NCBI RefSeq assembly: GCF_003751225.1
Contig: NZ_RJKE01000001.1
Coordinates: 4,712,001-4,776,000, forward strand
Origin: Actinocorallia herbida
Lineage (GTDB): Bacteria; Actinomycetota; Actinomycetes; Streptosporangiales; Streptosporangiaceae
Direction of reading: 5' to 3'
DNA length: 64,000 bases
The translations under genes and the position numbers were made by a program. Below, piece by piece: positions 1-64,000 of this stretch. Positions within the stretch are counted from its first letter, which is position 1, and every line of letters starts with the position of its first letter. Below the pieces are notes generated by a model. It made no database searches and was not told where the DNA came from. It was given only the letters and a program-made list of their open reading frames with translations.

Positions 1-1194
1 CCCACGCTGGGCATGCCCCTGCGGGTGCGCGCGGCGATGCGGGACGTCGCCGCCCGCTATGACCTCATCGGGCTCGACCCGCGCTTCGTCGGGCGCAGCA
101 CCCCGCTCGACTGCGGCTGGCCCATCGGCCTGTGGCTCCGCTCGGCGGGCGCGACCCGCGCCCGGTTCGAGCACCAGGCGGACGTCCAGCGCGACCTGGC
201 CGAGCGGTGCGCCCAGCGCAACGCCGACGTGCTCCCTTACGCCAACACCCGCGACACGGCCCGCGACATCGACCTCGTGCGCGCCGCGCTCGGGGAGCGC
301 CGGATCTCCTACCTCGGCTACTCCTACGGCAGTTACCTGGGCGCGGTCTACACCCAGATGTTCCCCGGCCGCACCGACCGCGTGGTGCTGGACAGCGCGG
401 GCGACCCGGCCAAATGGGGCCCCAGGGCGACGCAGGGCACCGAGGACGAGGCGGAACGCGCGCTACGCGGCTGGGCGGCGTGGGCCGCGGCACGGCACGA
501 CACCTACGGCCTCGGCACCACCCGCGCGGGCGTGCTCGCCACCGTGAAGGGGATCGTCGCCGCCGCGGAGGACCGCCCGCTGCGCGTCGGACCGTACGAG
601 GTGGACGACCAGACCGTCCCGTACCTGCTGTCCGTCGGGTCAGGAGACGACCGGCCCGCGGCCCGCGCGGAGTTCGCCTCCACCGTCCGGACGCTGAACG
701 AGGCGGCGCACGGCCGCCCCGCCGACCCCGGCCCCGAACTCGACGGGCTCCTCACGTTCGTCCTGACCAGCGCCGGTTCCCCGCTCGCCGGCCCGGCCGC
801 CGCGATCACCTGCGGCGACCGCGCCGCGCCCCGCGACCCCGACACCTATTGGGCCGACGTCCAGCGCAGCCGCGCGCGCCACCCCCTCTTCGGCCCGCTC
901 AAGAACAACATCTGGCCCTGCGCCTTCTGGCCGAGCGAGCCACGCGAGCGGCTCACCCGCGTCGGCAACTCCACCCCCGCGCTGATCGTGGCCGCCACCG
1001 GCGACACCGCCACCACCTACGAGGGCAGCGAGGCCATGCACCGCGCGCTGACCGGCTCCCGCCTGCTCACCCTGCGCGGCGCCACCGCCCATGGCATCTA
1101 CGGCGAATACGGCGACCCCTGCGTCGACGCCGAGGTCAACGCCTACCTCGCCACCGGCGCCCTCCCCGCCGCCGACCCGGTCTGCCACCCCTGA
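1..1194 (+). CDS. Alpha/beta hydrolase, TAP/SlpD-like (5' end missing)
   Basis: The reading frame is already open at base 1, so the start and probably a signal peptide lie outside the window. Sequence: the nucleophile elbow GYSYG lies in the context YSYGSYLGAVYTQMFPG. Near the C-terminus are ATGDTATTYEG (likely acid residue) and a late His in ATAHGIYGEYGDPC, giving a Ser-Asp-His order. The last ~100 residues resemble the TAP-like C-terminal domain of secreted actinomycete tripeptidyl aminopeptidases. Family knowledge: such enzymes cleave N-terminal peptides, or esters and lactones, usually outside the cell. The substrate cannot be told from sequence. It ends convergently with the MFS gene, with a hairpin terminator between them. 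The family call is good; peptidase versus esterase is open. Confidence 0.8.
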   Translation, partial: PTLGMPLRVRAAMRDVAARYDLIGLDPRFVGRSTPLDCGWPIGLWLRSAGATRARFEHQADVQRDLAERCAQRNADVLPYANTRDTARDIDLVRAALGERRISYLGYSYGSYLGAVYTQMFPGRTDRVVLDSAGDPAKWGPRATQGTEDEAERALRGWAAWAAARHDTYGLGTTRAGVLATVKGIVAAAEDRPLRVGPYEVDDQTVPYLLSVGSGDDRPAARAEFASTVRTLNEAAHGRPADPGPELDGLLTFVLTSAGSPLAGPAAAITCGDRAAPRDPDTYWADVQRSRARHPLFGPLKNNIWPCAFWPSEPRERLTRVGNSTPALIVAATGDTATTYEGSEAMHRALTGSRLLTLRGATAHGIYGEYGDPCVDAEVNAYLATGALPAADPVCHP

Positions 1195-1205
1195 CCCACC
1201 ACCCC

Positions 1206-1232
1206 GAGGCCGCGACACCCCGTCGCGGCCTC
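1206..1232. terminator. Bidirectional hairpin terminator
   Basis: Perfect 11-bp arms (GAGGCCGCGAC and GTCGCGGCCTC) flank a 5-base loop. It lies 11 bases after the hydrolase stop and 5 bases before the convergent MFS stop, so it can serve both strands. There is no U-tract, as is usual in high-GC actinomycetes. Confidence 0.75.
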
Positions 1233-1237
1233 GCGCC

Positions 1238-2485
1238 TCAAGAACGAGCGGACGGGTCCGGGGCGTCGTCTCGCGTGAACGCCCACAGGGCGAGCCCGAG
1301 GCAGCTGAACGCGGCGCCCAGCGCGCAGACGGCGCCCCAGCCGGCCACCGTGTAGAGGGAGGTCGCGGCGAGGGCGCCGGTGGCGCTGCCGACCGAGTAG
1401 AAGACCATGTAACCGCCGATCAGCCGGCTGCCCGCGTCCGGGTGCAGCGCGTGGATCAGGGTCTGGTTGGTGACGTGGACCGCCTGCACGGCGAGGTCGA
1501 GCAGGATCACCCCGGCGACCAGGGCCCAGAGCGAGCTGCGGGTGAAGGCCAGGGGCAGCCACGAGGCGGCGAGCAGGGCCAGGGCGACGCCGGTGGTCCG
1601 GCGGGAGAGCCCGCGGTCGTTCAGCCGCCCCGCCACGGTCGCGGCGAGGGCGCCCGCGACCCCGATCAGCCCCAGCGCCCCGATCGCGCTGTGGGACAGG
1701 AAGTACGGGGCCTCGCTGAGCGGCAGCGCGACGCCGCTCCACAGGGTGCTGAAAGCGGCGAAGATCAGCAGCCCGAACAGGGCCCGGAGCCGCAGCGGCC
1801 GTTCCCGCGCGAACAGTGTGATCGTGGAGCGCAGGAGCCGTCCGTAGCGCAGAGCCGGCTGCGGAACGTCGGTGTGCCGTGGCAGCACCCGGTGCAGGAC
1901 CAGGGCGAGCACGGCGGTGAGCGCCGCCGAGGCGAGATAGACCGAGCGCCAGCCCGCGAGGTCGGCGATGACGCCGGACGCGGTGCGCGCGACCAGGATG
2001 CCGATGACCACGCCGCCGGTGACGAGGCCGACGACCCGTCCGCGCCCGGCGGGAGGGGCCAGTGACGCCGCGAAGGCCACCAGCGTCTGTGTGACGACCG
2101 CGAGCAACCCCATCGCGGCCATGCCCGCGAGCAGGATCACCGCCGTGCGGGCGGCGGCCACCACGGCCAGTGCCACCACCAGGAGCAGCAACTGGGCGAC
2201 GATGAGCCTTCTGCGGTCTGTCACGTCCCCCAGCGGCACGAGGAAGAAGAGTCCCAGCCCGTATCCGACCTGCGTGAGTGCGACCACGCCGCCGACGAGT
2301 GCCGGGCTCATGGCGAGGTCGCGGCCCATCGTCACCAGGAGCGGCTGGGCGAAGTAGACGTTGGCCACCGCGGCCCCGCAGGCGACGGCGAACAGCAGGA
2401 CGACACCGCGGGACAGGACGAACGCGGGCCCGTCCCCGGCGCGGACCCCGGTCCGTGCCGTCGTGATCTCACCGTTGCCGGGCAT
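1238..2485 (-). CDS. MFS transporter, probable drug/metabolite exporter
   Basis: About 415 residues, twelve-helix type. Sequence: repeated hydrophobic segments begin with VVLLFAVACGAAVANVYFAQPLL. The loop after helix 2 reads LGDVTDRRRLIV, matching the MFS G-x-x-x-D-R-x-G-R-R/K motif region. Start: two in-frame ATGs lie at 2491 and 2485. GGGGG abuts the first and sits six bases before the second, so 2485 is favoured. A longer open frame to 2746 would run through the divergent regulator and is rejected. Context: it is divergent from an HxlR regulator across a short gap that carries a palindrome. This is a common layout for an exporter controlled by a local repressor. Substrate unknown. Confidence 0.82.
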   Translation of the reverse strand: MPGNGEITTARTGVRAGDGPAFVLSRGVVLLFAVACGAAVANVYFAQPLLVTMGRDLAMSPALVGGVVALTQVGYGLGLFFLVPLGDVTDRRRLIVAQLLLLVVALAVVAAARTAVILLAGMAAMGLLAVVTQTLVAFAASLAPPAGRGRVVGLVTGGVVIGILVARTASGVIADLAGWRSVYLASAALTAVLALVLHRVLPRHTDVPQPALRYGRLLRSTITLFARERPLRLRALFGLLIFAAFSTLWSGVALPLSEAPYFLSHSAIGALGLIGVAGALAATVAGRLNDRGLSRRTTGVALALLAASWLPLAFTRSSLWALVAGVILLDLAVQAVHVTNQTLIHALHPDAGSRLIGGYMVFYSVGSATGALAATSLYTVAGWGAVCALGAAFSCLGLALWAFTRDDAPDPSARS

Positions 2486-2515
2486 CGGCATCCCCCGCTT
2501 AACTGGTTTTAACTT

Positions 2516-2549
2516 GCTACCAATAGGGACGGTAGCCCGATTTGGTAGC
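2516..2549. promoter_or_regulatory. Inverted repeat in the MFS/HxlR divergent promoter, likely operator
   Basis: GCTACCAA (2516-2523) and TTGGTAGC (2542-2549) are perfect 8-bp inverted arms 18 bases apart. A partial third copy, GGTAGC, lies at 2531-2536. The arm centres are about 2.5 helical turns apart. The element lies 31 bases upstream of the MFS start and 33 bases upstream of the preferred HxlR start, where a repressor could control both genes. Binding by the adjacent HxlR protein is inferred. Confidence 0.55.
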
Positions 2550-2582
2550 ATGTTGCAACCGCCTGTGGAAGTGAGGGACGCC

Positions 2583-3035
2583 GTGGTGACCAGGACGCGG
2601 TTCGACGACAGCGACTGCCCCGTCGCCCGATCGGTGGACGCGATCGGCGATTGGTGGTCCCTGCTGATCGTGCGGGACGCCTTCGACGGGAGCCGCCGCT
2701 TCGGTGAGTTCCAGCGCAGCCTCGGCGTGGCGAAGAACATCCTCACCGCGCGACTGCGCGCCCTGGTCGCCGGAGGTGTCCTCGCATCCGTTCCCGCGTC
2801 GGACGGCAGCGCCTACCGCGAGTACGCGCTGACGCCGAAGGGCGAGGCGCTCTTTCCCGTCATCGTGGCGCTGCGGCAGTGGGGCGAGCAGAACTTCTTC
2901 GCCCCCGGCGAGGCGCACTCGGAGCTGGTCGACCGCCGCGACGGACGCCGGCTCCGCGCGCTGGAAGTGCGGGCCGAGGACGGGCGACGGCTGGACCCCG
3001 GCGACACCGCCGTCCACAAGATCACAGATCGGTGA
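2583..3035 (+). CDS. HxlR-family winged-helix transcriptional regulator
   Basis: About 150 residues. Sequence: the HxlR signature is clear, with a Cys near the N-terminus in DSDCPVARSVDAIGDWWSLL, followed by RRFGEFQRSLGVAKNIL and LTARLRALVAGGVL (recognition helix and wing). Family knowledge: HxlR proteins are dimeric winged-helix regulators. Several sense aldehydes, quinones or disulfide stress through this N-terminal Cys. Start: GTG 2583 follows an AGGGA-like ribosome site and gives the usual HxlR N-terminus. An upstream ATG at 2550 would extend into the inverted repeat and is less likely. Context: divergent from the MFS exporter and probably its repressor. Confidence 0.85.
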   Translation: MVTRTRFDDSDCPVARSVDAIGDWWSLLIVRDAFDGSRRFGEFQRSLGVAKNILTARLRALVAGGVLASVPASDGSAYREYALTPKGEALFPVIVALRQWGEQNFFAPGEAHSELVDRRDGRRLRALEVRAEDGRRLDPGDTAVHKITDR

Positions 3036-4652
<1,617 letters not shown>

Positions 4653-4660
4653 CCCCCTGA

Positions 4661-4717
4661 ACGGAGCCGCCGCACCGTCCTCGTGCTCCCGCCGGGCCTC
4701 GGTGACGGCGGCTCCGT
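4661..4717 (+). terminator. Long-loop hairpin after rox
   Basis: ACGGAGCCGCCG (4661-4672) and CGGCGGCTCCGT (4706-4717) are perfect 12-bp arms with a 33-base loop, starting 8 bases past the rox stop. Probably a terminator; the loop is long for one. Confidence 0.6.
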
Positions 4718-4982
4718 GACCTGGGGATCAGACGGCGAGATCCCCGCCGCCAAAGGTGCGTTCCGGCGGGGACGGGCTGCGCGTGTCAGGTGAGGAGGTA
4801 GGCCTCCACGCGGTGTTCTCGCAGGTCGAGCACCCTCACCGGATCTCCCCACCCGATAGGGCGAAACCGCACCAAAGACCATTCGCTGTCGTTCTGTGCC
4901 GCCCCGGGCGGAGGAGGACGCTTGTTGTCCGCTTCTCCTGCGATCCTGGTCGTGAAGAGGCGCGAGGCGGGGAGACACTGCG
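4718..4982. other. Intergenic region upstream of the AlkZ-like gene
   Basis: Together with the hairpin, this makes a 330-base gap without a convincing gene. Short open frames here have no ribosome site or recognisable product. It presumably carries the promoter of the gene at 4983; I could not pick a clear -35/-10 pair. Confidence 0.5.
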
Positions 4983-6068
4983 ATGACCGTGCTGGACGGC
5001 CGGGCGCTCAACCGGGCGACGCTCGCCCGGCAGCTGCTGCTGGATCGGGTGGACGTACCGGTCGCCGAGGCCGTCGCGCGGCTGGGCGGGCTGCAGGCGC
5101 AGGAGCCGCAGGAGCCGTTCGTCGGGCTGTGGTCGCGGCTGCGCGGGTTCGATCCGGGGGTGCTGTCGGAACTGCTGGCCGGGCGACGGGTGGCGCGGAC
5201 CCATCTGATGCGCCGCACGGTCCATCTCCTGACGACCGAGGACGTGCTGGCCTGGCGGTCCCGGCACGACGCCATGCTGCGTCAGCGGGTCTTCGGGGTC
5301 TACCGGAGCGAGCTGGCCGGGGTCGACCTCGCGGAACTCGAGGCGGCGGGGCGGGCGGTCCTGGCCGACGGCACGGCCCGCTCGCAGGCGGAACTCGGCC
5401 GCGCGATGGCCGAACGCTGGCCGCACGCGGGTCCCCGGGCGCTGGGCGAGATGCTGATCGCCCTGATCCCGGTGGTGCAGCTGCCGCCGCGCGGACTGTG
5501 GCGGACCAAGGCGGGCGTGCGTCTCGGCCTGCTCTCCGCCTGGGCGGGCCGGGAGGCCGATCCGCCGGCGGAGGACGGCGATCCGGTGGGCGCGACGCTG
5601 GTGCGCCGCTATCTCGCGGCGTTCGGCCCGGCCGCCGGGGCCGACCTCCGGGCCTGGTGCGGCCTCGCGGGGCTACCCGCCGCGGTGTCGGCGATCCGCG
5701 GGGAACTGGTCTCCTTCCGCGACGAGCGGGGCCGGGAACTGCTGGACCTGCCGGCCGCGCCGCGCCCCGATCCCGGGACGCCGGCCCCGGTGCGGTTCCT
5801 GCCCGCGTTCGACAACGCGATCCTCGGCTACCAGGACCGCGGGCGGATCATCGACGACGCGGACCGCGGACTGTCGGTCGCCGGAGCCCGGGTCGTCCTG
5901 GTCGACGGGCGGGTCGCGGCGACCTGGACGGTGGAGGCCGGCACGGTGGCCGTCAGCCCCCTGCGGGTCTTCTCCCGTCCCGAACGCGCCGCGGTGCTCG
6001 AAGAAGGCCACGCGCTGGCGTCGTTCCTGTCCGAGGGCGCGAGCACCGAGGCACGGGTTCTCCCCTGA
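4983..6068 (+). CDS. Winged-helix HTH_42 protein, AlkZ/YcaQ-like putative DNA glycosylase
   Basis: 361 residues. Sequence: the N-terminus MTVLDGRALNRATLARQLLL and the block ARLGGLQAQEPQEPFVGLW are typical of the HTH_42 family. LQAQ supplies the Q-x-Q pair that is catalytic in AlkZ-type glycosylases. HLMRRTVHLLTTEDVLAW follows, and a C-terminal block contains FLPAFDNAILGYQDRGRII. Family knowledge: AlkZ unhooks bulky or cross-linked purine adducts. Many actinomycete paralogues protect producers from their own DNA-alkylating products, while others are of unknown role. Start: ATG 4983, 8 bases after GGGGAGA. It is monocistronic, with a hairpin before the convergent rhodanese gene. Glycosylase activity is inferred from family and motif only. 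Confidence 0.75.
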   Translation: MTVLDGRALNRATLARQLLLDRVDVPVAEAVARLGGLQAQEPQEPFVGLWSRLRGFDPGVLSELLAGRRVARTHLMRRTVHLLTTEDVLAWRSRHDAMLRQRVFGVYRSELAGVDLAELEAAGRAVLADGTARSQAELGRAMAERWPHAGPRALGEMLIALIPVVQLPPRGLWRTKAGVRLGLLSAWAGREADPPAEDGDPVGATLVRRYLAAFGPAAGADLRAWCGLAGLPAAVSAIRGELVSFRDERGRELLDLPAAPRPDPGTPAPVRFLPAFDNAILGYQDRGRIIDDADRGLSVAGARVVLVDGRVAATWTVEAGTVAVSPLRVFSRPERAAVLEEGHALASFLSEGASTEARVLP

Positions 6069-6071
6069 CGG

Positions 6072-6097
6072 CCGGGCGGGCCGGCGGGCCCGCCCGG
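6072..6097. terminator. Bidirectional hairpin terminator
   Basis: CCGGGCGGGCC and GGCCCGCCCGG are perfect 11-bp arms around a 4-base loop, between the convergent stops at 6068 and 6114. Confidence 0.75.
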
Positions 6098-6113
6098 GTT
6101 TCGGTACGACGGG

Positions 6114-7457
6114 TCAGACGAGGCCGGATGCGGCGGCGTTGGAGAAGTCGTCGTCTACGGCGACGACGGGGCGGCCGACCGCGTCCAGGAGTGAGGCGGC
6201 GATGGCGGCCCGGTAGCCGGCCGCGCAGTGGACCCAGACCTCGCCGTCGGGGAGCTCGTCCAGACGGTCCGCCAGCTCGGCCAGCGGGATGTGAAGGGCG
6301 CCCGGGAGGTGGGAGGCGGTCCATTCGAGGTCGCGGCGGACGTCGAGGACGTGCACGTGACGGTGGTGGAGGACCGCCGCCAGGTCGGCGAAAGTGGCGG
6401 TCGGGTAGGCGCGGAGCGGGCTGCCGTCCGACCACTCCTCGGGGGTTCCGACGTTCGCGGCGGCAGGGCGGTCGATCCCGATCCGCACCAGTTCGCGCTG
6501 GGCCGCGGCGAGCTCGGCGGGCGTCTCGGCCAGCAGCGTCAGCGGGGTCCCCCACGGGATGAGCCAGCCGAGGTAGGTGGCGAGCTGGCCGTCCAGGCCG
6601 ATGTTGAGGGTACCCGCGACATGACCTGCGGCGAAGGCCTTGCGGGTGCGCAGGTCGACGACCCATTCGCCGTCGGCGATGCGGCGGCGGATCTCGCGCG
6701 CGTCGGCGCGGCGCGGCGCGGAGAGGTCGGGGGCCTGCGGGCCCGCGGCGTTGGCGGGGGCCATCCGCGCGTAGTACGCGGGGTAGGCGTCGAGCCCGGC
6801 CAGGAGCTCGGCGACGTAGCGCTCCTCGGTCTCGGTGAGGACCGGGTTCGCCAGCTTCTCCCGTCCGATGGTGGAGGACGTGGCCCGGCTCTGGGTCGCC
6901 GAGCAGAAGCTGCCGAAACCGTGCGTCGGGTAGATCACGGTACTCTCCGGCAGCACGTCGGCGAGCCTGTGGGCGGACGCGTACTGCGCGCGCGCGAGGG
7001 TGCCGGTGTGCTCGGGGCCGAGCAGGTCGGGACGTCCCGTGGAACCGTAGAGCAGGGAGCCTCCGGTGAACACCGCGGTGTCCGAGCCTTCGGCGTGCAG
7101 CACGTACGACAGGTGGGTGTGCGTGTGGCCGGGCGTCGCGAGCGCGCGCACGGTCATGTCCCCGACGGCGATCTCCAGCCCGTCCTTGACGGGCACCCGA
7201 TCGAACGCCACCGCGTCGGCCGCGTTCACGTGGTACTCGGCACCGGCCTCGGCGGCCAGCGCGAGCCCGCCGGTGACGTAGTCGTTGTGGAGGTGCGTCT
7301 CGAACACGTGCGTGACGCGGACCCCGAGATCGGCCGCCAGCCGCTGCATCCGATCGATGTCGCGCTGCGGATCGATCACCGCGGCCACCGACCCGTCATG
7401 CGCCAGATAACTCCGGTCGCCCAGCGTCGCCGTCTCGAGGGAAACGATCTCGATCAT
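6114..7457 (-). CDS. MBL-fold hydrolase with two rhodanese domains, persulfide dioxygenase-like
   Basis: 447 residues. Order: metallo-beta-lactamase domain (about 1-230), then two rhodanese-like domains (about 260-350 and 365-445). Sequence: the metal site is HLHND followed by Y (ETHLHNDYVTGG), the variant usual in this persulfide dioxygenase-like subgroup. Further metal ligands are in ATPGHTHTHLSYVL, FTGGSLLYGSTGRPDLL and YPTHGFGSFCSAT. The last rhodanese domain has an active-site Cys in VHCAAGYRAAIAASLL. The first has no Cys at that position and is probably structural. Family knowledge: such fusions oxidise glutathione- or other thiol-persulfides and pass sulfane sulfur within one protein. 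Start: ATG 7457, which follows GGAG and begins the MBL fold at once. Confidence 0.8.
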   Translation of the reverse strand: MIEIVSLETATLGDRSYLAHDGSVAAVIDPQRDIDRMQRLAADLGVRVTHVFETHLHNDYVTGGLALAAEAGAEYHVNAADAVAFDRVPVKDGLEIAVGDMTVRALATPGHTHTHLSYVLHAEGSDTAVFTGGSLLYGSTGRPDLLGPEHTGTLARAQYASAHRLADVLPESTVIYPTHGFGSFCSATQSRATSSTIGREKLANPVLTETEERYVAELLAGLDAYPAYYARMAPANAAGPQAPDLSAPRRADAREIRRRIADGEWVVDLRTRKAFAAGHVAGTLNIGLDGQLATYLGWLIPWGTPLTLLAETPAELAAAQRELVRIGIDRPAAANVGTPEEWSDGSPLRAYPTATFADLAAVLHHRHVHVLDVRRDLEWTASHLPGALHIPLAELADRLDELPDGEVWVHCAAGYRAAIAASLLDAVGRPVVAVDDDFSNAAASGLV

Positions 7458-7672
7458 GCTCCGAGCACCTCTCCCCCACAACAGCGCTCCCCGCTGAGCC
7501 ACACCGCGCAGACCCGCTCAAGGTCGAACCACAACACCATGCCATCTCCCCATCCACCCCCGGGGCCGCGACCACCCACCCCGAGAGTAAATCTTCACAT
7601 CCGGTAGGAAATACATGAATATCACGCCCCATCCCCCTACCGCGACCCATCACCGCAGGTGAGACCCACCGC

Positions 7673-7696
7673 ACGCCCCCCAACACCCGGGGGCGT
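7673..7696 (-). terminator. Hairpin terminator after the thioesterase gene
   Basis: ACGCCCCC and GGGGGCGT are perfect 8-bp arms around an 8-base loop, 10 bases past the thioesterase stop on the minus strand. Confidence 0.65.
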
Positions 7697-7705
7697 CCGC
7701 TCCGG

Positions 7706-8551
7706 TCAGGGGAAGACGAGGAAGGCTGTTTGGGTGGAGCGGGCGACCAGGCCGGACGCGGGGTCCCAGAGGTCTTGGGAGATCGAGACGTAGCCGTCCG
7801 CGGCGTGGACGGCGCGGGAGCGGGCCAGGAGCCATTCGGAGGTGGCGCGGCCGACGAGGTGGACCGTCAGGTCGCAGCTGGGAGAGATGTACGGGCGGGC
7901 CGCGGTTTCCGTTCGCTGGCCGATCGCGCCCGCCATCATGTCGCAGATCGGGAGGAACGCCAGGGGGTCCGTGAAGCCGTTGAGGAGCGGTGTGCCTTCG
8001 GCCAGCCGGAACCAGCTGACGGACTCGCCTGCGCCGGCGCGACCTTGCAGGGCCTTCGGCACGCGCATTTCCACCCGGTCCATGACGGGGACCGCGAACG
8101 TCACGCCCTGGGACGCCATCAGCTCACGCACGTCCACGCATGCGTCGACGGGCGGGGCCTTCGGCGCGTCCGGGTCGGTGAAGGAGAAGCCCCTGCGTTC
8201 CCGTCCGAACACCGCCTGCGCGACGAGGCCGTTCGCCGAGCCCTCCGAGCGCAGCGAAGCGCTCGCCTGTGCCATCGACCTGCCCCGTCGCAGCACGCTC
8301 GCCTCCACGACCGCGGGCCCCTCCTCGACCCGCGCAGCGAACATCACCGAGACCGACCGCAGGTCCATCGCCGGGTCGTCGAGTTCCGACCGCATCGCGC
8401 GCACCGCCGCCGCCGTCACCACACCGCCCTGCGGCGCCACTGGCGCGTTCCACTGCCCGCCGAACGCCGCCAGATACCGCCCGGGCCGCACCGGATCGCC
8501 CGCCACCGCCGTCTGCGCGGCGAATCCGACCCCCGGCAATTCCTCGCCCAT
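7706..8551 (-). CDS. TesB-like double-hotdog acyl-CoA thioesterase
   Basis: 281 residues, consistent with two fused hotdog folds. Sequence: the first half contains GQWNAPVAPQGGVVTAAAVRA and SVSVMFAARVEEGPAVVEA, then VLRRGRSMAQASASL. The second half contains CDLTVHLVGRATSEWLLAR and ends with SISQDLWDPASGLVARSTQT, typical of actinobacterial TesB/PaaI-like thioesterases. Role: hydrolysis of medium or long acyl-CoAs in the cytoplasm; the chain length is unknown. Start: ATG 8551, after GGGG runs; there is no classic ribosome site. Earlier in-frame codons give a non-family N-terminus. It is divergent from the EthD gene. It lies outside the PKS cluster and carries no sign of acting as an editing thioesterase for it. 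Confidence 0.72.
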   Translation of the reverse strand: MGEELPGVGFAAQTAVAGDPVRPGRYLAAFGGQWNAPVAPQGGVVTAAAVRAMRSELDDPAMDLRSVSVMFAARVEEGPAVVEASVLRRGRSMAQASASLRSEGSANGLVAQAVFGRERRGFSFTDPDAPKAPPVDACVDVRELMASQGVTFAVPVMDRVEMRVPKALQGRAGAGESVSWFRLAEGTPLLNGFTDPLAFLPICDMMAGAIGQRTETAARPYISPSCDLTVHLVGRATSEWLLARSRAVHAADGYVSISQDLWDPASGLVARSTQTAFLVFP

Positions 8552-8689
8552 GACCGCCCCATCCCCAGAACCCGACAAGAACCTGAGGGATCGTAACCCC
8601 GGCCTTACCCGCGAACGACCACCGGGAGGCCCGCTCCACCGCCCCGCGCGGGCCGGATGGCACGTGATCAGGAGGAACACCCGCCTCTC

Positions 8690-8718
8690 TTGCCAATCAC
8701 CGATGGGTGACTTAGGTT
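8690..8718 (+). promoter_or_regulatory. Candidate sigma-70-type promoter for the EthD gene, with internal dyad
   Basis: TTGCCA (8690-8695), a 17-base spacer and TAGGTT (8713-8718) make a reasonable -35/-10 pair. The spacer holds a small dyad, TCACC (8697-8701) and GGTGA (8706-8710). It lies about 90 bases before the GTG start at 8809. Confidence 0.4.
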
Positions 8719-8808
8719 CCGGGCATCTGGCCCGAGGAGGGACATGTCTGGGTTTGCTGGGTCGTGTGGGCGCGGTGCCGCGAGCGGTCGGGACGAGGGG
8801 GCGGCACG

Positions 8809-9480
8809 GTGACGAAGCTGATCTTCGCGTTGCACGGGAGCGACCTCGGTGAGCGGCTGCGCGCGCCGTCGTTCCGGGAGGCGCTGACGGCGGCCGGGGC
8901 GACCGCCGTCCAGGTCAATCTCGACGACGCCGAGGTGGAGCCCGCGCTCCGGTTCGGTCCGGGAGTGGCGATCACGGCGCTCGTGTCGGTCTGGACGGGC
9001 GGAGACGCCGAAGCCGTCGTCGCGGCGGTCGCCAAGGCGGCCGACGAGCCGGAGCCGCACGCCTACCGCGTGACCGAACGGGTCCGGCTCGATCCGGCGC
9101 CGGTGCGGGACGGCGAGCGGTCAGACGTGTGCGCGCAGGTCGCGGTGCTGCGCAGGCCGGATTCGATGACGCGGGAGGAGTATCTGGCGTACTGGCTGGT
9201 GCACCACACGCCCATCGCCATCCGGACGCAGAACACCTCGGCGTACATCCAGAACATCGTCGAGGAGGCGCTGACGCCGACGTCGCCGGAGATCGCCGCG
9301 ATCGTGGAGGAGCACTTCCCGATGGCCGCGCTGACCGACCCCCACGCGTTCTACGGCAGCGGCGGCGACCGGGCCGAACTCGAGCGGCGCGTCGACGCGC
9401 TGCTGTCCAGCTCGGCCCGCTTCGGCGCGACCGACGGACTCGACCTCGTCCCCACCAGCCGCTACTCCTGGACCCTCTGA
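8809..9480 (+). CDS. EthD domain-containing protein
   Basis: 223 residues. Sequence: two alpha/beta ferredoxin-like halves. The second carries the EthD-type block AVLRRPDSMTREEYLAYWL directly followed by VHHTPIAI (His-rich turn), then TSAYIQNIV and FPMAALTDPHAFYGS. Family knowledge: EthD-fold proteins are small dimeric alpha/beta-barrel proteins. Some are needed for ether or polyketide metabolism, but most have no defined reaction. Start: GTG 8809 with an upstream GAGGGGG stretch; the longer frame back to 8764 lacks a ribosome site. It is divergent from a thioesterase, with a hairpin after the stop. Specific function unknown. Confidence 0.72.
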   Translation: MTKLIFALHGSDLGERLRAPSFREALTAAGATAVQVNLDDAEVEPALRFGPGVAITALVSVWTGGDAEAVVAAVAKAADEPEPHAYRVTERVRLDPAPVRDGERSDVCAQVAVLRRPDSMTREEYLAYWLVHHTPIAIRTQNTSAYIQNIVEEALTPTSPEIAAIVEEHFPMAALTDPHAFYGSGGDRAELERRVDALLSSSARFGATDGLDLVPTSRYSWTL

Positions 9481-9490
9481 CGCCCGGCGC

Positions 9491-9521
9491 GGACCCGGTG
9501 GCCGCGCGAGCCGCCGGGTCC
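9491..9521 (+). terminator. Hairpin terminator after the EthD gene
   Basis: GGACCCGG (9491-9498) and CCGGGTCC (9514-9521) are perfect 8-bp arms with a 15-base loop, 11 bases past the stop. A second small dyad, AGGCCCG and CGGGCCT (9531-9553), overlaps the convergent stop. Confidence 0.5.
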
Positions 9522-9551
9522 TGACGGCAGAGGCCCGCCGCCCGACCGGGC

Positions 9552-9881
9552 CTACTCGGGCACCCGGTAGGACTGCGCGAAACCTCCAGATCTGTGCAGG
9601 TAGTCGGCCTGGACGGTGAAGGCCTGCGGAACGGGCCTGTCCCGGCAGTCCGGCTCGGGATAGAAGGTGATGTCCTTGTCCGTGTGGTTCACCACGAGCC
9701 GGACATAGTTCATCGGCATCGGATGGCACCCGGCCTCGGGGTCGACCACCTCCCGCTCATCCCGGCTCCCCGCCAGGCCCAGTGCACCGGTCGCCGCCGC
9801 GGCCGGCACCGCCGTCCCGCCGAGCAGCCCCGCGCACAGCGCGGGAACGGAAACGAGCAGGATCACAGAACGACTGCGCAC
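9552..9881 (-). CDS. Small secreted protein of unknown function
   Basis: 109 residues. Sequence: a Sec signal peptide, MRSRSVILLVSVPALCAGLL, ends near VPAAAA (likely cleavage at AAA-TG), leaving a mature domain of about 80 residues. Two Cys are present, in EAGCHPMPMNYVRL and YPEPDCRDRPV, and could form a disulfide. The segment RLVVNHTDKDITFYPEPDC looks like beta strands. Start: GTG 9881, with GGAGAAG five bases upstream, which fixes it well. I do not recognise a family. It resembles many short actinomycete exported proteins with one disulfide. Confidence 0.7.
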   Translation of the reverse strand: MRSRSVILLVSVPALCAGLLGGTAVPAAAATGALGLAGSRDEREVVDPEAGCHPMPMNYVRLVVNHTDKDITFYPEPDCRDRPVPQAFTVQADYLHRSGGFAQSYRVPE

Positions 9882-10285
9882 GGACTTCTCCAGAGGGTAT
9901 CGACGGGGCGGTCACCCAAAGCTTCCACAAGATCCCACCCCGTCACCGCCACCACGGCCGAGCGGCGTGTCCCGGCGCCCTGCCCGTTGTTGAGGCGGAC
10001 CCAGGGGCGGGACGACCGGTGCGGGGCCGGCGTCGAACTCGTGGTGGTCCTCCGTAGTGGAGGTGCGGGTGGTGGTGCCCGAGTTCGCGGGAGCGGCCCA
10101 GGCCGGATTCGCTGATCACCAGCAGGCGGGGTGGGTTCGCCGTCCGGCGCCTGCCGCGACGCCTCGGACGACCGGGCGCGGTGCGGCCTGGCGTGTCCTG
10201 CGGGAGGCGCAGGGCGGGGTGCGCGATGATCCCCTGGTTCGGCCGCGGGGCCGGTCAGGGGATTTTTCGGACGTCGGGGGGCGGC
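9882..10285. other. 404-base gap without a convincing gene
   Basis: Open frames exist on both strands but have neither ribosome sites nor recognisable products. GAGTTCG-like words recur around 10040-10090. I see no terminator or strong promoter. It must contain the starts of two divergent transcripts. Confidence 0.4.
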
Positions 10286-11023
10286 ATGGGCAGGGTGCGC
10301 GGGCGGGTGGCGATCGTGACCGGGGCGGCGCGGGGCATGGGGGCGTCGCATGCGCGGGTGCTGGCCGCCGAAGGGGCCCGGGTCGTGCTGACGGACGTGG
10401 ACGCGGCGGGCGAGGGGGTGGCCGCCCGGATCGGGGACGGGGCCCTGTTCGTCCGGCACGATGTGCGGAACGCGGACGACTGGGCGCGGGTCGTCGAAAG
10501 AGCGGAGGGCGCGTTCGGGTCCGTCGACATCCTGGTGAACAACGCGGGGGTGGCGGACCACGAGCCGATCGAGAGCCTGAGCGAGGAGCGGTTCCGGCGC
10601 GAGTGGGAGGTGAACGCGCTCGGGGTCTTCCTCGGCATGAAGGCGGTGGTCGGGCCGATGGCGCGGGCCGGAGGGGGCTCGATCGTCAACGTCTGCTCGA
10701 TCTCGTCGATGGTGGGCGAGGCGGGCGCGGTCGGCTACACCGCGTCGAAGTTCGCCGCCTACGGGATGACGAGGGTCGCGGCGAAGGAGTTCGGGCCCAA
10801 AGGCATCCGGGTGAACTCGGTGCATCCGGGACCGATCGACACGCCGCTGCTGCACGACGCGCCGGGGAGTGCCGACGCCGTCCTCATGATGAAGGAGATG
10901 TCGCCGCTCGGCCGGATCGGCGCACCGGAGGAGGTCAGCGCCGTGGTGCTGTTCCTCGCCTCCGATGACGCCCGGTTCGTCACGGGATCAGGGTATGTCG
11001 TGGACGGCGGCCTGCTCGCGTGA
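10286..11023 (+). CDS. SDR-family oxidoreductase (hydroxysteroid dehydrogenase-like)
   Basis: 245 residues, classical SDR. Sequence: cofactor motif TGAARGMG, NNAG in ILVNNAGVADHEP, catalytic Ser in VNVCSISSMVG, and Tyr-Lys in YTASKFAAYGMTR. The tail LASDDARFVTGSGYVVDGG is typical. An acidic residue after the second strand (VVLTDVD) suggests NAD(H) preference. Start: ATG 10286 with GGGGGG five bases upstream. Context: it converges on the cluster aminotransferase with only 21 bases between stops. It might be an accessory oxidoreductase of the cluster, but it is on the opposite strand and could be unrelated. Substrate unknown. Confidence 0.82.
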   Translation: MGRVRGRVAIVTGAARGMGASHARVLAAEGARVVLTDVDAAGEGVAARIGDGALFVRHDVRNADDWARVVERAEGAFGSVDILVNNAGVADHEPIESLSEERFRREWEVNALGVFLGMKAVVGPMARAGGGSIVNVCSISSMVGEAGAVGYTASKFAAYGMTRVAAKEFGPKGIRVNSVHPGPIDTPLLHDAPGSADAVLMMKEMSPLGRIGAPEEVSAVVLFLASDDARFVTGSGYVVDGGLLA

Positions 11024-11044
11024 CCGGGCAGGCCGCCTCGGGTC

Positions 11045-12640
11045 TCACAGGCCGAGCAGGCGCGCCGCGTCCTGGGCGCGCAGGACGCCGCACAGGTCGC
11101 GCAGCGCGGCGCCGGTGCGGGCGATCGCGGCGTCGGTGAGCCGCACCGACGGCTCGAAGCGCAGGGTGTGCACGGCGCTCGCGGTCGGGAAGATGCGGAT
11201 CGCGTGGGCGCGCATGAGGTATCCGGCGGCGAAATAGCCGAACATGTCGGCCTTCTCGCGGAGGGCCGGCGCGGCGGCCACGGACTGGTCGTGGAACTCG
11301 AGGCCGACCATCAGCCCTTTGCCGCGGACCTCCTTGACGACGTCCGGGAACTCGGCCTGGACGGCGCGGAGCTCCGTCATCAGGGCCTCACCCCTCGCCG
11401 TGGCCAGTCGGTAGGCCGCGCCGCCGTCCGTCTCCAGGAGGTCGATGACCTTTTCCGCGATCCGGGTGGAGAAGCCGTCCTTCGCGTAGGTCGAACTGTG
11501 GATGAGGTCGAAGTCCTGGCGGTAGCACGAGGCGCGCACCAGGGTCACCGCGGCCTTGGCGACGCCGCCCCCGAGGCTCTTGGCGAGGGTGTAGTAGTCG
11601 CCGCGCAGGCCGATCCCGGCGCTCGCGAAGAAGGACCCCGACCTGCCCATGCCGGACTGGACCTCGTCGATGACGATGGGGCAGCCGACCGCCGCGCAGA
11701 CCTGCTGGATGTGCCGCGCGGTCTCCTCGGTGAGGACGTTGATGCCCGCCTCCCCCTGGATCGGTTCCAGGACGAACGCACAGAAGACCGGCATGTCGCG
11801 TTCGACGACGCCGACGACTCCGGCGTCGAGGGTGAAGTCGAACACCGTCCTGCGTTCGCCCTCGACGATCCGGGCGAGTGCCTCGGGCCGGTCCGCCGGC
11901 ACGAATCGGCACTGCGCGGCGAGCGAACTGAACGGCAGCCGGAAGGACGGGTTGTGGGTGAGCTGGACGCTCCCGACGAGCTTCCCGTGGAAGGAGCCCT
12001 CCAGGGCGAGCAGGACGGGCGGGGCGGACAGGCTCTCGGCATTGGCCAGCTCGGCGGCCTTCAGCAGATGGTCCGCGTCATGGACGTCGACGCCGAGCAC
12101 CGCGAAGGCGTCGTCCGCGAGGACCGCGGTGCCCTCCACCAGCGCCGCCCTCGCGTTCTCACGGTTCTCGTGCAGCGCGCCGCACAGCTCGGCGAGCCTC
12201 GTCACCCTGTCGAGTTCGGCGTGCTTGAGCGCGATCTCGTTGGCCTCGGCGCCACTGTTGGCGAAGACCGCGAAGTAGGGTTCCGCCTCCCCCAGCTCGC
12301 GGGTCAGGATGCCGTTGAGCTTCCGGGCCACGGTGTCGGCGTACGGGTGCAGCGAGAACTGCGCGTACACCGGCAGCCGGGCGTCCAGGATCGCCTTGGC
12401 GTGCGCGACGACGTCGGGGTCGTTGTGGCCGAGGATCGTGGCCCCGAAGGCGCCCACCAGGTCGAGGACCGCGCGCTCCGCGCCCTGCTCGTCGCGGTGG
12501 TAGAGGGTGTCGCCCTCGGCCCGCACGTATTCGACGGAGAGACCCAGAACGGCCAGGGTCCGCGCCATGTACGGCTCGGCCAGGTGCGGTTCGGCCGGGA
12601 CGGGTTCGGCGGCGTGCTCAGCGATGACTGCGGATGACAT
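11045..12640 (-). CDS. Class III PLP aminotransferase, probable aldehyde-to-amine step
   Basis: 531 residues. Sequence: the PLP-phosphate region FANSGAEANE is near 127-136, EGSFHGK near 214, the Asp that binds the pyridine N in IVIDEVQSGMGRSG (about 323), and the Schiff-base Lys about 354 in TLAKSLGGG. About 50 extra residues sit between NSGAEANE and GSFHGK. Role: such omega-transaminases follow thioester reductase release in actinomycete polyketide-alkaloid pathways (for example coelimycin), turning the polyketide aldehyde into a primary amine. This role is inferred from context. Start: ATG 12640, with GGAG eight bases upstream. It is the last gene of the minus-strand cluster operon, 26 bases after the PKS that carries the loading ligase. 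Confidence 0.85.
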   Translation of the reverse strand: MSSAVIAEHAAEPVPAEPHLAEPYMARTLAVLGLSVEYVRAEGDTLYHRDEQGAERAVLDLVGAFGATILGHNDPDVVAHAKAILDARLPVYAQFSLHPYADTVARKLNGILTRELGEAEPYFAVFANSGAEANEIALKHAELDRVTRLAELCGALHENRENARAALVEGTAVLADDAFAVLGVDVHDADHLLKAAELANAESLSAPPVLLALEGSFHGKLVGSVQLTHNPSFRLPFSSLAAQCRFVPADRPEALARIVEGERRTVFDFTLDAGVVGVVERDMPVFCAFVLEPIQGEAGINVLTEETARHIQQVCAAVGCPIVIDEVQSGMGRSGSFFASAGIGLRGDYYTLAKSLGGGVAKAAVTLVRASCYRQDFDLIHSSTYAKDGFSTRIAEKVIDLLETDGGAAYRLATARGEALMTELRAVQAEFPDVVKEVRGKGLMVGLEFHDQSVAAAPALREKADMFGYFAAGYLMRAHAIRIFPTASAVHTLRFEPSVRLTDAAIARTGAALRDLCGVLRAQDAARLLGL

Positions 12641-12666
12641 GGGCGGAATCTCCTTCGCGAGGCGGT

Positions 12667-15600
12667 TCAGAGGCTGTGGTCGATGAACGCGAACAGTTCG
12701 TCGTCGGTCGCCGAGGCGAGGTCGGCGAGGTCCGCGGTCTCCCTTGCGGGAGCGTCGGGAACGTCGGAGATGCCGGGATCCGCGCCGAGGCGGTCGAGGA
12801 CCGCGTGCAGGCGCATCCCGAGCAGGCGGCGTTCCGCCTCGTCGGCGGGCGGCTCGGCGAGCGCCTTCTCCAGCCCGTCGAGCGCGGCGAGGCGAGCGGC
12901 GGCGGCCAGCCGCGCCCGCAGGTGGGCGGCGACGGCGGCGGGCGTCGGGTGGTCGAAGACCAGCGTCTCGGCGAGTTCCACCCCGGTCGCCTCGGCGAGG
13001 CGTTCGTGCAGTTCCAGCGCGGTGAGCGAGTCGATCCCCGCGCTCTCGAACGACTGCTCGGCCCCGATCCGCTCGGTGCCCTCCCGGCCGAGGATCGCGG
13101 TGGCCTCCGTGCGCACCAGGTGGAGGAGGTCGCCGGGCCGGGCCGCCGGTGCGGGCCGCGGCGGGACCGACGGGACCAGATCCCGGAGTGGCGACGGCAA
13201 CCGGCCCGCGTCGGCCTGACGGCGCAGGGCCGACGGGTCCAGCGCGATCGGCAGGAGCACGGCGTGCTCCCGGCTGTCTCGAGCCGGGGCCAGCGCGACG
13301 TCCAGCAGGCGCAGGCACTCCGCCCCGGTGACGGGGCGCAGGCCCGTGCGGGCGATGCGCTCCAGGTCGGCCGGCCCGAGCCGCCCGCCCATACCTCCTT
13401 CCACGTCCCATAGCCCCCACGCGAGCGACGTCGCGGGCAGGCCCGCGGCCCGGCGGAGGTGCGCGATCCCGTCGAGGAAGGCGTTGGCCGCGGCGTAGTT
13501 CGCCTGTCCCGCCGTGCCCAGCGCGCCCGCGACCGAGGAGAACAGGACGAAGGCGTCGAGGCGGAGACCTCGGGTGAGTTCGTCGAGCCAGACCGCCGCG
13601 TCGGCCTTGGCCCGGAAGACCCGGTCGACGCGGTCGGCGTCCATCGCCCCGACCGCCCCGTCGTCCAGGACGCCCGCGGTGTGGATCACCGCGGTCAGCG
13701 GCACGTCGTGCGGGACCCGGCGCAGCAGCGCCCGCACCTGCGCGCGGTCGGCGACGTCGCAGGCGGCGATCTCGACCCGGGCGCCCAACGCGCGCAGTTC
13801 CGCGCGGAGATCGGCCGCGCCCTCCGCGTCCTCGCCGCGGCGGGAGGCCAGCAGCAGGCTGCGCACCCCGTGCGCCGAGACGACGTGCCGGGCCGTCAGC
13901 CCGCCGAGCGCGCCGGTGCCCCCGGTGATCAGGACCGTGCCGTCGGGGGCGAGCCGCCCCGGACGGCGCATGTACTCCGTCCTGCGGAGCCGGGGAACCC
14001 AGACCGATCCGGCGCGGACCGCGAACTCCGGCTCGTCCGCCGAGCCCGCGGCGGCGAGCACGGCGGGCGGCGCCCCGGTGTCCCCGCCCAGATCGGCGAG
14101 CACGAACCGGCCGGGGTGCTCGCGCTGCGCCGCGCGCACCGCGCCCCAGACCGCGGACTCGGCCGGGTCGACCACGTCGCCGTCGGCGACGGCCACCGCG
14201 CACCGGGTCGCGACGATCAGGCGGCGGCCCTTGCCCCGGGGCTCCGCCAGGAACGCCCTGACCACGTCGAGGACCCGGCTGACCGCGCCCCGCGCCCGGA
14301 CCGGGTCCGCGGACGGCCCGCCTTCCCCGGGCATCAGCACGGGGAGCGCGCCTCCCTCGACCGCCGCGAGGTCCCGCGTCCCCGTCACCGCGGCCAGCCG
14401 AGGTCCGCCACCGGGCGTCCCGACCCGGCTCCAGGCGACGTGGAAGAGCGCCGGAGCCGCGCCCCGATCCGCGGCGCCGTCCGCACCGGACCCGGACCCG
14501 GACGCCCCGAGCACGTCGGCGGTGCCGCAGGAGGACGACGCGGCATGGTCGCCGTGCTCGACGACCTCCGCGGCGCCGTCGGCGACGGACGCGGATCCCG
14601 CGTCCTCGGCACTCCACCAGTACCGGCTCCGCTGGAACGGGTAGGTCGGCAGCGGCACCGTCCGGCCCCGGCCTTCCAGCACCGGCGCGAAGTCGCCCCC
14701 CGCGCCCGCAACGAACGCCTCCGCCAGCGCGCGGACGAACGGCCCCCCGTTCGCCGATCCGCACACGACCCCCGCGGCCCCCGACGCCGCCGGACCCGCG
14801 CCCATCTCGACGAACACGCCGAACCCCCTCGCGGCAAGCCCCCGAACCGCGGAACCGACCCCCTCCTCCGCCGCACCGAACCGGTACGACCCAGGGCCGC
14901 TCACCCAGTCCCCTTCCGCCGTGGAGTACCACGGCACCTCCGGAGCACTGATCAGGACCACGCCCAGCGCCTTCGTCTCCGCACCGGCGGGCACGGGGGC
15001 GCCGTGGGCGGCGGCCAGGCGGGCCGCGTCGGCCAGGGGGAGGGCGCCGGAGGCGCAGGCGGCGGCGAGTTCGCCGATGCCGGTGCCCAGGACGGCGTCA
15101 GGGTGGATGCCGTGTGAGCGCCAGAGGGCCGCCAGAGACAGCATCGTGGCGAAGGCCCTTGGACCTGCGGACTCCGGCAGGTGCCAGGCCGCCGCGTCGG
15201 TGGTGGCGGGGGCCGGGCGGGGCAGGTGGGGGGCCAGCGCGATGCGGCATTCGGCCATGCGGGCGGCGAACGCCGGTTCGGTCGACCATGCGGCGTCGGG
15301 TGCCGACGCCGTGGGCTGCGCCGGACCGGCGAAGACGAAGACGGTCCGGCCGGGAGCGCCGTGCGCCGGGCCGACCAGATGGGGGTCGTCCCGGCCCTCC
15401 GCGAGCGCGCGCAAACCGTCCAGGGCCTGTGCGCGGTCGCCCGCGACGACCACGGCCCGGTGCTCCCACCTGGTCCTGGCGGTCGCGGACCTGGCCAGGT
15501 CCGGGAGCCGGGCCCCGGCGTCGAGGGCCGCCGCGAACCGTCTCGCCTGCTCGGCCAGGGCGCGGGCCGACCGGGCCGACACCACGACCGGCACGGGACC

Positions 15601-18600
15601 GCCCTCGGCGGGTTCCGGCCGTGCCGCCTCCTGCGGGGCCTGTTCGAGGATCACGTGGGCGTTGGTGCCGCTGATGCCGAAGGACGACACGGCGGCGCGG
15701 CGGGGACGGCCCCGGTCGGGCCACCCGAGCCGCTCGGTCAGCAGCGCCAGCGAGCCCGCCGACCAGTCGATCTTCGACGAGGGAAGGTCGACGTGCAGCG
15801 TGCGGGGCAGGACGCCGCGGCCCAGGGCGAGCGCCATCTTGGCCACCCCGGCGACGCCGGCCGCGGCCTGGGTGTGGCCGACGTTCGACTTCAGCGATCC
15901 GAGCAGCAGCGGATCGCGGCGGTCCGCGCCATAGACGGCGAGGAGTGCTTCGGCCTCGATCGGATCGCCGAGGACGGTGCCGGTGCCGTGCGCCTCCACC
16001 GCGTCGACGTCGGCGGGCGACAGGCCGGCGTCGGCCAGCGCGCGGCGGATCACCCGCTGCTGGGAGGTGCCGTTCGGGGCGGTGAGCCCGTTCGACGCGC
16101 CGTCCTGGTTGACGGCCGAGCCCCGGACGAGCGCCAGCACGCGGTGGCCGTTCCGGCGGGCGTCGGACAGCCGCTCCAGGACCAGGACGCCCACGCCCTC
16201 ACTCCAGGACGTCCCGTCGGCCGCGTCGGCGAAGGACTTGCACCGGCCGTCCGCCGCGAGCCCGCGTTGCCGCGAGAACTCCACGAAGCCTTCGGGGCCC
16301 GCCATCACCGTCGCGCCTCCGGCCAGCGCCATCGTGCACTCGCCCGCCCGCAGGGCCCGGACGGCGAGGTGCAGGCCGACCAGGGACGACGAGCACGCGG
16401 TGTCGACGACCAGCGCCGGGCCGCGCAACCCGAGCACGTAGGCGACGCGGCCCGCGGCCATGCTCGTCAGGCCGCCCGTCGTGCGGTAGCCGGCCAGGTC
16501 CGCGCGGGCCGGAAGGCGGTCGGCGTACCCGTTGGCGAACAGGCCGAGGAAGACGCCCACCTCGCGGCCGCGCAGCGAGACCGGGTCGATCCCCGCGTGT
16601 TCCAGCGCCTCCCACGAGGTCTCCAGCAGCAGGCGCTGCTGCGGGTCCATCGCCAGGGCCTCGCGCGGCGAGATCTGGAAGAACTCCGCGTCGAACAGCG
16701 CGGCGTCGTGCAGGAAGCCGCCGTGCCGGGTGCACGAGCCGCCGGGCGAGCCGGATTCGTGGAGGGCGGCCAGGTCCCAGCCCCGGTCCGCCGGGAACGC
16801 CGAGATCGCGTCGCCCTCCCGCTCCAGCAGCTCCCACAGCGCCTCCGGGCCGGTCACCCCGCCCGGCAGCCGCACGCCCATCCCGACGATCGCGATCGGC
16901 TCCGCGGACTCGGCGGCGGCCGGATCGGGCCGGGGCGTCCCGCCCTGGAGCCGCGACTGCAAGTGCTCGACGACGGCGGCGGGCGTGGGGTGGTCGAAGA
17001 CGAGGGACGCGGGCAGCGCGATCCCCGTCGCCTCGCTCAGCCGGTCGCGGAGGTCGACCGCCGCGAGCGAGTCGACCCCGAGGTCGGCGAACGCCGCCCC
17101 GGAGCGCAGGCCGGGAGGGGTGTGCCCCAGCGCCGCGGTGGTCGCCGATGCCACGAGGTCTTCGAGCCGCCGTCCGGGCGGGACGGGGATCGTCGGCGGC
17201 CCGTCGGGCGGCAGGGCCCGCAGCGCCGGAAGATCGACCTTGCCCGTCGCGTTGCGCGGCAGCGCGGCGAGGAGGCGCAGTCGCACCGGCAGCTTGTAGG
17301 CGGCCAGCCGGGGGGCCGCGAAGGCGCGGACCTCGTCCAGCGTGGGCTCCGCCCCGTCGGACGGGACCGCGACCGCGACCACCACTTCGCCCCGCGTCCC
17401 ATGGGGCGCGCCGACGACCGCGACCTCCGCGAGACCCGGACACCCGGCCAGGACGCGCTCGACCTCGGCGGGGTAGACATTCTCACCGCCCGTGATGACC
17501 ATGTTCTTCCACCGGTCGACGAGGCGAAGGTGGCCGTCGGCGTCGATCTCGCCGATGTCTCCGCTGTGGAACCAGCCGTCGCCGAACGCCGCGGCGTCTG
17601 CGGCGGGATCACGCCAGTACCCCGGCGTGACGTTGGGGCCGAGCACGCAGACCTCGCCCCGCGCACCCGGCCCGTCGAGGACCGCGCGGGTGACCGGGTC
17701 GACCAGCCGGATCCGGGTGAACGGCAGGGCGGGGCCCGCCGACCCGGTCTTGCGCAGGGTCAGGTCCACCGGCAGGAGGGTCGCGAAGGGCGCGGTCTCG
17801 GTGAGCCCCCACGCCTGCCGGAGCAGCACGCCCCGTGCCGCGTAGTCCTCGATCAGCGCGCACGGCACGGGCGCGCCCGCCACGACCGCGGTGTGCAGCC
17901 CGGACAGGTCGGCGGCCGCGAAGCCCGGCGTCCGCGCGACCGCCGAGTACACCGAGGGCACCCCGAGGAGCGTGCCGACGCGGTGCTCGACCAGGTCCCG
18001 CAGGACCACGTCGGGATCGAACGTCCGGCGCAGGACCGTCGTCCCGCCGTGGGCCAGCGTGCGCAGAGTGAAGGAGCTCAGGCCGCCGATGTGGAACAGC
18101 GGGGTGACGACCAGGTTGACCTCGCGGCCCGTCGTGCCGGTCGCCCAGCCGACGTTCGCGCCGTTCCACCAGAGGTTCCCGTGGGTGAGCCGGACTCCCT
18201 TGGCCCGCCCCGTCGTGCCGGAGGTGTACAGCAGGACCGCAAGGTCGTCGGCCTTGCACGTCACGGGCTCCCGCGGCGGGCGGGCGGCCCCGGCCAGCGC
18301 GGTGCCGAGCGAGGTCCAGCACGGCCCCGGAGGGACGGCGGGACCCGTCGCGTGATCGTCGTCGACGAGCAGCAGGCGTGCCGCCGCGCGGACGGCCTCG
18401 ACCGCCGAGCGGTGTGCCGGCTCCACGAGAAGGGTGTGCGCGTCGCAGTCGGTGAGGACCTCCCCCAGCTCGTCCGGCCGCAGCATGGGGTTCACCGGGA
18501 CGAAGACCGCGCCCAGCCAGGCGCAGGCCAGGTATGCCGCCAGGAGGGTCGGGCTGTTGAGCCCGAGGTAGGCGACCCGGCAGCCCCGGGTCGCCCCGCC

Positions 18601-18747
18601 TTCGGCGAGCACTTCGGCGAGGCGCCCGGCGCGGTCCACGAGGTCCGGATAGCCGATCTCGGCGCCCTCGTACCGCAGCGCCGGGCCGGCGCAGGACCGG
18701 CCGGCCTGCCGCCGCACCGCCGCCACCGGACTGAGATCCACCCGCAT
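12667..18747 (-). CDS. PKS with loading acyl ligase-ACP and module KS-AT(inactive)-KR-ACP
   Basis: 2026 residues. Domains in order: acyl-AMP ligase (1-520; [34 protein letters not shown]), ACP (Ser about 557 in GVDSL), KS (615-1040; Cys in DTACSSS, His in EAHGTGT and [10 protein letters not shown]), AT remnant (about 1134-1367), KR (GGTGALGG about 1602; SSVAG; Tyr in GQANYAAAN about 1749; LDD, so B-type), ACP (GIDSL about 1903) and a C-terminal docking helix. Oddity: the AT has GTGIGE where GHSxGE is required, AGPAQ for PGQGSQ, and over 100 residues missing, so it cannot form the acyl-Ser intermediate. Start: ATG 18747 with GGAGG five bases upstream. A GTG at 18780 overlaps the previous stop but has no ribosome site. 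Likely role: cinnamate loading and first extension, with malonyl supplied in trans. Confidence 0.88.
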
Positions 18748-18776
18748 TCCCGCCTCCAAGGTCGTCATGTCGCAGG

Positions 18777-21700
18777 TCACCGGGCCGCGGTGCTTTCCCG
18801 GGCCGGGTCGGCGCTACTCGGCACCGCGGGCAGGTAGCCCGACCTGACGAAGAAGTCCACGGACTTCGTGAACAGCGGCCCGTCGACGGGCGGGCACCCG
18901 ATGCCGGTGCCGGAAAGCGCGAGCCCGGTCTCCGTCACGTCGATAGGCGGGGCGCCCATGCCCTCGTCCAGGATCCGCAGGAAGGTGTCGAGCAGGGGGC
19001 GGACGGCGTTGCCCGGGTCGGCCAGCACCGCGGCCCGCCAGGAACCGGCGTCCTGCTCGGGGAGCCGGTAGCCCGCGGTCCTGAGGCGGTCCACGAGATC
19101 GAGGTACCCGGTGCCCCGCTCGTCGTACAGGTGGAACGTCCGTCCGGCGGCGTCCGGTCGCCGGGACAGCGCCACGATCGCCGCGGAGGCGTAGTCCACC
19201 GGCACCATGTGCAGGGTCCCGGACAGGCCCGCGGGCACCCCGCCGGCCTGGATCATGCCCTTGAGGCTCAGCCACACGAAGTCGCGCGTCTGGCAGGCCC
19301 CGCCGGCCTGGTCGCCCCAGAGGAAGTCGGGCCGGAACACCGTGACGGGCAGCCCCCTCTCCCGCGCGATCCCGATGACCTGCTCGGCCGCCCATTTGCT
19401 CTGCCGGTACCCGTTCGACAGCGCCTCCGGCGGGCCCGTCGGGTCGTCCGCGGCGAAGGGCGCGCCGCCCTGCGCCGTGTCGGGGAAGACGCCTGTGCTG
19501 GACACGTAGTGCACCGGGACGGTCCGGTGCCGGGCCGCCAGCCGCAGGATCTCGCGGAGCCCCGCGACGTTGGCCGCCCTGAGCCCGGCGTAGGGCAGGA
19601 GCCAGTTGACCGCGGATCCGGCGTGGTAGACGGCGTCGACGCGCCGCGCGAGGGCGTCGAACTCGGCTTCGCCGAGGCCGAGGCCGGGCGCGGCGAGGTC
19701 GCCGGTGACGACCGAGAGCCGCGCCGGATCGACCTGGTCGGCGATCCGGTACCACGCGAGGTTCTCGCGCAGCCGCCGCGCCGCGTCCGCGCCGTCGCCG
19801 CCGCGCACCAGGCAGTGGATCCTGGCGTGCGTCGTGCGCATCAGGTCGCGGAGCAGGAACGCGCCGAGGAATCCGGTCGCACCGGTGAGCAGGACGTCCC
19901 CGGGGTCGGCGACCGTGTGGTGGAGTTCGCGGGCGGGCCGCACGTCCTCGTCGAGGCGGACGTCGGCGGCGAAATCGACGGTGCGGGCGGCGGCCGTGCC
20001 GAGCAGTTCGGCGCACAGCCGCTCGGCCAGCGCCGCCGGGGTGGGGTGCTCGAAGACCACGGAGGCGGGCAGCCGGACCCCGGTCGCCGAGGCGAGCCGG
20101 TTGCGCAGGTCAACGGAGATGCGCGAGTCGAAGCCGAGGTCGGTGAAGGGGCGGTCGGGGCCGACGGCATCGGGGCCGCCGTGGCCGAGGGCGAGCGCGG
20201 CCTCGGTGCGAACGAGGCCGGACACCACCGCGTATCGCCCCTCTTCCGGCAGTTCGGTCAGCCGCTCGGCCAGCGCCCGGCCTCCGGCGACGCCCTGGCG
20301 CACGTCCCGCCGACCCGTGTTCCGGGCCAGATCGCCGAACAGAAGCGGTGCCGTGGCCCGTCCGGAGCGCAGGACCGGCAGGTCCAGCGGGGTGGCCACG
20401 AAGGCCGCCCGCGCCTCGCCGAGCGCCGCGTCGAGCATGCGCGGACCGGTCTCCGCGGTGACGGGGAGCAGGCCGGAGCGCGTCATCCGGGCCCGGTCGG
20501 CCTCGCCCAGTCCTTCGTCCATGCCGCCGACGCCCGCCCACAGCCCCCAGGCCAGCGACGTCGCGGGCAGCCCCAGTCCGGCCCGGTGCTCGGCGAGCGC
20601 GTCGAGGAAGGCGTTGGCCGCCGCGTAGTTCGCCTGCCCCGCGCCGCCGAGCACGCCTCCGACGGACGAGAACAGCACGAAGGCCGACAGGTCGTGGCCG
20701 CGCGTCAGGTCGTGCAGGTGCCACGCGGCGTCGACCTTGGGCCGCAGCACCGCGGCGAGCCTCTCGGCGCTCAGCGCGGTGATCATGCCGTCGTCGTGGA
20801 CGCCTGCGCAGTGCACGATTGCGGTGAGCGGGTGGTCGTCGGGGATCGCGGCGAGGACCGCGCCGAGCGCCGCGCGATCGGCGAGGTCGCAGGCGGCGAA
20901 GGTCACGGCGGCGCCGAGCCCGGTGAGCTCGGCGGCCAGGTCCGGCGCGCCGGGTGCGGCGGAGCCGCGGCGGCTCACGAGCAGGAGGTGGGAGACCCCG
21001 TGCGCGCGGACCAGGTGCCGTGCGAACAGCCCGCCGAGTGCCCCGGTGGCCCCGGTGACCAGCACGGTGCCGCCCGGCCGCCACGTCGCGCGCGCGGGGG
21101 GCCCAGGGGGCGGCCCGAGGCGGGCCAGGCGCGGCACCAGCACCCTGCCGCCCCGGACCGCGGCCTGCGGCTCGCCGGAGGCCAGCAGCGAGGGCAGGAC
21201 CGCCGCCGACGCGGGGTCGCCGTCCAGGTCGATCAGGACGACCCGGCCGGGCATCTCGGTCTGCGCCGACCGCAGCAGACCCCAGAGCGGGGCGGCCACC
21301 AGGTCGGACACGCCGCCCGTCTCCGTCGGCACCGCGCCGCGCGTCACCACGACCAGGGGCAGGTCCGCGGCCCGGTCGTCCGCGGCCCAGGCCCGGACGA
21401 GCTCCAGGGCCAGCCGCGTCGCGCCGTGGACACGGGCCGCGACGTCGCCGCCGGGCGGATACCGGAAGGGGACGACCAGGGCTTCGGCGCCGGTCGACGC
21501 GCGGAGAGCCGTGTCCAGGCCGCCGAACACCGCGGAGGCGCCCAGCGCGGCGCGCACCTCCGGGCACGGCGGGGCGTCGTCGCCCGCGACGTCCAGGACC
21601 GCCCAGCGGCCGCCGCCTTCCCGCCGGGCGAGGACGGCCGGGTGCCAAGCGACCTGGAACAGCGCGGCACGGGCCCGCGACCGCGTCCCGGCGACGTCCT

Positions 21701-24700
21701 CCGCCGTGACCGGGCGGAAGCGGACGGAGCCGAGGGACGCCACGGGACTTCCGGTCGCGTCGGCCACGCGGACCGCCACCGAGCCGTCGGCTCCGGGAGT
21801 GCGCCGGACGCGGATCGCGGTCGCGCCGACCGCGTGCAGGCGGACGTCGCGGCACCGGGCCACCTCTTCCGGCACCCCTGCGCGGCGCAGGGCGGCGTCC
21901 AGCAGCGCGGGGTGGAGCCCGAATCCGTCCGCCGAGGTCCCGGAGGGCAGGACGGCTTCCGCGCACACGTCGCCGCCCACCCGCCAGACCGCCGGCAGGC
22001 CGTCCGCCTTCAGGCCGACGCGCTCGGCGCCGGGAGGCGGCCAGTCGGCGAGGTCCCAGTCGGGCCCGCCGACCCCGCGGCGCACCGTGCCGGAGGCGCA
22101 CGCGGTCCACTCCGGCCGGTCCCCCTCCCCGCCCGCGTGGACCGTGAACATCCGTCCGCCCGTCTCGTCCCGGGGGCCGAGGACGAACTGGAGCCGCAGG
22201 GCCCCCCGTTCCGGCAGCACGACGGGTCCCGGCAGCACCAGCTCGTCGACGACGGCGCACCCCACTTCGTCGCCCGCCCGCACCAGGAGGTCGAGCAGCA
22301 CGGCGACGGGGAGGACCGGGGCACCGGTCCGGGTGAGCCAGGGCGCCGATCGGGCGGAGACCGTGGCGGTGCAGACGACCTCGTCGCGGCCCGCCAGGAA
22401 GACCGGCGGGCCGAGGAACGGGTGCGCCCCCTGCTCCACCTGTCCTTCCGCCTGCGGGCGCAGCCAGTAGCGCGCCCGCTCGAACGGGTAGGTCGGCAGG
22501 TCGACGGAGCGGGCGCCGGTCCCGGCGAAGAACGCGGGCCACGCGACACCCGTGCCGCGGACGTGCAGCGCGCCCAGCGCACGAACCGCTTGACGGGCCT
22601 CGGACTCTCCGTGGCTCAGGACGGGGATCACGACGGCGTCCTCGGCACAGGTCTCGGCCATCGAGGCCAGCACGTCGTCCGGCCCGACCTCCGCCAGCGT
22701 CGTCACGCCCAGCGACTCCAGGGTCCGCACGGCGTCCAGGAAACGGACCGGACGCCGCACCTGCTCGGCCCAGTAGTCCGGGGAGGTCCACCGGCCGGAC
22801 TCGACGCCCCCGGTCACCGTTGACACGACGGGGACGCTCGGTTCGTGGAAGGCGAGGCCGCCGAGGACCGACCGGAACTCGCCGATCATCGGGTCCATCC
22901 GCGGTGAGTGCGAGGCGCAGCCGATCGGCAGCCGCTTCACCCGGCGGCCCCGGCCCGCCCAGTGGGCGGCCACGGCGAGCACCGCGTCCTCGTCGCCGGA
23001 GACCACGACATCGCGGGGCCCGTTGACGGCGGCGATGACGGCCCGGCCCGCGGCGTCCAGCGTCGCGCGCACCTCGTCCTCGCCCGCCTTGACGGCGATC
23101 ATCGCGCCGCCACCGGACACGGAAAGCATCAGCCGTCCCCGTGCGGTCACCAGCGCGGCCGCGTCCGGCAGGGACAGGACGCCCGCGACGTGGGCGGCGG
23201 TGATCTCGCCCAGCGAGTGGCCGACCAGGAAGTCCGGACGCACGCCCCAGTGCTCCAGAAGGCGGTACAAAGCCACCTCCACCGCGAACGTGGACGCCAA
23301 CGTGAAGTCGATCCGATCCAGGCCGTCCCCGGACTCGATCACCTCCCGCAACACACGCGGCAAATACTCATCCAGCGCCGCGCACACCTCATCGAAAGCC
23401 TCCCTGAACACCGGGAACACCGCACACAACTCCCCCGCCATCCCCACCCGCTGCGCACCACCACCGGTGAACATGAAGGCCAGACGCCCGTCCTGCTCCC
23501 GCCCGAGCAGCGCGTCCGAAGCCTCGTCCGCGATCTCCGCGAGCCCCCGGATCAGCTCCGCCCGATCCCCCGCCACCACCACGGCCCGATGCGCCAACGC
23601 CGCCCGCGTCGTCGCCGACGAGAACGCCGCGTCCACATGACCCACCCCCGCATCCCCCGCGAGCAGCCCCGCCAACCGGCGCGCCTGCTCGCGCAAGGCC
23701 CCGGGCGACTTCGCCGACAGCACGCACGGCACCGGGAACGGCACCGCGGAACCGGGCTCGGCCTCGGGCTCTGGCACCTCTTCCAGGATCACGTGCGCGT
23801 TCGTGCCGCTCACCCCGAACGCCGACACCGCGGCCCGGCGCGGGCGGCCCGTCTCCGGCCAGGCCCGCCGCTCGGTGAGGAGCGCGACGCCGCCCTCCGC
23901 CCAGTCGACGAGCGGCGTCGCCCTGTCGACGTGCAGGGTGCGGGGCAGGACGCCGTGCCGCAGCGCCTGCACCATCTTGATCACCCCGCCCACCCCCGCC
24001 GCAGCCGCGGCATGACCGATGTTCGACTTGAGCGACCCCAGCCACAACGGCCGATCCACCGCACGCCCGGCCCCGTACGTCGCCAGCAGTGCCGCCGCCT
24101 CGATCGGATCGCCGAGGCGGGTGCCGGTGCCGTGTGCCTCGACCGCGTCCACATCGGCGGCCTCCAGCCCGGCATCGGCCAGCGCGCGGCGGATCACCCG
24201 CTCCTGTGCGGGCCCGTGCGGCGCGGCGAGCCCGTTGGACGCGCCGTCCTGGCCCAGCGCGGACGCGCGCAGGAGCGCGAGGACGCGGCGCCCGTCGCGG
24301 CGCGCGTCCGACAGCCGCTGGAGCACGAGCAGGCCCGCGCCCTCGGCCCAGCTCGTGCCGTCGGCGGCCGCGGCGAAGGACTTGCATCTGCCGTCCGCGG
24401 CGAGCCCGCGCTGCCTGGCGAAGTCGACGAACCCGCCCGGCGATCCCATGACGGTCACGCCGCCTGCCAGCGCGAGCGACGACTCCCCCGCGCGCAGGGA
24501 CCGCGCCGCGAGGTGCACCGCGACCAGCGAGGACGAGCACGCCGTGTCCACGGTGATCGCCGGGCCCTCGAAGCCGAAGGAGTAGGAGACACGGCCGGAC
24601 GCGACGCTGCCGAACTTGCCCGTCATCAGATGGCCTTCGAGCTCGGCGGGTCCGTGCAGCCCCAGGTAGGACTGCTCCACCGCGCCGACGAAGACGCCCA

Positions 24701-25142
24701 CCGCCGTGCCCCGCAACGCGGCCGGGTCGATCCGCGCGTGCTCGACGGCCTCCCAGGCGGTCTCCAGCAGCACCCGCTGCTGCGGGTCCATCGCGAGCGC
24801 CTCGCGCGGCGAGATGCCGAAGAACGCCGCGTCGAACTCCGTCGCGTGCTCGATGAAGCCGCCTTCACGGGTGTAGGACGTGCCGGGGGCGTCCGGGTCC
24901 GCGCTGTAGAGCGCGTCGAGGTCCCAGCCGCGGTCGGCCGGGAACCCGGTGACGGCGTCGCGGCCTTCGGCGACGAGCCGCCACAGGTCGTCGGCCGAGG
25001 CGACCCCGCCCGGGTAGCGGCACGCCATGCCGACGACGGCGATGGGCTCGGGCCGTTCGAGGTCGGCGATCCTGCCGCGTGCCTTGCGCAGTTCCGTCGT
25101 GACCGACCGCAGGTACTCGGTCAGCTTCTCGTCGTCGGCCAC
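18777..25142 (-). CDS. PKS terminal module KS-AT-DH(lesioned)-KR-ACP-thioester reductase
   Basis: 2121 residues. N-terminal docking coil ([19 protein letters not shown]), KS (Cys about 200), AT (GHSLGE about 643; CASH at the specificity site about 743), DH (about 910-1180), KR (GATGALGG about 1366; Tyr in GQANYAAAN about 1505; HDD, B-type), ACP (GFDSR about 1672, where Leu usually follows the Ser) and an NAD(P)H-dependent thioester reductase (about 1740-2100; [22 protein letters not shown]). Oddity: the DH has [12 protein letters not shown] where WLADHxxxGxxxLPG is expected, so the catalytic His is gone; the partner Asp remains in HPALLDAAL. Role: last extension, then reductive release as an aldehyde. 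Start: GTG 25142 with GAGG seven bases upstream. There is no thioesterase domain, which fits reductive release. Confidence 0.9.
23215..24088 (-). repeat. Near-identical DNA tracts shared with the neighbouring PKS gene (copy 1)
   Basis: Three tracts inside the KS-AT part match the gene at 25180-30465 almost perfectly. 23215-23496 matches 28517-28798 (282 bases, 2 differences). 23549-23639 matches 28851-28941 (91 bases, no difference). 23930-24088 matches 29238-29396 (159 bases, 1 difference). The flanking DNA is clearly diverged, which suggests recent gene conversion or recombination between modules rather than one simple recent duplication. Confidence 0.9.
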
Positions 25143-25179
25143 GTCGGTGCCTCGTCTCCTTCTGGGTGCGGTGCGGGCG

Positions 25180-28100
25180 CTAGGGCGCCGCGCTGCCGAG
25201 TTCGCGGTCGATGAGGGCCAGCAGTTCGTCGGCCGAGGCCGAGGCGAGGTCGTGGGAGGGATCGTCGGAACCGGGCGCGGCCTCGCTCGCCGACCATCGG
25301 TGGAGCAGGGTCCGCAGCCGGTCGGCGACGGCGGGGCCGTCCGCCCCGGACGCCGAGGCCAGGGCCTCCTCCAGGCGGTCCAGCGCGGCGAGCGCGGGCG
25401 AGGTCGGTGCCTCGCGGGGCGCGATCCGGGTGCGGAGGAAGTCGGCGAGGGCGGCGGGCGTTGGGTGGTCGAAGACCGCGGTCACCGGGAGCCGGACGGC
25501 GCAGGCCGCGCCCAGCCGGTTGCGCAGGGCGACCGCGGTCAGGGAGTCGAACCCCAGGTCCCGGAACCGCAGCCGCACGTCGACCGCGGCGGGTTCGCGC
25601 AGCCCTAGCACGGCGGCCGCCTCCGCGCGGACGAGGTCGAGCACGCGCCGCCCGCGTTCCGCGTCGGTCATCGCGGCGTCGGTCACCTCCGCGAGCCATC
25701 GGGACGCGCGCGCCGGGACCGCACGGGCGTCCGTCGCCGGAACGAGGTCCTGGAACAGCGGCGGCGGATCGGCCCGGACCGCCGACAGGTCGAGCGGGGC
25801 GACGACCAGGGCGGGCCGGTCCGCGGCCAGCGCCGCGTCGAGCAGTTCGAGCCCTTCGGCGACCGCGACGGGCAGGAACCCGGCGGGGGACTCCCCCGCG
25901 TCGATGCCTCCCTCGACGTCCCAGCGCCCCCAGGCCAGGGACGTCGCGGGCAGGCCCCGGGCCCGGCGGTGCAGTGCCAGCCCGTCGAGGAAGGCGTTCG
26001 CCGCCGCGTGGCCGGCCTGGCCGGGCCCGCCGACGATCCCGGTGACGGAGGAGAACAGCACGAAGGCCCGCAGGTCGGCGTCGCGGGTGAGGTCGTGCAG
26101 GTGCCGGGCCGCGTCGGCCTTGGGGCGCAGCGCGGTCGTCAGGAGGTCGGGGGTCATCGCCGCGAGCGGGCGGTCGTCGGCCTCGCCCGCGGTGTGCACG
26201 ATCGCGGTGAGCGGATGGGCGGCGGGCACCTCGGCGAGCAGCGCGGCGAGCGCCCGCCGGTCCGCGACGTCGCACGCGGCGATCCTCGCCGTCGCGCCGA
26301 GTTCCGCGAGGTCGGCGCGCAGCCGTGCGGCGCCGGGGGCGTCCTCGCCGCCGCGGCCGACCAGGAGGAGGCGGGTGACCCCGTGGGACGCGGCCAGGTG
26401 GCGGGCGACCGCCGAGCCCAGCGCGCCGGTGCCCCCGGTGATCAGCACCGTGCCGTGCGGCGCCCAGCCCGGGGGCGTTCCACCGTCCGCGACGGAGACA
26501 CGGGTCAGCCGGGGAAGGAGGATCCGGCCGGCGCGCAGGGCGGCCTGGGGTTCGTCCGCGCCGAGGAGCGGGGACAGCGCGTCCGGTCCGACCTGCTCGG
26601 TGTCGGCGTCGACCAGCACTATCCGCCCGGGGTACTCGGCCTGGGCCGACCGGACCAGGCCCCACAGGGCCGCCGCTCCCGGGTCGGGCGCGTCGGCCTC
26701 CGTGGCGGCCACCGCGCCCCTGGTGACGATCACGAGCGGGGCGGTGGACCCCGTGCCGTCGGCCAGCCATTCCCGCACCAGGGACAGGCACCGTCCGGCC
26801 GCCTCGTGCGCCCCTGCGACGGGATCGGCGCCTTCGGCGGGTCCCTGGTGCGCCAGGACCGCGTCCACCGGGGCGCCGGACGCGACGGCCCGGCGCAGGG
26901 CGGCGAGACCGTCGTACCCCGGGACGCCGGGTTCGGGGTGCGGGCAAGGGCCGAGCATCGCCCAGACGACGGGACGCCCGGGGCTCACCAGGGCCCGGTC
27001 GGTCCAGGTGAGGCGGTGCAGCGCGTGCGGGCGGGACGTGCCGAGGAGGGAGGCACGGGCGAGGTCGCGGACGGCGATCGACTCGATCGACGCGACCGGC
27101 GCGCCGTCCCGGTCCGTCAGCAGCGCGGCCACCGCGCCCCCGCCGACCGGGGTGAGCAGGGCCCGCACCGCCCGGCCGCAGGCGCCGTGCGGGCGAGCGC
27201 CGCGCCAGCCTGCGGCGAGGCGCGGGTTCCCCGCGTCGGCGGTCTCGGGCGGCACCGGCAGCAGCGGGTGCAGGGCGAAGTCCCCGGCCTCCGCCGCGTG
27301 CTCCTCGGGGAGCAGGATCTCCAGGGCGTCGGCGCTCTCCGCGGGGGCGGGGAAGTAAGTGGCGTCCTCGGCGCGCAGCAGCCCCGTGGCGAGCGCCGTC
27401 CACGGGCCCGCGCCGCCGTCGGGCCGCGCGTGCACGGTGACGGGGCGGCCACCGGTCCCGTCCGGCGCGCCGATCAGGACCTGGAGGGGCACCTCGCCGT
27501 CTTCCGGGAGGGTGAGCGGGACCTGGACGGTCAGGTGTTCCACGACCGGGCAGCCCGCCTCACCGCCCGCCCACAGCGCGAGGTCGAGCAGCACGGAGCC
27601 CGGCAGGACCGGGACCCCGAATCCGAGGTGGTCGGCGAGCCAGGGCGCGGACCGCAGGGAGAGCGCCCCGGCGAAGACGACCTCGTCGCGGTCGGCCAGG
27701 GCGACGGCGGGGCCCAGGAACCGGTGCGCGCCGGGCGCGGCCGGGCGCGCGGCCGGGTGCAGCCAGTGGCGCTCGCGCTGGAACGGGTAGGTCGGCAGGT
27801 CGACGGGGCGGGCCCCGGTCCCGGCGAAGAGGCGGTCCCAGTCGGCGCGCACACCGCGCGTGTGCAGGGTGCCGAGCGCCGCCATCAGCGCGCGGGCCTC
27901 GGGTTCCCCATGGCGCAGGACCGGGATCGCGAGGGCGTCCTCGGTACAGGTCTCGGCCATCGAGGCCAGCACGTCGTCCGGCCCGATCTCCAGCAGCGTC
28001 GTCGCGCCCAGCGACTCCAGGGTCCGCACGGCGTCCAGGAAGCGGACCGGACGGCGGACCTGCTCGGCCCAGTGGTCCGCGGAGGCCCACCGGTCGTCGG

Positions 28101-30465
28101 GTTCGATCTCACCGGTCACCGTCGACACGATCGGGACGCGCGGCGGGCGCGGCGCGAGGCCGTCGATGGCCGCGCGGAACTCCCCGATCATCGGGTCCAT
28201 CCGGGGCGAGTGCGAGGCGCAGCCGATCGGCAGCCGCTTGGTGAAGCCGCCGCGCTGCGCCCAACGGGCGGCCACGGCGAGCACCGCGTCCTCGTCCCCC
28301 GAGACGACCAGGTCGCGCGGGCCGTTGACCACGGCGATCACCGCCCGTCCCGCCGTGTCCAGCGTCGGGCGCACCTCTTCCACCGAGGCCCGGACGGCGA
28401 TCATCGCCCCGCCGTCGGACAGCGCGAGCATCAGCCGGCCCCGGGTCGTGACGAGGGTCGCCGCGTCGGCGAGGGAGAACACCCCGGCGACGTGGGCGGC
28501 GGTGATCTCGCCCAATGAGTGGCCGACCAGGAAGTCCGGACGCACGCCCCAGTGCTCCAGAAGGCGGTACAAAGCCACCTCCACCGCGAACGTGGACGCC
28601 AACGTGAAGTCGATCCGATCCAGGCCGTCCCCGGACTCGATCACCTCCCGCAACACACGCGGCAAATACTCATCCAGCGCCGCGCACACCTCATCGAAAG
28701 CCTCCGCGAACACCGGGAACACCGCACACAACTCCCCCGCCATCCCCACCCGCTGCGCACCACCACCGGTGAACATGAAGGCCAGACGCCCGTCCTGCCG
28801 CTCCCCCGGCAACGGCCCCGGAGCGCCCTCGGCGATCTCCGAAAGCCCCTGGATCAGCTCCGCCCGATCCCCCGCCACCACCACGGCCCGATGCGCCAAC
28901 GCCGCCCGCGTCGTCGCCGACGAGAACGCCGCGTCCACATGGCCCACGGCCGGATCCCCGGCGAGCAGCGCCCCCATCCGGCGCGCCTGCTCGCGCAGCG
29001 CGCCCGGCGACTTCGCCGACAGCACGCACGGCACCGGGAACGAGCCCTCCGCGGGTCGCGGCGCGGGCACGTCGGAGCGCTCCGCCTCCTCCAGGACGAC
29101 GTGCGCGTTGGTGCCGCTGAAGCCGAACGCGGAGACCGCGGCGCGGCGGGGGCGGTCCGCCCGCGGCCAGTCCCGCGCGCGCACGAGCAGGGACAGGGGA
29201 CCGCCGGCCCAGTCGATCCGGGGCGTGGGCTCCTCGGCGTGCAGGGTGCGGGGCAGGACGCCGTGCCGCAACGCCTGCACCATCTTGATCACCCCGCCCA
29301 CCCCCGCCGCAGCCGCGGCATGACCGATGTTCGACTTGAGCGACCCCAGCCACAACGGCCGATCCACCGCACGCCCGGCCCCGTACGTCGCCAGCAACGC
29401 GCGCGCCTCGATCGGATCGCCCAGCGGCGTCCCCGTGCCGTGCGCCTCGACCACGTCCACGTCCGCGGTCTCCAGCCCGGCATCGGCCAGCGCCCGGCGG
29501 ATCACCTTCTCCTGCGCCGGGCCGCTGGGCGCGCTGAGCCCGTTGGACGCGCCGTCCTGGTTGACCGCGCTGCCCCGGATGACGGCGAGGACCTGACGGC
29601 CGTCGCGGCGCGCGTCCGACAGTCGTTGCAGCAGGAGCAGCCCCGCCCCTTCGGCCCAGCCGGTGCCGTCGGCGGCCGCGGCGAAGGGCTTGCACCGTCC
29701 GTCGGCGGCGAGGCCGCGGAGCCGCGAGAACTCCACGAACGCCCGGGGCGTGGACATCACCGTCACGCCGCCGGCGAGCGCGAGGTCGCACTCGCCGCGG
29801 CGCAGCGCGGTCACCGCGAGGTGGAGGGCTACGAGGGAGGACGAGCACGCGGTGTCGACGGTGACGGCCGGGCCCTCCAGCCCGAAGGTGTAGGCGAGCC
29901 TTCCCGAGGCGACGCTGCCCGCGCTGCCGCTGAACAGGTGGCCCTCGAATCCGCGCGCGGGCAGGAACGGGCGCGCTCCGTAGTCGCTGTACATCGTCCC
30001 GACGTAGACGCCGGTCAGGCTGCCCCGCAGGGAGCCGGGGACGATCCGGCCCCGTTCGAACGCCTCCCACGCGGTCTCCAGCAGGAGCCGCTGCTGGGGG
30101 TCGGTGGCCAGCGCCTCACGCGGCGACATGCCGAAGAAGCCCGGGTCGAACAGGTCGGCGCCGCGCAGGAAGCCGCCGTGCCGGACATAGGACCTGCCCG
30201 GCGCGTCGGCGTCGGCGTCGTAGAGGTCCGCAGGCGGCGGCCAGCCGCGATCGCCGGGGAAGGGCGACACCGCGTCCACGCCGTCGGCCACCAGGCGCCA
30301 CAGGTCCTCCGGCGAGGCCACGTCGCCGGGGTAGCGGCAGGACATCGCGACGATCGCGATCGGCGCGCGCGTCAGGTCCTGAAGTTCGCGCAGGCCGCGC
30401 CGGCTCTCCACCGCGTCCGCCACGGCCCGCTTGAGGTAGCGGCGCAGTCGTTCCTCGTCGGCCAC
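25180..30465 (-). CDS. PKS module KS-AT-DH(lesioned)-KR(inactive)-ACP
   Basis: 1761 residues. N-terminal docking coil ([18 protein letters not shown]), KS (Cys in DTACSSS about 205), AT (GHSLGE about 648; CASH about 749), DH (about 920-1110), KR (GGTGALGS about 1347), ACP (GFDSL about 1640) and C-terminal docking region. Oddities: the KR has GQAGHAAAN where GQANYAAAN is required, so catalytic Tyr is His (about 1486; codon CAC at 26010-26008) and ketoreduction should fail. The DH keeps its His in [14 protein letters not shown] but reads HPLLPVPPE where the catalytic Asp of HPALLDAAL should be. Predicted output: an unreduced beta-keto extension. Start: GTG 30465 after GGAGG. The gap to the imine reductase is 26 bases; the terminal PKS follows 37 bases on. 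Confidence 0.9.
28517..29396 (-). repeat. Near-identical DNA tracts shared with the neighbouring PKS gene (copy 2)
   Basis: Partner of the tracts at 23215-24088: 28517-28798, 28851-28941 and 29238-29396. They cover the start of the AT, the KS-AT linker and the C-terminal part of the KS. Such identity makes assembly collapse or swapping between the two modules possible, so module borders deserve a check with long reads. Confidence 0.9.
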
Positions 30466-30491
30466 GGGAATCTCGCCTCCGGTCCCGGTCT

Positions 30492-31412
30492 TCACCCGGC
30501 GCTGGGCTCCAGCGGCACCGGAGCCTTCCTGAACTGCTCGATGACGCGCGCGTAGCCGTCCTGGCCGTGGCCCTCGGCGACCGCCTTCTCGATGACCGCC
30601 CTGAGCCGCCTGGGCGGGTCCGCGTCCACCCCTCTGGCCAGGCTCTCGGCGAGGAGATGCCCGGCCGCCGGGAGGTGCGTCTCCAGCGTCGAGTCCTCGG
30701 CCGCGTAGGCGCCCTCGTCTATCTGCCGCGCGTAGCGGGCGACGAAAGAGGGCAGGCCGGCGAAGAGCAGATCGGCGAACGGTGCGAACTCCCCCGCCTT
30801 GACGTGCTCGGTGGCGACGAGCGCCGCCGCGTGCAGGAACCCGTTCAGGCTCGCCCACAGCATGTCCAGAAGGGCGAGGTCGTACAGCGCGGCGAGTCCC
30901 GGGTCGTCACCGAGGCGGGTGAGGCCGCCGCCGAGCGCGCGCAGCGTCGGGCGGTGCGCGTCGAACACCTCGCGCCGCCCCGCGTAGAGCACCGCGGTGT
31001 CGGGCGCGCCGACGGCGTCCGGGGTCGTCAGGAGCACCCCGTCGAGGTAGTCCGCGCCCCGGCCGGCCGCCCAGGCGGCGAGACCGCGGGCTTCGCTCGA
31101 CGTGCCGGAGGTGAGGTTCACCAGGGTCCGGCCGGCGAGCGCGTCGCCCGCGGGCTCGCAGGTCCGCAGCACCGCGTCGTTGCCGCTGAGGCAGACCACC
31201 GCGAGGCCGGCCGCCGAGAACGCCTCGGCGGGCGTGCCGGCCGGCCGGGCGCCCAGCGCGACGAGCGGGCCGGCCTTCTCGCGCGAGCGGTTCCAGACGG
31301 TGGTCGGGTGGCCGCGCCTGATGAACGCCCTGGCCAGCGCGGACCCCATCAGGCCGAGGCCGAGGACCGCGACCGGCCGCCGGTCGTGCGCCGCCGCGAC
31401 GGGATCAGGCAT
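30492..31412 (-). CDS. Imine reductase (6PGDH-like NAD-binding/IRED family)
   Basis: 306 residues, the usual IRED length. Sequence: Rossmann motif [15 protein letters not shown] (15-30); [10 protein letters not shown], whose basic residues after strand 2 (Arg42, Arg44) suggest NADPH; the IRED-type block [20 protein letters not shown] (121-140); and the interdomain/dimer helix [20 protein letters not shown] (177-196). Asp178 there lies about where imine reductases carry the catalytic Asp or Tyr. Role in the family: NADPH reduction of cyclic imines to secondary amines. Context: it overlaps the upstream methyltransferase by 8 bases and precedes the PKS genes by 26, so it is co-transcribed with them. 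It probably reduces the cyclic imine formed after transamination. A beta-hydroxyacid dehydrogenase role is less likely given the IRED signatures. Confidence 0.85.
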
Positions 31413-32424
31413 GGTCGGCGGCGGGTTCGAGCTCGAACATCACGCCGCCGGGAGGGGCGGTCACGTCGTGGGCGGCGACACAGCGCCAGCCGGACGCGGC
31501 GAACGCGCCGAGCCATTCGTCCCTGGTCGGGAGGTAGACGCCCATCAGGGCGTGGACCAGCTCGAATCCGAGCGTGAAGATGGGGGTGTCCGGGCCGGGC
31601 GTCCGGGTGGTGCGCGCGACGTCGCACAGCAGGAAGCGGCCCGCGTTGGGGAATGCCCCGCGCAGCCCGCGCAGGGTCCGGACGCATCGGTCGTAGGGCC
31701 AGAAGTCGTGCCCCATGAACGAGCAGGTGATCACGTCGACGTCCGCGCCGCCGGGGATCGCGGGCAGATCGAGGACGTCGGCCCGGCAGACCGTGATCCG
31801 GTCGGCCAGCCCCGCGTCCGCGATGGACCTCCCGGCGAGCTCGACCGCGGCGGGCGCGATGTCCACCCCGATCCCCCGGACGCCCGGACGGTGCTCGGCG
31901 ACGCGCATCAGCCGCCGGCCGGACCCGCAGCCCAGGTCGGCCAGGGTGCCGAAGGCCCGCTCGGCCAGCAACGCGTCGTACAGGCCCTCGACCGCGGTGT
32001 CGCCGATCAGATGCGAGCCGACCGCGACCGCCCGCATGTCGCGGCGGTAGAAGACGCCGTCGCGCTCTGTGTGCCGGGCCACCCGGGGCGCCTCGCTGAA
32101 CAGGGCGCCGCAGCCGCGCACCATCCAGTAGAAGTAGCCGCGGGCCGCGTACGCGTCGGCGAAGCCGGGACCCGGGAAGGCGACCCCGTCCTCAAGTCGC
32201 ACGACGTCACCCCAGACGAGGCCGTTCAGCAGGCGCTCGACCACCACCGGATCGAGTTCCCGGTCGGCGTCGAGGCGGTAGGAGCCGTCGGCGGCGAGGC
32301 GGTCGAGGATCCCGAGTTCGTGGGCCGCGGAGAGCGCGACCGCGACGACGTAGGACGAGAAGTGCCCTGCCGCGGGTCCCCGCACGAAGGAGTCCGGGAG
32401 GGTGGGCTGAACTGTGGCGGTCAT
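31405..32424 (-). CDS. Class I SAM methyltransferase with N-terminal dimerisation domain
   Basis: 339 residues. Sequence: a helical winged-helix-like N-terminus (about 20-120; SSYVVAVALSAAHELGILDR, LLNGLVWGDVVRL) as in O-methyltransferases. The SAM-binding motif is LADLGCGSGRRLMRVAE (about 165), then GIGVDIAPAAVELA, CRADVLDLPAI and ITCSFMGHDFWPYD. Role: methylation of a hydroxyl or amine of the polyketide alkaloid (inferred from operon position). Start: ATG 32424, five bases after GAGGA. A strong hairpin lies just upstream, so this gene may begin its own transcript. Its stop overlaps the imine reductase start by 8 bases, suggesting translational coupling. N- versus O-methylation cannot be told. 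Confidence 0.8.
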   Translation of the reverse strand: MTATVQPTLPDSFVRGPAAGHFSSYVVAVALSAAHELGILDRLAADGSYRLDADRELDPVVVERLLNGLVWGDVVRLEDGVAFPGPGFADAYAARGYFYWMVRGCGALFSEAPRVARHTERDGVFYRRDMRAVAVGSHLIGDTAVEGLYDALLAERAFGTLADLGCGSGRRLMRVAEHRPGVRGIGVDIAPAAVELAGRSIADAGLADRITVCRADVLDLPAIPGGADVDVITCSFMGHDFWPYDRCVRTLRGLRGAFPNAGRFLLCDVARTTRTPGPDTPIFTLGFELVHALMGVYLPTRDEWLGAFAASGWRCVAAHDVTAPPGGVMFELEPAADHA

Positions 32425-32469
32425 GCGGGTCCTCTGCTCGGTGGTCGCGTGCCGTGGCACCCGTGCGGC

Positions 32470-32516
32470 GGGCATGGCGCGGATCGGCCGTGCGGCACGC
32501 GGTCCGCGCCATGCCC
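32470..32516 (-). terminator. Strong hairpin between the EF-hand and methyltransferase genes
   Basis: GGGCATGGCGCGGA (32470-32483) and TCCGCGCCATGCCC (32503-32516) are perfect 14-bp arms with a 19-base loop, beginning 10 bases past the EF-hand stop. It probably terminates or attenuates the transcript, dividing the minus-strand cluster into an upstream SDR/ammonia-lyase/EF-hand unit and a downstream methyltransferase-to-aminotransferase unit. Confidence 0.7.
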
Positions 32517-32525
32517 CGTGCGGGA

Positions 32526-33071
32526 TCAGGCGAAGATCGCCTGGAGGCTCTCGCCGTGCGTGTCCTGCGCGTCGGCCCGGTAGAAGCTCTCCCAGGCGCG
32601 GCGGTACTCGTTCAGCGAGATGTAGCCGTCGCCGTCGGTGTCCAGGCCGTGGAAGGCCGTCGCCGCCTGCTGCCCGGACGCGCCCCGGACGACCAGCACG
32701 CGCTGGAGCTCATCGTGGGAGATGGTGCCGTCGTCGTCGGCGTCGATCGCCTGGAACTCCGCCTGGCCCACGACGTCGATGGCCCTGCGGACCGAGTGCT
32801 CGCCTTCGTCGGGGTCGGCGATCCGGGAGAGGAACTCCTGGCGGGTCACCCGCCCGTCGCCGTCGAGGTCGGCCGCGTCGCTGAGGGCCTCCCAGCCCTT
32901 GCGGTAGGCGTCGTGCAGAGCCCGGGCCTTCGGCGAGTTCGGGGCCGTGCCGGTGGCGGCGAGGATGTGCTGCGCCAGGGCCTCGAAGTCCTCCCGCCCG
33001 ATGGCGCCGGAGCCGTCGGTGTCCAGGAAGTCGAAGATGCGGTCGAACCGCTGGCGCTGGGTGTCGTTCAT
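32526..33071 (-). CDS. EF-hand calcium-binding protein (calerythrin-like)
   Basis: 181 residues with four EF-hand loops: DTDGSGAIGRED (ends in Asp instead of Glu), DLDGDGRVTRQE, DADDDGTISHDE and DTDGDGYISLNE. The last three have a full set of calcium ligands. No signal peptide, so it should act in the cytoplasm. Family knowledge: calerythrin and related sarcoplasmic-type proteins of actinomycetes buffer or sense calcium; targets are mostly unknown. Start: ATG 33071 with GGGAG ten bases upstream; the longer frame back to 33266 runs into the ammonia-lyase gene. Context: it lies inside the biosynthetic cluster between the ammonia-lyase and methyltransferase genes, with 103 bases upstream carrying hairpins and a possible promoter. 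A role in the pathway is not evident. Confidence 0.88.
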   Translation of the reverse strand: MNDTQRQRFDRIFDFLDTDGSGAIGREDFEALAQHILAATGTAPNSPKARALHDAYRKGWEALSDAADLDGDGRVTRQEFLSRIADPDEGEHSVRRAIDVVGQAEFQAIDADDDGTISHDELQRVLVVRGASGQQAATAFHGLDTDGDGYISLNEYRRAWESFYRADAQDTHGESLQAIFA

Positions 33072-33090
33072 GGGGTGTGGATCTCCCTCG

Positions 33091-33178
33091 CGGCCTCCGT
33101 AGAGGCCGATCGACGTTGGCCGGTCGGACGCCGACCACGGACAGTGATCATGTAACAACCGTGCGCTGTAATTCTCAA
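33091..33178 (-). promoter_or_regulatory. Tandem hairpins and possible promoter upstream of the EF-hand gene
   Basis: CGGCCTC/GAGGCCG (33091-33108, 4-base loop) and GGTCGG/CCGACC (33122-33136, 3-base loop) stand in the 103-base gap. A weak -35/-10 pair on the minus strand, TTGAGA (33178-33173) and TTACAT 17 bases on, begins at the ammonia-lyase stop. The outer hairpin may end that transcript; the inner one would lie in the EF-hand leader. Confidence 0.35.
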
Positions 33179-34758
33179 GCACCTGATGGCACGGCGCACG
33201 GCGCGCCGCGCCAGGGCGCCCGCGCCGCGGCGAGCCTGTCGAGCAGGTCCCCGGCCCTCCGGACATCGGCGTCGAGCGGCCGGTCCGGGTCGATCGGCGT
33301 GACCGCCGCGCTCAGCTCGTGCAGCACCGCCGCGCACGCGGGCGCGGTGACCCCGCGCGGGCTGAGATATCCGGCCTGCCGCAGCGCGACCCCGAGCGCG
33401 CCCTGCACCCAGCGCAGCTGCCCCGCCTGGTCCAGCGCGGTGAGGGCCGCCTGGGTCCCGAGCGGCACCACGTCCTGGTTGTGCCCGTTGGTGGGCAGGC
33501 TCTGGTTGGAGACGGGCACCGCCGCGCGGCGCATGGCCGCGACCGTCGCGGTCGCCGAGATCTGCATGCCGACCACCCCGTGCTGACGACCCGGCTCCGT
33601 CGCCAGCATCGGCGGCAGACCGCTGTTGCGGTGGGTGTCGGTGAGCAGGTCGAGCTGACGTTCCGCGAGGTTGGCGAGCTGGGCGGCGACCGTGGACATC
33701 GTGTCCGCGGCGAAGGCCACCGGCTGGCTGAAGAAGTTGCCGCCGTGCGTGACGACCTCGTCCTCGGCGAAGAACAGCGGGTTGTCGTTGATCCCGTTGA
33801 GGTCGTCGCCGATGACCGTCGCGGCGTAGTGCAGCGCGCTCGCCGAGGCGCCGATGAGCTGCGGGCTGCACCGGATGCTGTACGGCTCCTGGAGCGGGCG
33901 TGTGCCGGTCGGCACGGTCCCCTTCAGCAGGGCGCGCAGCCCCGCGGCGACGTCCTCGCCCTGCGGGTGGCCGAACGCCGCGAGGGTGGGCGCCGCGGCG
34001 AAGCCCGGGTCGCTGCCGAGCAGGTCGGCCAGCAGCGCGGTGAGGGTGACCGCGGTGTTCACCGAGCGGGCCAGGCTCGCCAGGGCGAGGCCCGCCGCGG
34101 CGGCCGTCACGGAGGTCCCGTTGACCAGCGCCACCGCGTCACGGCCGGCCAGGTGCAGCGGGCTGAGCCCGCAGCGGTCCAGCGCCTCGGCGGCGGGCAT
34201 GCGCGCGCCGTCCACGTAGGCGTGGCCCTGTCCCTGCATCGCGCGCACCGCGTAGGCGAGCGGGATGAGGTCGCCGCTCGCCCCGACCGAGCCCATCCGG
34301 GGCACGGCCGGGGCGAACGAGGTCTCCAGGACGGCGGTGAGCGTCCGCAGCGCGGACGGGGACACCGCGGAACGCCCCTTGGCGAGCGACCACACGCGGG
34401 CCAGGAGGGTCGCCCGCATGACCTCCGGCGGGAGGTCCGGGCCGTGCCCCGCGGTCAGGAAGTCGAGAAAGCCCTCGCTCTGCTCGTGCGCCGTGGCGCG
34501 TCCGGCGAAACCGACCAGGTTGCCGAACCCCGTCGTCACCCCGTAGATGTCCTGCCCCCGCTCGACGCACGCCAGCATGAAGGCGTGCCCCGCGGCCACG
34601 CCCCCGGCCGCGTCGTCGGCGATCGCCACGCGCACCGGACCGCGCGCGGCGAGCTCCAGTTCCGCGGTCGTCAATCTGCCCGGTACCGGCAGTACCGCCA
34701 CGCCGCTCCTGTCCTCCCGGCTTTCCGGCCTGCCTTCGAGCACTTCCTGATGCGTCAC
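33175..34758 (-). CDS. MIO-dependent aromatic amino acid ammonia-lyase, probably phenylalanine ammonia-lyase
   Basis: 527 residues, the bacterial HAL/PAL length. Sequence: the self-cyclising Ala-Ser-Gly at 160-162 (GSVGASGDLIPLAY), the base Tyr72 in IYGVTTGFGN, LVNGTS in DAVALVNGTSVTA, QEPYSIRC, and the C-terminal NQD in TNGHNQDVV. The pair Phe100-Leu101 (GFLDFLTAGHG) falls where cyanobacterial PAL has Phe-Leu and tyrosine ammonia-lyases have His-Leu, so phenylalanine is the likely substrate and cinnamate the product. An aminomutase giving beta-phenylalanine cannot be excluded. Start: GTG 34758 with GAGGAGG four bases upstream; an upstream ATG at 34830 has no such site. Context: the only obvious source of an aromatic acid starter for the ligase-loaded PKS. 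Confidence 0.85.
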   Translation of the reverse strand: MTHQEVLEGRPESREDRSGVAVLPVPGRLTTAELELAARGPVRVAIADDAAGGVAAGHAFMLACVERGQDIYGVTTGFGNLVGFAGRATAHEQSEGFLDFLTAGHGPDLPPEVMRATLLARVWSLAKGRSAVSPSALRTLTAVLETSFAPAVPRMGSVGASGDLIPLAYAVRAMQGQGHAYVDGARMPAAEALDRCGLSPLHLAGRDAVALVNGTSVTAAAAGLALASLARSVNTAVTLTALLADLLGSDPGFAAAPTLAAFGHPQGEDVAAGLRALLKGTVPTGTRPLQEPYSIRCSPQLIGASASALHYAATVIGDDLNGINDNPLFFAEDEVVTHGGNFFSQPVAFAADTMSTVAAQLANLAERQLDLLTDTHRNSGLPPMLATEPGRQHGVVGMQISATATVAAMRRAAVPVSNQSLPTNGHNQDVVPLGTQAALTALDQAGQLRWVQGALGVALRQAGYLSPRGVTAPACAAVLHELSAAVTPIDPDRPLDADVRRAGDLLDRLAAARAPWRGAPCAVPSGA

Positions 34759-34869
34759 GCCGCCTCCTCGTCCGTATGCCGGACTCGACTGCACCACATC
34801 AAGATCATCTGGGCGGTCAAACACAGGCATGAGGCGCGCCCGTTTCCGCTCCGGTCGCGCCCCGCGGCG

Positions 34870-35715
34870 TCAGGCGTCGCCGACCGGTGTGCGGCCGCCG
34901 AGCGAGGCGAGCATCGCGCGGAGGCCGGGACCGGCGAGATCGACGCTCCATCCGCCGTCCACCGCGAGGCACTGCCCGGTGACGTAGGAGGAGGCGTCGG
35001 AGGCCAGGAAGACCGCGGCTCCCGCGATGTCGTCCGGGTCGGCCCAGCGGCCCGCGGGGACGGACGCCACCGCGAGGTCGAAGCCCGCGGGGTCGCTGCT
35101 GACCGCGTGCGTCTTGGCGGTGTGCGTCCACCCGGGGGCCAGCGCGTTGACCCGCACGCCGTGCGGCGCCCACTCGATCGCCAGCGCCTGGGAGAGGGAG
35201 ATCAGCGCGGCCTTGCTGACCGCGTAACTCGCCGCGAACGGCATGCCCCCCAGGCCCATGATCGAGGCGATGTTGACGACCGATCCCGCGCCCTTGGCCC
35301 GCAGGTGCGGCGCGGCGGCCCGGCAGGCCGCGACCGCGCCGCCGACGTTCACCCCCATCGTGGCCGCCCAGTCGTCCTCGTCCAGCTGGGTGAACGGCCC
35401 GACGCAGCGCATGACGCCCGCGTTGTTGACCAGCACGTCGAGGCCGCCCAGGGCGTCCACCGCGGTCTCCACCATCGCCTCGATCTGCACGCTGTCGGAC
35501 ACGTCGCAGCCGACCACGACGGCGCTCCGGCCGAGGCCCTCGATCTCCCCGGCCACCCGCTTGAGCGCGTCCAGGTCCCGCGCGGCGAGCGCCACGTCGG
35601 CCCCCGCCTCGGCGAACGCCACCGCGACGGCCCGCCCGATGCCCCGCGAGGCGCCCGTGACGAGCGCCGCCTTCCCCACGAGCCCGAACCGCTCCAGCAC
35701 TGTGCCACCGCTCAT
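34870..35715 (-). CDS. SDR-family oxidoreductase
   Basis: 281 residues. Sequence: TGASRGIG cofactor motif, NNAG in LVNNAGVMRCVGP, Ser in VNIASIMGLGG, Tyr-Lys in YAVSKAALISLSQ, and the tail LASDASSYVTGQCLAVDGGW. The segment after strand 2 (AARDLDALKR) has Arg, favouring NADP(H). Start: ATG 35715 with GGAGGGG six bases upstream; longer in-frame starts run into the divergent promoter region. It is the first gene of the minus-strand cluster, 111 bases before the ammonia-lyase. Role: probably oxidises or reduces a hydroxyl or ketone of the product, or a starter-unit precursor. Substrate unknown. Confidence 0.82.
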   Translation of the reverse strand: MSGGTVLERFGLVGKAALVTGASRGIGRAVAVAFAEAGADVALAARDLDALKRVAGEIEGLGRSAVVVGCDVSDSVQIEAMVETAVDALGGLDVLVNNAGVMRCVGPFTQLDEDDWAATMGVNVGGAVAACRAAAPHLRAKGAGSVVNIASIMGLGGMPFAASYAVSKAALISLSQALAIEWAPHGVRVNALAPGWTHTAKTHAVSSDPAGFDLAVASVPAGRWADPDDIAGAAVFLASDASSYVTGQCLAVDGGWSVDLAGPGLRAMLASLGGRTPVGDA

Positions 35716-35960
35716 CAGAAACCCCTCCAGAAGGCCGACGCCGACTCCCATGATCACGATCAGCGTAGGAACGGATCCGTGGGGCCGCGGGGCTCGGCGC
35801 GCCGCACCGCACCTCCAGGTCGCACGGCATTTCCAAGAAATGACAAAAGCGAGCGGATGCGCTGCCGGAAGGTGCGAGTGGGCCGGTATCGGTATCCCCA
35901 TCCCGCCGGAGAGGGCAGACGCCCGCCGGGCGAGCCCCGTGGCGACTGGAGGAGAGCCGG
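35716..35960. promoter_or_regulatory. Divergent control region of the cluster
   Basis: 245 bases between the two divergent arms of the biosynthetic cluster. A perfect palindrome, CATTTC-CAA-GAAATG, lies at 35828-35842, and a tandem GGTATC follows at 35886-35897. No gene fits here. The palindrome is the best candidate for a pathway regulator site; the regulator is not in the cluster. Confidence 0.5.
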
Positions 35961-36965
35961 ATGACCCTGCGAGATGTCGCGTCCGAGGTGGCCGAGCACT
36001 ACACGAGGTTCCCCTTTCCGCTCCCGGACTCCGCCCGCCCGGCGAGCGGCATGGAGGCGGTCAAAGGGCTCGTCGGGTTCCATGGGCTCGACCTGTCGGG
36101 CGGGCGGATCCTCGACGCGGGATGCGGCACGGGGAACCGGCTCCTGGGCCTCGCCGCGGAGTTCCCCGACGCGAAGATCACCGGGATCGACCTCGCGCCC
36201 GGACCGCTCGACCTCGCCCGCCGGTACCTCGCCGAGACGGGCCTCACGAACGCCACGGTCAGGCAGGGCGATCTCAGCACGGTCCCCCTCGACGGGCCGT
36301 TCGACCTCATCTGGTGCTGCGGGGTGCTCCACCACATCCCCGACCCGCTCCCGGCCCTGGCCAACCTGCGGTCGGCGCTCGCGGACACCGGGCTGCTGAT
36401 CCTGTGGCTCTACGGCACCATCGGCACGCTCAACGAGCAGCTCACCAGAGAACTCGTCCTGACGCTGGGCCGCGAGGTGCCCCACGACCGGCGGCTCGAC
36501 CTCGCCAAGCGGGTCTGCCCGAACCTCAACGAGAACTGGTACGGCGACGAGCGGCATGACTTCGGCGACCTCTCGTCCGCCGCGTACGACTCCATCCTCG
36601 CCGACGCGCTCCTGACCCCGTACGCGCGCGGCTACCGGCTGGCGGAGATGATCGAGCTGCTGCGGCAGGGCGGTTTCCGGCACGTGCAGCTCGCCGGGCT
36701 GTCCCTCGCCGACGGCACGCTCGCGTCCTTCGAGCTGGACGGGCTCGATGACCTCCCCGGCTTCGACGTCGGCGACCACAACGACGACGCTCAGGTCGTC
36801 GACCTGTACCGGGAGCTGCCCCTGCAGCAGCGCTGGCAGGCCGCCGAGCTGATGGCCCGGCCCATGGGCCTGCTCATGCTGGCGTGGGCGCCGGGCGCCT
36901 ACGACCGGCTCGCCCCCGAGCACCGGCGCCGTGTGCTCACGATCGAAGAGGTGAAGCCATGCTGA
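35961..36965 (+). CDS. Class I SAM-dependent methyltransferase
   Basis: 334 residues. Sequence: SAM-binding motif I in ILDAGCGTGNRLLGLAAE (about 50-66), ITGIDLAPGPLDLARRYL, RQGDLSTVPLDGPFDLIWC and GVLHHIPDP (motif post-I and II). The C-terminal ~170 residues are longer than in a minimal methyltransferase and include DLAKRVCPNLNENWYGDERH. Start: ATG 35961 with GGAGGAGA six bases upstream, an excellent ribosome site. Context: first gene of the plus-strand arm. Its stop overlaps the carbamoyltransferase start by 7 bases, so the two are translationally coupled and probably act on the same scaffold. Acceptor atom unknown. Confidence 0.8.
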   Translation: MTLRDVASEVAEHYTRFPFPLPDSARPASGMEAVKGLVGFHGLDLSGGRILDAGCGTGNRLLGLAAEFPDAKITGIDLAPGPLDLARRYLAETGLTNATVRQGDLSTVPLDGPFDLIWCCGVLHHIPDPLPALANLRSALADTGLLILWLYGTIGTLNEQLTRELVLTLGREVPHDRRLDLAKRVCPNLNENWYGDERHDFGDLSSAAYDSILADALLTPYARGYRLAEMIELLRQGGFRHVQLAGLSLADGTLASFELDGLDDLPGFDVGDHNDDAQVVDLYRELPLQQRWQAAELMARPMGLLMLAWAPGAYDRLAPEHRRRVLTIEEVKPC

Positions 36966-38962
36966 CGCTCGGTCTCAGCGGAAATTTCTCGCCGGAAGAC
37001 AGCGATCTCGTTCCCGGGCTCCACTGGGGTGAGTTCCACGACTCCGCGGCCTGCCTGATCGAGGACGGCGTCCTCCTGGCGGCCGTGGAGGAGGAGCGGT
37101 TCAACCGGATCAAGAAGACGACGAAGTTTCCGGCGCACGCCATTCGCGCCTGCCTGGAGACGGCCGGCCGTTCGATCGCGGAAGTCGACGCGGTCGGCTA
37201 CTACTTCACCGAGGAGTTCGTCGACGACTCGCTGAACCACCTCTACCTCCAGAACCCGCAGGTTCCCGCGGTCTATGCGCGGCAGCTGATCGGCGGATGG
37301 TTCGAGGCGGAGTACGGCGAAAGGCTCTCCCGCGAAAGGCTGCACTTCGCGCCGCACCACGCCACCCATGGCATGTCCGCCTATGCCCGCTCCGGCCTGG
37401 CCGAGGCCCTCGTCGTCGTCGTGGACGGCCAGGGTGAGGAAGAGTGCATCACCGTCTACTTCGGCAAGGACGGCCGGCTGAAGTCCCTGGCCACGTACCC
37501 GTCGTCCAAGTCGCTGGGGTATCTGTACCTGTTCGGCACCATGCAGCTCGGCTATGGCTTCGGCGACGAGTACAAGGTCATGGGGCTCGCCCCCTACGGC
37601 CGGCCCGAGGTCTACCGCGAGGTCTTCGCCTCGCTGTACACGCTGGGCGCCGAAGGCGACTACGACCTCCGGCCCAGCGGCCCCGGCCAGGGCGCGCTGG
37701 CACCGGTGCTCCTCGCCCAAGGCGTGCCGCCCAGGCGCAGCGGAGAGCCGATCACCCAGGCCCACATGGACCTGGCGGCCGGGCTCCAGGAGACGCTGGA
37801 GACCATCGTCCTGCACGTGCTGCGGCACTGGGCGGACGCGACAGGGGTGCGCGCGGCGGTCCTCAGCGGCGGCGTGGCCCACAACTCGAGTCTCAACGGC
37901 CGGATCCTCCGGTCCGGGCTGTTCGACGAGGTCTACGTCCACCCCGCCTCTCATGACGCCGGGTCGGCCGAGGGCGCGGCGCTCTTCGCGGAGCAGACGC
38001 TGACCGGGGCCCCGCTGCCGAAGCGGCGGCTGCGCACCGCCGACTTCGGCCCCGCCCTGGGCACGCCCGACGAGATCGAGCGCAGGCTCGAGGCGTGGGG
38101 CGGCTGCGTCGACGTCGAGCGATGCGACGACGTCGTCGCCCGCGCGGCCCGGCTGCTCGCCGACGGCGCCGTTCTCGGATGGGCCCAGGGCCGATCCGAA
38201 TTCGGCCCGAGGGCACTGGGTCATCGCAGCATCCTGGCGGACCCCCGGCCCGCCGGAAACCAGACGAGGATCAATTCGATGATCAAGAACCGGGAGTCCT
38301 ATCGCCCCTTCGCCCCCGTCGTCACGGCCGAGGACGCGCACACCTACTTCGACATCCCGGAAACGGCGGCCGACCACGAGTTCATGTCCTTCGTGACGCC
38401 CGTGCGGGAGGAGCGAAGGGAAGAACTCGGGGCCGTGACCCACGTCGATGGAACGGCACGGCTGCAAGTGGTGGACGCGGAGATCGGCGGAAGGTACTAC
38501 CGGCTGGTGGCCGAATTCGGCGCGCTCACCGGAACACCGGTCCTGCTCAACACCTCGTTCAACAACAACGCCGAACCCATCGTCCAGGACATCGACGACG
38601 TCCTGACCTGCTACCTCACCACCGACCTCGACTACGTCGTCATCGAGGACTTCCTCATCCGGCGCAGGTCCACCCCCACCGCCATCGACACCCTGGCCCT
38701 CCGGTTCCGCCCGACGACCCGCCTCGTCGAACGCAGGGCACCGGGGCAGGGGACCGGGAACCCCGTCGTCCACGAGATCTCCCTGGACTACATCGACGGT
38801 CCGAGCATGACCCTCTCTTCCGAGCTGTACGACCTTCTCAAGCGGGTGACCGAACCCGTCCCGCTGTCGGCCTTCGCAGCCGACCTGACAGCCGATCTCC
38901 GAGCCGAACTCCACAGACTCTGGCAGGCCCGCCTGATCACCCTGCGCCCACCGGCCCCCTGA
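36959..38962 (+). CDS. O-carbamoyltransferase, TobZ/NodU/CmcH family
   Basis: 667 residues. Role in the family: carbamoyl phosphate plus ATP gives carbamoyl-AMP, then transfer of the carbamoyl group to a hydroxyl of a natural product. Sequence: the N-terminal Kae1/YrdC-type half contains GEFHDSAACLIEDGVLLAA, VEEERFNRIKK and the metal-binding His run APHHATHGMSAY, then GYGFGDEYKVMGLAPYG. The second half has QGRSEFGPRALGHRSILADP, SMIKNRESYRPFAPVV and LLNTSFNNNAEPIV. About 80 residues after the usual end (RRRSTPTAID onward) form an extension without a match I recognise. Start: ATG 36959 overlapping the methyltransferase stop. In this cluster it probably carbamoylates a hydroxyl of the alkaloid. 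Confidence 0.88.
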   Translation: MLTLGLSGNFSPEDSDLVPGLHWGEFHDSAACLIEDGVLLAAVEEERFNRIKKTTKFPAHAIRACLETAGRSIAEVDAVGYYFTEEFVDDSLNHLYLQNPQVPAVYARQLIGGWFEAEYGERLSRERLHFAPHHATHGMSAYARSGLAEALVVVVDGQGEEECITVYFGKDGRLKSLATYPSSKSLGYLYLFGTMQLGYGFGDEYKVMGLAPYGRPEVYREVFASLYTLGAEGDYDLRPSGPGQGALAPVLLAQGVPPRRSGEPITQAHMDLAAGLQETLETIVLHVLRHWADATGVRAAVLSGGVAHNSSLNGRILRSGLFDEVYVHPASHDAGSAEGAALFAEQTLTGAPLPKRRLRTADFGPALGTPDEIERRLEAWGGCVDVERCDDVVARAARLLADGAVLGWAQGRSEFGPRALGHRSILADPRPAGNQTRINSMIKNRESYRPFAPVVTAEDAHTYFDIPETAADHEFMSFVTPVREERREELGAVTHVDGTARLQVVDAEIGGRYYRLVAEFGALTGTPVLLNTSFNNNAEPIVQDIDDVLTCYLTTDLDYVVIEDFLIRRRSTPTAIDTLALRFRPTTRLVERRAPGQGTGNPVVHEISLDYIDGPSMTLSSELYDLLKRVTEPVPLSAFAADLTADLRAELHRLWQARLITLRPPAP

Positions 38963-39022
38963 CCACGGCCGCCGCCGAGCGGAAGCCCGCCACACCACGG
39001 CGCCCTCTTCACCGGGCAGGCC

Positions 39023-39733
39023 CTAGTCGGCGCAGCGGGCACCGTTCTCGGCGGTGGCCGAGACCAGGCGCGCCTCTCCGGACGGCAACCCGATCCTCAG
39101 GTGCAGGCAGGCGCCGCGCTCGGCGGCCCGGTCGAGACGGGCCAGCAGGTGATCGGCGCCTCCGCCGGCGAGCAGATCGCACACGATCCCGGCCTTGCGC
39201 ATCTTCAGGACCCGGCAGGCGCCCTGCGTCAGGAGTCCGGACCCGATGCTCACCGCGGCCGGGTGCGCGTCGACGAAGTCGGCGACGGTCTTGGTGGTGG
39301 AGCGGCGCAGGTACAGGTGGCAGGACGTGCCGCCGCAGGTGACGAGCGAGTAGTCGGCCTCGCCGATCGCTGCGGGCACGGTGCCCGCGTCCGCCAGCGC
39401 GGCGCGGGTCTTCGGCCCGGCGACGCCGCTGTTCGGCTCGATGCCCTGCGCCCGCTGGAAGGCGAGCACGTTCTGTTCGGTCGTCTCCCGGAAGCCGCCG
39501 GTGACGGGCTGGGCGTACCCCAGTGCGTGCAGGGCGCCTTGGAGCGCCCGGACGCAGTCCTTGCCGTCGACCGGGTCCGCGGTGCCGCGACGCAGGTCGG
39601 GGCATTCACGCAGGTCCGTGCTGCTCGTACCGGGAGCGGAAGGGGTCGCCGGGCCGTCCTCGAGGAGCGGTGCGGCGACCGCGCCGATCACGACGCCGGC
39701 GGCGACGGACAGGACGATGCTCTTGATCTTCAT
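39023..39733 (-). CDS. Exported protein with peptidoglycan-binding domain
   Basis: 236 residues. Sequence: N-terminal signal or anchor MKIKSIVLSVAAGVVIGAVA, then a PG_binding_1 fold at about 60-125 (DCVRALQGALHALGYAQPVTG, NVLAFQRAQGIEPNSGVAG, KTRAAL). A C-terminal ~110 residues contain Cys in SLVTCGGTSCHLYLRR, GACRVLKM, GIVCDLLAGG, GACLHLRIG and GARCAD. These may form disulfides; this part is not recognised. Likely role: cell-wall attached. Start: ATG 39733, six bases after GGAG. Context: divergent from the nSTAND protein, with paired palindromes between them. Confidence 0.75.
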   Translation of the reverse strand: MKIKSIVLSVAAGVVIGAVAAPLLEDGPATPSAPGTSSTDLRECPDLRRGTADPVDGKDCVRALQGALHALGYAQPVTGGFRETTEQNVLAFQRAQGIEPNSGVAGPKTRAALADAGTVPAAIGEADYSLVTCGGTSCHLYLRRSTTKTVADFVDAHPAAVSIGSGLLTQGACRVLKMRKAGIVCDLLAGGGADHLLARLDRAAERGACLHLRIGLPSGEARLVSATAENGARCAD

Positions 39734-40037
39734 GCGGGACTCCTCGTCGGGTTCGCCGTGTTCTGCCGCCGACTGTCGGAGCACGCCGGGGTGTCCGGCG
39801 AGGGGGTGCCGGACACCCCGCCGATCGCGTTCCGTTCACACAGGTGGGAGCGTGCGCACGCGGCCGTCCGGGCGGGGTGTCCGACGCCTCCGGACACTTC
39901 GCAGTGCTTTGCCAGCTATGCGAGGAAGGCTGGCAAGAGTCGTGATTGTGACGCTGTCGCGATCATCCGTGCCTAACCTGGGAGCGGCTCGACGGATCTC
40001 CCGCCCGGCGGGACCGAACCGACGCGGGAGTGCCCCG
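39734..40037. promoter_or_regulatory. Divergent promoter region with two related palindromes
   Basis: 304 bases between the PG-binding and nSTAND genes. A perfect 13-bp inverted repeat, CGGGGTGTCCGGC/GCCGGACACCCCG, spans 39787-39820 (8-base loop). A second, GTGTCCG/CGGACAC, spans 39877-39897 (7-base spacer) and is preceded by the same GGGG. The shared core GGGGTGTCCG suggests a two-site operator rather than a terminator, since both lie in promoter DNA of divergent genes. The binding protein is unknown. Confidence 0.55.
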
Positions 40038-43000
40038 GTGCGTGCGGAGACCGACCCCCGGACCCTGCTGAACGAGCGGTTGCGGGAGCTGCGCGAGGAG
40101 GCGGGCCTCTCGGTGCGGGGGCTGGTGATCGCCAGCGCCCGGACACCCGCGCGGCGCCCCGGTGAGACCGCCGTCGCGTTGAAGCGCAGCACGATCGCCG
40201 ACATGACGGGACTGACCCGTCCCGTGCTGCCCGAGCCCGCCAACTTCGAGGTGTTCGTGGACACCTGCCTGCGGGTGGCGGCCGCGAAGGGCCGGACGCT
40301 CCGGCCGGAGTTCGCCGACCGGCAGGTGTGGGACCGGCTGTACCGCGAGGTCGGTGAACGGCTGCGCGGCGTCCAGACCGCGACGCCGGCGCCATCGGAC
40401 GCGCCCTGCCCCTACCGCGGCCTCGACCCGTTCCGGCCGCAGGACGCCGCGGACTACTTCGGGCGTGACGACCTGGTGGCGCTGCTGCGCGACCGGTACG
40501 CCGACCAGTCGGGCAAGGCAGAGCCGCTGCTCGTCACGGGCGCGTCGGGGGCCGGGAAGTCGTCGCTGCTGCGGGCGGGACTCGTGCCGTTCCTGCTTCG
40601 CGGACGTCCGCCCGCCGATGGCGCCCCTGCCCATGTCCTCCTCGACGCGGGACCGTCGCCCGTCCGCACGCTGCTGAACGCCCTCGCGCCGTGGACGTCC
40701 GAGGTGGAACCCGCGGCAGTCCAGACCGCGTTGGCCGGACGGCCGGGGCCGCCGCTCGCCGTCATCGTCGACCAGTTCGAGCGGGTCTTCGCCGCCCCGC
40801 GAGAGGAGCGGATGCGCCTCCTGGCGCTACTGGCCGCGCTGTGCGGCGGGGACCGGCCCGCGGCGGTGGTCGTGCTCGGCCTGCGCGCCGACTTCTTCGG
40901 ACACTGCTCCGCGCATCCGGAACTGGTGCCCGCGCTGGCGCACCCCCTGGTCGTCCCGCCGATGCGCGAGGACGAACTGCGCGCGGCGATCGAGGGACCG
41001 GCCGGGCGCGCGGGCCTGACGCTGGAGCCCGGGCTCGCCGACCTGCTGCTGGAGGACCTCGGAGAGGCACCGGGGCGGACCGCGGACGCGGGCGTCCTGC
41101 CGCTGCTGTCGCACGCGCTGAAGGCGACCTGGGAGCGGCGCGAGCGCGGCACGCTGACGCTCGCGGGCTACCGGGCGACGGGCGGGGTCTCCCGGGCCCT
41201 GGCCCGCACCGCCGACGCGCTGGTGGACGGCCTCGACCAGACCGAGCGCGGGCACGCCCGGCGGCTGCTGACCGGTCTGGTGCGGATCGGAGACGGCACC
41301 CCGGACACCGGGCGCATCGTGCCGCGGGCACGGCTCCTGCCCGCACCGGACGCGCCGGAGCACAGCGCGGCCTCAGCGGTGCTCGACCTCCTGGTGACGG
41401 CCCGGCTGGTGACCGCGGACGAGGGGGCCGTCCGGCTCGCGCACGAGTCGCTGCCGCGCTGGTGGACCCGGCTGCGCGGCTGGCTCGACGCCGACCGGGC
41501 CGCCCTGCTCGCGCGGCAGCGCCTGGACGCCCGCGCCCGCGAGTGGGACGAGTACGGCCGCGATCCGGACGGCCTGCTGCGGGGCGCCCGTCTCGACGAG
41601 GCGAAGGAGGCCGTGTCGGGGCATCCGTCCGGGGCCGTCACGGCGGAGTTCCTGGAGCGGTCGGCGCTCTCGGAGGCCGGGCGTGCGCGCGCGGCCGAGC
41701 GGCGGAAGCGTCTGTCGATGGCCGCGATCGCGACCCTGGCCGCCCTCGTGATGCTGCTCGCGGGAGCGGGCGCCATCGCCTACCGCGCGGCGGACGAAGC
41801 AGGCGCGCGCGGTCGTGAGGCGGTCTCGCTGCTGCTGGCCGGAAAGGCGGACCAGACGCGGGCGACCGACCCCGACCTCGCGGGCGGCCTGGCGCTCACC
41901 GCCTGGCACTACTCGCACACCGATGAGGCCCGCTTCTCACTCGCATCCTCCGCGGCCTCCCCGACCCGGCTCACCGTGGACACGGGAGACGGCGAGGTCC
42001 TCGCGGTCGCGTTCGGCGCGGACGGCTCGGTGGTGACGGGCGGCCTGGACGGCGTCGCCCAGGCCTGGGATCCCGATTCCGGCAGGCCGCTCGGCGAGCC
42101 GCTCACGGACTTCAGCGGCGGCGTGCTGCCCGTCGTCTTCTCCGCCGACGGCTCGCGCTTCGCCACCGGCGAGGGCGGCGAGAACGACACGGGCGCCGTC
42201 CGGGTCTGGGACGCGAAGACGCGCAGCCCGGTCGGCGGCAGGCTCAAGCCCGGTTCACCCGACATCGCCGCCGTGGCCTTCCGCGCCGACGGCAGCGTGG
42301 CGATCGGCGACGCGAAGGGCGCCGTGGAGGTGTGGGACGTGGCGACGGGACGGCGGGTGGGCGAGCCGTCGCGCGTGGCCGCCGAACCGTGGGCGATGGC
42401 GTTCAGCCGGGACGGACGGCGCTTGGCGGTCGGCGAGTACGCGGGTCCGCCGCCGGACGGCGGAGGCGACACGCGCCCGGCTCGGATACGGATCTGGGAC
42501 GTGGACACCCGCCGCGCGCTCGGCTCCCCGTTCGACCTCGTCCAGGCGAGCAAGGACCGCTTCCAGGCCCTGGCTTTCAGCCCCGACGGCGCGACCCTGG
42601 CGATCGGCGGAGACGACGGCGTCATCACGCTGTGGGACGCCACGGCGCACCGCGTTCTCGGCACGCTGCGCGGGCACGTGGGAGCGGCCCGCGCGCTGGC
42701 CTTCGGCCCGGACGGCACCGCACTGGCGAGCGGCGGCGCCGACGGCACCGTCCGGGTGTGGGACGTGGCCCGGCGCCTGCAGACGGGCGGGGTGCTGCGC
42801 GGGAACGGGTCGGAGGTGGTGACCGTCGCGTTCGCCCCCGACGGGGGCTCGATCGCCGGCGCCGATCTGGGAGGCGTCCTCCGGGTGTGGGCGGCCCCGA
42901 CCGTCCTGGGCGGGACCGCGCATCTGGCGGTGAGCGCCGACGGACGGGTGCTCGCGATCTGCGACCAAGAGGGCGACACCACGGTCTTCGACGCCTCCGG

Positions 43001-43895
43001 GGATCCGCTCGCCCGGCCGTTCCGGGTGGCGACGAGCGGGGTGACGGTGGCGCTCAGCCCCGACGGGAGCGTCCTGGCGGCGCTCGACGGCGACCGGATC
43101 ACCCGCTGGTCGGCTGCGAACGGGGCCGCGCTCGGCGCGCCCCTGGAGATCCCGGCCGATGCGCTCTCGACCGGACCGGCCGCGCTCGCGTTCGCTGACG
43201 GGGGTCGGTCGCTCGCCCTCGTCTCCTCGGGCGGGAAGCTGGTGGTCTGGGACACCGCGTCGGGAGCGCCGGAAGGCGGCCCGAAGACGGTCCACGGTGA
43301 GCGGCCGCTGAGCTCCGCAGAGTTCAGCCGGGACGGCGACACCCTCGTGACGGCCGAGGCGGGCACCGTCACACGGTGGCGCACCTCCACCGGAACCCCC
43401 TTGGGCGACCCCCTTGTCGTGACGGACACGCACGACGTCTTCGGCGCGAGCCTGAGCCCTGACGGAAGCATCCTCGCCGTCTCCGACGCCTCCGACGACA
43501 GCGCCGTCACCCTTTGGGACACCGCCTCCGCCCGCCCGCTCGGCTCTCCCCTCCGTCTAGGGAAGTCCGCCGCCTCCGATGCCGTGGCAGGGGCCTTCTT
43601 CAGCGCAGACTCGGCCACCCTGGGCATCGTCCAGAGCAGCGGCCATGTGCGTCTCTGGGACGTGCGCGCGCGCCGCGAGCTCACCGACCCCCTCCCCCTC
43701 GGCCCCGGCCCCGCCGCCGCGCTGTTCGCCCCCGGTCCCGCACTCGTCGTCGCCACCGACCGGACCTGGCGCTGGCCCCTGGCCCCACCCGGCTCCCCCT
43801 CCTCCACCGCCTGCCGCGCCCTGGGCCCGCTCACCCCGGCCGAGTGGACCGCCCATCTCCCCGACGCCGAGGACTACGCGCCTCTCTGCCGCTGA
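40038..43895 (+). CDS. HTH/nSTAND1 NTPase with WD40 propellers
   Basis: 1285 residues. N-terminal XRE-like segment (about 1-110; LLNERLRELREEAGLSVRGL, KRSTIADMTG), nSTAND1 NTPase (about 125-540; PYRGLDPFRPQDAADYFGRD, Walker A TGASGAGKSSLLRAG, Walker B-like LAVIVDQFERVF, GLRADFFGHC), a transmembrane helix (MAAIATLAALVMLLAGAGAI, about 563), then about 13 WD-type repeats to the end (AWDPDSG, VWDAKTR, VWDVATG, IWDVDTR, LWDATAH and so on), enough for two seven-bladed propellers. Family knowledge: STAND proteins bind ligand with the repeat domain and oligomerise through the NTPase to signal; some act in phage defence. Start: GTG 40038 with GGGAG seven bases upstream. The role here is unknown. Confidence 0.85.
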   Translation: MRAETDPRTLLNERLRELREEAGLSVRGLVIASARTPARRPGETAVALKRSTIADMTGLTRPVLPEPANFEVFVDTCLRVAAAKGRTLRPEFADRQVWDRLYREVGERLRGVQTATPAPSDAPCPYRGLDPFRPQDAADYFGRDDLVALLRDRYADQSGKAEPLLVTGASGAGKSSLLRAGLVPFLLRGRPPADGAPAHVLLDAGPSPVRTLLNALAPWTSEVEPAAVQTALAGRPGPPLAVIVDQFERVFAAPREERMRLLALLAALCGGDRPAAVVVLGLRADFFGHCSAHPELVPALAHPLVVPPMREDELRAAIEGPAGRAGLTLEPGLADLLLEDLGEAPGRTADAGVLPLLSHALKATWERRERGTLTLAGYRATGGVSRALARTADALVDGLDQTERGHARRLLTGLVRIGDGTPDTGRIVPRARLLPAPDAPEHSAASAVLDLLVTARLVTADEGAVRLAHESLPRWWTRLRGWLDADRAALLARQRLDARAREWDEYGRDPDGLLRGARLDEAKEAVSGHPSGAVTAEFLERSALSEAGRARAAERRKRLSMAAIATLAALVMLLAGAGAIAYRAADEAGARGREAVSLLLAGKADQTRATDPDLAGGLALTAWHYSHTDEARFSLASSAASPTRLTVDTGDGEVLAVAFGADGSVVTGGLDGVAQAWDPDSGRPLGEPLTDFSGGVLPVVFSADGSRFATGEGGENDTGAVRVWDAKTRSPVGGRLKPGSPDIAAVAFRADGSVAIGDAKGAVEVWDVATGRRVGEPSRVAAEPWAMAFSRDGRRLAVGEYAGPPPDGGGDTRPARIRIWDVDTRRALGSPFDLVQASKDRFQALAFSPDGATLAIGGDDGVITLWDATAHRVLGTLRGHVGAARALAFGPDGTALASGGADGTVRVWDVARRLQTGGVLRGNGSEVVTVAFAPDGGSIAGADLGGVLRVWAAPTVLGGTAHLAVSADGRVLAICDQEGDTTVFDASGDPLARPFRVATSGVTVALSPDGSVLAALDGDRITRWSAANGAALGAPLEIPADALSTGPAALAFADGGRSLALVSSGGKLVVWDTASGAPEGGPKTVHGERPLSSAEFSRDGDTLVTAEAGTVTRWRTSTGTPLGDPLVVTDTHDVFGASLSPDGSILAVSDASDDSAVTLWDTASARPLGSPLRLGKSAASDAVAGAFFSADSATLGIVQSSGHVRLWDVRARRELTDPLPLGPGPAAALFAPGPALVVATDRTWRWPLAPPGSPSSTACRALGPLTPAEWTAHLPDAEDYAPLCR

Positions 43896-43966
43896 CCGGC
43901 CCGTCCCCGTCCGGCCCCGGCCCGCACGGCGGCCGGCTGCCGGGCTCGGCCTCGTCCGTGCACCGC

Positions 43967-44932
43967 TCAGGGCCGGGCGGTGGTGCCTCTGGGCCGGTTC
44001 GCGCTCGTGGGCGGGTCGGCCGCGGCCGGTGCCGGGCGGCCCGGGGAGGTGAGGAACGGTTCGAGGTCTGCCCAGGCCGCCTCGACGGCTTCGCGGCCCG
44101 CCGCGATGAGCTGCGGGACATCACGCGCCGACCACCGGGACGCGCCGCGCGTCTCGGGGCACAGCAGGTGCAGGGTGCCGAGCGCGGGGGCTCCCCCGTC
44201 GCCGAACGCGAGCACCCGCGCCCGGTCCGCGAGCCGAACGGTCATCCGGCGGGAGCCTCCGGTGAGGCTCACCGCGAGGATCCGGTCCGCGCCGAGCGCG
44301 CCGGCCGCCGCCACCGGCAGGTTCGCGGCCACTCCCCCGTCGACGAGCACGCGTTCGCCGAGCACCACCGGCGGAAAGAGGCCGGGGACCGCGCTGGACG
44401 CCCGCAGCGCCGTCGCGAGAGGGCCGTCGCTGAGCACCACGGGCGTCCTGGTCCGCAGGTCGAAGGCGACCGCGCCGAACCGGACGGCCAGGTCCTCGAT
44501 GGCGACCGGGCCCACCGCGTTGTGCAGGCTGCGCTCCAGCGCCCCGGTGTCGAGCAGCCCCCACCGTCCCCGCGCCGTCCACTCGGCGAAGTCCGCGAAC
44601 CGGGCTCCCTGGACGAACTCGGCGATCCGCTCGACGCCGAAGCCGGCCGCGTACGCGCCGCCGATGATCGCGCCCGCGCTGGTCCCCGCGACCACGTCGA
44701 AGCGGACGCCCGCCTCCTCCAGTGCCTGGAGCACACCGGCGTGCGCCGCGCCGAGCGCCGCGCCACCGCCCAGGGCGAGCCCGAGCGTGGTGTGGTCCGC
44801 GCCCTGCCGCGCCGCGGGCCGCTGATCGGGACCGCCCGGCGCACCGCCCCTCGGCGCACGGCGCGCCGGCTCCGTGCCCCGCGGCCGGACGTCGCCGGAG
44901 CAGCCGTCGGGCTTGGGCCGCCGCGCGGTCAC
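43967..44932 (-). CDS. Patatin-like phospholipase
   Basis: 321 residues. Sequence: oxyanion-hole glycines in LGLALGGGAALGAAHAG (about 49-65), nucleophile Ser85 in GTSAG (DVVAGTSAGAIIGG), and catalytic Asp198 in the DGG motif (LVDGGVAANLPV). No signal peptide; the first ~45 residues are Arg/Pro-rich and probably disordered. Role: Ser-Asp dyad acyl hydrolase acting on membrane or storage lipids. Start: GTG 44932, whose GTGA overlaps the stop of the MarR gene, so the two are translationally coupled. Control by that MarR protein is likely. Lipid substrate unknown. Confidence 0.85.
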   Translation of the reverse strand: MTARRPKPDGCSGDVRPRGTEPARRAPRGGAPGGPDQRPAARQGADHTTLGLALGGGAALGAAHAGVLQALEEAGVRFDVVAGTSAGAIIGGAYAAGFGVERIAEFVQGARFADFAEWTARGRWGLLDTGALERSLHNAVGPVAIEDLAVRFGAVAFDLRTRTPVVLSDGPLATALRASSAVPGLFPPVVLGERVLVDGGVAANLPVAAAGALGADRILAVSLTGGSRRMTVRLADRARVLAFGDGGAPALGTLHLLCPETRGASRWSARDVPQLIAAGREAVEAAWADLEPFLTSPGRPAPAAADPPTSANRPRGTTARP

Positions 44933-45393
44933 GCCGGGCTCGGATGCGGGAGCGCGACCTGGTCGGCGAACGCCGCCACCTGGGCGAGTGCCTCGACCAG
45001 CGCGCGGCGGGCGGGGGCGTCCATGGCCTCCAGCACATGCACGACACGATCGCGAAGCCCCTGCCGGAGCCGTTCCATGGCGCCCGCGCCGCGCTCGGTC
45101 AGGCTGACCCACACGACGCGGCGATCCTCGCCCCGCGCCCGCGCGAGCAGGCCCACCTTCACCAGCCGGTCCACCAGCGCCGTGGTGGACGGCCCGGACA
45201 TCGCGAGCTCCTTCGCGAGGCTCCCGGTCGTCATCTTCCGGCCTTCGGCCTGGTCCACCAGCAGCGCGCACAGCAGCTGACTCGGCGTCAGCCCGCTGCC
45301 CGCCGCCTCGAACAGCGCCGACAGCCGCAGCCGCACCGCCAGCGCGGGCACGAGCTCGACCACCTCGGCCGCCAGGGGAGTCGCGTCAGTCAC
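44929..45393 (-). CDS. MarR-family transcriptional regulator
   Basis: 154 residues. Sequence: winged helix with SGLTPSQLLCALLVDQAEG, then MTTGSLAKELAMSGPSTTAL (recognition helix), VDRLVKVGLLARARGEDRRV (wing) and a C-terminal dimer helix. Start: GTG 45393 has no clear ribosome site; the transcript may be nearly leaderless. A perfect palindrome lies 28 bases upstream. Context: overlaps and precedes the patatin gene. It probably represses its own operon and responds to a small ligand such as a fatty acid or drug; the ligand is unknown. Confidence 0.85.
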   Translation of the reverse strand: MTDATPLAAEVVELVPALAVRLRLSALFEAAGSGLTPSQLLCALLVDQAEGRKMTTGSLAKELAMSGPSTTALVDRLVKVGLLARARGEDRRVVWVSLTERGAGAMERLRQGLRDRVVHVLEAMDAPARRALVEALAQVAAFADQVALPHPSPA

Positions 45394-45421
45394 CGGCCAA
45401 GACTAACCCAAAGCTTCACCA

Positions 45422-45438
45422 AGATGAACTATTCATCT
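45422..45438 (-). promoter_or_regulatory. Palindrome upstream of the marR gene, likely autoregulatory operator
   Basis: AGATGAA-CTA-TTCATCT is a perfect 17-base palindrome, the size and spacing of MarR operators, 28 bases before the marR start and so over its promoter. Autorepression is inferred. Confidence 0.6.
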
Positions 45439-45552
45439 CCATGAACCACCTGACCCGCCCGCACGACGCCTCAGACGCCTCCCTGGACCGCCGAGCGCTC
45501 CCGCCGCCCCGGCGGCGCGAGGCGCTTCGGTGCCGGTCCTGGGCGGGGCCGG

Positions 45553-46650
45553 CTATGGCGTTCGTTGGGTCCGCTCCGAATCCGGACGTGCGGTGGGTCT
45601 TCGTCCGATGAGGTAGCAGGCCGCGATGCCGACGGTCGTGAGGACGATCGTCAGGAGGGAGGCGGTTCTGAGGTCGTCGATGATCCCCGTCGTCCAGCCG
45701 GTCAGGGGCAGGGGGGCGAGGAGGCCCGTCAGGACGGCGAGGGCCAGGCACTGGGCGAGGCGGCGGCCGTCGGGAGCCGAGAGCGCGGCGTACACGAGGA
45801 ACGACGACCCGGCGACCAAGGCGATGAACGCCACGGGCCTCGCCGCCAAGGCGACCAGGAACTCGACCTCCGGTGACCTGTATCCGCTGTCCGGGGAGAT
45901 CCCGCTGAGGAAGAGTCCTACGGCGGCGATCACGCCTCCCCAGGCGAACTTGCGGTCCGCGCCCAGCCCCGCCGCCACACCGAGCGCGGCCGCCGCGAGA
46001 CCCAGGGGAATCGCGGCGGGCGTCGCGGAAGCCGGGGAGACGAGTGCGGGGACGTCCCACTGGCCGACGGGTGCGACCTCGCTCCCGATGATCTCGGGGA
46101 ACCCCGATCTGCGCCAGGTGCCGTCGACGCTCCGCAACGCGATCCCGTCACCGCCGTTGGCGACGATCACCGCGTGGCCCCCGCCGACCTCTTGGACGGC
46201 CAGCGCCCGCCCGGCGATCTCCGGCGAAAGCCCCCGTCCGACGGCATTGCGGCGCAGGAAACCCGTCCTGCCACCCGCGATCTCCCAGGCGGTGCGCCAG
46301 GTGCGCGCTCCGTCGTCGGACTCCTCCACGGCGACCCTGCCCGGGACGAGCCGGTAGCAGCGGTCCGGCGCCGACACGACGCACACGCCGCCGGACTCGC
46401 CGGACCTCGCGACCCGGCGCGGCTCCGGCCGGTCCGGCGCCGCCGACGGCGCGGCGTCACGCTCGCCGACCTCCTCGACGAGCTCCCAGGTCGCCCCGCC
46501 GTCCCGCGTCGCGACGGTGGGCGTGCCGCTGACGATCACGCGGCCGTCACCAGCACCGAGCAGATCGACGCCAGCTCCCCCACCACCGCCCCGACGGTCA
46601 CCGGATGACCCACCCAGCCGAGAACCGCTCCCCGCGCCCCAGACCCGCAA
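45553..46650 (-). CDS. Hypothetical membrane protein with BNR/YCF48-like N-terminal region
   Basis: Up to 365 residues. Sequence: the first half has sialidase-like BNR words (TVATRDGGATWELVEEVG, VAVEESDDGARTWRTAW) and may form part of a beta-propeller. The second half has four or five transmembrane helices (PAAIPLGLAAAALGVAAGL, WGGVIAAVGLFLSGI, ARPVAFIALVAGSSFLVYAA, CLALAVLTGLLAPLPL, LTIVLTTVGIAACYLIG). The start is uncertain: the frame opens at TTG 46650. An overlapping frame beginning at ATG 46670 (MGDGRESCGSGARG) stops at 46536, so a frameshift or a downstream start is possible. No family recognised beyond the repeats. Confidence 0.55.
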   Translation of the reverse strand: MRVWGAGSGSRLGGSSGDRRGGGGGAGVDLLGAGDGRVIVSGTPTVATRDGGATWELVEEVGERDAAPSAAPDRPEPRRVARSGESGGVCVVSAPDRCYRLVPGRVAVEESDDGARTWRTAWEIAGGRTGFLRRNAVGRGLSPEIAGRALAVQEVGGGHAVIVANGGDGIALRSVDGTWRRSGFPEIIGSEVAPVGQWDVPALVSPASATPAAIPLGLAAAALGVAAGLGADRKFAWGGVIAAVGLFLSGISPDSGYRSPEVEFLVALAARPVAFIALVAGSSFLVYAALSAPDGRRLAQCLALAVLTGLLAPLPLTGWTTGIIDDLRTASLLTIVLTTVGIAACYLIGRRPTARPDSERTQRTP

Positions 46651-46788
46651 CTCTCACGCCCGTCGCCCATGCTCGCCGACCCTAAGCCCCACCCGGTGGT
46701 CCCCGGCCGGAAATGCCCGTCGAGAATCGGGCGTTCTAGGGGAGGGGGTCGGCTGGGCTGATCGTTTCTGCTCGGGAAGGCGGGCGGC

Positions 46789-47382
46789 ATGCCTGATGAG
46801 GGTGGGGGCGGCGCCGTGCTGGGTGCGGCGCTGAGGTTGTTCGCGAGCCTCGGGTACGACGGCACCAGCACGGAGATGATCGCGGCCGCGGCGGGGGTGC
46901 GGCCCGGCGAGGTCCCCGGAGGGCGCAGCGGCGCCTACCACGCGATCCTCAAGCGGTTCCAGGACGAGCAGCTGGCCCTCTATGACGAGGTACCCGCCGT
47001 GCACACCGACGGCGGGCTGCACAAGGTCCTCGACCTGTTCCTCGACTTCTACCTGGACCACCGGCTCGAACTGATGATCTGGCAGCACCGCGGCCTCTCC
47101 GACGCCACCGACATCGCCGGGGCGGAGGAGGACTACCGCAGCCCGGTGGCGCACCGGCTCTTCGAGGTCGTCGGCGAACTCGAGAAGCTGCCCGATCCCG
47201 ACATGTGGATCAGCGTCGTCACCTGGAGCCTCACCGGATTCGTCAGCGGCGGCATCATCGCGGAACTGCCCGGCCCGACCACCGCCGACGACCTCCCCGC
47301 CCGGCTCCGCTTCCGCGCCTTCATGCACCGGCTCATGGACGCGGTGGGCCCCACCGACGAAGGCCGCCCCGGCCCCCCGTGA
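46789..47382 (+). CDS. TetR-family transcriptional regulator
   Basis: 197 residues. Sequence: helix 1 AVLGAALRLFASLGYDGTST, then the helix-turn-helix MIAAAAGVRPGEV and GAYHAILKRFQDEQLALYDE where Y-x-x-F/Y-x-x-K is usual. The C-terminal ligand and dimer region contains LDLFLDFYLDHRLELMIWQH and WSLTGFVSGGIIAELPG. Start: ATG 46789 after GGGAAGG. It converges on a lipoprotein gene with a strong hairpin between. Targets are unknown: no gene here is divergent from it in the usual way except the membrane protein at 45553-46650. Confidence 0.8.
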   Translation: MPDEGGGGAVLGAALRLFASLGYDGTSTEMIAAAAGVRPGEVPGGRSGAYHAILKRFQDEQLALYDEVPAVHTDGGLHKVLDLFLDFYLDHRLELMIWQHRGLSDATDIAGAEEDYRSPVAHRLFEVVGELEKLPDPDMWISVVTWSLTGFVSGGIIAELPGPTTADDLPARLRFRAFMHRLMDAVGPTDEGRPGPP

Positions 47383-47385
47383 CCT

Positions 47386-47412
47386 GCGCGGCGGAGATCC
47401 TCTCCGCCGCGC
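47386..47412. terminator. Bidirectional hairpin terminator
   Basis: GCGCGGCGGAGA and TCTCCGCCGCGC are perfect 12-bp arms with a 3-base loop, between the convergent stops at 47382 and 47420. Confidence 0.8.
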
Positions 47413-47419
47413 TCGGCGA

Positions 47420-47743
47420 TCAGGAGGGTGACGGCGCCGGGGACAGGGTGGCGCAGGCGGTGAGGGCCGCGGCGGTCTCGGGAGACCCGGTGTCCAGGGC
47501 GAGCCGCTCGGCGAGGGCCGGGAGGTCCTCGACGCCGTGGTCGGTGAGGCACTTGCCGTAGGCGGTGTCGGCCCAGGTGAAGTCGCGTTCCTTCTCCAGG
47601 AGGTAGGTGGGCGGGGGCGGGGCCGACGGGGCCTCGGCCACCGGCGTCGGGGCGGGGCGGGGATCATCGCCACCACAGGCGGACACGGTCAGCGCGGTCA
47701 CGGCGGCGAGGGCCGCCAGCGCGAGGAGCGCCGGACTTCGCAT
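47420..47743 (-). CDS. Small putative lipoprotein
   Basis: 107 residues. Sequence: a lipoprotein signal (MRSPALLALAALAAVTALTV then SACGG, lipobox V-S-A-C). A Pro/Ala-rich linker is followed by a short helical domain containing YLLEKERDFTWADTAYGKCL, with two further Cys (GKCLTDHG, LTACATL) that could pair. Start: ATG 47743, seven bases after GGAG. Family not recognised. It follows the immunity gene by only 17 bases in the same direction and may be co-transcribed with the RHS locus. Confidence 0.72.
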   Translation of the reverse strand: MRSPALLALAALAAVTALTVSACGGDDPRPAPTPVAEAPSAPPPPTYLLEKERDFTWADTAYGKCLTDHGVEDLPALAERLALDTGSPETAAALTACATLSPAPSPS

Positions 47744-47760
47744 CGGAGGTCTCCTTGGGC

Positions 47761-48192
47761 TCAGCGGGCCAGGTCGAGGACGTCGAGGACGCCGCGGCCG
47801 ATCCGTTCGGGATCGGTGGTGGCGGGCACCTCCAGCGGGGGCACCGAGTCCAGGGAGGTCCAGGCGCCCCGGCCGAGGCTCTTCATCGCCAGCAGGACGA
47901 ATCCGTTCTCCTCCTCGCACACGATCGCCTTGCGCGCGTCCCGGGCCAGCTCCGCCCAAGAGGCGAAGCCCGTCCCCGCGAGCGCCGCGTCGGCGCCCCA
48001 CCGGCCCGGCTCCGGGAGGCCGCCGACCGCGGCCTCGAGCACCGCGAGCACCGCTTCACCGACCTCCCTCGCACCGGCGCCGCCCGCCAGCCTGGTAGCC
48101 GGCGGCACCGCGTAGATGGTCCCCTCCTCCGACGTGCCGTGCGGAATGAGCACGTATCCGTCGGGGCGGCGGATGATCTCGATCTCTCTCAT
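47761..48192 (-). CDS. Putative immunity protein of the RHS toxin
   Basis: 143 residues, cytoplasmic, acidic. Sequence: MREIEIIRRPDGYVLIPHGT, EVGEAVLAVLEAAVGG, WAELARDARKAIVCEEE, NGFVLLAMKSLGRGAW and a C-terminal helix. I recognise no family from sequence. The call rests on position: its ATG overlaps the TGA of the RHS toxin (ATGA, 48189-48192), the standard arrangement in contact-dependent and polymorphic toxin systems, where the immunity gene directly follows the toxin tip. It should bind and neutralise the C-terminal nuclease-like domain. A small lipoprotein gene follows 17 bases on. Confidence 0.72.
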   Translation of the reverse strand: MREIEIIRRPDGYVLIPHGTSEEGTIYAVPPATRLAGGAGAREVGEAVLAVLEAAVGGLPEPGRWGADAALAGTGFASWAELARDARKAIVCEEENGFVLLAMKSLGRGAWTSLDSVPPLEVPATTDPERIGRGVLDVLDLAR

Positions 48193-51100
48193 GGGATGTA
48201 GTACACATTCATGTTGACCTTGGGGTCGAGCTTGAGGCCGTAGGCGTAGGACTCCCCGACGACCCTGCGGTGGCCCGCGGTGGTGGAGTCGGTCCGGCAC
48301 TTCTTGGGCAGCGCGAGCGCAAGGACCCGGCGCTTGACCTGGTCGGCGCGGATGGTGACGCCGCCGTAGTCCTCCCGGTAGCCGTTGCGCGGGAACCTGC
48401 GCACGGTGTTCAGGTACTTCTCGATGACCCGCTTGAAGTTGCGCAGGTTCCGGTAGGTCTTCCTGCTGGTGTCGATGCTCTTGATGCTGGTGGCCGTGCC
48501 GGACTTGGCGTCCCACTTGTCGATGACGGGGTAGTTGTTCGGCAGGTTGCCGCCGAGGTCGTCCTCGATGTCGAAGCCCCGGTCCTTGGCGGACTGGTCC
48601 CACACGCTGTCGTCCGGGCAGTCCTGGCGTTTGAAATCGCGCCGGATCTTCCTGAGCAGCGCCCGGTACGCGGCCTGCGCGGCGGCGGAGGCGCCCCCCG
48701 CCCCGGCGACGATGGAGCCCGGGTCGGTGACCGGGCCGGGGTTCGGTCCCGGCTTCGGGCCCGCGACCGTGGGGTTCCGGCTCTCCTCCCGGATGATCCG
48801 CAGCGCCTCGTTGACCGCCTTGCGGCCGTAGTACTTGATCAGCGCCCGCATGAGGACCCGCCCGCCCACGCGCACCGCCCACCGCAGCAGCAGCGGCCCC
48901 GCGGCCCGGCCGAGGAGGATCGCCGCGATGAGCAGCGGGTTGCGCCCGGACGGGTCGGTGAGGGCCGTGGGCCGGTTGAGCGCGTAGGCGTAGGCCTGGA
49001 CGAACGGGCCGCTCTGCTCGGCCATCGCCGGGTCCGGGCCGGTGAACGCACCGGTGACCGCGTCGTAGTCGCGGGCCCTCAGGTCGTACAGGCCGGTGAG
49101 CGAGTCGCGGTACTGGCCGTGGAATCGCAGCGGGTTGCCGGCGGGGTAGGCGCCGGTGAGGGACTTCTCCTCGCCGTAGGGGCCGAAGACGCCCGTGCCG
49201 GTCAGCGCGGTCTCGTCGGCGGTGTCGGTGACGGTGCCCTGGAAGTCGCCGAGCAGCCAGGTGGGGTCGGCGCCCGCGCCGGTGTCGGCGAGCGCGGTAC
49301 CGAGGGTGCTCACCGGGTCGTCCCACCACCGGTGGACCTCCGCGCCGGTCCCGTCGGACTCGGAGATCCGCATCGGAAGATCGCGGTAGGTGTCCCACTT
49401 CCAGGTGGCGTCGACGGCGCCGTTGACGGTGCGGGCGGTGCGGTTGCCTCCCTCGTCGTAGGCGTAGCCGACGATCCTGCCGTCCTCGAGCGTCGCGGTG
49501 CGCAGGTTCCCGTCGAGGCCGTAGTCGTAGACCCGGGTGCCGGCCGCCGTCTGGTGCTCCTGGAGGTTGCCGTTGTCGTCGTAGACGTAGCTGGCCGCGG
49601 CGGGCCCGCCCTGCGTCGCGGAGTCCTGCACCGGCCGGTCGTCGGTGTCGTAGGACGTGAAGACCGTCTTGGTCTGGGTCCCGTCGAACTCGGTGGACTT
49701 GGTGCGGTTGCCGTTCGGGTCGTACTCGTAGGCGGCGTAGGGCGACGAGGTCCCGCACGCCGCTGCGGCGGCCTCGCAGGCTCGGGTGAGCCGCCCGTCG
49801 GCGTCGTAGGTGTACGACGTGGTCGTCGCGGTCTGGCCGCGCTCGGTGGTGACCTCGCCCGGCAGCCCGAGCGAGTTCCAGTCGAGCTCCTGCTCGACGA
49901 GCGTCGTGCCGCCCGCCTTGTGCCGCAGGCCGGTCAGCTGACCCACCGCGTCGAAGGTCCGCTCGGTGACGGGCCCGTCGGCGCGGGCGACCGTGGTGAG
50001 CTGGCCGCCGGCGTCGTAGGTGTAGTCGACGCGGGGACCCTCGCCGAGCGTCGTGGAGGCGACCGAGCCCTCGTCGTCGTAGGTGTAGGTCTGGGTCTGG
50101 CCGCCGGGGAGGGTCCGCTGGGCGAGCCTGCCGTCGTCGTCCCACGTGTAGGCGTACTGGTCGGCGCCGCGGGTGACGCCGGTGACCCGGCCGCCCGCGT
50201 CGTAGGTGAACAGCGCGTTCTGCGCGCCCGCCTGGGTCGTCCTGGTGACCTCCACCGGACGGCCCGAGCGGTCGTAGCGGTAGGCGAGGTCGCCGCTGTC
50301 GTCGTCGTAGTCGACGGCGGTCGTCCGGCCGAGCGCGTCGTAGGTGTAGCCGACCTCTCCGTCCGGAAGATCGATCGTCAGGAGGCGCCCCGCGTCGTCG
50401 TAGGCGTAGCCGGTGGTCCGGTCGCCGGGGGTGGACTCGCTCTCGATCTGCCCGCCGTCGGTGTAGGTGAACTCCTTGACGCCGCCCTTGGGGTTCGTCA
50501 GGCTCACCAGCTGCCCGGCCAGGTCGTACGTGTAGGACGTGACGGCTCCCGCGGGCGTCGTCACCTTGGTGAGGTTCCCCGACTCGTCGTACTCGAAGGC
50601 GGTGACCCCTCCGGCCGGGTCCGTCGAGGTGACGGTCCTGCCCACCGCGTCGTAGGTGGTCGAGATCTCCTGGCCGAGCGGGTCGGTCTGCTTCGTCTCC
50701 CGTCCCGCGCGGTCGTAGGAGTAGGTGGTGCGGTGGTCGTCGGGGTCGCCGCCGGAGACGTTGCCGAGCGGGTCGACGGTGAAGGTCAGCCGCCCGTCGA
50801 GGTCGTAGGCCATCGTGGTGACCGCGCCCTCGCCGGTCTCGGTGCTGACCAGCTGGCCCGCCGCGTCGTAGACGGAGGCGACCTCGACTCCGTCGGTCTC
50901 GGTCGTCAGCGTGCGGCCCGCGGCGTCGTAGGTAGCGGTGGTCCGGCTCGCCGGGGAGACCGAAGACAGCTGGTTGCCCGCGGCGTCCCAGGTGGTGGTG
51001 GTCTCCGTGCCGTCGGGACCCGTCGTCTTGACGGGTCTGCCGTTGAAGTCGAACTCGGTGGTGGTGACCAGGTTCCCTGCCGGGGCCGCCGGGTCGGGGC

Positions 51101-54100
51101 GCAGCGTCTGGGCGACCCGGCCCGCCGCGTCGTAGACGAGGGTCACCGTGTCGAGCCGCCGGGTCTCGGCGGAGGCCCCGGTGGCGTTGCCGACGGGCCC
51201 GGTGACGGTCTCGACCCTGCCCGCGGCGTCGTAGGTGTAGGTGGTCCTGCCGCCGTCGGGCGCGGTGACCCCGGTCTCCCGTCCGGCGGCGTCGTAGGCA
51301 TGGGTGACGACGCGGCCGAGCGGGTCGGTCTCGGTGAGGAGGTCACCGTTCTCGTCGTAGGTGTAGGAGGTCTCCGCGCCGTCGGGCGCGGTCTTCTTCA
51401 CCAGGCGCCCGCCGTCGTCGTAGAGGCTCGTCGTGGTGTCGCCGAGGGCGTCGGTCTCGGTGAGGACGTTGCCCGCCGCGTCATAGGTCCACGTGGTGGT
51501 GTGGTCGGCGGGGTCGGCGCCCTGGACGTTGCCGAGCGGGCCGGTCTCGGTGAGCCTGTTGTGCGCGGCGTCGTAGGTCCAGGTGGTGACGTTGCCCTCG
51601 GGGCTCGTCTCCCGGACGACGTCGCCGAGCGCGTTGTACTCGAAGGAGGTCGTGCGGTCGAGCGGGTCCGTGGTGGTGGCGACCTGTCCGAGCGCGTTGT
51701 AGGTGAGGGTCGTCGTCGCGCCGCCCGGTTCGGTCGTCTCGACGAGCCTGCCCTGGCCGTCGTAGTCGTAGGCGGTCGTGTTGCCGAGGGCGTCGGTGTG
51801 GCCGGTGACCCGGTTGGCGCCGTCGTAGGTCCACTTCTCCGACGGGGCGGTCTCGCCCGGAGCCGCGGGCAGCGTCCGCTCCAGGAGGTTGCCGCGGTCG
51901 TCGTAGGTCGAGCGGGTCAGGCCCTGGTCCGCGGTGTTGCTCGCGATGACCTCGTTGTTCTGGCCGTAGTAGGCGTCGGTGGCACGGCCGTCCTCGCCTA
52001 CCTGGGTGACGAGGACGTTGCCCTGGTAGACGTCCCTGCGCTTGGTGCCGTCGGGGAACGTCACCGTCGTCGTCTGGGCCAGGGGGTCGTAGGCGAACAG
52101 GGTCTTGGCGCCGGTCGCGTCCAGCTGCTCGGTCGCGCGCTTGGTGACCGGGTCGTAGACGGTCCGGGCCGACTCGTTGCCGAGCGGGTCGGTGATCTTG
52201 TTGACGAAGCCCGTGGCGGCGTCGTAGGAGTAGGTCGTGGTCTGGCCGCGCACGTCGGTGCTGGAGGTCAGGCGGGCGCCTCCGGCGACGGTGTTGTAGA
52301 CGAAGGAGATCGAGCGCCCGTCGCCCGCCGCCACCTCGACGATCTTGTTCAGGGCGGCGCCGCCGGTGCCCCAGGTCAGGGTGAGGGTCTGACCGAGGTC
52401 GTCGGTGAGGGTACTGAGGCGGCCTCCGGCGTAGGCGAGCGTGACACCGTCGCCCTGGGCGTCCTCGTCACGGACGAGCTGCCCTGACGCGCCGTACTCC
52501 AGGACGTCGCCTTGGAGGTTCTCCAGCCGCCATCCGCCGCCTTGGACCGCGGCCAGGACGGCGGTGACCGCCGGGTCGACGGGCTCGTAGTCACCCTCGG
52601 CGTTCTGCCGGAAGGCGACCTCGCCGCCCGAGCCGTTGCGGAAGACGAGCACGTCGTAAGGCGGTGAGCCGTCCTCGGGCGTGATCGTCCGCGGGGTGAG
52701 ACTCGAGTTGTAGTTGAACGTCCATCCCTGCGAGAGGGGGCCGTCGGTGTCGTCGAGGCTGTTGTAGGTGCGGTGCCAGTCCAGGTTCCGGCCCGGGCCG
52801 TCGACGGAGAGGTCCTCGAAGTTCTCCATGAGCGAACCGGTCGCGGTGTTCACCGGGTCCGCCGCCAGGGCGGCGTTCTGGACCCCGGACCCGTCCCAGC
52901 AGACGCAGCCGAGTGACTGCTTGAGGGTCTGCGGGTGGGGCCCGCCGTAACCGTCGAGCGTCACGGACTCCAGGAACAGGGACCGTCCGGCGAAGGTCTT
53001 GTTCGCGAGGACGCCCTCGCCGCCGGTGTAGTCGTAGGTCTCGTTGTGCGCCCAGTCCGCGATCGGGGCGCCGTTGCGCTCGAGGTGCTGGAAGCCCTCG
53101 CCGTCGGCGTCGGTGCCGAACTGGTAGATCCTGTCACGTTCGGCGTAGTAGGGCTCGAACTCGCTCGTGTTGCCGCCGGCCTGCTTGAGCGTGTGGTTGT
53201 TGAAGAAGACGTTGTTCTCGCCGGACGAGCCCGACCACTTGACGGCCTTCTTGCCCGCCGCCCACCAGATCGGATACCACTCTGAGTCGTCTGCCGCCGC
53301 GCCGCCCTCGCCGCCGCAGTTCGACCGGCAGTTGTTCGACCGGTGGGCGTAGGGGATCGACACCTCGTTCAGTTCGAACAGGTTGTTGCGCTCGTAGCCG
53401 CCGTGCAGGTTGAGGTCGGAGTCGAAGCTGTTGCCGATGGCGACGTTCCCCGAGGCCGACCACTGGAACGTGAAGTGGCGGAGGTTGCGGGTCGTGTTGC
53501 CGGCGTACAGGGAGCTCCAGACGCGGGAGCCGCGGAAGTAGCCGTTGCCGCCCTTGCCCTTGTTCCAGGAGCCGTCCATCTCGTTGTCGACGATCGACAG
53601 GTGGGCGGCCTCCTCGGTGACGATCGGGTGCGAGCCCGTCATCTCCGCCCGGATGCCCTTGACCCAGGAGTTCGACGCCCACTTGAAGACGATGCCGTGC
53701 ATCGCCGACTCCGGCGCCATGTTGCCGTAGTTGTAGGCCGCGTCCGCCTTGTTCAGGTTCGGCATGTCCTGGGTGAAGGAGAAGTTCTCGAACCCGACCC
53801 AGTTCACCGCGTCGACCAGCGGCGCGATCTTCGAGAAGTTGACCTTGTTGCTGATCGCGGTGGAGCCGTCGGAGGTCGAGTCGATCGGGACGTCGTACTC
53901 CAGCGGCCGGTCCAGCGTGATCACGCCGTTGTCGGGGTCGCCGGCGACCACCACGAAGATCTGCTGGCGCATGTGGAGGTTGTCCATCGGCCAGTCCGTC
54001 GGCTGGGTCTCCATCTCCTCGTAGAACTTCTTGGAGTTGGCGACCCGGACGTTGACCATGCCGCCGATCCGGAAGTGCTCGGCGAAGTCGACGGGGCCGG

Positions 54101-56138
54101 TCGTGGCGACCTTGACGGTGGTGTCGCCCTTGCGCGCGGCGTAGCCGGTGTCGGCGCCCTTCTGCCCGACCTTCACGCCGGACTTCCAGTGCACGTTGAC
54201 CGTGCCCTCGTACAGGTCCTTGCGGTTGGCCGGGGCCGCCTCGTACTCCTCCAGGTAGTCCTCGTGGACCTCACGGGACTGCACCCGGAACAGGCCGCGG
54301 CCCGGCCAGATCCAGCCGCCCTGCCCGTCGCCCTCGGGGTCGTCCATGTTCTCCAGGTCCCAGCGGGAGCCGTTGGGGACGATCGCGTCGTAGCGGGTGT
54401 TCGCGTCGGGCCGGAACACGATCCGGGTGCCGCCCTCGTCGCGGCCCTGACCGCGGATGCGCAGGTAGTCGGCGTCTACGGAGATCTGGCGGGTGACGTT
54501 CAGGGTTCCGGCGGGAAGCCGGATGATCGACATCTTGGTGTACTCGCCGGTCGGCGAGCAGTCCTCCTTGATGTCGTCGATGGCTCCCTGCAGGCCCGTC
54601 GTGTCGTCGCCGCCGTCGTTCGGGACGACGTCGTAGTCCGTGGCGAGTTCCGCTGCGGTGATCCGGCACTCGGGCTCGGCGCGCAGGTACTGGTCGTCGT
54701 CGGCGAGGACGGTGCCGCCGCCCACACCCGCGTCGGACCAGTCGTACAGGCCCTGGACGGGGTTGCGCCGGTTGTCCTCGGTGGCCCAGAGGTTCGTCAG
54801 CGCGGGTCCGGGCTCCACCACGTTGACGGGCGGCTCGACCGTGCCGCCGGGGTTCGGCTCACCGCCGGTGCCGCCGCCGGGGTCAGGGTCCGGCTCGGTG
54901 CCGGGCTCGCCGACGTAGAAGTTCGCGACGAGCTCGACGGTGGAGGCCGTCCCGTTCGTCCAGCGGGCCTTGATCTTGTGGGTGCCGTTGGCGAGGGAGA
55001 CCGCCCACTCGTAGGGCGCGGTGGCGTCCACGCCCACGTAGGAGTTGTCGATGAGCCAGGTGACGCCCGCGGTCGCGACGGTGCCCGGGGCGGTGAGGAC
55101 CGCGGTGAACGGCTGCGGCTTCGTCGCGCCGTCGAGCGGGGCGCCGTCGGCCGTCAGCGCCGGGTTCGCGGCGCTGCCCACCGTGAAGTTGGCGATGACC
55201 GACACCTCGGTGCCGTCGCCGTTGAGCCACTTGGCCTTCACCTTGCGGGCCCCGACCGCGGCCACGACCGTCCACTCGTAGGGCGCGGTGGTGTCCTTGC
55301 CGATGTAGGAGTCGTCGAGGAGGAACGTCACGCCGGCGGCGCTCACCGTGCCCGGGTCGACGACCGACACGGCGACCGGCGAGGAGACCGTCGCGCCGTT
55401 CAGGTCGGCGCCCCCGGCGAAGAGCTTCGGCCCCGCGGTGGGCGTCGGGGTCGGGGTCGGGGTGCCCGGGTCTCCGGCGGTGAATCCGGCCTCGATCTGC
55501 TGGGCCGCTCCCCCTGAGTCCCACTTGACCTTCAGCGTGTGGGCGCCGGCGGCCGCGGTGACGGACCAGGTGTACGGGGCCGTCGTGTCCTGGCCCAGGT
55601 ACACGTTGTCCAGCAGGAACTTGACCTCGTCGTCCACCGTGGCGTCGACGAGGGTCGCGGTGAACGTGCCCGGGGCCACCGTGGCGCCCTGGAGGTTCGC
55701 GCCGCCGACCTGCACCTGCGGGGTGGCGCCGGGGGGCGGGGTCGTCGTGGTGGGGGTCGGGGTGGGGGTGGGATCGACACCCCCTCCGGTCCCGACGGTG
55801 AACGCGGCCTCGAGTTCTTGGCGCGCGCCCGCGGCGTTGTCCCAGCGCGCCTTCAGCGTGTGGGCGCCGGCGGCCGCGGTGACGGACCAGGTGTACGGGG
55901 CCGTCGTGTCCTGGCCCAGGTACACGTTGTCCAGCAGGAACTTGACCGCGCCGTCGACGGTCCCGGGATCCGTCACGGTCACCGTGAACGGCGAGGTGAC
56001 GGTGGTCCCGGCGAGCGGGGACCCTCCGACGGTGAGCACCGGTCCGTCGGCCCAGGCCGCCGAGAACTGGGTGGGGATCCCCACCACGACCAGCAGCAAC
56101 GTCGAGACGAGAACGGCAAGGAGGCGTCGCAGACGCAT
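48189..56138 (-). CDS. Secreted RHS-repeat polymorphic toxin with nuclease-like C-terminus
   Basis: 2649 residues. Order: Sec signal (LLAVLVSTLLLVVVGIP...AWA); four Ig-like repeats of about 85 residues (30-410) with Pro/Thr linkers; a right-handed beta-helix, pectate-lyase-like region (about 490-1050; DVVPNDGGDDTTGLQGAID, RGQGRDEGGTRIVF); a DUF6531-like entry (DPVNTATGSLMENFEDL, about 1095); dozens of YD repeats (about 1220-2250; YTYDAAGR-type); the RHS core (YRDSLTGLYDLRARDYD, GPDPAM, TDPSG, about 2340-2400); then the toxin tip (about 2505-2649). The tip reads DRGFDIEDDLGGNLPNNYPV, IDKWDAKSGTATSIKSID, resembling the CdiA EC869-type nuclease toxins with an acidic-D-SIK core. Start: ATG 56138, after a GAGG. 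Role: contact-dependent killing or kin competition. The nuclease class is inferred. Confidence 0.88.
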   Translation of the reverse strand: MRLRRLLAVLVSTLLLVVVGIPTQFSAAWADGPVLTVGGSPLAGTTVTSPFTVTVTDPGTVDGAVKFLLDNVYLGQDTTAPYTWSVTAAAGAHTLKARWDNAAGARQELEAAFTVGTGGGVDPTPTPTPTTTTPPPGATPQVQVGGANLQGATVAPGTFTATLVDATVDDEVKFLLDNVYLGQDTTAPYTWSVTAAAGAHTLKVKWDSGGAAQQIEAGFTAGDPGTPTPTPTPTAGPKLFAGGADLNGATVSSPVAVSVVDPGTVSAAGVTFLLDDSYIGKDTTAPYEWTVVAAVGARKVKAKWLNGDGTEVSVIANFTVGSAANPALTADGAPLDGATKPQPFTAVLTAPGTVATAGVTWLIDNSYVGVDATAPYEWAVSLANGTHKIKARWTNGTASTVELVANFYVGEPGTEPDPDPGGGTGGEPNPGGTVEPPVNVVEPGPALTNLWATEDNRRNPVQGLYDWSDAGVGGGTVLADDDQYLRAEPECRITAAELATDYDVVPNDGGDDTTGLQGAIDDIKEDCSPTGEYTKMSIIRLPAGTLNVTRQISVDADYLRIRGQGRDEGGTRIVFRPDANTRYDAIVPNGSRWDLENMDDPEGDGQGGWIWPGRGLFRVQSREVHEDYLEEYEAAPANRKDLYEGTVNVHWKSGVKVGQKGADTGYAARKGDTTVKVATTGPVDFAEHFRIGGMVNVRVANSKKFYEEMETQPTDWPMDNLHMRQQIFVVVAGDPDNGVITLDRPLEYDVPIDSTSDGSTAISNKVNFSKIAPLVDAVNWVGFENFSFTQDMPNLNKADAAYNYGNMAPESAMHGIVFKWASNSWVKGIRAEMTGSHPIVTEEAAHLSIVDNEMDGSWNKGKGGNGYFRGSRVWSSLYAGNTTRNLRHFTFQWSASGNVAIGNSFDSDLNLHGGYERNNLFELNEVSIPYAHRSNNCRSNCGGEGGAAADDSEWYPIWWAAGKKAVKWSGSSGENNVFFNNHTLKQAGGNTSEFEPYYAERDRIYQFGTDADGEGFQHLERNGAPIADWAHNETYDYTGGEGVLANKTFAGRSLFLESVTLDGYGGPHPQTLKQSLGCVCWDGSGVQNAALAADPVNTATGSLMENFEDLSVDGPGRNLDWHRTYNSLDDTDGPLSQGWTFNYNSSLTPRTITPEDGSPPYDVLVFRNGSGGEVAFRQNAEGDYEPVDPAVTAVLAAVQGGGWRLENLQGDVLEYGASGQLVRDEDAQGDGVTLAYAGGRLSTLTDDLGQTLTLTWGTGGAALNKIVEVAAGDGRSISFVYNTVAGGARLTSSTDVRGQTTTYSYDAATGFVNKITDPLGNESARTVYDPVTKRATEQLDATGAKTLFAYDPLAQTTTVTFPDGTKRRDVYQGNVLVTQVGEDGRATDAYYGQNNEVIASNTADQGLTRSTYDDRGNLLERTLPAAPGETAPSEKWTYDGANRVTGHTDALGNTTAYDYDGQGRLVETTEPGGATTTLTYNALGQVATTTDPLDRTTSFEYNALGDVVRETSPEGNVTTWTYDAAHNRLTETGPLGNVQGADPADHTTTWTYDAAGNVLTETDALGDTTTSLYDDGGRLVKKTAPDGAETSYTYDENGDLLTETDPLGRVVTHAYDAAGRETGVTAPDGGRTTYTYDAAGRVETVTGPVGNATGASAETRRLDTVTLVYDAAGRVAQTLRPDPAAPAGNLVTTTEFDFNGRPVKTTGPDGTETTTTWDAAGNQLSSVSPASRTTATYDAAGRTLTTETDGVEVASVYDAAGQLVSTETGEGAVTTMAYDLDGRLTFTVDPLGNVSGGDPDDHRTTYSYDRAGRETKQTDPLGQEISTTYDAVGRTVTSTDPAGGVTAFEYDESGNLTKVTTPAGAVTSYTYDLAGQLVSLTNPKGGVKEFTYTDGGQIESESTPGDRTTGYAYDDAGRLLTIDLPDGEVGYTYDALGRTTAVDYDDDSGDLAYRYDRSGRPVEVTRTTQAGAQNALFTYDAGGRVTGVTRGADQYAYTWDDDGRLAQRTLPGGQTQTYTYDDEGSVASTTLGEGPRVDYTYDAGGQLTTVARADGPVTERTFDAVGQLTGLRHKAGGTTLVEQELDWNSLGLPGEVTTERGQTATTTSYTYDADGRLTRACEAAAAACGTSSPYAAYEYDPNGNRTKSTEFDGTQTKTVFTSYDTDDRPVQDSATQGGPAAASYVYDDNGNLQEHQTAAGTRVYDYGLDGNLRTATLEDGRIVGYAYDEGGNRTARTVNGAVDATWKWDTYRDLPMRISESDGTGAEVHRWWDDPVSTLGTALADTGAGADPTWLLGDFQGTVTDTADETALTGTGVFGPYGEEKSLTGAYPAGNPLRFHGQYRDSLTGLYDLRARDYDAVTGAFTGPDPAMAEQSGPFVQAYAYALNRPTALTDPSGRNPLLIAAILLGRAAGPLLLRWAVRVGGRVLMRALIKYYGRKAVNEALRIIREESRNPTVAGPKPGPNPGPVTDPGSIVAGAGGASAAAQAAYRALLRKIRRDFKRQDCPDDSVWDQSAKDRGFDIEDDLGGNLPNNYPVIDKWDAKSGTATSIKSIDTSRKTYRNLRNFKRVIEKYLNTVRRFPRNGYREDYGGVTIRADQVKRRVLALALPKKCRTDSTTAGHRRVVGESYAYGLKLDPKVNMNVYYIP
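55529..55947 (-). repeat. 98-bp perfect direct repeat inside the Ig-like region
   Basis: 55529-55626 and 55850-55947 are identical over 98 bases, in Ig-like repeats 2 and 1 of the RHS protein (coding FLLDNVYLGQDTTAPYTW and flanks). Repeats 3 and 4 are diverged, so repeats 1 and 2 are recently duplicated or gene-converted. Repeat number may vary between strains. Confidence 0.9.
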
Positions 56139-56937
56139 GTCGGTTCATCCTCAGCTCGGCGAGGCGGCACCATTCGGGCCGACTCGTGGAATACCTCAGG
56201 CGGTCCCAACCAGGAATTCTGGTGAACCTTGACATGCCGCCCTCGAATCGGGCAATCACCACTTCTCACGCCGCGACGGTGAACGTTGGGCCAACGCAGG
56301 CGAGAAAGCGCTGATCACGATCACCGCGGCAATCACCCGACACATCACGGAAACAATGACCCGTTATCGAACTGCAATCGAATACCACGATCAGCACACA
56401 CGACCAGCACCCAGAGTCAGCATTGAGTGCCCGTAGCACCCGTTCCAGCACCGAGCACGACGAGTTGACAGCAAGTCTCGGTTTGTAAAGCAGGGAACGG
56501 CAACACTCGCACACCCCACCCGACCACCCGAAAGTGATCGAAAAAACTCCGGCGGACCCTGCCGATACCATCCTGACTACGCGTTTTCGAACACTCTGAC
56601 AGAGAATTCTGCGAATCCCGAATGTTTCTCGCGAGAACCGATATATCTGCCACCATCCGCCATTCACATGGCCCGGCAAAGGCGCATGCGATGAACTGCG
56701 GCAATTCCCTGGGTGCCCCGCCGTCGAACCCGACCGCGCAGGTCAGTGCCGCGCGCGGCCCCGAAACCGGCGCCCGCGCCCGGGCGCGGAATTCTCCGCC
56801 ACCCGCTCCCGGCCGAGCGCCAAGATCGTTCGCCTTAAGGCCGACGACGCCCGCAGCGGTGATCAAGCGAACGGCTCCCGTCCCGGGCCCACGGGCATTC
56901 GGGCCGCACGGGCGGTGGCGGTTCCCGGACGGCGAAA
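56139..56937. other. Roughly 800-base gap upstream of the RHS gene, lower GC, no convincing gene
   Basis: This DNA is visibly less GC-rich than its surroundings. Open frames on the minus strand (for example 56266-56679 and 56417-56866) lack ribosome sites, codon bias and family resemblance. A 12-base palindrome, TTCTCGCGAGAA, is at 56626-56637. It probably holds the RHS promoter and the decayed 5' flank of the pseudogene. Confidence 0.5.
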
Positions 56938-56977
56938 ATGCGTGGCTCAGCCGCGCGGGCCCGGGTACGTTGCGCCG

Positions 56978-57723
56978 GTGGCGGAGATTCAGGGCACGTT
57001 CTCGGGCACACCGCCGGGCTGCCGGCCTGGGACGAGCCGGTCACGGCCGCGGACCTCTACGACGGGCGGCGCACCACGGACCTGGCGGCGGCGCAGGCTC
57101 CTCGGTGGGAGCCGGGCACCGGGGCCGGCTGTCACTCGCTCACCTTCGGTGTCGTGATGGGCGAGGTCGTCAGGCGGGTCACCGGACGCACCCTGGGACG
57201 GTTCTTCGCCGAGGAGGTGGCCGGGCCGCTGGACGCCGACTTCCACATCGGGCTCGCGCCCGAGCACGACCACCGAGTCGCCCCGCTGCTCGCCGCACCC
57301 GAGGGGGACCGGCCGGAGGGTTTCCCGATCGGGGTGTCGGACGCGAACACCTCCGCCTGGAGACGCGCCGGGCTACCCGCCGTCGGCGGGTTCGGCAACG
57401 CCCGCTCCGCCGGCGCCGTGCAGTCGGTGCTCGCGTGCGGAGGCGCCGTCGGCGGCGTACGCCTGCTCTCGGCCGCCGGCTGCGAGCGCGCCTTCGAGGC
57501 GCAGTTCCACGGGCAGGACCGAGTCCTCGGCACACCGATCACCTGGGGCATGGGCTACCGGCTCGAGGGCCGCACCTGTTCCTGGGGCGGCTGGGGCGGT
57601 TCGCTGGTCCTCGTCGACCTCGACCATCGCATGACCGTGTCCTACGTGATGAACCAGGTGTTCTGGGACGAGGGCCACGCCAGAGCGCTGAGCCTCCTGG
57701 CCGCCTACGGCGCGATCACCTAG
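56978..57723 (+). pseudogene. Serine hydrolase / class C beta-lactamase-like, internally deleted
   Basis: GTG 56978 begins VAEIQGT, the usual N-terminus of EstB-like beta-lactamase-fold esterases in actinomycetes. Homology then resumes in another frame at GHVLGHTAGLPAWDEPVT (about 57000) and runs to the normal end (AGPLDADFHIGL, VGGFGNARSAGAV, GWGMGYRLEG-like region, VMNQVFWDEGHARA). The segment with the catalytic Ser-x-x-Lys is gone, roughly 80-100 codons, and the frame is broken at the join. Where Y-x-A/S is expected (GYHALT) the sequence reads GCHSLT, so the second catalytic residue is also lost. Not functional as a hydrolase. It neighbours a lower-GC gap and ends at a hairpin before the convergent nuclease gene. 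Confidence 0.8.
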
Positions 57724-57762
57724 CACAGGCCGCGGACTCGGAGCGGCGGGCCGGGAAAGGCG

Positions 57763-57795
57763 GAGCGCCCGGCCTTCTTCGAAGGGCGGGCGCTC
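57763..57795. terminator. Hairpin terminator between convergent genes
   Basis: GAGCGCCC (57763-57770) pairs with GGGCGCTC (57788-57795), and CCTTC with GAAGG inside, around a TTC loop with a 2-base internal mismatch. It lies 28 bases before the nuclease gene stop. Confidence 0.7.
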
Positions 57796-57823
57796 GGGTC
57801 GAGGCGGTCAGGCGGTCAGGCGG

Positions 57824-60271
57824 TCACTCGTCGGTGACGAGAGTGCCGGGGTTGCAGTTCGGGAGCCAGGGCAGGAGGTCGCAGCCCGCCAGGAGGCGGA
57901 GGAGCTGCGGGTCGTGGTCGCTGGCCTGGTCGGCGAACTCGGCGTTGAGATGGACGATGCCGTAGGCGTAGCCCTTGATGGACGGGCTGAGGAGGACGTG
58001 GTCCAGGGTCTGGGAGTTGCCGTCGTAGACGTAGTTGTAGCGCTGATCGGCGGGCAGGGTGTCGACCAGGGACTTGAGCAGCGCGCCGTCGCCGGTGACG
58101 GTCTGGAGGACGGGGCTGAACGGGTAGTCGTTCAGGTCGCCCAGCACCACGACCTTGGCCTTGCCCTTGCTCTTGTCCGAGAGCTCCTTGACGAAGTCGC
58201 GGACCTCCGCGGCCTGCTCGAGCCGCTGCGTCTCCGAGCTCCGGACGGGAGGCTGGACCGCCGCGGACAGCGGGTAGTCGCCGCCCTTGGAGTTGAAGTG
58301 GTTGGCGACCACGAACAGCGGCTGGCCGAGGTAGCTGAACTCCCCGACGAGGGGCTTGCGGCTGGCGTTCCACGCGGTGCTCGCCGGGTCGATCCGGCCG
58401 GGCGAGACCGACAGCGCCACCTGGTCGAGGAACGGCCACTTCTTGACGACGGTGACGGCCGTGTCGGCGTTCCCGCCGGGACGGTCCACGAACTGGACCT
58501 TCGCGGCGTTGTACAGGAACGCCTGGCGGATGTTGCCGCCGGGCTCGCCACCGTCCGTGCCGTCGTTCGGGTCGATGGAGCGGAACGAGTACGCGGGGCC
58601 GCCCGCGGCCTTGATCGCCGCGGTGAACTTCGTGAGGGTCTGGTCGTCGGTGACCGTGCCGTCATTGACCGGGCCGTTGTCGTCCTGGATCTCCTCGAGG
58701 GCGACGATCTCGGGCGAGCCGAGGTTCTTGACGACGGCTCCGGCGAGGCGGGTGAACTTGGCGTCCGGGTCGGCGGCGTCGAGGTTCTCGACGTTGTAGG
58801 TCGCGATCGACAGGTCGAGGAGGCTCTTGGCCTTCGTCACCTTCTGCCGCTTGAGGCCGCCCTCGGTGATCGCGCCCACTTCGGTGGCCTGCACGACGTA
58901 GCCGCCGAACGACTGGTAGTCGACCGGGCCGGTCGTGCCCGCGGCGAGCGTCGAGCCGACGTTCGCGGCCGGCGCGTCACCGCTCAGGTCGACGATCATG
59001 AGCCGGCCGCTGTTCGGGTCGGCGTAGGACTTGTAGACGGTGCCGCCGCGCGGCGACGGGTTCTGTCCGGGCTTGAGGGTGATCCACAGCTCGTCGTACT
59101 CGGTGTCGACCGGGCTGACCAGGCGGGTGTCCTGGGCGAGCGTGACCCGCATGCCCTCGTGGACCTCCAGCCAGTCCAGCACGTAGGACGACGGCTCGAC
59201 CGGCTGCGCCTCCAGCGCGCCGCTCTTGGTGTAGGCGTCCGGGAACGCGACCGGAACGGGCGCGGGCAGCGCGTTCCCGGAGCTGAGCCTGGTGACGGCG
59301 ATGGCGCCGCCGAGCTCGGTGAGACTCTGCGCCCCGGCCGTCGGCCGGTACTCGGTGACCCGGCCGGTCACCAGCACCGAGTCGCCGGCGACGACCGTCG
59401 GCGAGGTCGAGCCGGTGAAGACGAACACGCCCTCGCTGGTGAGCGGGTCGGCGTCGGCGGACGGGTCCTGGAACCAGAAGCCGCGCGAGTTGCCCGTCGC
59501 CCGGACCGCCGTGACGATGCCCGGGACGTTCGTCACGGCCTGTCCGACGATCGGGGAGATCCGCCCGGCGCCCTGGAGGTCGTGGATGCGGACGGAGCCG
59601 GGGGTCGGGTCGACGGGACCGCCCGGGTCGTCGGCCGAGACGGTGACGCCCGCGGAGTTCGTGGCCTTGGGCACCCCGGAGGTGAAGTCCACCGAGTTGT
59701 TGTCGGTGTCGGCGAGCGTGCCGCTCCGGGCGGCGGCCGTCGTGTTGGTCAGACCCGGCGCGGCGAGCGTCTCGACGTTCGCGGTCGCACCGTAGCCGAC
59801 CAGGTCCTTGACGTTCGGTGCGACCGCGCAGCTGATGCCGCAGCCCACCAGCGGGATCTGCGTCGTCACCAGCGCGACGACGCCCGAGGTCCCCGACATG
59901 GGAATGTTCCCCGAGGCGTCGGGCGTCGGCAGCGCTGCGGTGCCTCCGGCCCCCGCGGCCTGCTGGACGAGGTAACGGCCGTTCGCCGGAATGCTGCCCG
60001 TCAGCGTGGTCATCTGGAACACCGCGCCCGCGGCGGAGGCGTACTGGACGCTCCACCCGGACACGTCGATCGGGCTGCCCGTGAGGTTCGCCAGTTCGAT
60101 GTAGTCGTTCTTGAAGACCGCGCCGGAGTTGCCGCCCCCGCCGTACACGGCGGAGATGACCACATCGGTCGACAGCGCGCCGGCGGCGCCCGGCAGCGCG
60201 GCGAGTGCCGCCGTCATCGCCAGCGGCAGGCTCGACGCCGTGATCAGGCGCCGTACCCGGGATGTTGCCAC
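57824..60271 (-). CDS. Secreted ExeM/NucH-family nuclease with lamin-tail domain
   Basis: 815 residues. Order: Sec signal (RRLITASSLPLAMTAALAAL...GALS); lamin-tail domain (about 35-170; DVVISAVYGGGGNSGAVFKN, YIELANLTGSPIDVSGWSVQ); an OB-like central region (about 225-470; GIVTAVRATGNSRGFWFQDP); and an endonuclease/exonuclease/phosphatase domain (about 485-790; SIATYNVENLD, EIVALEEIQDD, NIRQAFLYN, VVANHFNSKGGD, VVLGDLNDYP, FADQASDHDPQLL), with all metal and catalytic residues present. Role: extracellular metal-dependent DNA/RNA degradation for nutrient scavenging or biofilm turnover. Start: GTG 60271 with GGAG about nine bases upstream. The C-terminal tail has two Cys (GCDLLPWLPNCNPG). Divergent from a GH26 enzyme. 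Confidence 0.88.
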   Translation of the reverse strand: MATSRVRRLITASSLPLAMTAALAALPGAAGALSTDVVISAVYGGGGNSGAVFKNDYIELANLTGSPIDVSGWSVQYASAAGAVFQMTTLTGSIPANGRYLVQQAAGAGGTAALPTPDASGNIPMSGTSGVVALVTTQIPLVGCGISCAVAPNVKDLVGYGATANVETLAAPGLTNTTAAARSGTLADTDNNSVDFTSGVPKATNSAGVTVSADDPGGPVDPTPGSVRIHDLQGAGRISPIVGQAVTNVPGIVTAVRATGNSRGFWFQDPSADADPLTSEGVFVFTGSTSPTVVAGDSVLVTGRVTEYRPTAGAQSLTELGGAIAVTRLSSGNALPAPVPVAFPDAYTKSGALEAQPVEPSSYVLDWLEVHEGMRVTLAQDTRLVSPVDTEYDELWITLKPGQNPSPRGGTVYKSYADPNSGRLMIVDLSGDAPAANVGSTLAAGTTGPVDYQSFGGYVVQATEVGAITEGGLKRQKVTKAKSLLDLSIATYNVENLDAADPDAKFTRLAGAVVKNLGSPEIVALEEIQDDNGPVNDGTVTDDQTLTKFTAAIKAAGGPAYSFRSIDPNDGTDGGEPGGNIRQAFLYNAAKVQFVDRPGGNADTAVTVVKKWPFLDQVALSVSPGRIDPASTAWNASRKPLVGEFSYLGQPLFVVANHFNSKGGDYPLSAAVQPPVRSSETQRLEQAAEVRDFVKELSDKSKGKAKVVVLGDLNDYPFSPVLQTVTGDGALLKSLVDTLPADQRYNYVYDGNSQTLDHVLLSPSIKGYAYGIVHLNAEFADQASDHDPQLLRLLAGCDLLPWLPNCNPGTLVTDE

Positions 60272-60642
60272 AGAAGCTCACTCCTCGATCGGTGAAAAGT
60301 CCCCTCAGCGCATGATGCTACGTATGACCACTTTGCACAGTGGTGTTATCAAAATGTTCACTGAGGAAACGAGGTATTCCCTCTTCCGAATTCGGGAATC
60401 CCCCTTTCCGCCTTTCTCCGGATACTCCTTCGCCGCCTCCGGCACCCGAAGCGACCCGGCGCGGACGCCGGACCGGACGCCCGTGGTCGCGGGACTCGGA
60501 CCCGGCGCCGTCGACCGCCGGAATACGGCGATGGGGGAAATTTCATCAAGATCACAGCAGGGCGGGGCGGGCTGTGCAAGGATCAAAACGCCCATCGGGC
60601 CCCGGGCCCGTCCATATCACCGACCCCCGGAGCAGCATCGCC
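60272..60642. promoter_or_regulatory. Divergent promoter region of the secreted nuclease and GH26 genes
   Basis: 371 bases of lower GC without a gene. Two dyads stand out: ACCACT-TTGCAC-AGTGGT (60327-60344), 56 bases from the nuclease start, and CCGAATTCGG (60386-60395), which sits within a wider ATTCCC/GGGAAT repeat. Either could be the site of a carbon or nutrient regulator. None can be named. Confidence 0.4.
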
Positions 60643-61878
60643 ATGCCGACTCTCCGACCATTCCTTGCCCTCGCGCTTCCCGTGGTGTTCGCAGCCGGTT
60701 GCGCCTCGCCCGCCGCGGATACGGCGGCCCCCCAGGACAAGCCCACCTACACCGTGGACCTCGACGCCAGCGGCCGTGACGCCAACGCCGAGGAGCCCGC
60801 CCCCGCCGCCGCCGGCGGTTCGAGCGCCGACCCCGTGGCGGACGACCCGGAGGCCGCCCTCGGCGTCGACCCGGTCGACGTCGAGGCCGCCGGCCGCAAG
60901 GCCAAAAAGGTCTTCAACAACCCGGCGCCGAAGAACTTCAAGCGCTACAACGCGCCCGGCGTCGTCAAGGTCACCAAGTACATCTATCCGAAGCGTGACA
61001 TCTTCGGCGTCTTCACCGACCAGGCGCGCAACCAGATCGCGGACCGCAACGCGCTCGCCAAGAAGGTCGGCATGAAGCCGAACATGATCAAGAGCTTCTT
61101 CGGCTGGGGCGCCCCGGTCGACCCGAACTGGGCGCGCAGGATCTGGAACGCGGGCGCCTTCCCGCAACTGGAGCTCGAGGCGCACGATCCCGCGGTCGCC
61201 ACCGTCGCCTCGGTCGCGGCGGGTCAGGAGGACGGCTACATCCGCGCGCTGGCCCAGAGCGTCAAGACCGCGAACGTGCCGATCGTGTTCAGCCCCTTTC
61301 ACGAGATGAACGGCGACTGGTACCCGTGGGGCCACTGCGGGCCGACCTCCAAGCCGGAGTCGAACGCCTGCCAGGTCGGCACCACTCCGGCGCAGTTCCG
61401 CGCCGCGTGGAAGCGGATGCACAACATCTTCAAGCAGGTCGGCGCCACCAACGCGATCTGGGTGTGGCAGACCAACCAGATCGGCGCGCGCCCGCAGGTG
61501 CGGCTCAAGCAGTTCTACCCCGGCAACGCCTATGTCGACTGGGCCGGCACGGTGGGCTACTACTATCCGAAGAAGGGATGGTACGCCTCCTGGAATGACA
61601 TCTTCGTCAAGACCCTCAAGGAGATCAAGAAGATCACCAAGAAGCCGATCTTCATTCCCGAAATGGGCATGGAGCCGAGCAAGTACCGCGCGCGGGACGT
61701 CAAGAACTTCCTGAAGGCCGTCTCCGCCCGCCGGGACGTCATCGGCTTCCTGTGGTTCAACTACAACAAGCCGACCGAGACCGACTTCCGGATCGAGGCC
61801 AGCAAGGCGTCCCTCAAGGCGTTCAAGTACTGGATCAAGCAGGGCACCTACGGCTATGACCCCCGCAAGGTGAAGTAG
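60643..61878 (+). CDS. GH26-family lipoprotein, putative beta-mannanase
   Basis: 411 residues. Sequence: lipoprotein signal (FLALALPVVFAAGCAS, lipobox Cys20), an acidic Ala/Pro-rich linker to about 90, then the catalytic (beta/alpha)8 domain. The acid/base Glu221 is in FSPFHEMNGDWYPWG and the nucleophile is probably Glu340 in PIFIPEMGMEPS; GFLWFNYNKPTETDFR is near the end. Role: hydrolysis of beta-1,4-mannan or a related glucan at the cell surface. Start: ATG 60643 after CGGAG; the longer frame back to 60340 covers the promoter region. Context: divergent from a secreted nuclease. The linkage hydrolysed is not certain from sequence. Confidence 0.82.
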   Translation: MPTLRPFLALALPVVFAAGCASPAADTAAPQDKPTYTVDLDASGRDANAEEPAPAAAGGSSADPVADDPEAALGVDPVDVEAAGRKAKKVFNNPAPKNFKRYNAPGVVKVTKYIYPKRDIFGVFTDQARNQIADRNALAKKVGMKPNMIKSFFGWGAPVDPNWARRIWNAGAFPQLELEAHDPAVATVASVAAGQEDGYIRALAQSVKTANVPIVFSPFHEMNGDWYPWGHCGPTSKPESNACQVGTTPAQFRAAWKRMHNIFKQVGATNAIWVWQTNQIGARPQVRLKQFYPGNAYVDWAGTVGYYYPKKGWYASWNDIFVKTLKEIKKITKKPIFIPEMGMEPSKYRARDVKNFLKAVSARRDVIGFLWFNYNKPTETDFRIEASKASLKAFKYWIKQGTYGYDPRKVK

Positions 61879-62282
61879 CAGAAATCCCCTGAGAACGAAC
61901 AGTTCGAGCCGTGCGCACACGGCCCCGCGCGAGCATTCGGCACGCCCGGACCTGGCGTCCCACCCGAAACACTCCGGGTGGGGCGCCGCACCCCGTCCCA
62001 TGGACGACGGACGAGGGAATCCCCGATTCGGGTGATCAGAATACGCGAGTGATCAAAATCCCGGGGACGCTGATCGTTATTTGCGCGATAAAGATCAGCA
62101 CGCACCTTACCTATTTGTTGACAAGACCTCACTTAGGCCTGGCCGGTTTCCGCCCCGGCCCTTGTTCTCCCCTAATTTCAAATCTACGCTCGCGGTAAGT
62201 ACCTGATTACAGCGCTGGGCGACCCATTACCACTCGGTCATGGATCGCGCATCGCCCACCCCCTGTGAAAGGTCACTCCACC
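61879..62282. other. 404-base intergenic region
   Basis: No convincing gene. A short hairpin, GCCGTG-CGCA-CACGGC (61908-61923), follows the GH26 stop and could be a weak terminator. A TGATCA word recurs at 62033 and 62051. TTGACA at about 62115 is a perfect -35 word on the plus strand, but I found no good -10 at the usual spacing. Confidence 0.4.
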
Positions 62283-62888
62283 ATGCGCAGAATCGCTGCG
62301 GCGGCCACCGTCGCCGGCGCGGGCGCCCTCGCCCTCGTCCTCAGCTCGCCCGCCCTCGCCCTGTCGTGGTCGGTCACGGGCGGCGGCTCGGTCACCGCCG
62401 TCAACTCCGGCAACATCAACTTCCAGGACGTCACCGCCGGCATCACCGCCGCCTGCACCTCCGGAAGCGGCACGGGCAGCGTGCCGAACGGCAGCAACAC
62501 CCCGGTCGGCACGCTCAGCTCCCTGTCGCTGAGCAGCTGCACCGGCGCCGGCATCAGCTTCACCCTGACGGTGAACGTCGCCAGCAGCGCCATCAACGTC
62601 ACCGGCCCGACCGTCAGCGGGGTCACCCCGGGCAGCATCACCGGCATCACCGTCAACGCGTCCGCCCTCGGCGGTCTGTGCAAGCTCACGGCCGGCGGCG
62701 GCTCGCTCAACGGCAGCTACACCAACGCCACCGGCGCGCTCACCACCACCGGCGCGACCGGCGTGACGGTCACCAGTGTGACCGCGGGCTGCCTCGGGCT
62801 CGTGAAGAAGAACGACGTCGCGAACCTGACCGGCACGTTCATCGTCTCGAACGGCTCCGGCGGCCACCCGCAGATCACAGCGGTCTGA
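62283..62888 (+). CDS. Secreted beta-rich protein of unknown function
   Basis: 201 residues. Sequence: Sec signal MRRIAAAATVAGAGALALVL with cleavage near ALALS, then a Gly/Ser/Thr/Val-rich mature protein with alternating hydrophobic strands (FTLTVNVASSAINVTGPTVS, GITVNASALGGLCKLTAGGG, TGVTVTSVTAGC). Four Cys (AACTSG, SSCTGAG, LCKLT, AGCLG) suggest two disulfides. It looks like an Ig-like or jelly-roll exported protein of a type common in Streptosporangiales; no function known. Start: ATG 62283; a GTG at 62265 is an alternative but would add charged residues ahead of the signal. A hairpin terminator follows. Confidence 0.72.
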   Translation: MRRIAAAATVAGAGALALVLSSPALALSWSVTGGGSVTAVNSGNINFQDVTAGITAACTSGSGTGSVPNGSNTPVGTLSSLSLSSCTGAGISFTLTVNVASSAINVTGPTVSGVTPGSITGITVNASALGGLCKLTAGGGSLNGSYTNATGALTTTGATGVTVTSVTAGCLGLVKKNDVANLTGTFIVSNGSGGHPQITAV

Positions 62889-62918
62889 TCCGCGGAGACC
62901 GATCCCCCACCGAACACC

Positions 62919-62949
62919 GGGCCGCGCGACCTTCACGGTCGTGCGGCCC
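62919..62949 (+). terminator. Hairpin terminator
   Basis: GGGCCGCGCGACC (62919-62931) and GGTCGTGCGGCCC (62937-62949) form a 13-bp stem with one G-U pair and a 5-base loop, 30 bases after the secreted-protein stop. The remaining gap to 63183 holds no gene I can support. Confidence 0.75.
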
Positions 62950-63183
62950 TCAGCGGTGGGATCACAGGCGGGGGGCGCGACCACGGCGGCCGGATGCCGC
63001 CGTGGTCGGACCCTCATGTCCGCGCACGGCTCCGGCACGCCGGCGGGGCCCTCGCGGGCATCCCGGCCGACGCCGCCCCCCACCGGGACACCGCCTCCGA
63101 GCGGACCCGGCACCCGAGCACCGTGTGCGGACCGACGACGCCCCCGCCGTCCCGCAAGATTCTGGCGAAGCACCGGACCGCCC

Positions 63184-63209
63184 GGCAACAAGCGATCTTG
63201 CTTGTTGCC
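63184..63209 (+). promoter_or_regulatory. Perfect inverted repeat upstream of the last gene, likely operator
   Basis: GGCAACAAGC (63184-63193) and GCTTGTTGCC (63200-63209) are perfect 10-bp arms with a 6-base spacer. Its size, and its place 24 bases before the ATG of a TetR-like gene, suggest an autoregulatory operator. Confidence 0.6.
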
Positions 63210-63233
63210 CGTGCGGCACGTGATGATCGTCCG

Positions 63234-64000
63234 ATGGACGAAGACGACCCGCTTTCCGCGCTGCGCCATCTCCAACCCCGTCCGTCGCTTCCGGACGACA
63301 AGACCCGCCTCCTGCTGGAGGCCGGGCTGGAGGCGGTGACCGCCGCGTTCCAGGACCGCCCGCAGTCGCAGGAGATGCCGCTGGCCGTGGTCTGGCCCAG
63401 CCAGGACAGCGTCATGGAGCGCTACCGCGAGCGGGTGGGCGACCGGCGGGTGACCCGGGCGGTGATGGAGTACCGCTGGAAGTGCATGCCGGACTTCTAC
63501 GCCGACCTGTTCGCCTGGGCCCTGCACCCCTCCCACTACGCGGTCGAGCAGCAGCTGTCGCAGGAGGCCCCCGGAGTCGTGGAGGCCGTCCCGGACTTCG
63601 GCGACGCCGCCTTCCGGATCGCCCGCGCCGACCTCGACACCGTGTTCGGCACCCCGATCCTGCGCATCAAGCTCCTCATCTGCGTGAGCCACCCCGTCCC
63701 GAAGGCGTTCGACGAGTCGCTGGCCCGCTTCTACGAGGCGGCCACCACCTGGTGGAGCGGCGCCTACGCCAGCGTCATCGCCGCGATGGGCCTGGAGCTG
63801 CGGCCCGAGATCCCCCTCCGCACCTTCGCCACCCTCATGACGGCGATCGAGGAAGGACTCGCCCTGCGCTACCTCGCCCGGCCCGCCGAATTCGGCCACG
63901 ACCTCGACGCCCTCGCCGACACCCTCGCCAAGGGCGCCCTCGCCCTCCTGAAGGGAAGCACCCAGAACCCCGGCGACGACACGACACTCGCCGCCTTCTT
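63234..64000 (+). CDS. Probable TetR-like regulator (3' end missing)
   Basis: The frame is open from ATG 63234 to the window edge, 255 residues seen. Sequence: KTRLLLEAGLEAVTAAFQDR resembles TetR helix 1, and RVTRAVMEYRWKCMPDFYAD sits where the recognition helix and Y-x-x-F follow, but the helix-turn-helix is divergent. The C-terminal half (FAWALHPSHYAVEQQLSQEA, FYEAATTWWSGAYASVIAAM, LMTAIEEGLALRYLARPA) is typical of TetR ligand domains in actinomycetes. There is no ribosome site before the ATG; in-frame upstream TTG codons overlap the palindrome. The call is inferred from fold-like pattern and from the palindrome; it could be a non-DNA-binding relative. Confidence 0.5.
   Translation, partial: MDEDDPLSALRHLQPRPSLPDDKTRLLLEAGLEAVTAAFQDRPQSQEMPLAVVWPSQDSVMERYRERVGDRRVTRAVMEYRWKCMPDFYADLFAWALHPSHYAVEQQLSQEAPGVVEAVPDFGDAAFRIARADLDTVFGTPILRIKLLICVSHPVPKAFDESLARFYEAATTWWSGAYASVIAAMGLELRPEIPLRTFATLMTAIEEGLALRYLARPAEFGHDLDALADTLAKGALALLKGSTQNPGDDTTLAAF

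Follow-up and report, generated by a model that had tools for sequence, protein, structure and literature searches.

A gene set found in two related actinobacteria most likely directs the synthesis of a small carbamate-bearing piperidine alkaloid from methylated building blocks derived from phenylalanine. We delimited this type I PKS alkaloid cluster by profile search to positions 10181-38962 of the window (the whole stretch of 64,000 nucleotides that was analysed), and in a 60-kb stretch of Actinocorallia sp. API 0066 (G002) the same 12 genes occur in the same order. As to the product, we lean, by a little, towards a carbamoylated 2-substituted 4-hydroxypiperidine whose side chain derives from a beta-methylcinnamoyl unit. 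The genes are:

10181..11023, plus strand: SDR2, short-chain dehydrogenase at the cluster edge (PF13561, 2.3e-65)
11045..12652, minus strand: AMT, CrmG-like class III aminotransferase (PF00202, 7.7e-53; PDB CrmG, 1.5e-147)
12667..18780, minus strand: PKS-A, acyl-CoA ligase-ACP-KS1-AT1 (dead remnant)-KR1-ACP1, loading and module 1 (profile search)
18777..25142, minus strand: PKS-C, docking-KS3-AT3-DH3-KR3-ACP3-thioester reductase, module 3 and release (profile search; TIGR01746)
25180..30465, minus strand: PKS-B, docking-KS2-AT2-DH2-KR2-ACP2, module 2 (profile search; start set at the docking domain)
30492..31412, minus strand: IRED, imine reductase (PF21761, 2.8e-44)
31405..32475, minus strand: MT1, MppJ-type alpha-keto acid C-methyltransferase (MppJ 4kib, 9.3e-73)
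about 32526..33071, minus strand: EF-hand calcium-binding protein (EF-hand models; ORF to 33266, start at an internal Met)
33175..34830, minus strand: PAL-type MIO ammonia-lyase with an F-L pair, and with Val aligned to PcPAL residue 256 (PF00221, 1e-120)
34870..35715, minus strand: SDR1, short-chain dehydrogenase (PF13561, 2.8e-68; ORF to 35901, start by homology)
35961..36965, plus strand: MT2, class I SAM methyltransferase (PF13649, 1.8e-20)
36884..38962, plus strand: CT, GdmN/NovN-like O-carbamoyltransferase (PF16861, 1.2e-65)

The initial annotation had described a block at 11045-38962 with an MIO ammonia-lyase, an acyl-ligase PKS, a thioester-reductase PKS, an aminotransferase, an imine reductase, two methyltransferases, an SDR and a carbamoyltransferase. 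All of these were recovered by profile search, and a second SDR, a third PKS (25180-30465) and a conserved EF-hand gene lying inside the operon (66% identical in G002) have to be added. The left edge had to be moved: the cluster starts left of 11045, because SDR2 is 85% identical in G002 and adjoins the sister cluster as well. SDR1 (86% identity from residue 60 on) and MT2 (79%) are similarly conserved, and MT2 has PDB matches no better than 1e-15. Eleven other window genes were compared with the 60-kb G002 stretch and gave no match at E 1e-20; these neighbours were rejected as cluster members and, together with the 12 genes and the gene order common to both species, this strongly argues against chance adjacency. 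The unmatched genes include a thioesterase, an EthD-like gene, an aromatic-ring hydroxylase and an MFS transporter on the left, and an nSTAND-WD40 protein on the right. Among ten proteins flanking the cluster in G002, the matches were limited to the SDR2 orthologue, one further SDR and a DM13 protein.

In the pathway that we propose, MT1 would methylate phenylpyruvate at the benzylic carbon, an unlinked aromatic aminotransferase would convert the product to beta-methylphenylalanine, and the PAL-type lyase would remove ammonia to give beta-methylcinnamate, which the ligase domain of PKS-A would activate and load onto the first ACP. Module 1, its ACP charged by another AT, would add a C2 unit and reduce it (C7-OH), module 2 would extend without reduction, leaving a C5 ketone, and module 3 would extend and reduce (C3-OH). 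The chain would then leave the thioester reductase as an aldehyde and be aminated by AMT, the amine would close onto the C5 ketone to form a six-membered imine, and IRED would reduce it, after which CT would carbamoylate one hydroxyl and MT2 and the SDRs may act in tailoring. The predicted product is a 2-(2-hydroxy-4-phenylpent-3-enyl)piperidin-4-ol carbamate (C17H24N2O3, [M+H]+ 305.1860, or 319.2016 with one extra methyl).

The case for a methylated starter begins with MT1, whose nearest PDB relative is MppJ, a phenylpyruvate C-methyltransferase. Both metal-ligand histidines are kept (SFMGHDFW and ELVHALMG align to FMMGHDFW and EFGHDMMG of MppJ), as are the Asp, Trp and Arg of the active site. 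In the MppJ relative SgvM, H244 and H296 bind the metal (PMC10502145). The most probable substrate of MT1 is phenylpyruvate, at a step ahead of the PKS, and on this ground the starter is predicted to be beta-methylcinnamoyl rather than cinnamoyl, one CH2 above the C15H21NO2 core drawn earlier; the aromatic nature of the proposed starter stands, its unmethylated form probably does not. That MT1 instead methylates an oxygen or nitrogen at the end of the pathway is less likely, since the solved structures nearest to it are of MppJ variants and the metal site is kept. MppJ (mannopeptimycin) and JomM (jomthonic acid) belong to the same family, with the same likely substrate and, for MppJ, the same metal-ligand positions, but in mannopeptimycin and jomthonic acid beta-methylphenylalanine is retained as a residue, whereas here it would seemingly be deaminated to an acrylate starter. 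At 16 other MT1 loci the available flanks gave no lyase, imine reductase, aminotransferase, KS or reductase match at E 1e-10; SDRs and ligases matched there more weakly, and at one locus a carbamoyltransferase matched in part.

The lyase carries the MIO motif ASG (GASGDL) and falls into the MIO-lyase family with PF00221. Its selectivity pair is F-L, the Phe type, whereas 12 of the 13 first homologues have H-L; in the alignment the F stands opposite F in the variant 2o78 and H in 2o6y, at the position of RsTAL H89, where F marks the Phe-type enzyme. With F replacing H, a tyrosine lyase is disfavoured. Both cluster lyases have Val at the PcPAL-256 position, and Leu occupies it in 49 of the 49 other readable rows (51 of 65 rows were readable, two being the cluster lyases, and 31 of the 49 are HAL-like; 14 of the 20 less HAL-like PF00221 stretches gave no frame with the motif filter, and a looser filter recovered none). 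The one other row of the 51 with an F-L pair (L115) has Leu at 256, and one PDB lyase, 7tqr, shares the Val. In parsley PAL, L256V allows beta-methylcinnamate to be accepted and converted, I460V is a second helpful change, and PALs are described as unable to take this substrate unless engineered (PMC11427684). Like the engineered PcPAL L256V, the cluster lyase combines the MIO motif, the F-L pair and Val at 256, but it is a natural enzyme of predicted activity, the residue aligned by eye at PcPAL-460 is Ile in both cluster lyases (no I460V counterpart), and the curated PAL model TIGR01226 is not passed (203.7 bits, cut-off 519). NCBIfam histidine-lyase (HAL) models score higher, at 342.5 and 332.9 bits, and are also below cut-off; the lyase was therefore filed neither as a canonical PAL nor as a HAL. 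It looks adapted to a methylated amino acid, and its ancestor may have been of the tyrosine type, with H-to-F and L-to-V changes mirroring two switches made in the laboratory. That nature has here a beta-methylphenylalanine ammonia-lyase, that this enzyme supplies a three-module PKS with its beta-methylcinnamoyl starter, that the module 1 without AT is charged by its neighbours, and that a new compound results, a carbamoylated phenylpentenyl 4-hydroxypiperidine, is a composite proposal that we advance tentatively, at somewhat less than even chances.

The F-L pair would also suit a PAL acting on phenylalanine itself, with MT1 acting elsewhere and a plain cinnamoyl starter leading to a 4-hydroxy-2-(2-hydroxy-4-phenylbut-3-enyl)piperidine core (C15H21NO2; carbamoylated, [M+H]+ 291.1703). 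The PKS-A ligase domain, closest in the PDB to the feruloyl-CoA synthetase 8wev, fits such a starter, of the two PcPAL changes the lyase has just one, and the cluster has no aromatic aminotransferase for beta-methylphenylpyruvate, a gap that also counts against our preferred explanation. However, a cinnamoyl starter leaves an MppJ-type operon gene with an intact metal site without an alpha-keto acid substrate, and Val at 256 unexplained, and we consider it unlikely, at perhaps one chance in five.

The subunit order A-B-C is forced by the presence of one loading and one release subunit. In module 2, KR2 has His in place of the catalytic Tyr, which 18 of the 20 KR domains aligned retain, the Asp of DH2 is missing, and the orthologous module of G002 consists of KS-AT-ACP only, so that module 2 is predicted to leave the C5 ketone for the imine; by the residues and the absence of DH-KR in G002, a ketone would lie where six-membered closure is possible. 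In module 3, KR3 is intact and DH3 lacks its His in both species, a weak sign taken alone (the His is missing in 5 of 19 DH rows compared), and DH3 has the highest dN/dS (0.55) among 17 domain comparisons, which together point to a C3-OH and no alkene. The 4-hydroxypiperidine core of the initial annotation is thereby upheld, but not the reading of all domains literally, which we rejected for modules 2 and 3 from the residues and the G002 cluster: it would give alkenes from both DH-KR modules and no imine-forming ketone. The structure drawn in fact needs KR2 and both DH domains to be dead, as residues and sister cluster do indicate.

Malonyl specificity of AT2 and AT3 is an assumption. Both have a non-standard signature (GGGAQ, TLA[SA]T, CASH), and CASH and GGGAQ occur in both ATs of both species and in none of 25 other AT domains compared (motifs were located by text patterns, and a few of the 25 rows are blank, the motif being unlocated). 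A non-malonyl extender such as methylmalonyl, which would place methyl groups on ring carbons and could be combined with the other readings, has a minor share of the probability, about that of the cinnamoyl starter. Against it, 6iyo, the solved AT most similar in sequence, contains AFHS, the signature of malonyl-type ATs, and the GHSLG motif is without the Gln of methylmalonyl-type ATs.

Three extensions are not guaranteed, since AT1 is dead: the active Ser is missing in both species, the domain falls short of AT2 by about 100 residues (238 and 234 vs 336), and its dN/dS of 0.43, computed with some linker included, is the second highest of the 17 (TR and KR3, at 0.38, are not far below). With its own AT dead, module 1 would be either charged in trans or non-extending. 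If only modules 2 and 3 extend, the C5 ketone would come from the starter carboxyl, and the product would be a 2-(2-phenylprop-1-enyl)-4-hydroxypiperidine (C14H19NO; carbamate C15H20N2O2, [M+H]+ 261.1598). We regard this as improbable, more so than the cinnamoyl starter, because inspection by eye shows the catalytic residues of KS1, KR1 and ACP1 in place, with dN/dS of 0.25, 0.27 and 0.31 for these domains, and KR1 would be left without a substrate. That the lyase is an aminomutase, supplying a beta-amino acid of the beta-phenylalanine type and hence a product with a second nitrogen, is very unlikely: MIO lyases and mutases are close and the best PDB matches include a tyrosine aminomutase, but the ligase domain best matches aryl/acyl-CoA ligases and the NCBIfam mutase models score far below cut-off (262.6 against 501, 252.7 against 800).

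For the beta-methylcinnamoyl-primed, three-extension route, the release steps would follow established chemistry. The thioester reductase of PKS-C scores 306 bits with TIGR01746 (cut-off 213) and has the YxxxK motif as YRQSK. AMT matches CrmG over residues 20-533 of 535, and is proposed to aminate the released aldehyde; CrmG of caerulomycin acts on a bipyridine aldehyde, and type I PKS domains lie near the AMT relatives from other genera in 11 of 14 cases (20-40 kb each, with one of 15 genomes outside the genus, G522, and a second G592 copy left out), with a reductase in view in 3, neighbourhoods that place AMT with the aminotransferases of such clusters. The second-best PDB match of IRED is the R-imine reductase 3zgy (9.8e-88). 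CT has both carbamoyltransferase domains and is a near full-length homologue of NovN (9s2t, 1.5e-246) and GdmN (7vx0, 5.2e-239), whose acceptors are a sugar or an ansamycin; here the acceptor would be the piperidinol or a side-chain alcohol. The sequences thus support the aromatic primer, ligase loading, reductive release, transamination, imine reduction and carbamoylation proposed at the outset, and reductive release followed by amination and imine reduction is known from argimycin, coelimycin and cyclizidine.

Like the clusters of argimycin P, coelimycin P1, streptazone and cyclizidine, the present one combines a type I PKS ending in a thioester reductase, a class III aminotransferase, a six-membered imine and an imine reductase. 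Argimycin P shares the release, amination and imine reduction, the imine reductase ArpDHII having been shown by bioconversion (PMC5820336, PMC5300972), but is built from a loading domain and five extension modules using malonyl units (PMC5300972), compared with three here; cyclizidine uses an acetyl starter and seven modules (PMC11278551), whereas here an aryl acid made by a lyase would be loaded by a ligase. Loading by an acyl-CoA ligase domain also replaces the KS-AT-ACP loading module that is common, if perhaps not defining, in reductase-aminotransferase alkaloid clusters, the carbamoyltransferase and the MppJ-type methyltransferase are extra with respect to argimycin-type clusters, and one of the three modules has no working AT. 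It is thus the starter that appears unusual and the lyase that is apparently adapted to a methylated amino acid, the later steps being known already. No product or characterised cluster with this exact gene set was recognised in searches of open-access PMC papers.

A phenylpentenyl-piperidine carbamate may have been described from an actinomycete some decades ago; in that case this could be the cluster of a known compound, and the chemical novelty falls. If the proposal is true, it would provide a lyase that takes beta-branched aromatic amino acids in nature, a new priming of modular PKSs by a branched aryl acrylate, and a small alkaloid that is sharply testable through its predicted exact mass. 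Between them, the sister clusters further represent a natural experiment, in that a dead DH-KR pair is kept in one and there is none in the other, while supposedly the same core is made.

The cluster is real, conserved and coherent: every enzyme named in the initial annotation was found in the window by profile searches, and its 12 genes recur in identical order in the sister species, Actinocorallia sp. API 0066, with 66-88% protein identity. It is a variant on known release and ring-forming chemistry, with one potentially surprising enzyme. The genome is a single contig of 9.80 Mb, of which the window covers bases 4712001-4776000.

Genes of the cluster (minus strand in reading order, then plus strand), with protein identity to the sister species
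34870-35715, minus, SDR1, 86%
33175-34830, minus, PAL-type MIO ammonia-lyase, 88%
32526-33071, minus, small EF-hand (calcium-binding) protein, 66%
31405-32475, minus, MppJ-type methyltransferase (MT1), 87%
30492-31412, minus, imine reductase, 83%
25180-30465, minus, PKS-B (module 2), 80% (KS-AT)
18777-25142, minus, PKS-C (module 3 and thioester reductase, TR), 81%
12667-18780, minus, PKS-A (ligase-ACP-KS1-AT1-KR1-ACP1), 76%
11045-12652, minus, class III aminotransferase, 81%
10181-11023, plus, SDR2 (left edge), 85%
35961-36965, plus, SAM methyltransferase (MT2; right side), 79%
36884-38962, plus, carbamoyltransferase (right side), 78%

In the same search of the 60-kb sister-species stretch, 11 other window genes used as queries gave no match at E 1e-20, and the cluster unit is therefore 10181-38962. 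The EF-hand gene lies within the operon, flanked by the genes for lyase and MT1, and is kept in the sister species. At E 1e-150 the lyase query found nothing in the third of the three genus genomes compared (G001), and the imine reductase query found at best a protein with only 50% identity. A scan with two seven-residue MT1 patterns over 84,980 species (one genome each), which may miss relatives and possibly left out the window's own record, placed MT1 relatives at 17 loci, among which only the sister-species locus had lyase, imine reductase, KS or thioester reductase matches beside the MT1 relative.

The PKS-C reductase domain scores above its NCBIfam cut-off, and the aminotransferase is a homologue of CrmG along almost its entire length. 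At E 1e-100, 10 of 394 class genomes (the window genome counted) and 8 of 341 family genomes (window and sister genomes counted) encode aminotransferase relatives. Stretches of 20-40 kb around them, from 14 of 15 such genomes outside the genus, contained type I PKS domains in 11 cases, a reductase in three and an imine reductase in one; none of the 14 had a lyase or MT1 counterpart. For argimycin, two papers describe a reductase, the aminotransferase ArpN, piperideine closure and the imine reductase ArpDHII in succession, the last step demonstrated by bioconversion, and state that coelimycin and cyclizidine use this release logic (PMC5820336, PMC5300972). The ring-formation mechanism proposed for this cluster is therefore already known; its starter, size and tailoring differ.

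Because the loading ligase occurs only on PKS-A and the release domain only on PKS-C, the order is A, B, C, with which the docking-type ends are compatible by eye. For the catalytic residues, KR and DH domains of related PKS loci served as the reference: the KR tyrosine is present in 18 of 20 rows, KR2 having histidine instead; the DH histidine in 14 of 19, both DH3 rows being among the five without it; and the DH aspartate in 16 of 19, DH2 being one of the three exceptions. The PKS-B orthologue of the sister species (1101 residues, KS-AT-ACP) lacks DH and KR and keeps its own ACP. This is decisive, and both species should therefore leave a C5 ketone, the exact site for the C1 amine to close a six-membered imine; the reason given for this ketone in the initial annotation has to be replaced by the KR2 substitution, the missing DH2 aspartate and the sister module. 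AT1 lacks the GHSxG serine in both species and is about 100 residues short. Among 17 between-species domain comparisons, DH3 (0.55) and AT1 (0.43) had the highest dN/dS, which supports loss of function without proving it, TR and KR3 (0.38) being close behind. AT2 (27841-28788) and AT3 (within 18777-25142) carry the motifs CASH and GGGAQ, neither of which was observed in the 25 other ATs compared, and are more alike within a genome (85.7%, 86.3%) than between orthologues (81.4%, 82.3%), whereas KS2 and KS3 show the opposite (74%, 73% against 91%, 90%); gene conversion of the AT domains is probable from these identities.

MT1 had been taken for a tailoring enzyme. Among solved structures, those of MppJ match it best (9e-73), with the next family well behind at 7e-17. 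Aligned to MppJ, it keeps both metal-binding histidines, which we take to be H243 and H295 in MppJ, and the Trp, Arg and Asp that we assume to be active-site residues. Published work gives H244 and H296 as metal-binding in SgvM (PMC10502145), the benzylic carbon of phenylpyruvate as the MppJ methylation site (PMC6117699, PMC11496134) and promiscuous TyrB as then making beta-methylphenylalanine (PMC11496134). Among three partly annotated MT1-relative loci, the proteins tested included NRPS domains in two (L032, L038), and two proteins tested at the third (L035) had none. The same genome encodes a second MppJ-like methyltransferase (L084:9584-10591, genome 400562-401587; 65% identical to MT1) near ABC transporter and FMN-dependent dehydrogenase genes, the latter consistent with an alpha-keto acid substrate.

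The lyases of both species have the selectivity pair F-L, with the Phe of the tyrosine-lyase variant 2o78 (H89F); the first homologues compared had H-L in 12 of 13, one being HAL-like, and F-L recurs in one other lyase (L115) among 51 readable rows. In both cluster lyases the fourth residue ahead of the Asn in the invariant NGT motif is Val; all of the other 49 readable rows carry Leu there, and Val recurs in the PDB lyase 7tqr. We equate that Asn with parsley PAL N260 and hence the position with L256. PMC11427684 states that PALs cannot use beta-methylcinnamate, names N260 and L256 as neighbours of the beta-methyl group, and reports product from three of 27 parsley PAL mutants, most with L256V (24.3%), rising to 49.1% with I460V added. 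Both cluster lyases have Ile at the I460 equivalent (aligned by eye), matching one of the two engineered changes. NCBIfam HAL models score above the PAL model, all below cut-off. With the lyase as query and a threshold of E 1e-140, matches came from 23 of the 341 family genomes (window and sister genomes counted). A second MIO lyase of the same genome (L002, genome 2343329-2344789; 56% identical) has the tyrosine-type H-L pair.

The PKS-A ligase is nearest to feruloyl-CoA synthetase. The lyase residues, with MT1 in the same operon, point to beta-methylcinnamate as the putative starter acid; the cinnamoyl-primed 4-hydroxypiperidine proposed initially is largely right in outline and needs correction in its starter. 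A beta-methylcinnamoyl starter with three C2 extensions, C7-OH, C5 ketone and C3-OH would pass through aldehyde, amine, imine and imine reduction to C16H23NO2, and one carbamate would give C17H24N2O3 (calculated [M+H]+ 305.1860). Uncertainty attaches mainly to extension by module 1, in view of its lack of an AT, to the extenders, given the CASH and GGGAQ motifs of AT2 and AT3, to the roles of MT2 and the SDRs, and to the hydroxyl taking the carbamate.

Adjoining the cluster is the gene for an nSTAND1 NTPase (39381-43895; 1504 residues, WD40 repeats), which has no match in the sister-species stretch. The RHS-repeat protein encoded further on at 48189-56138 (2649 residues) ends in a CDI-type nuclease-like domain and is likely a contact-dependent polymorphic toxin.
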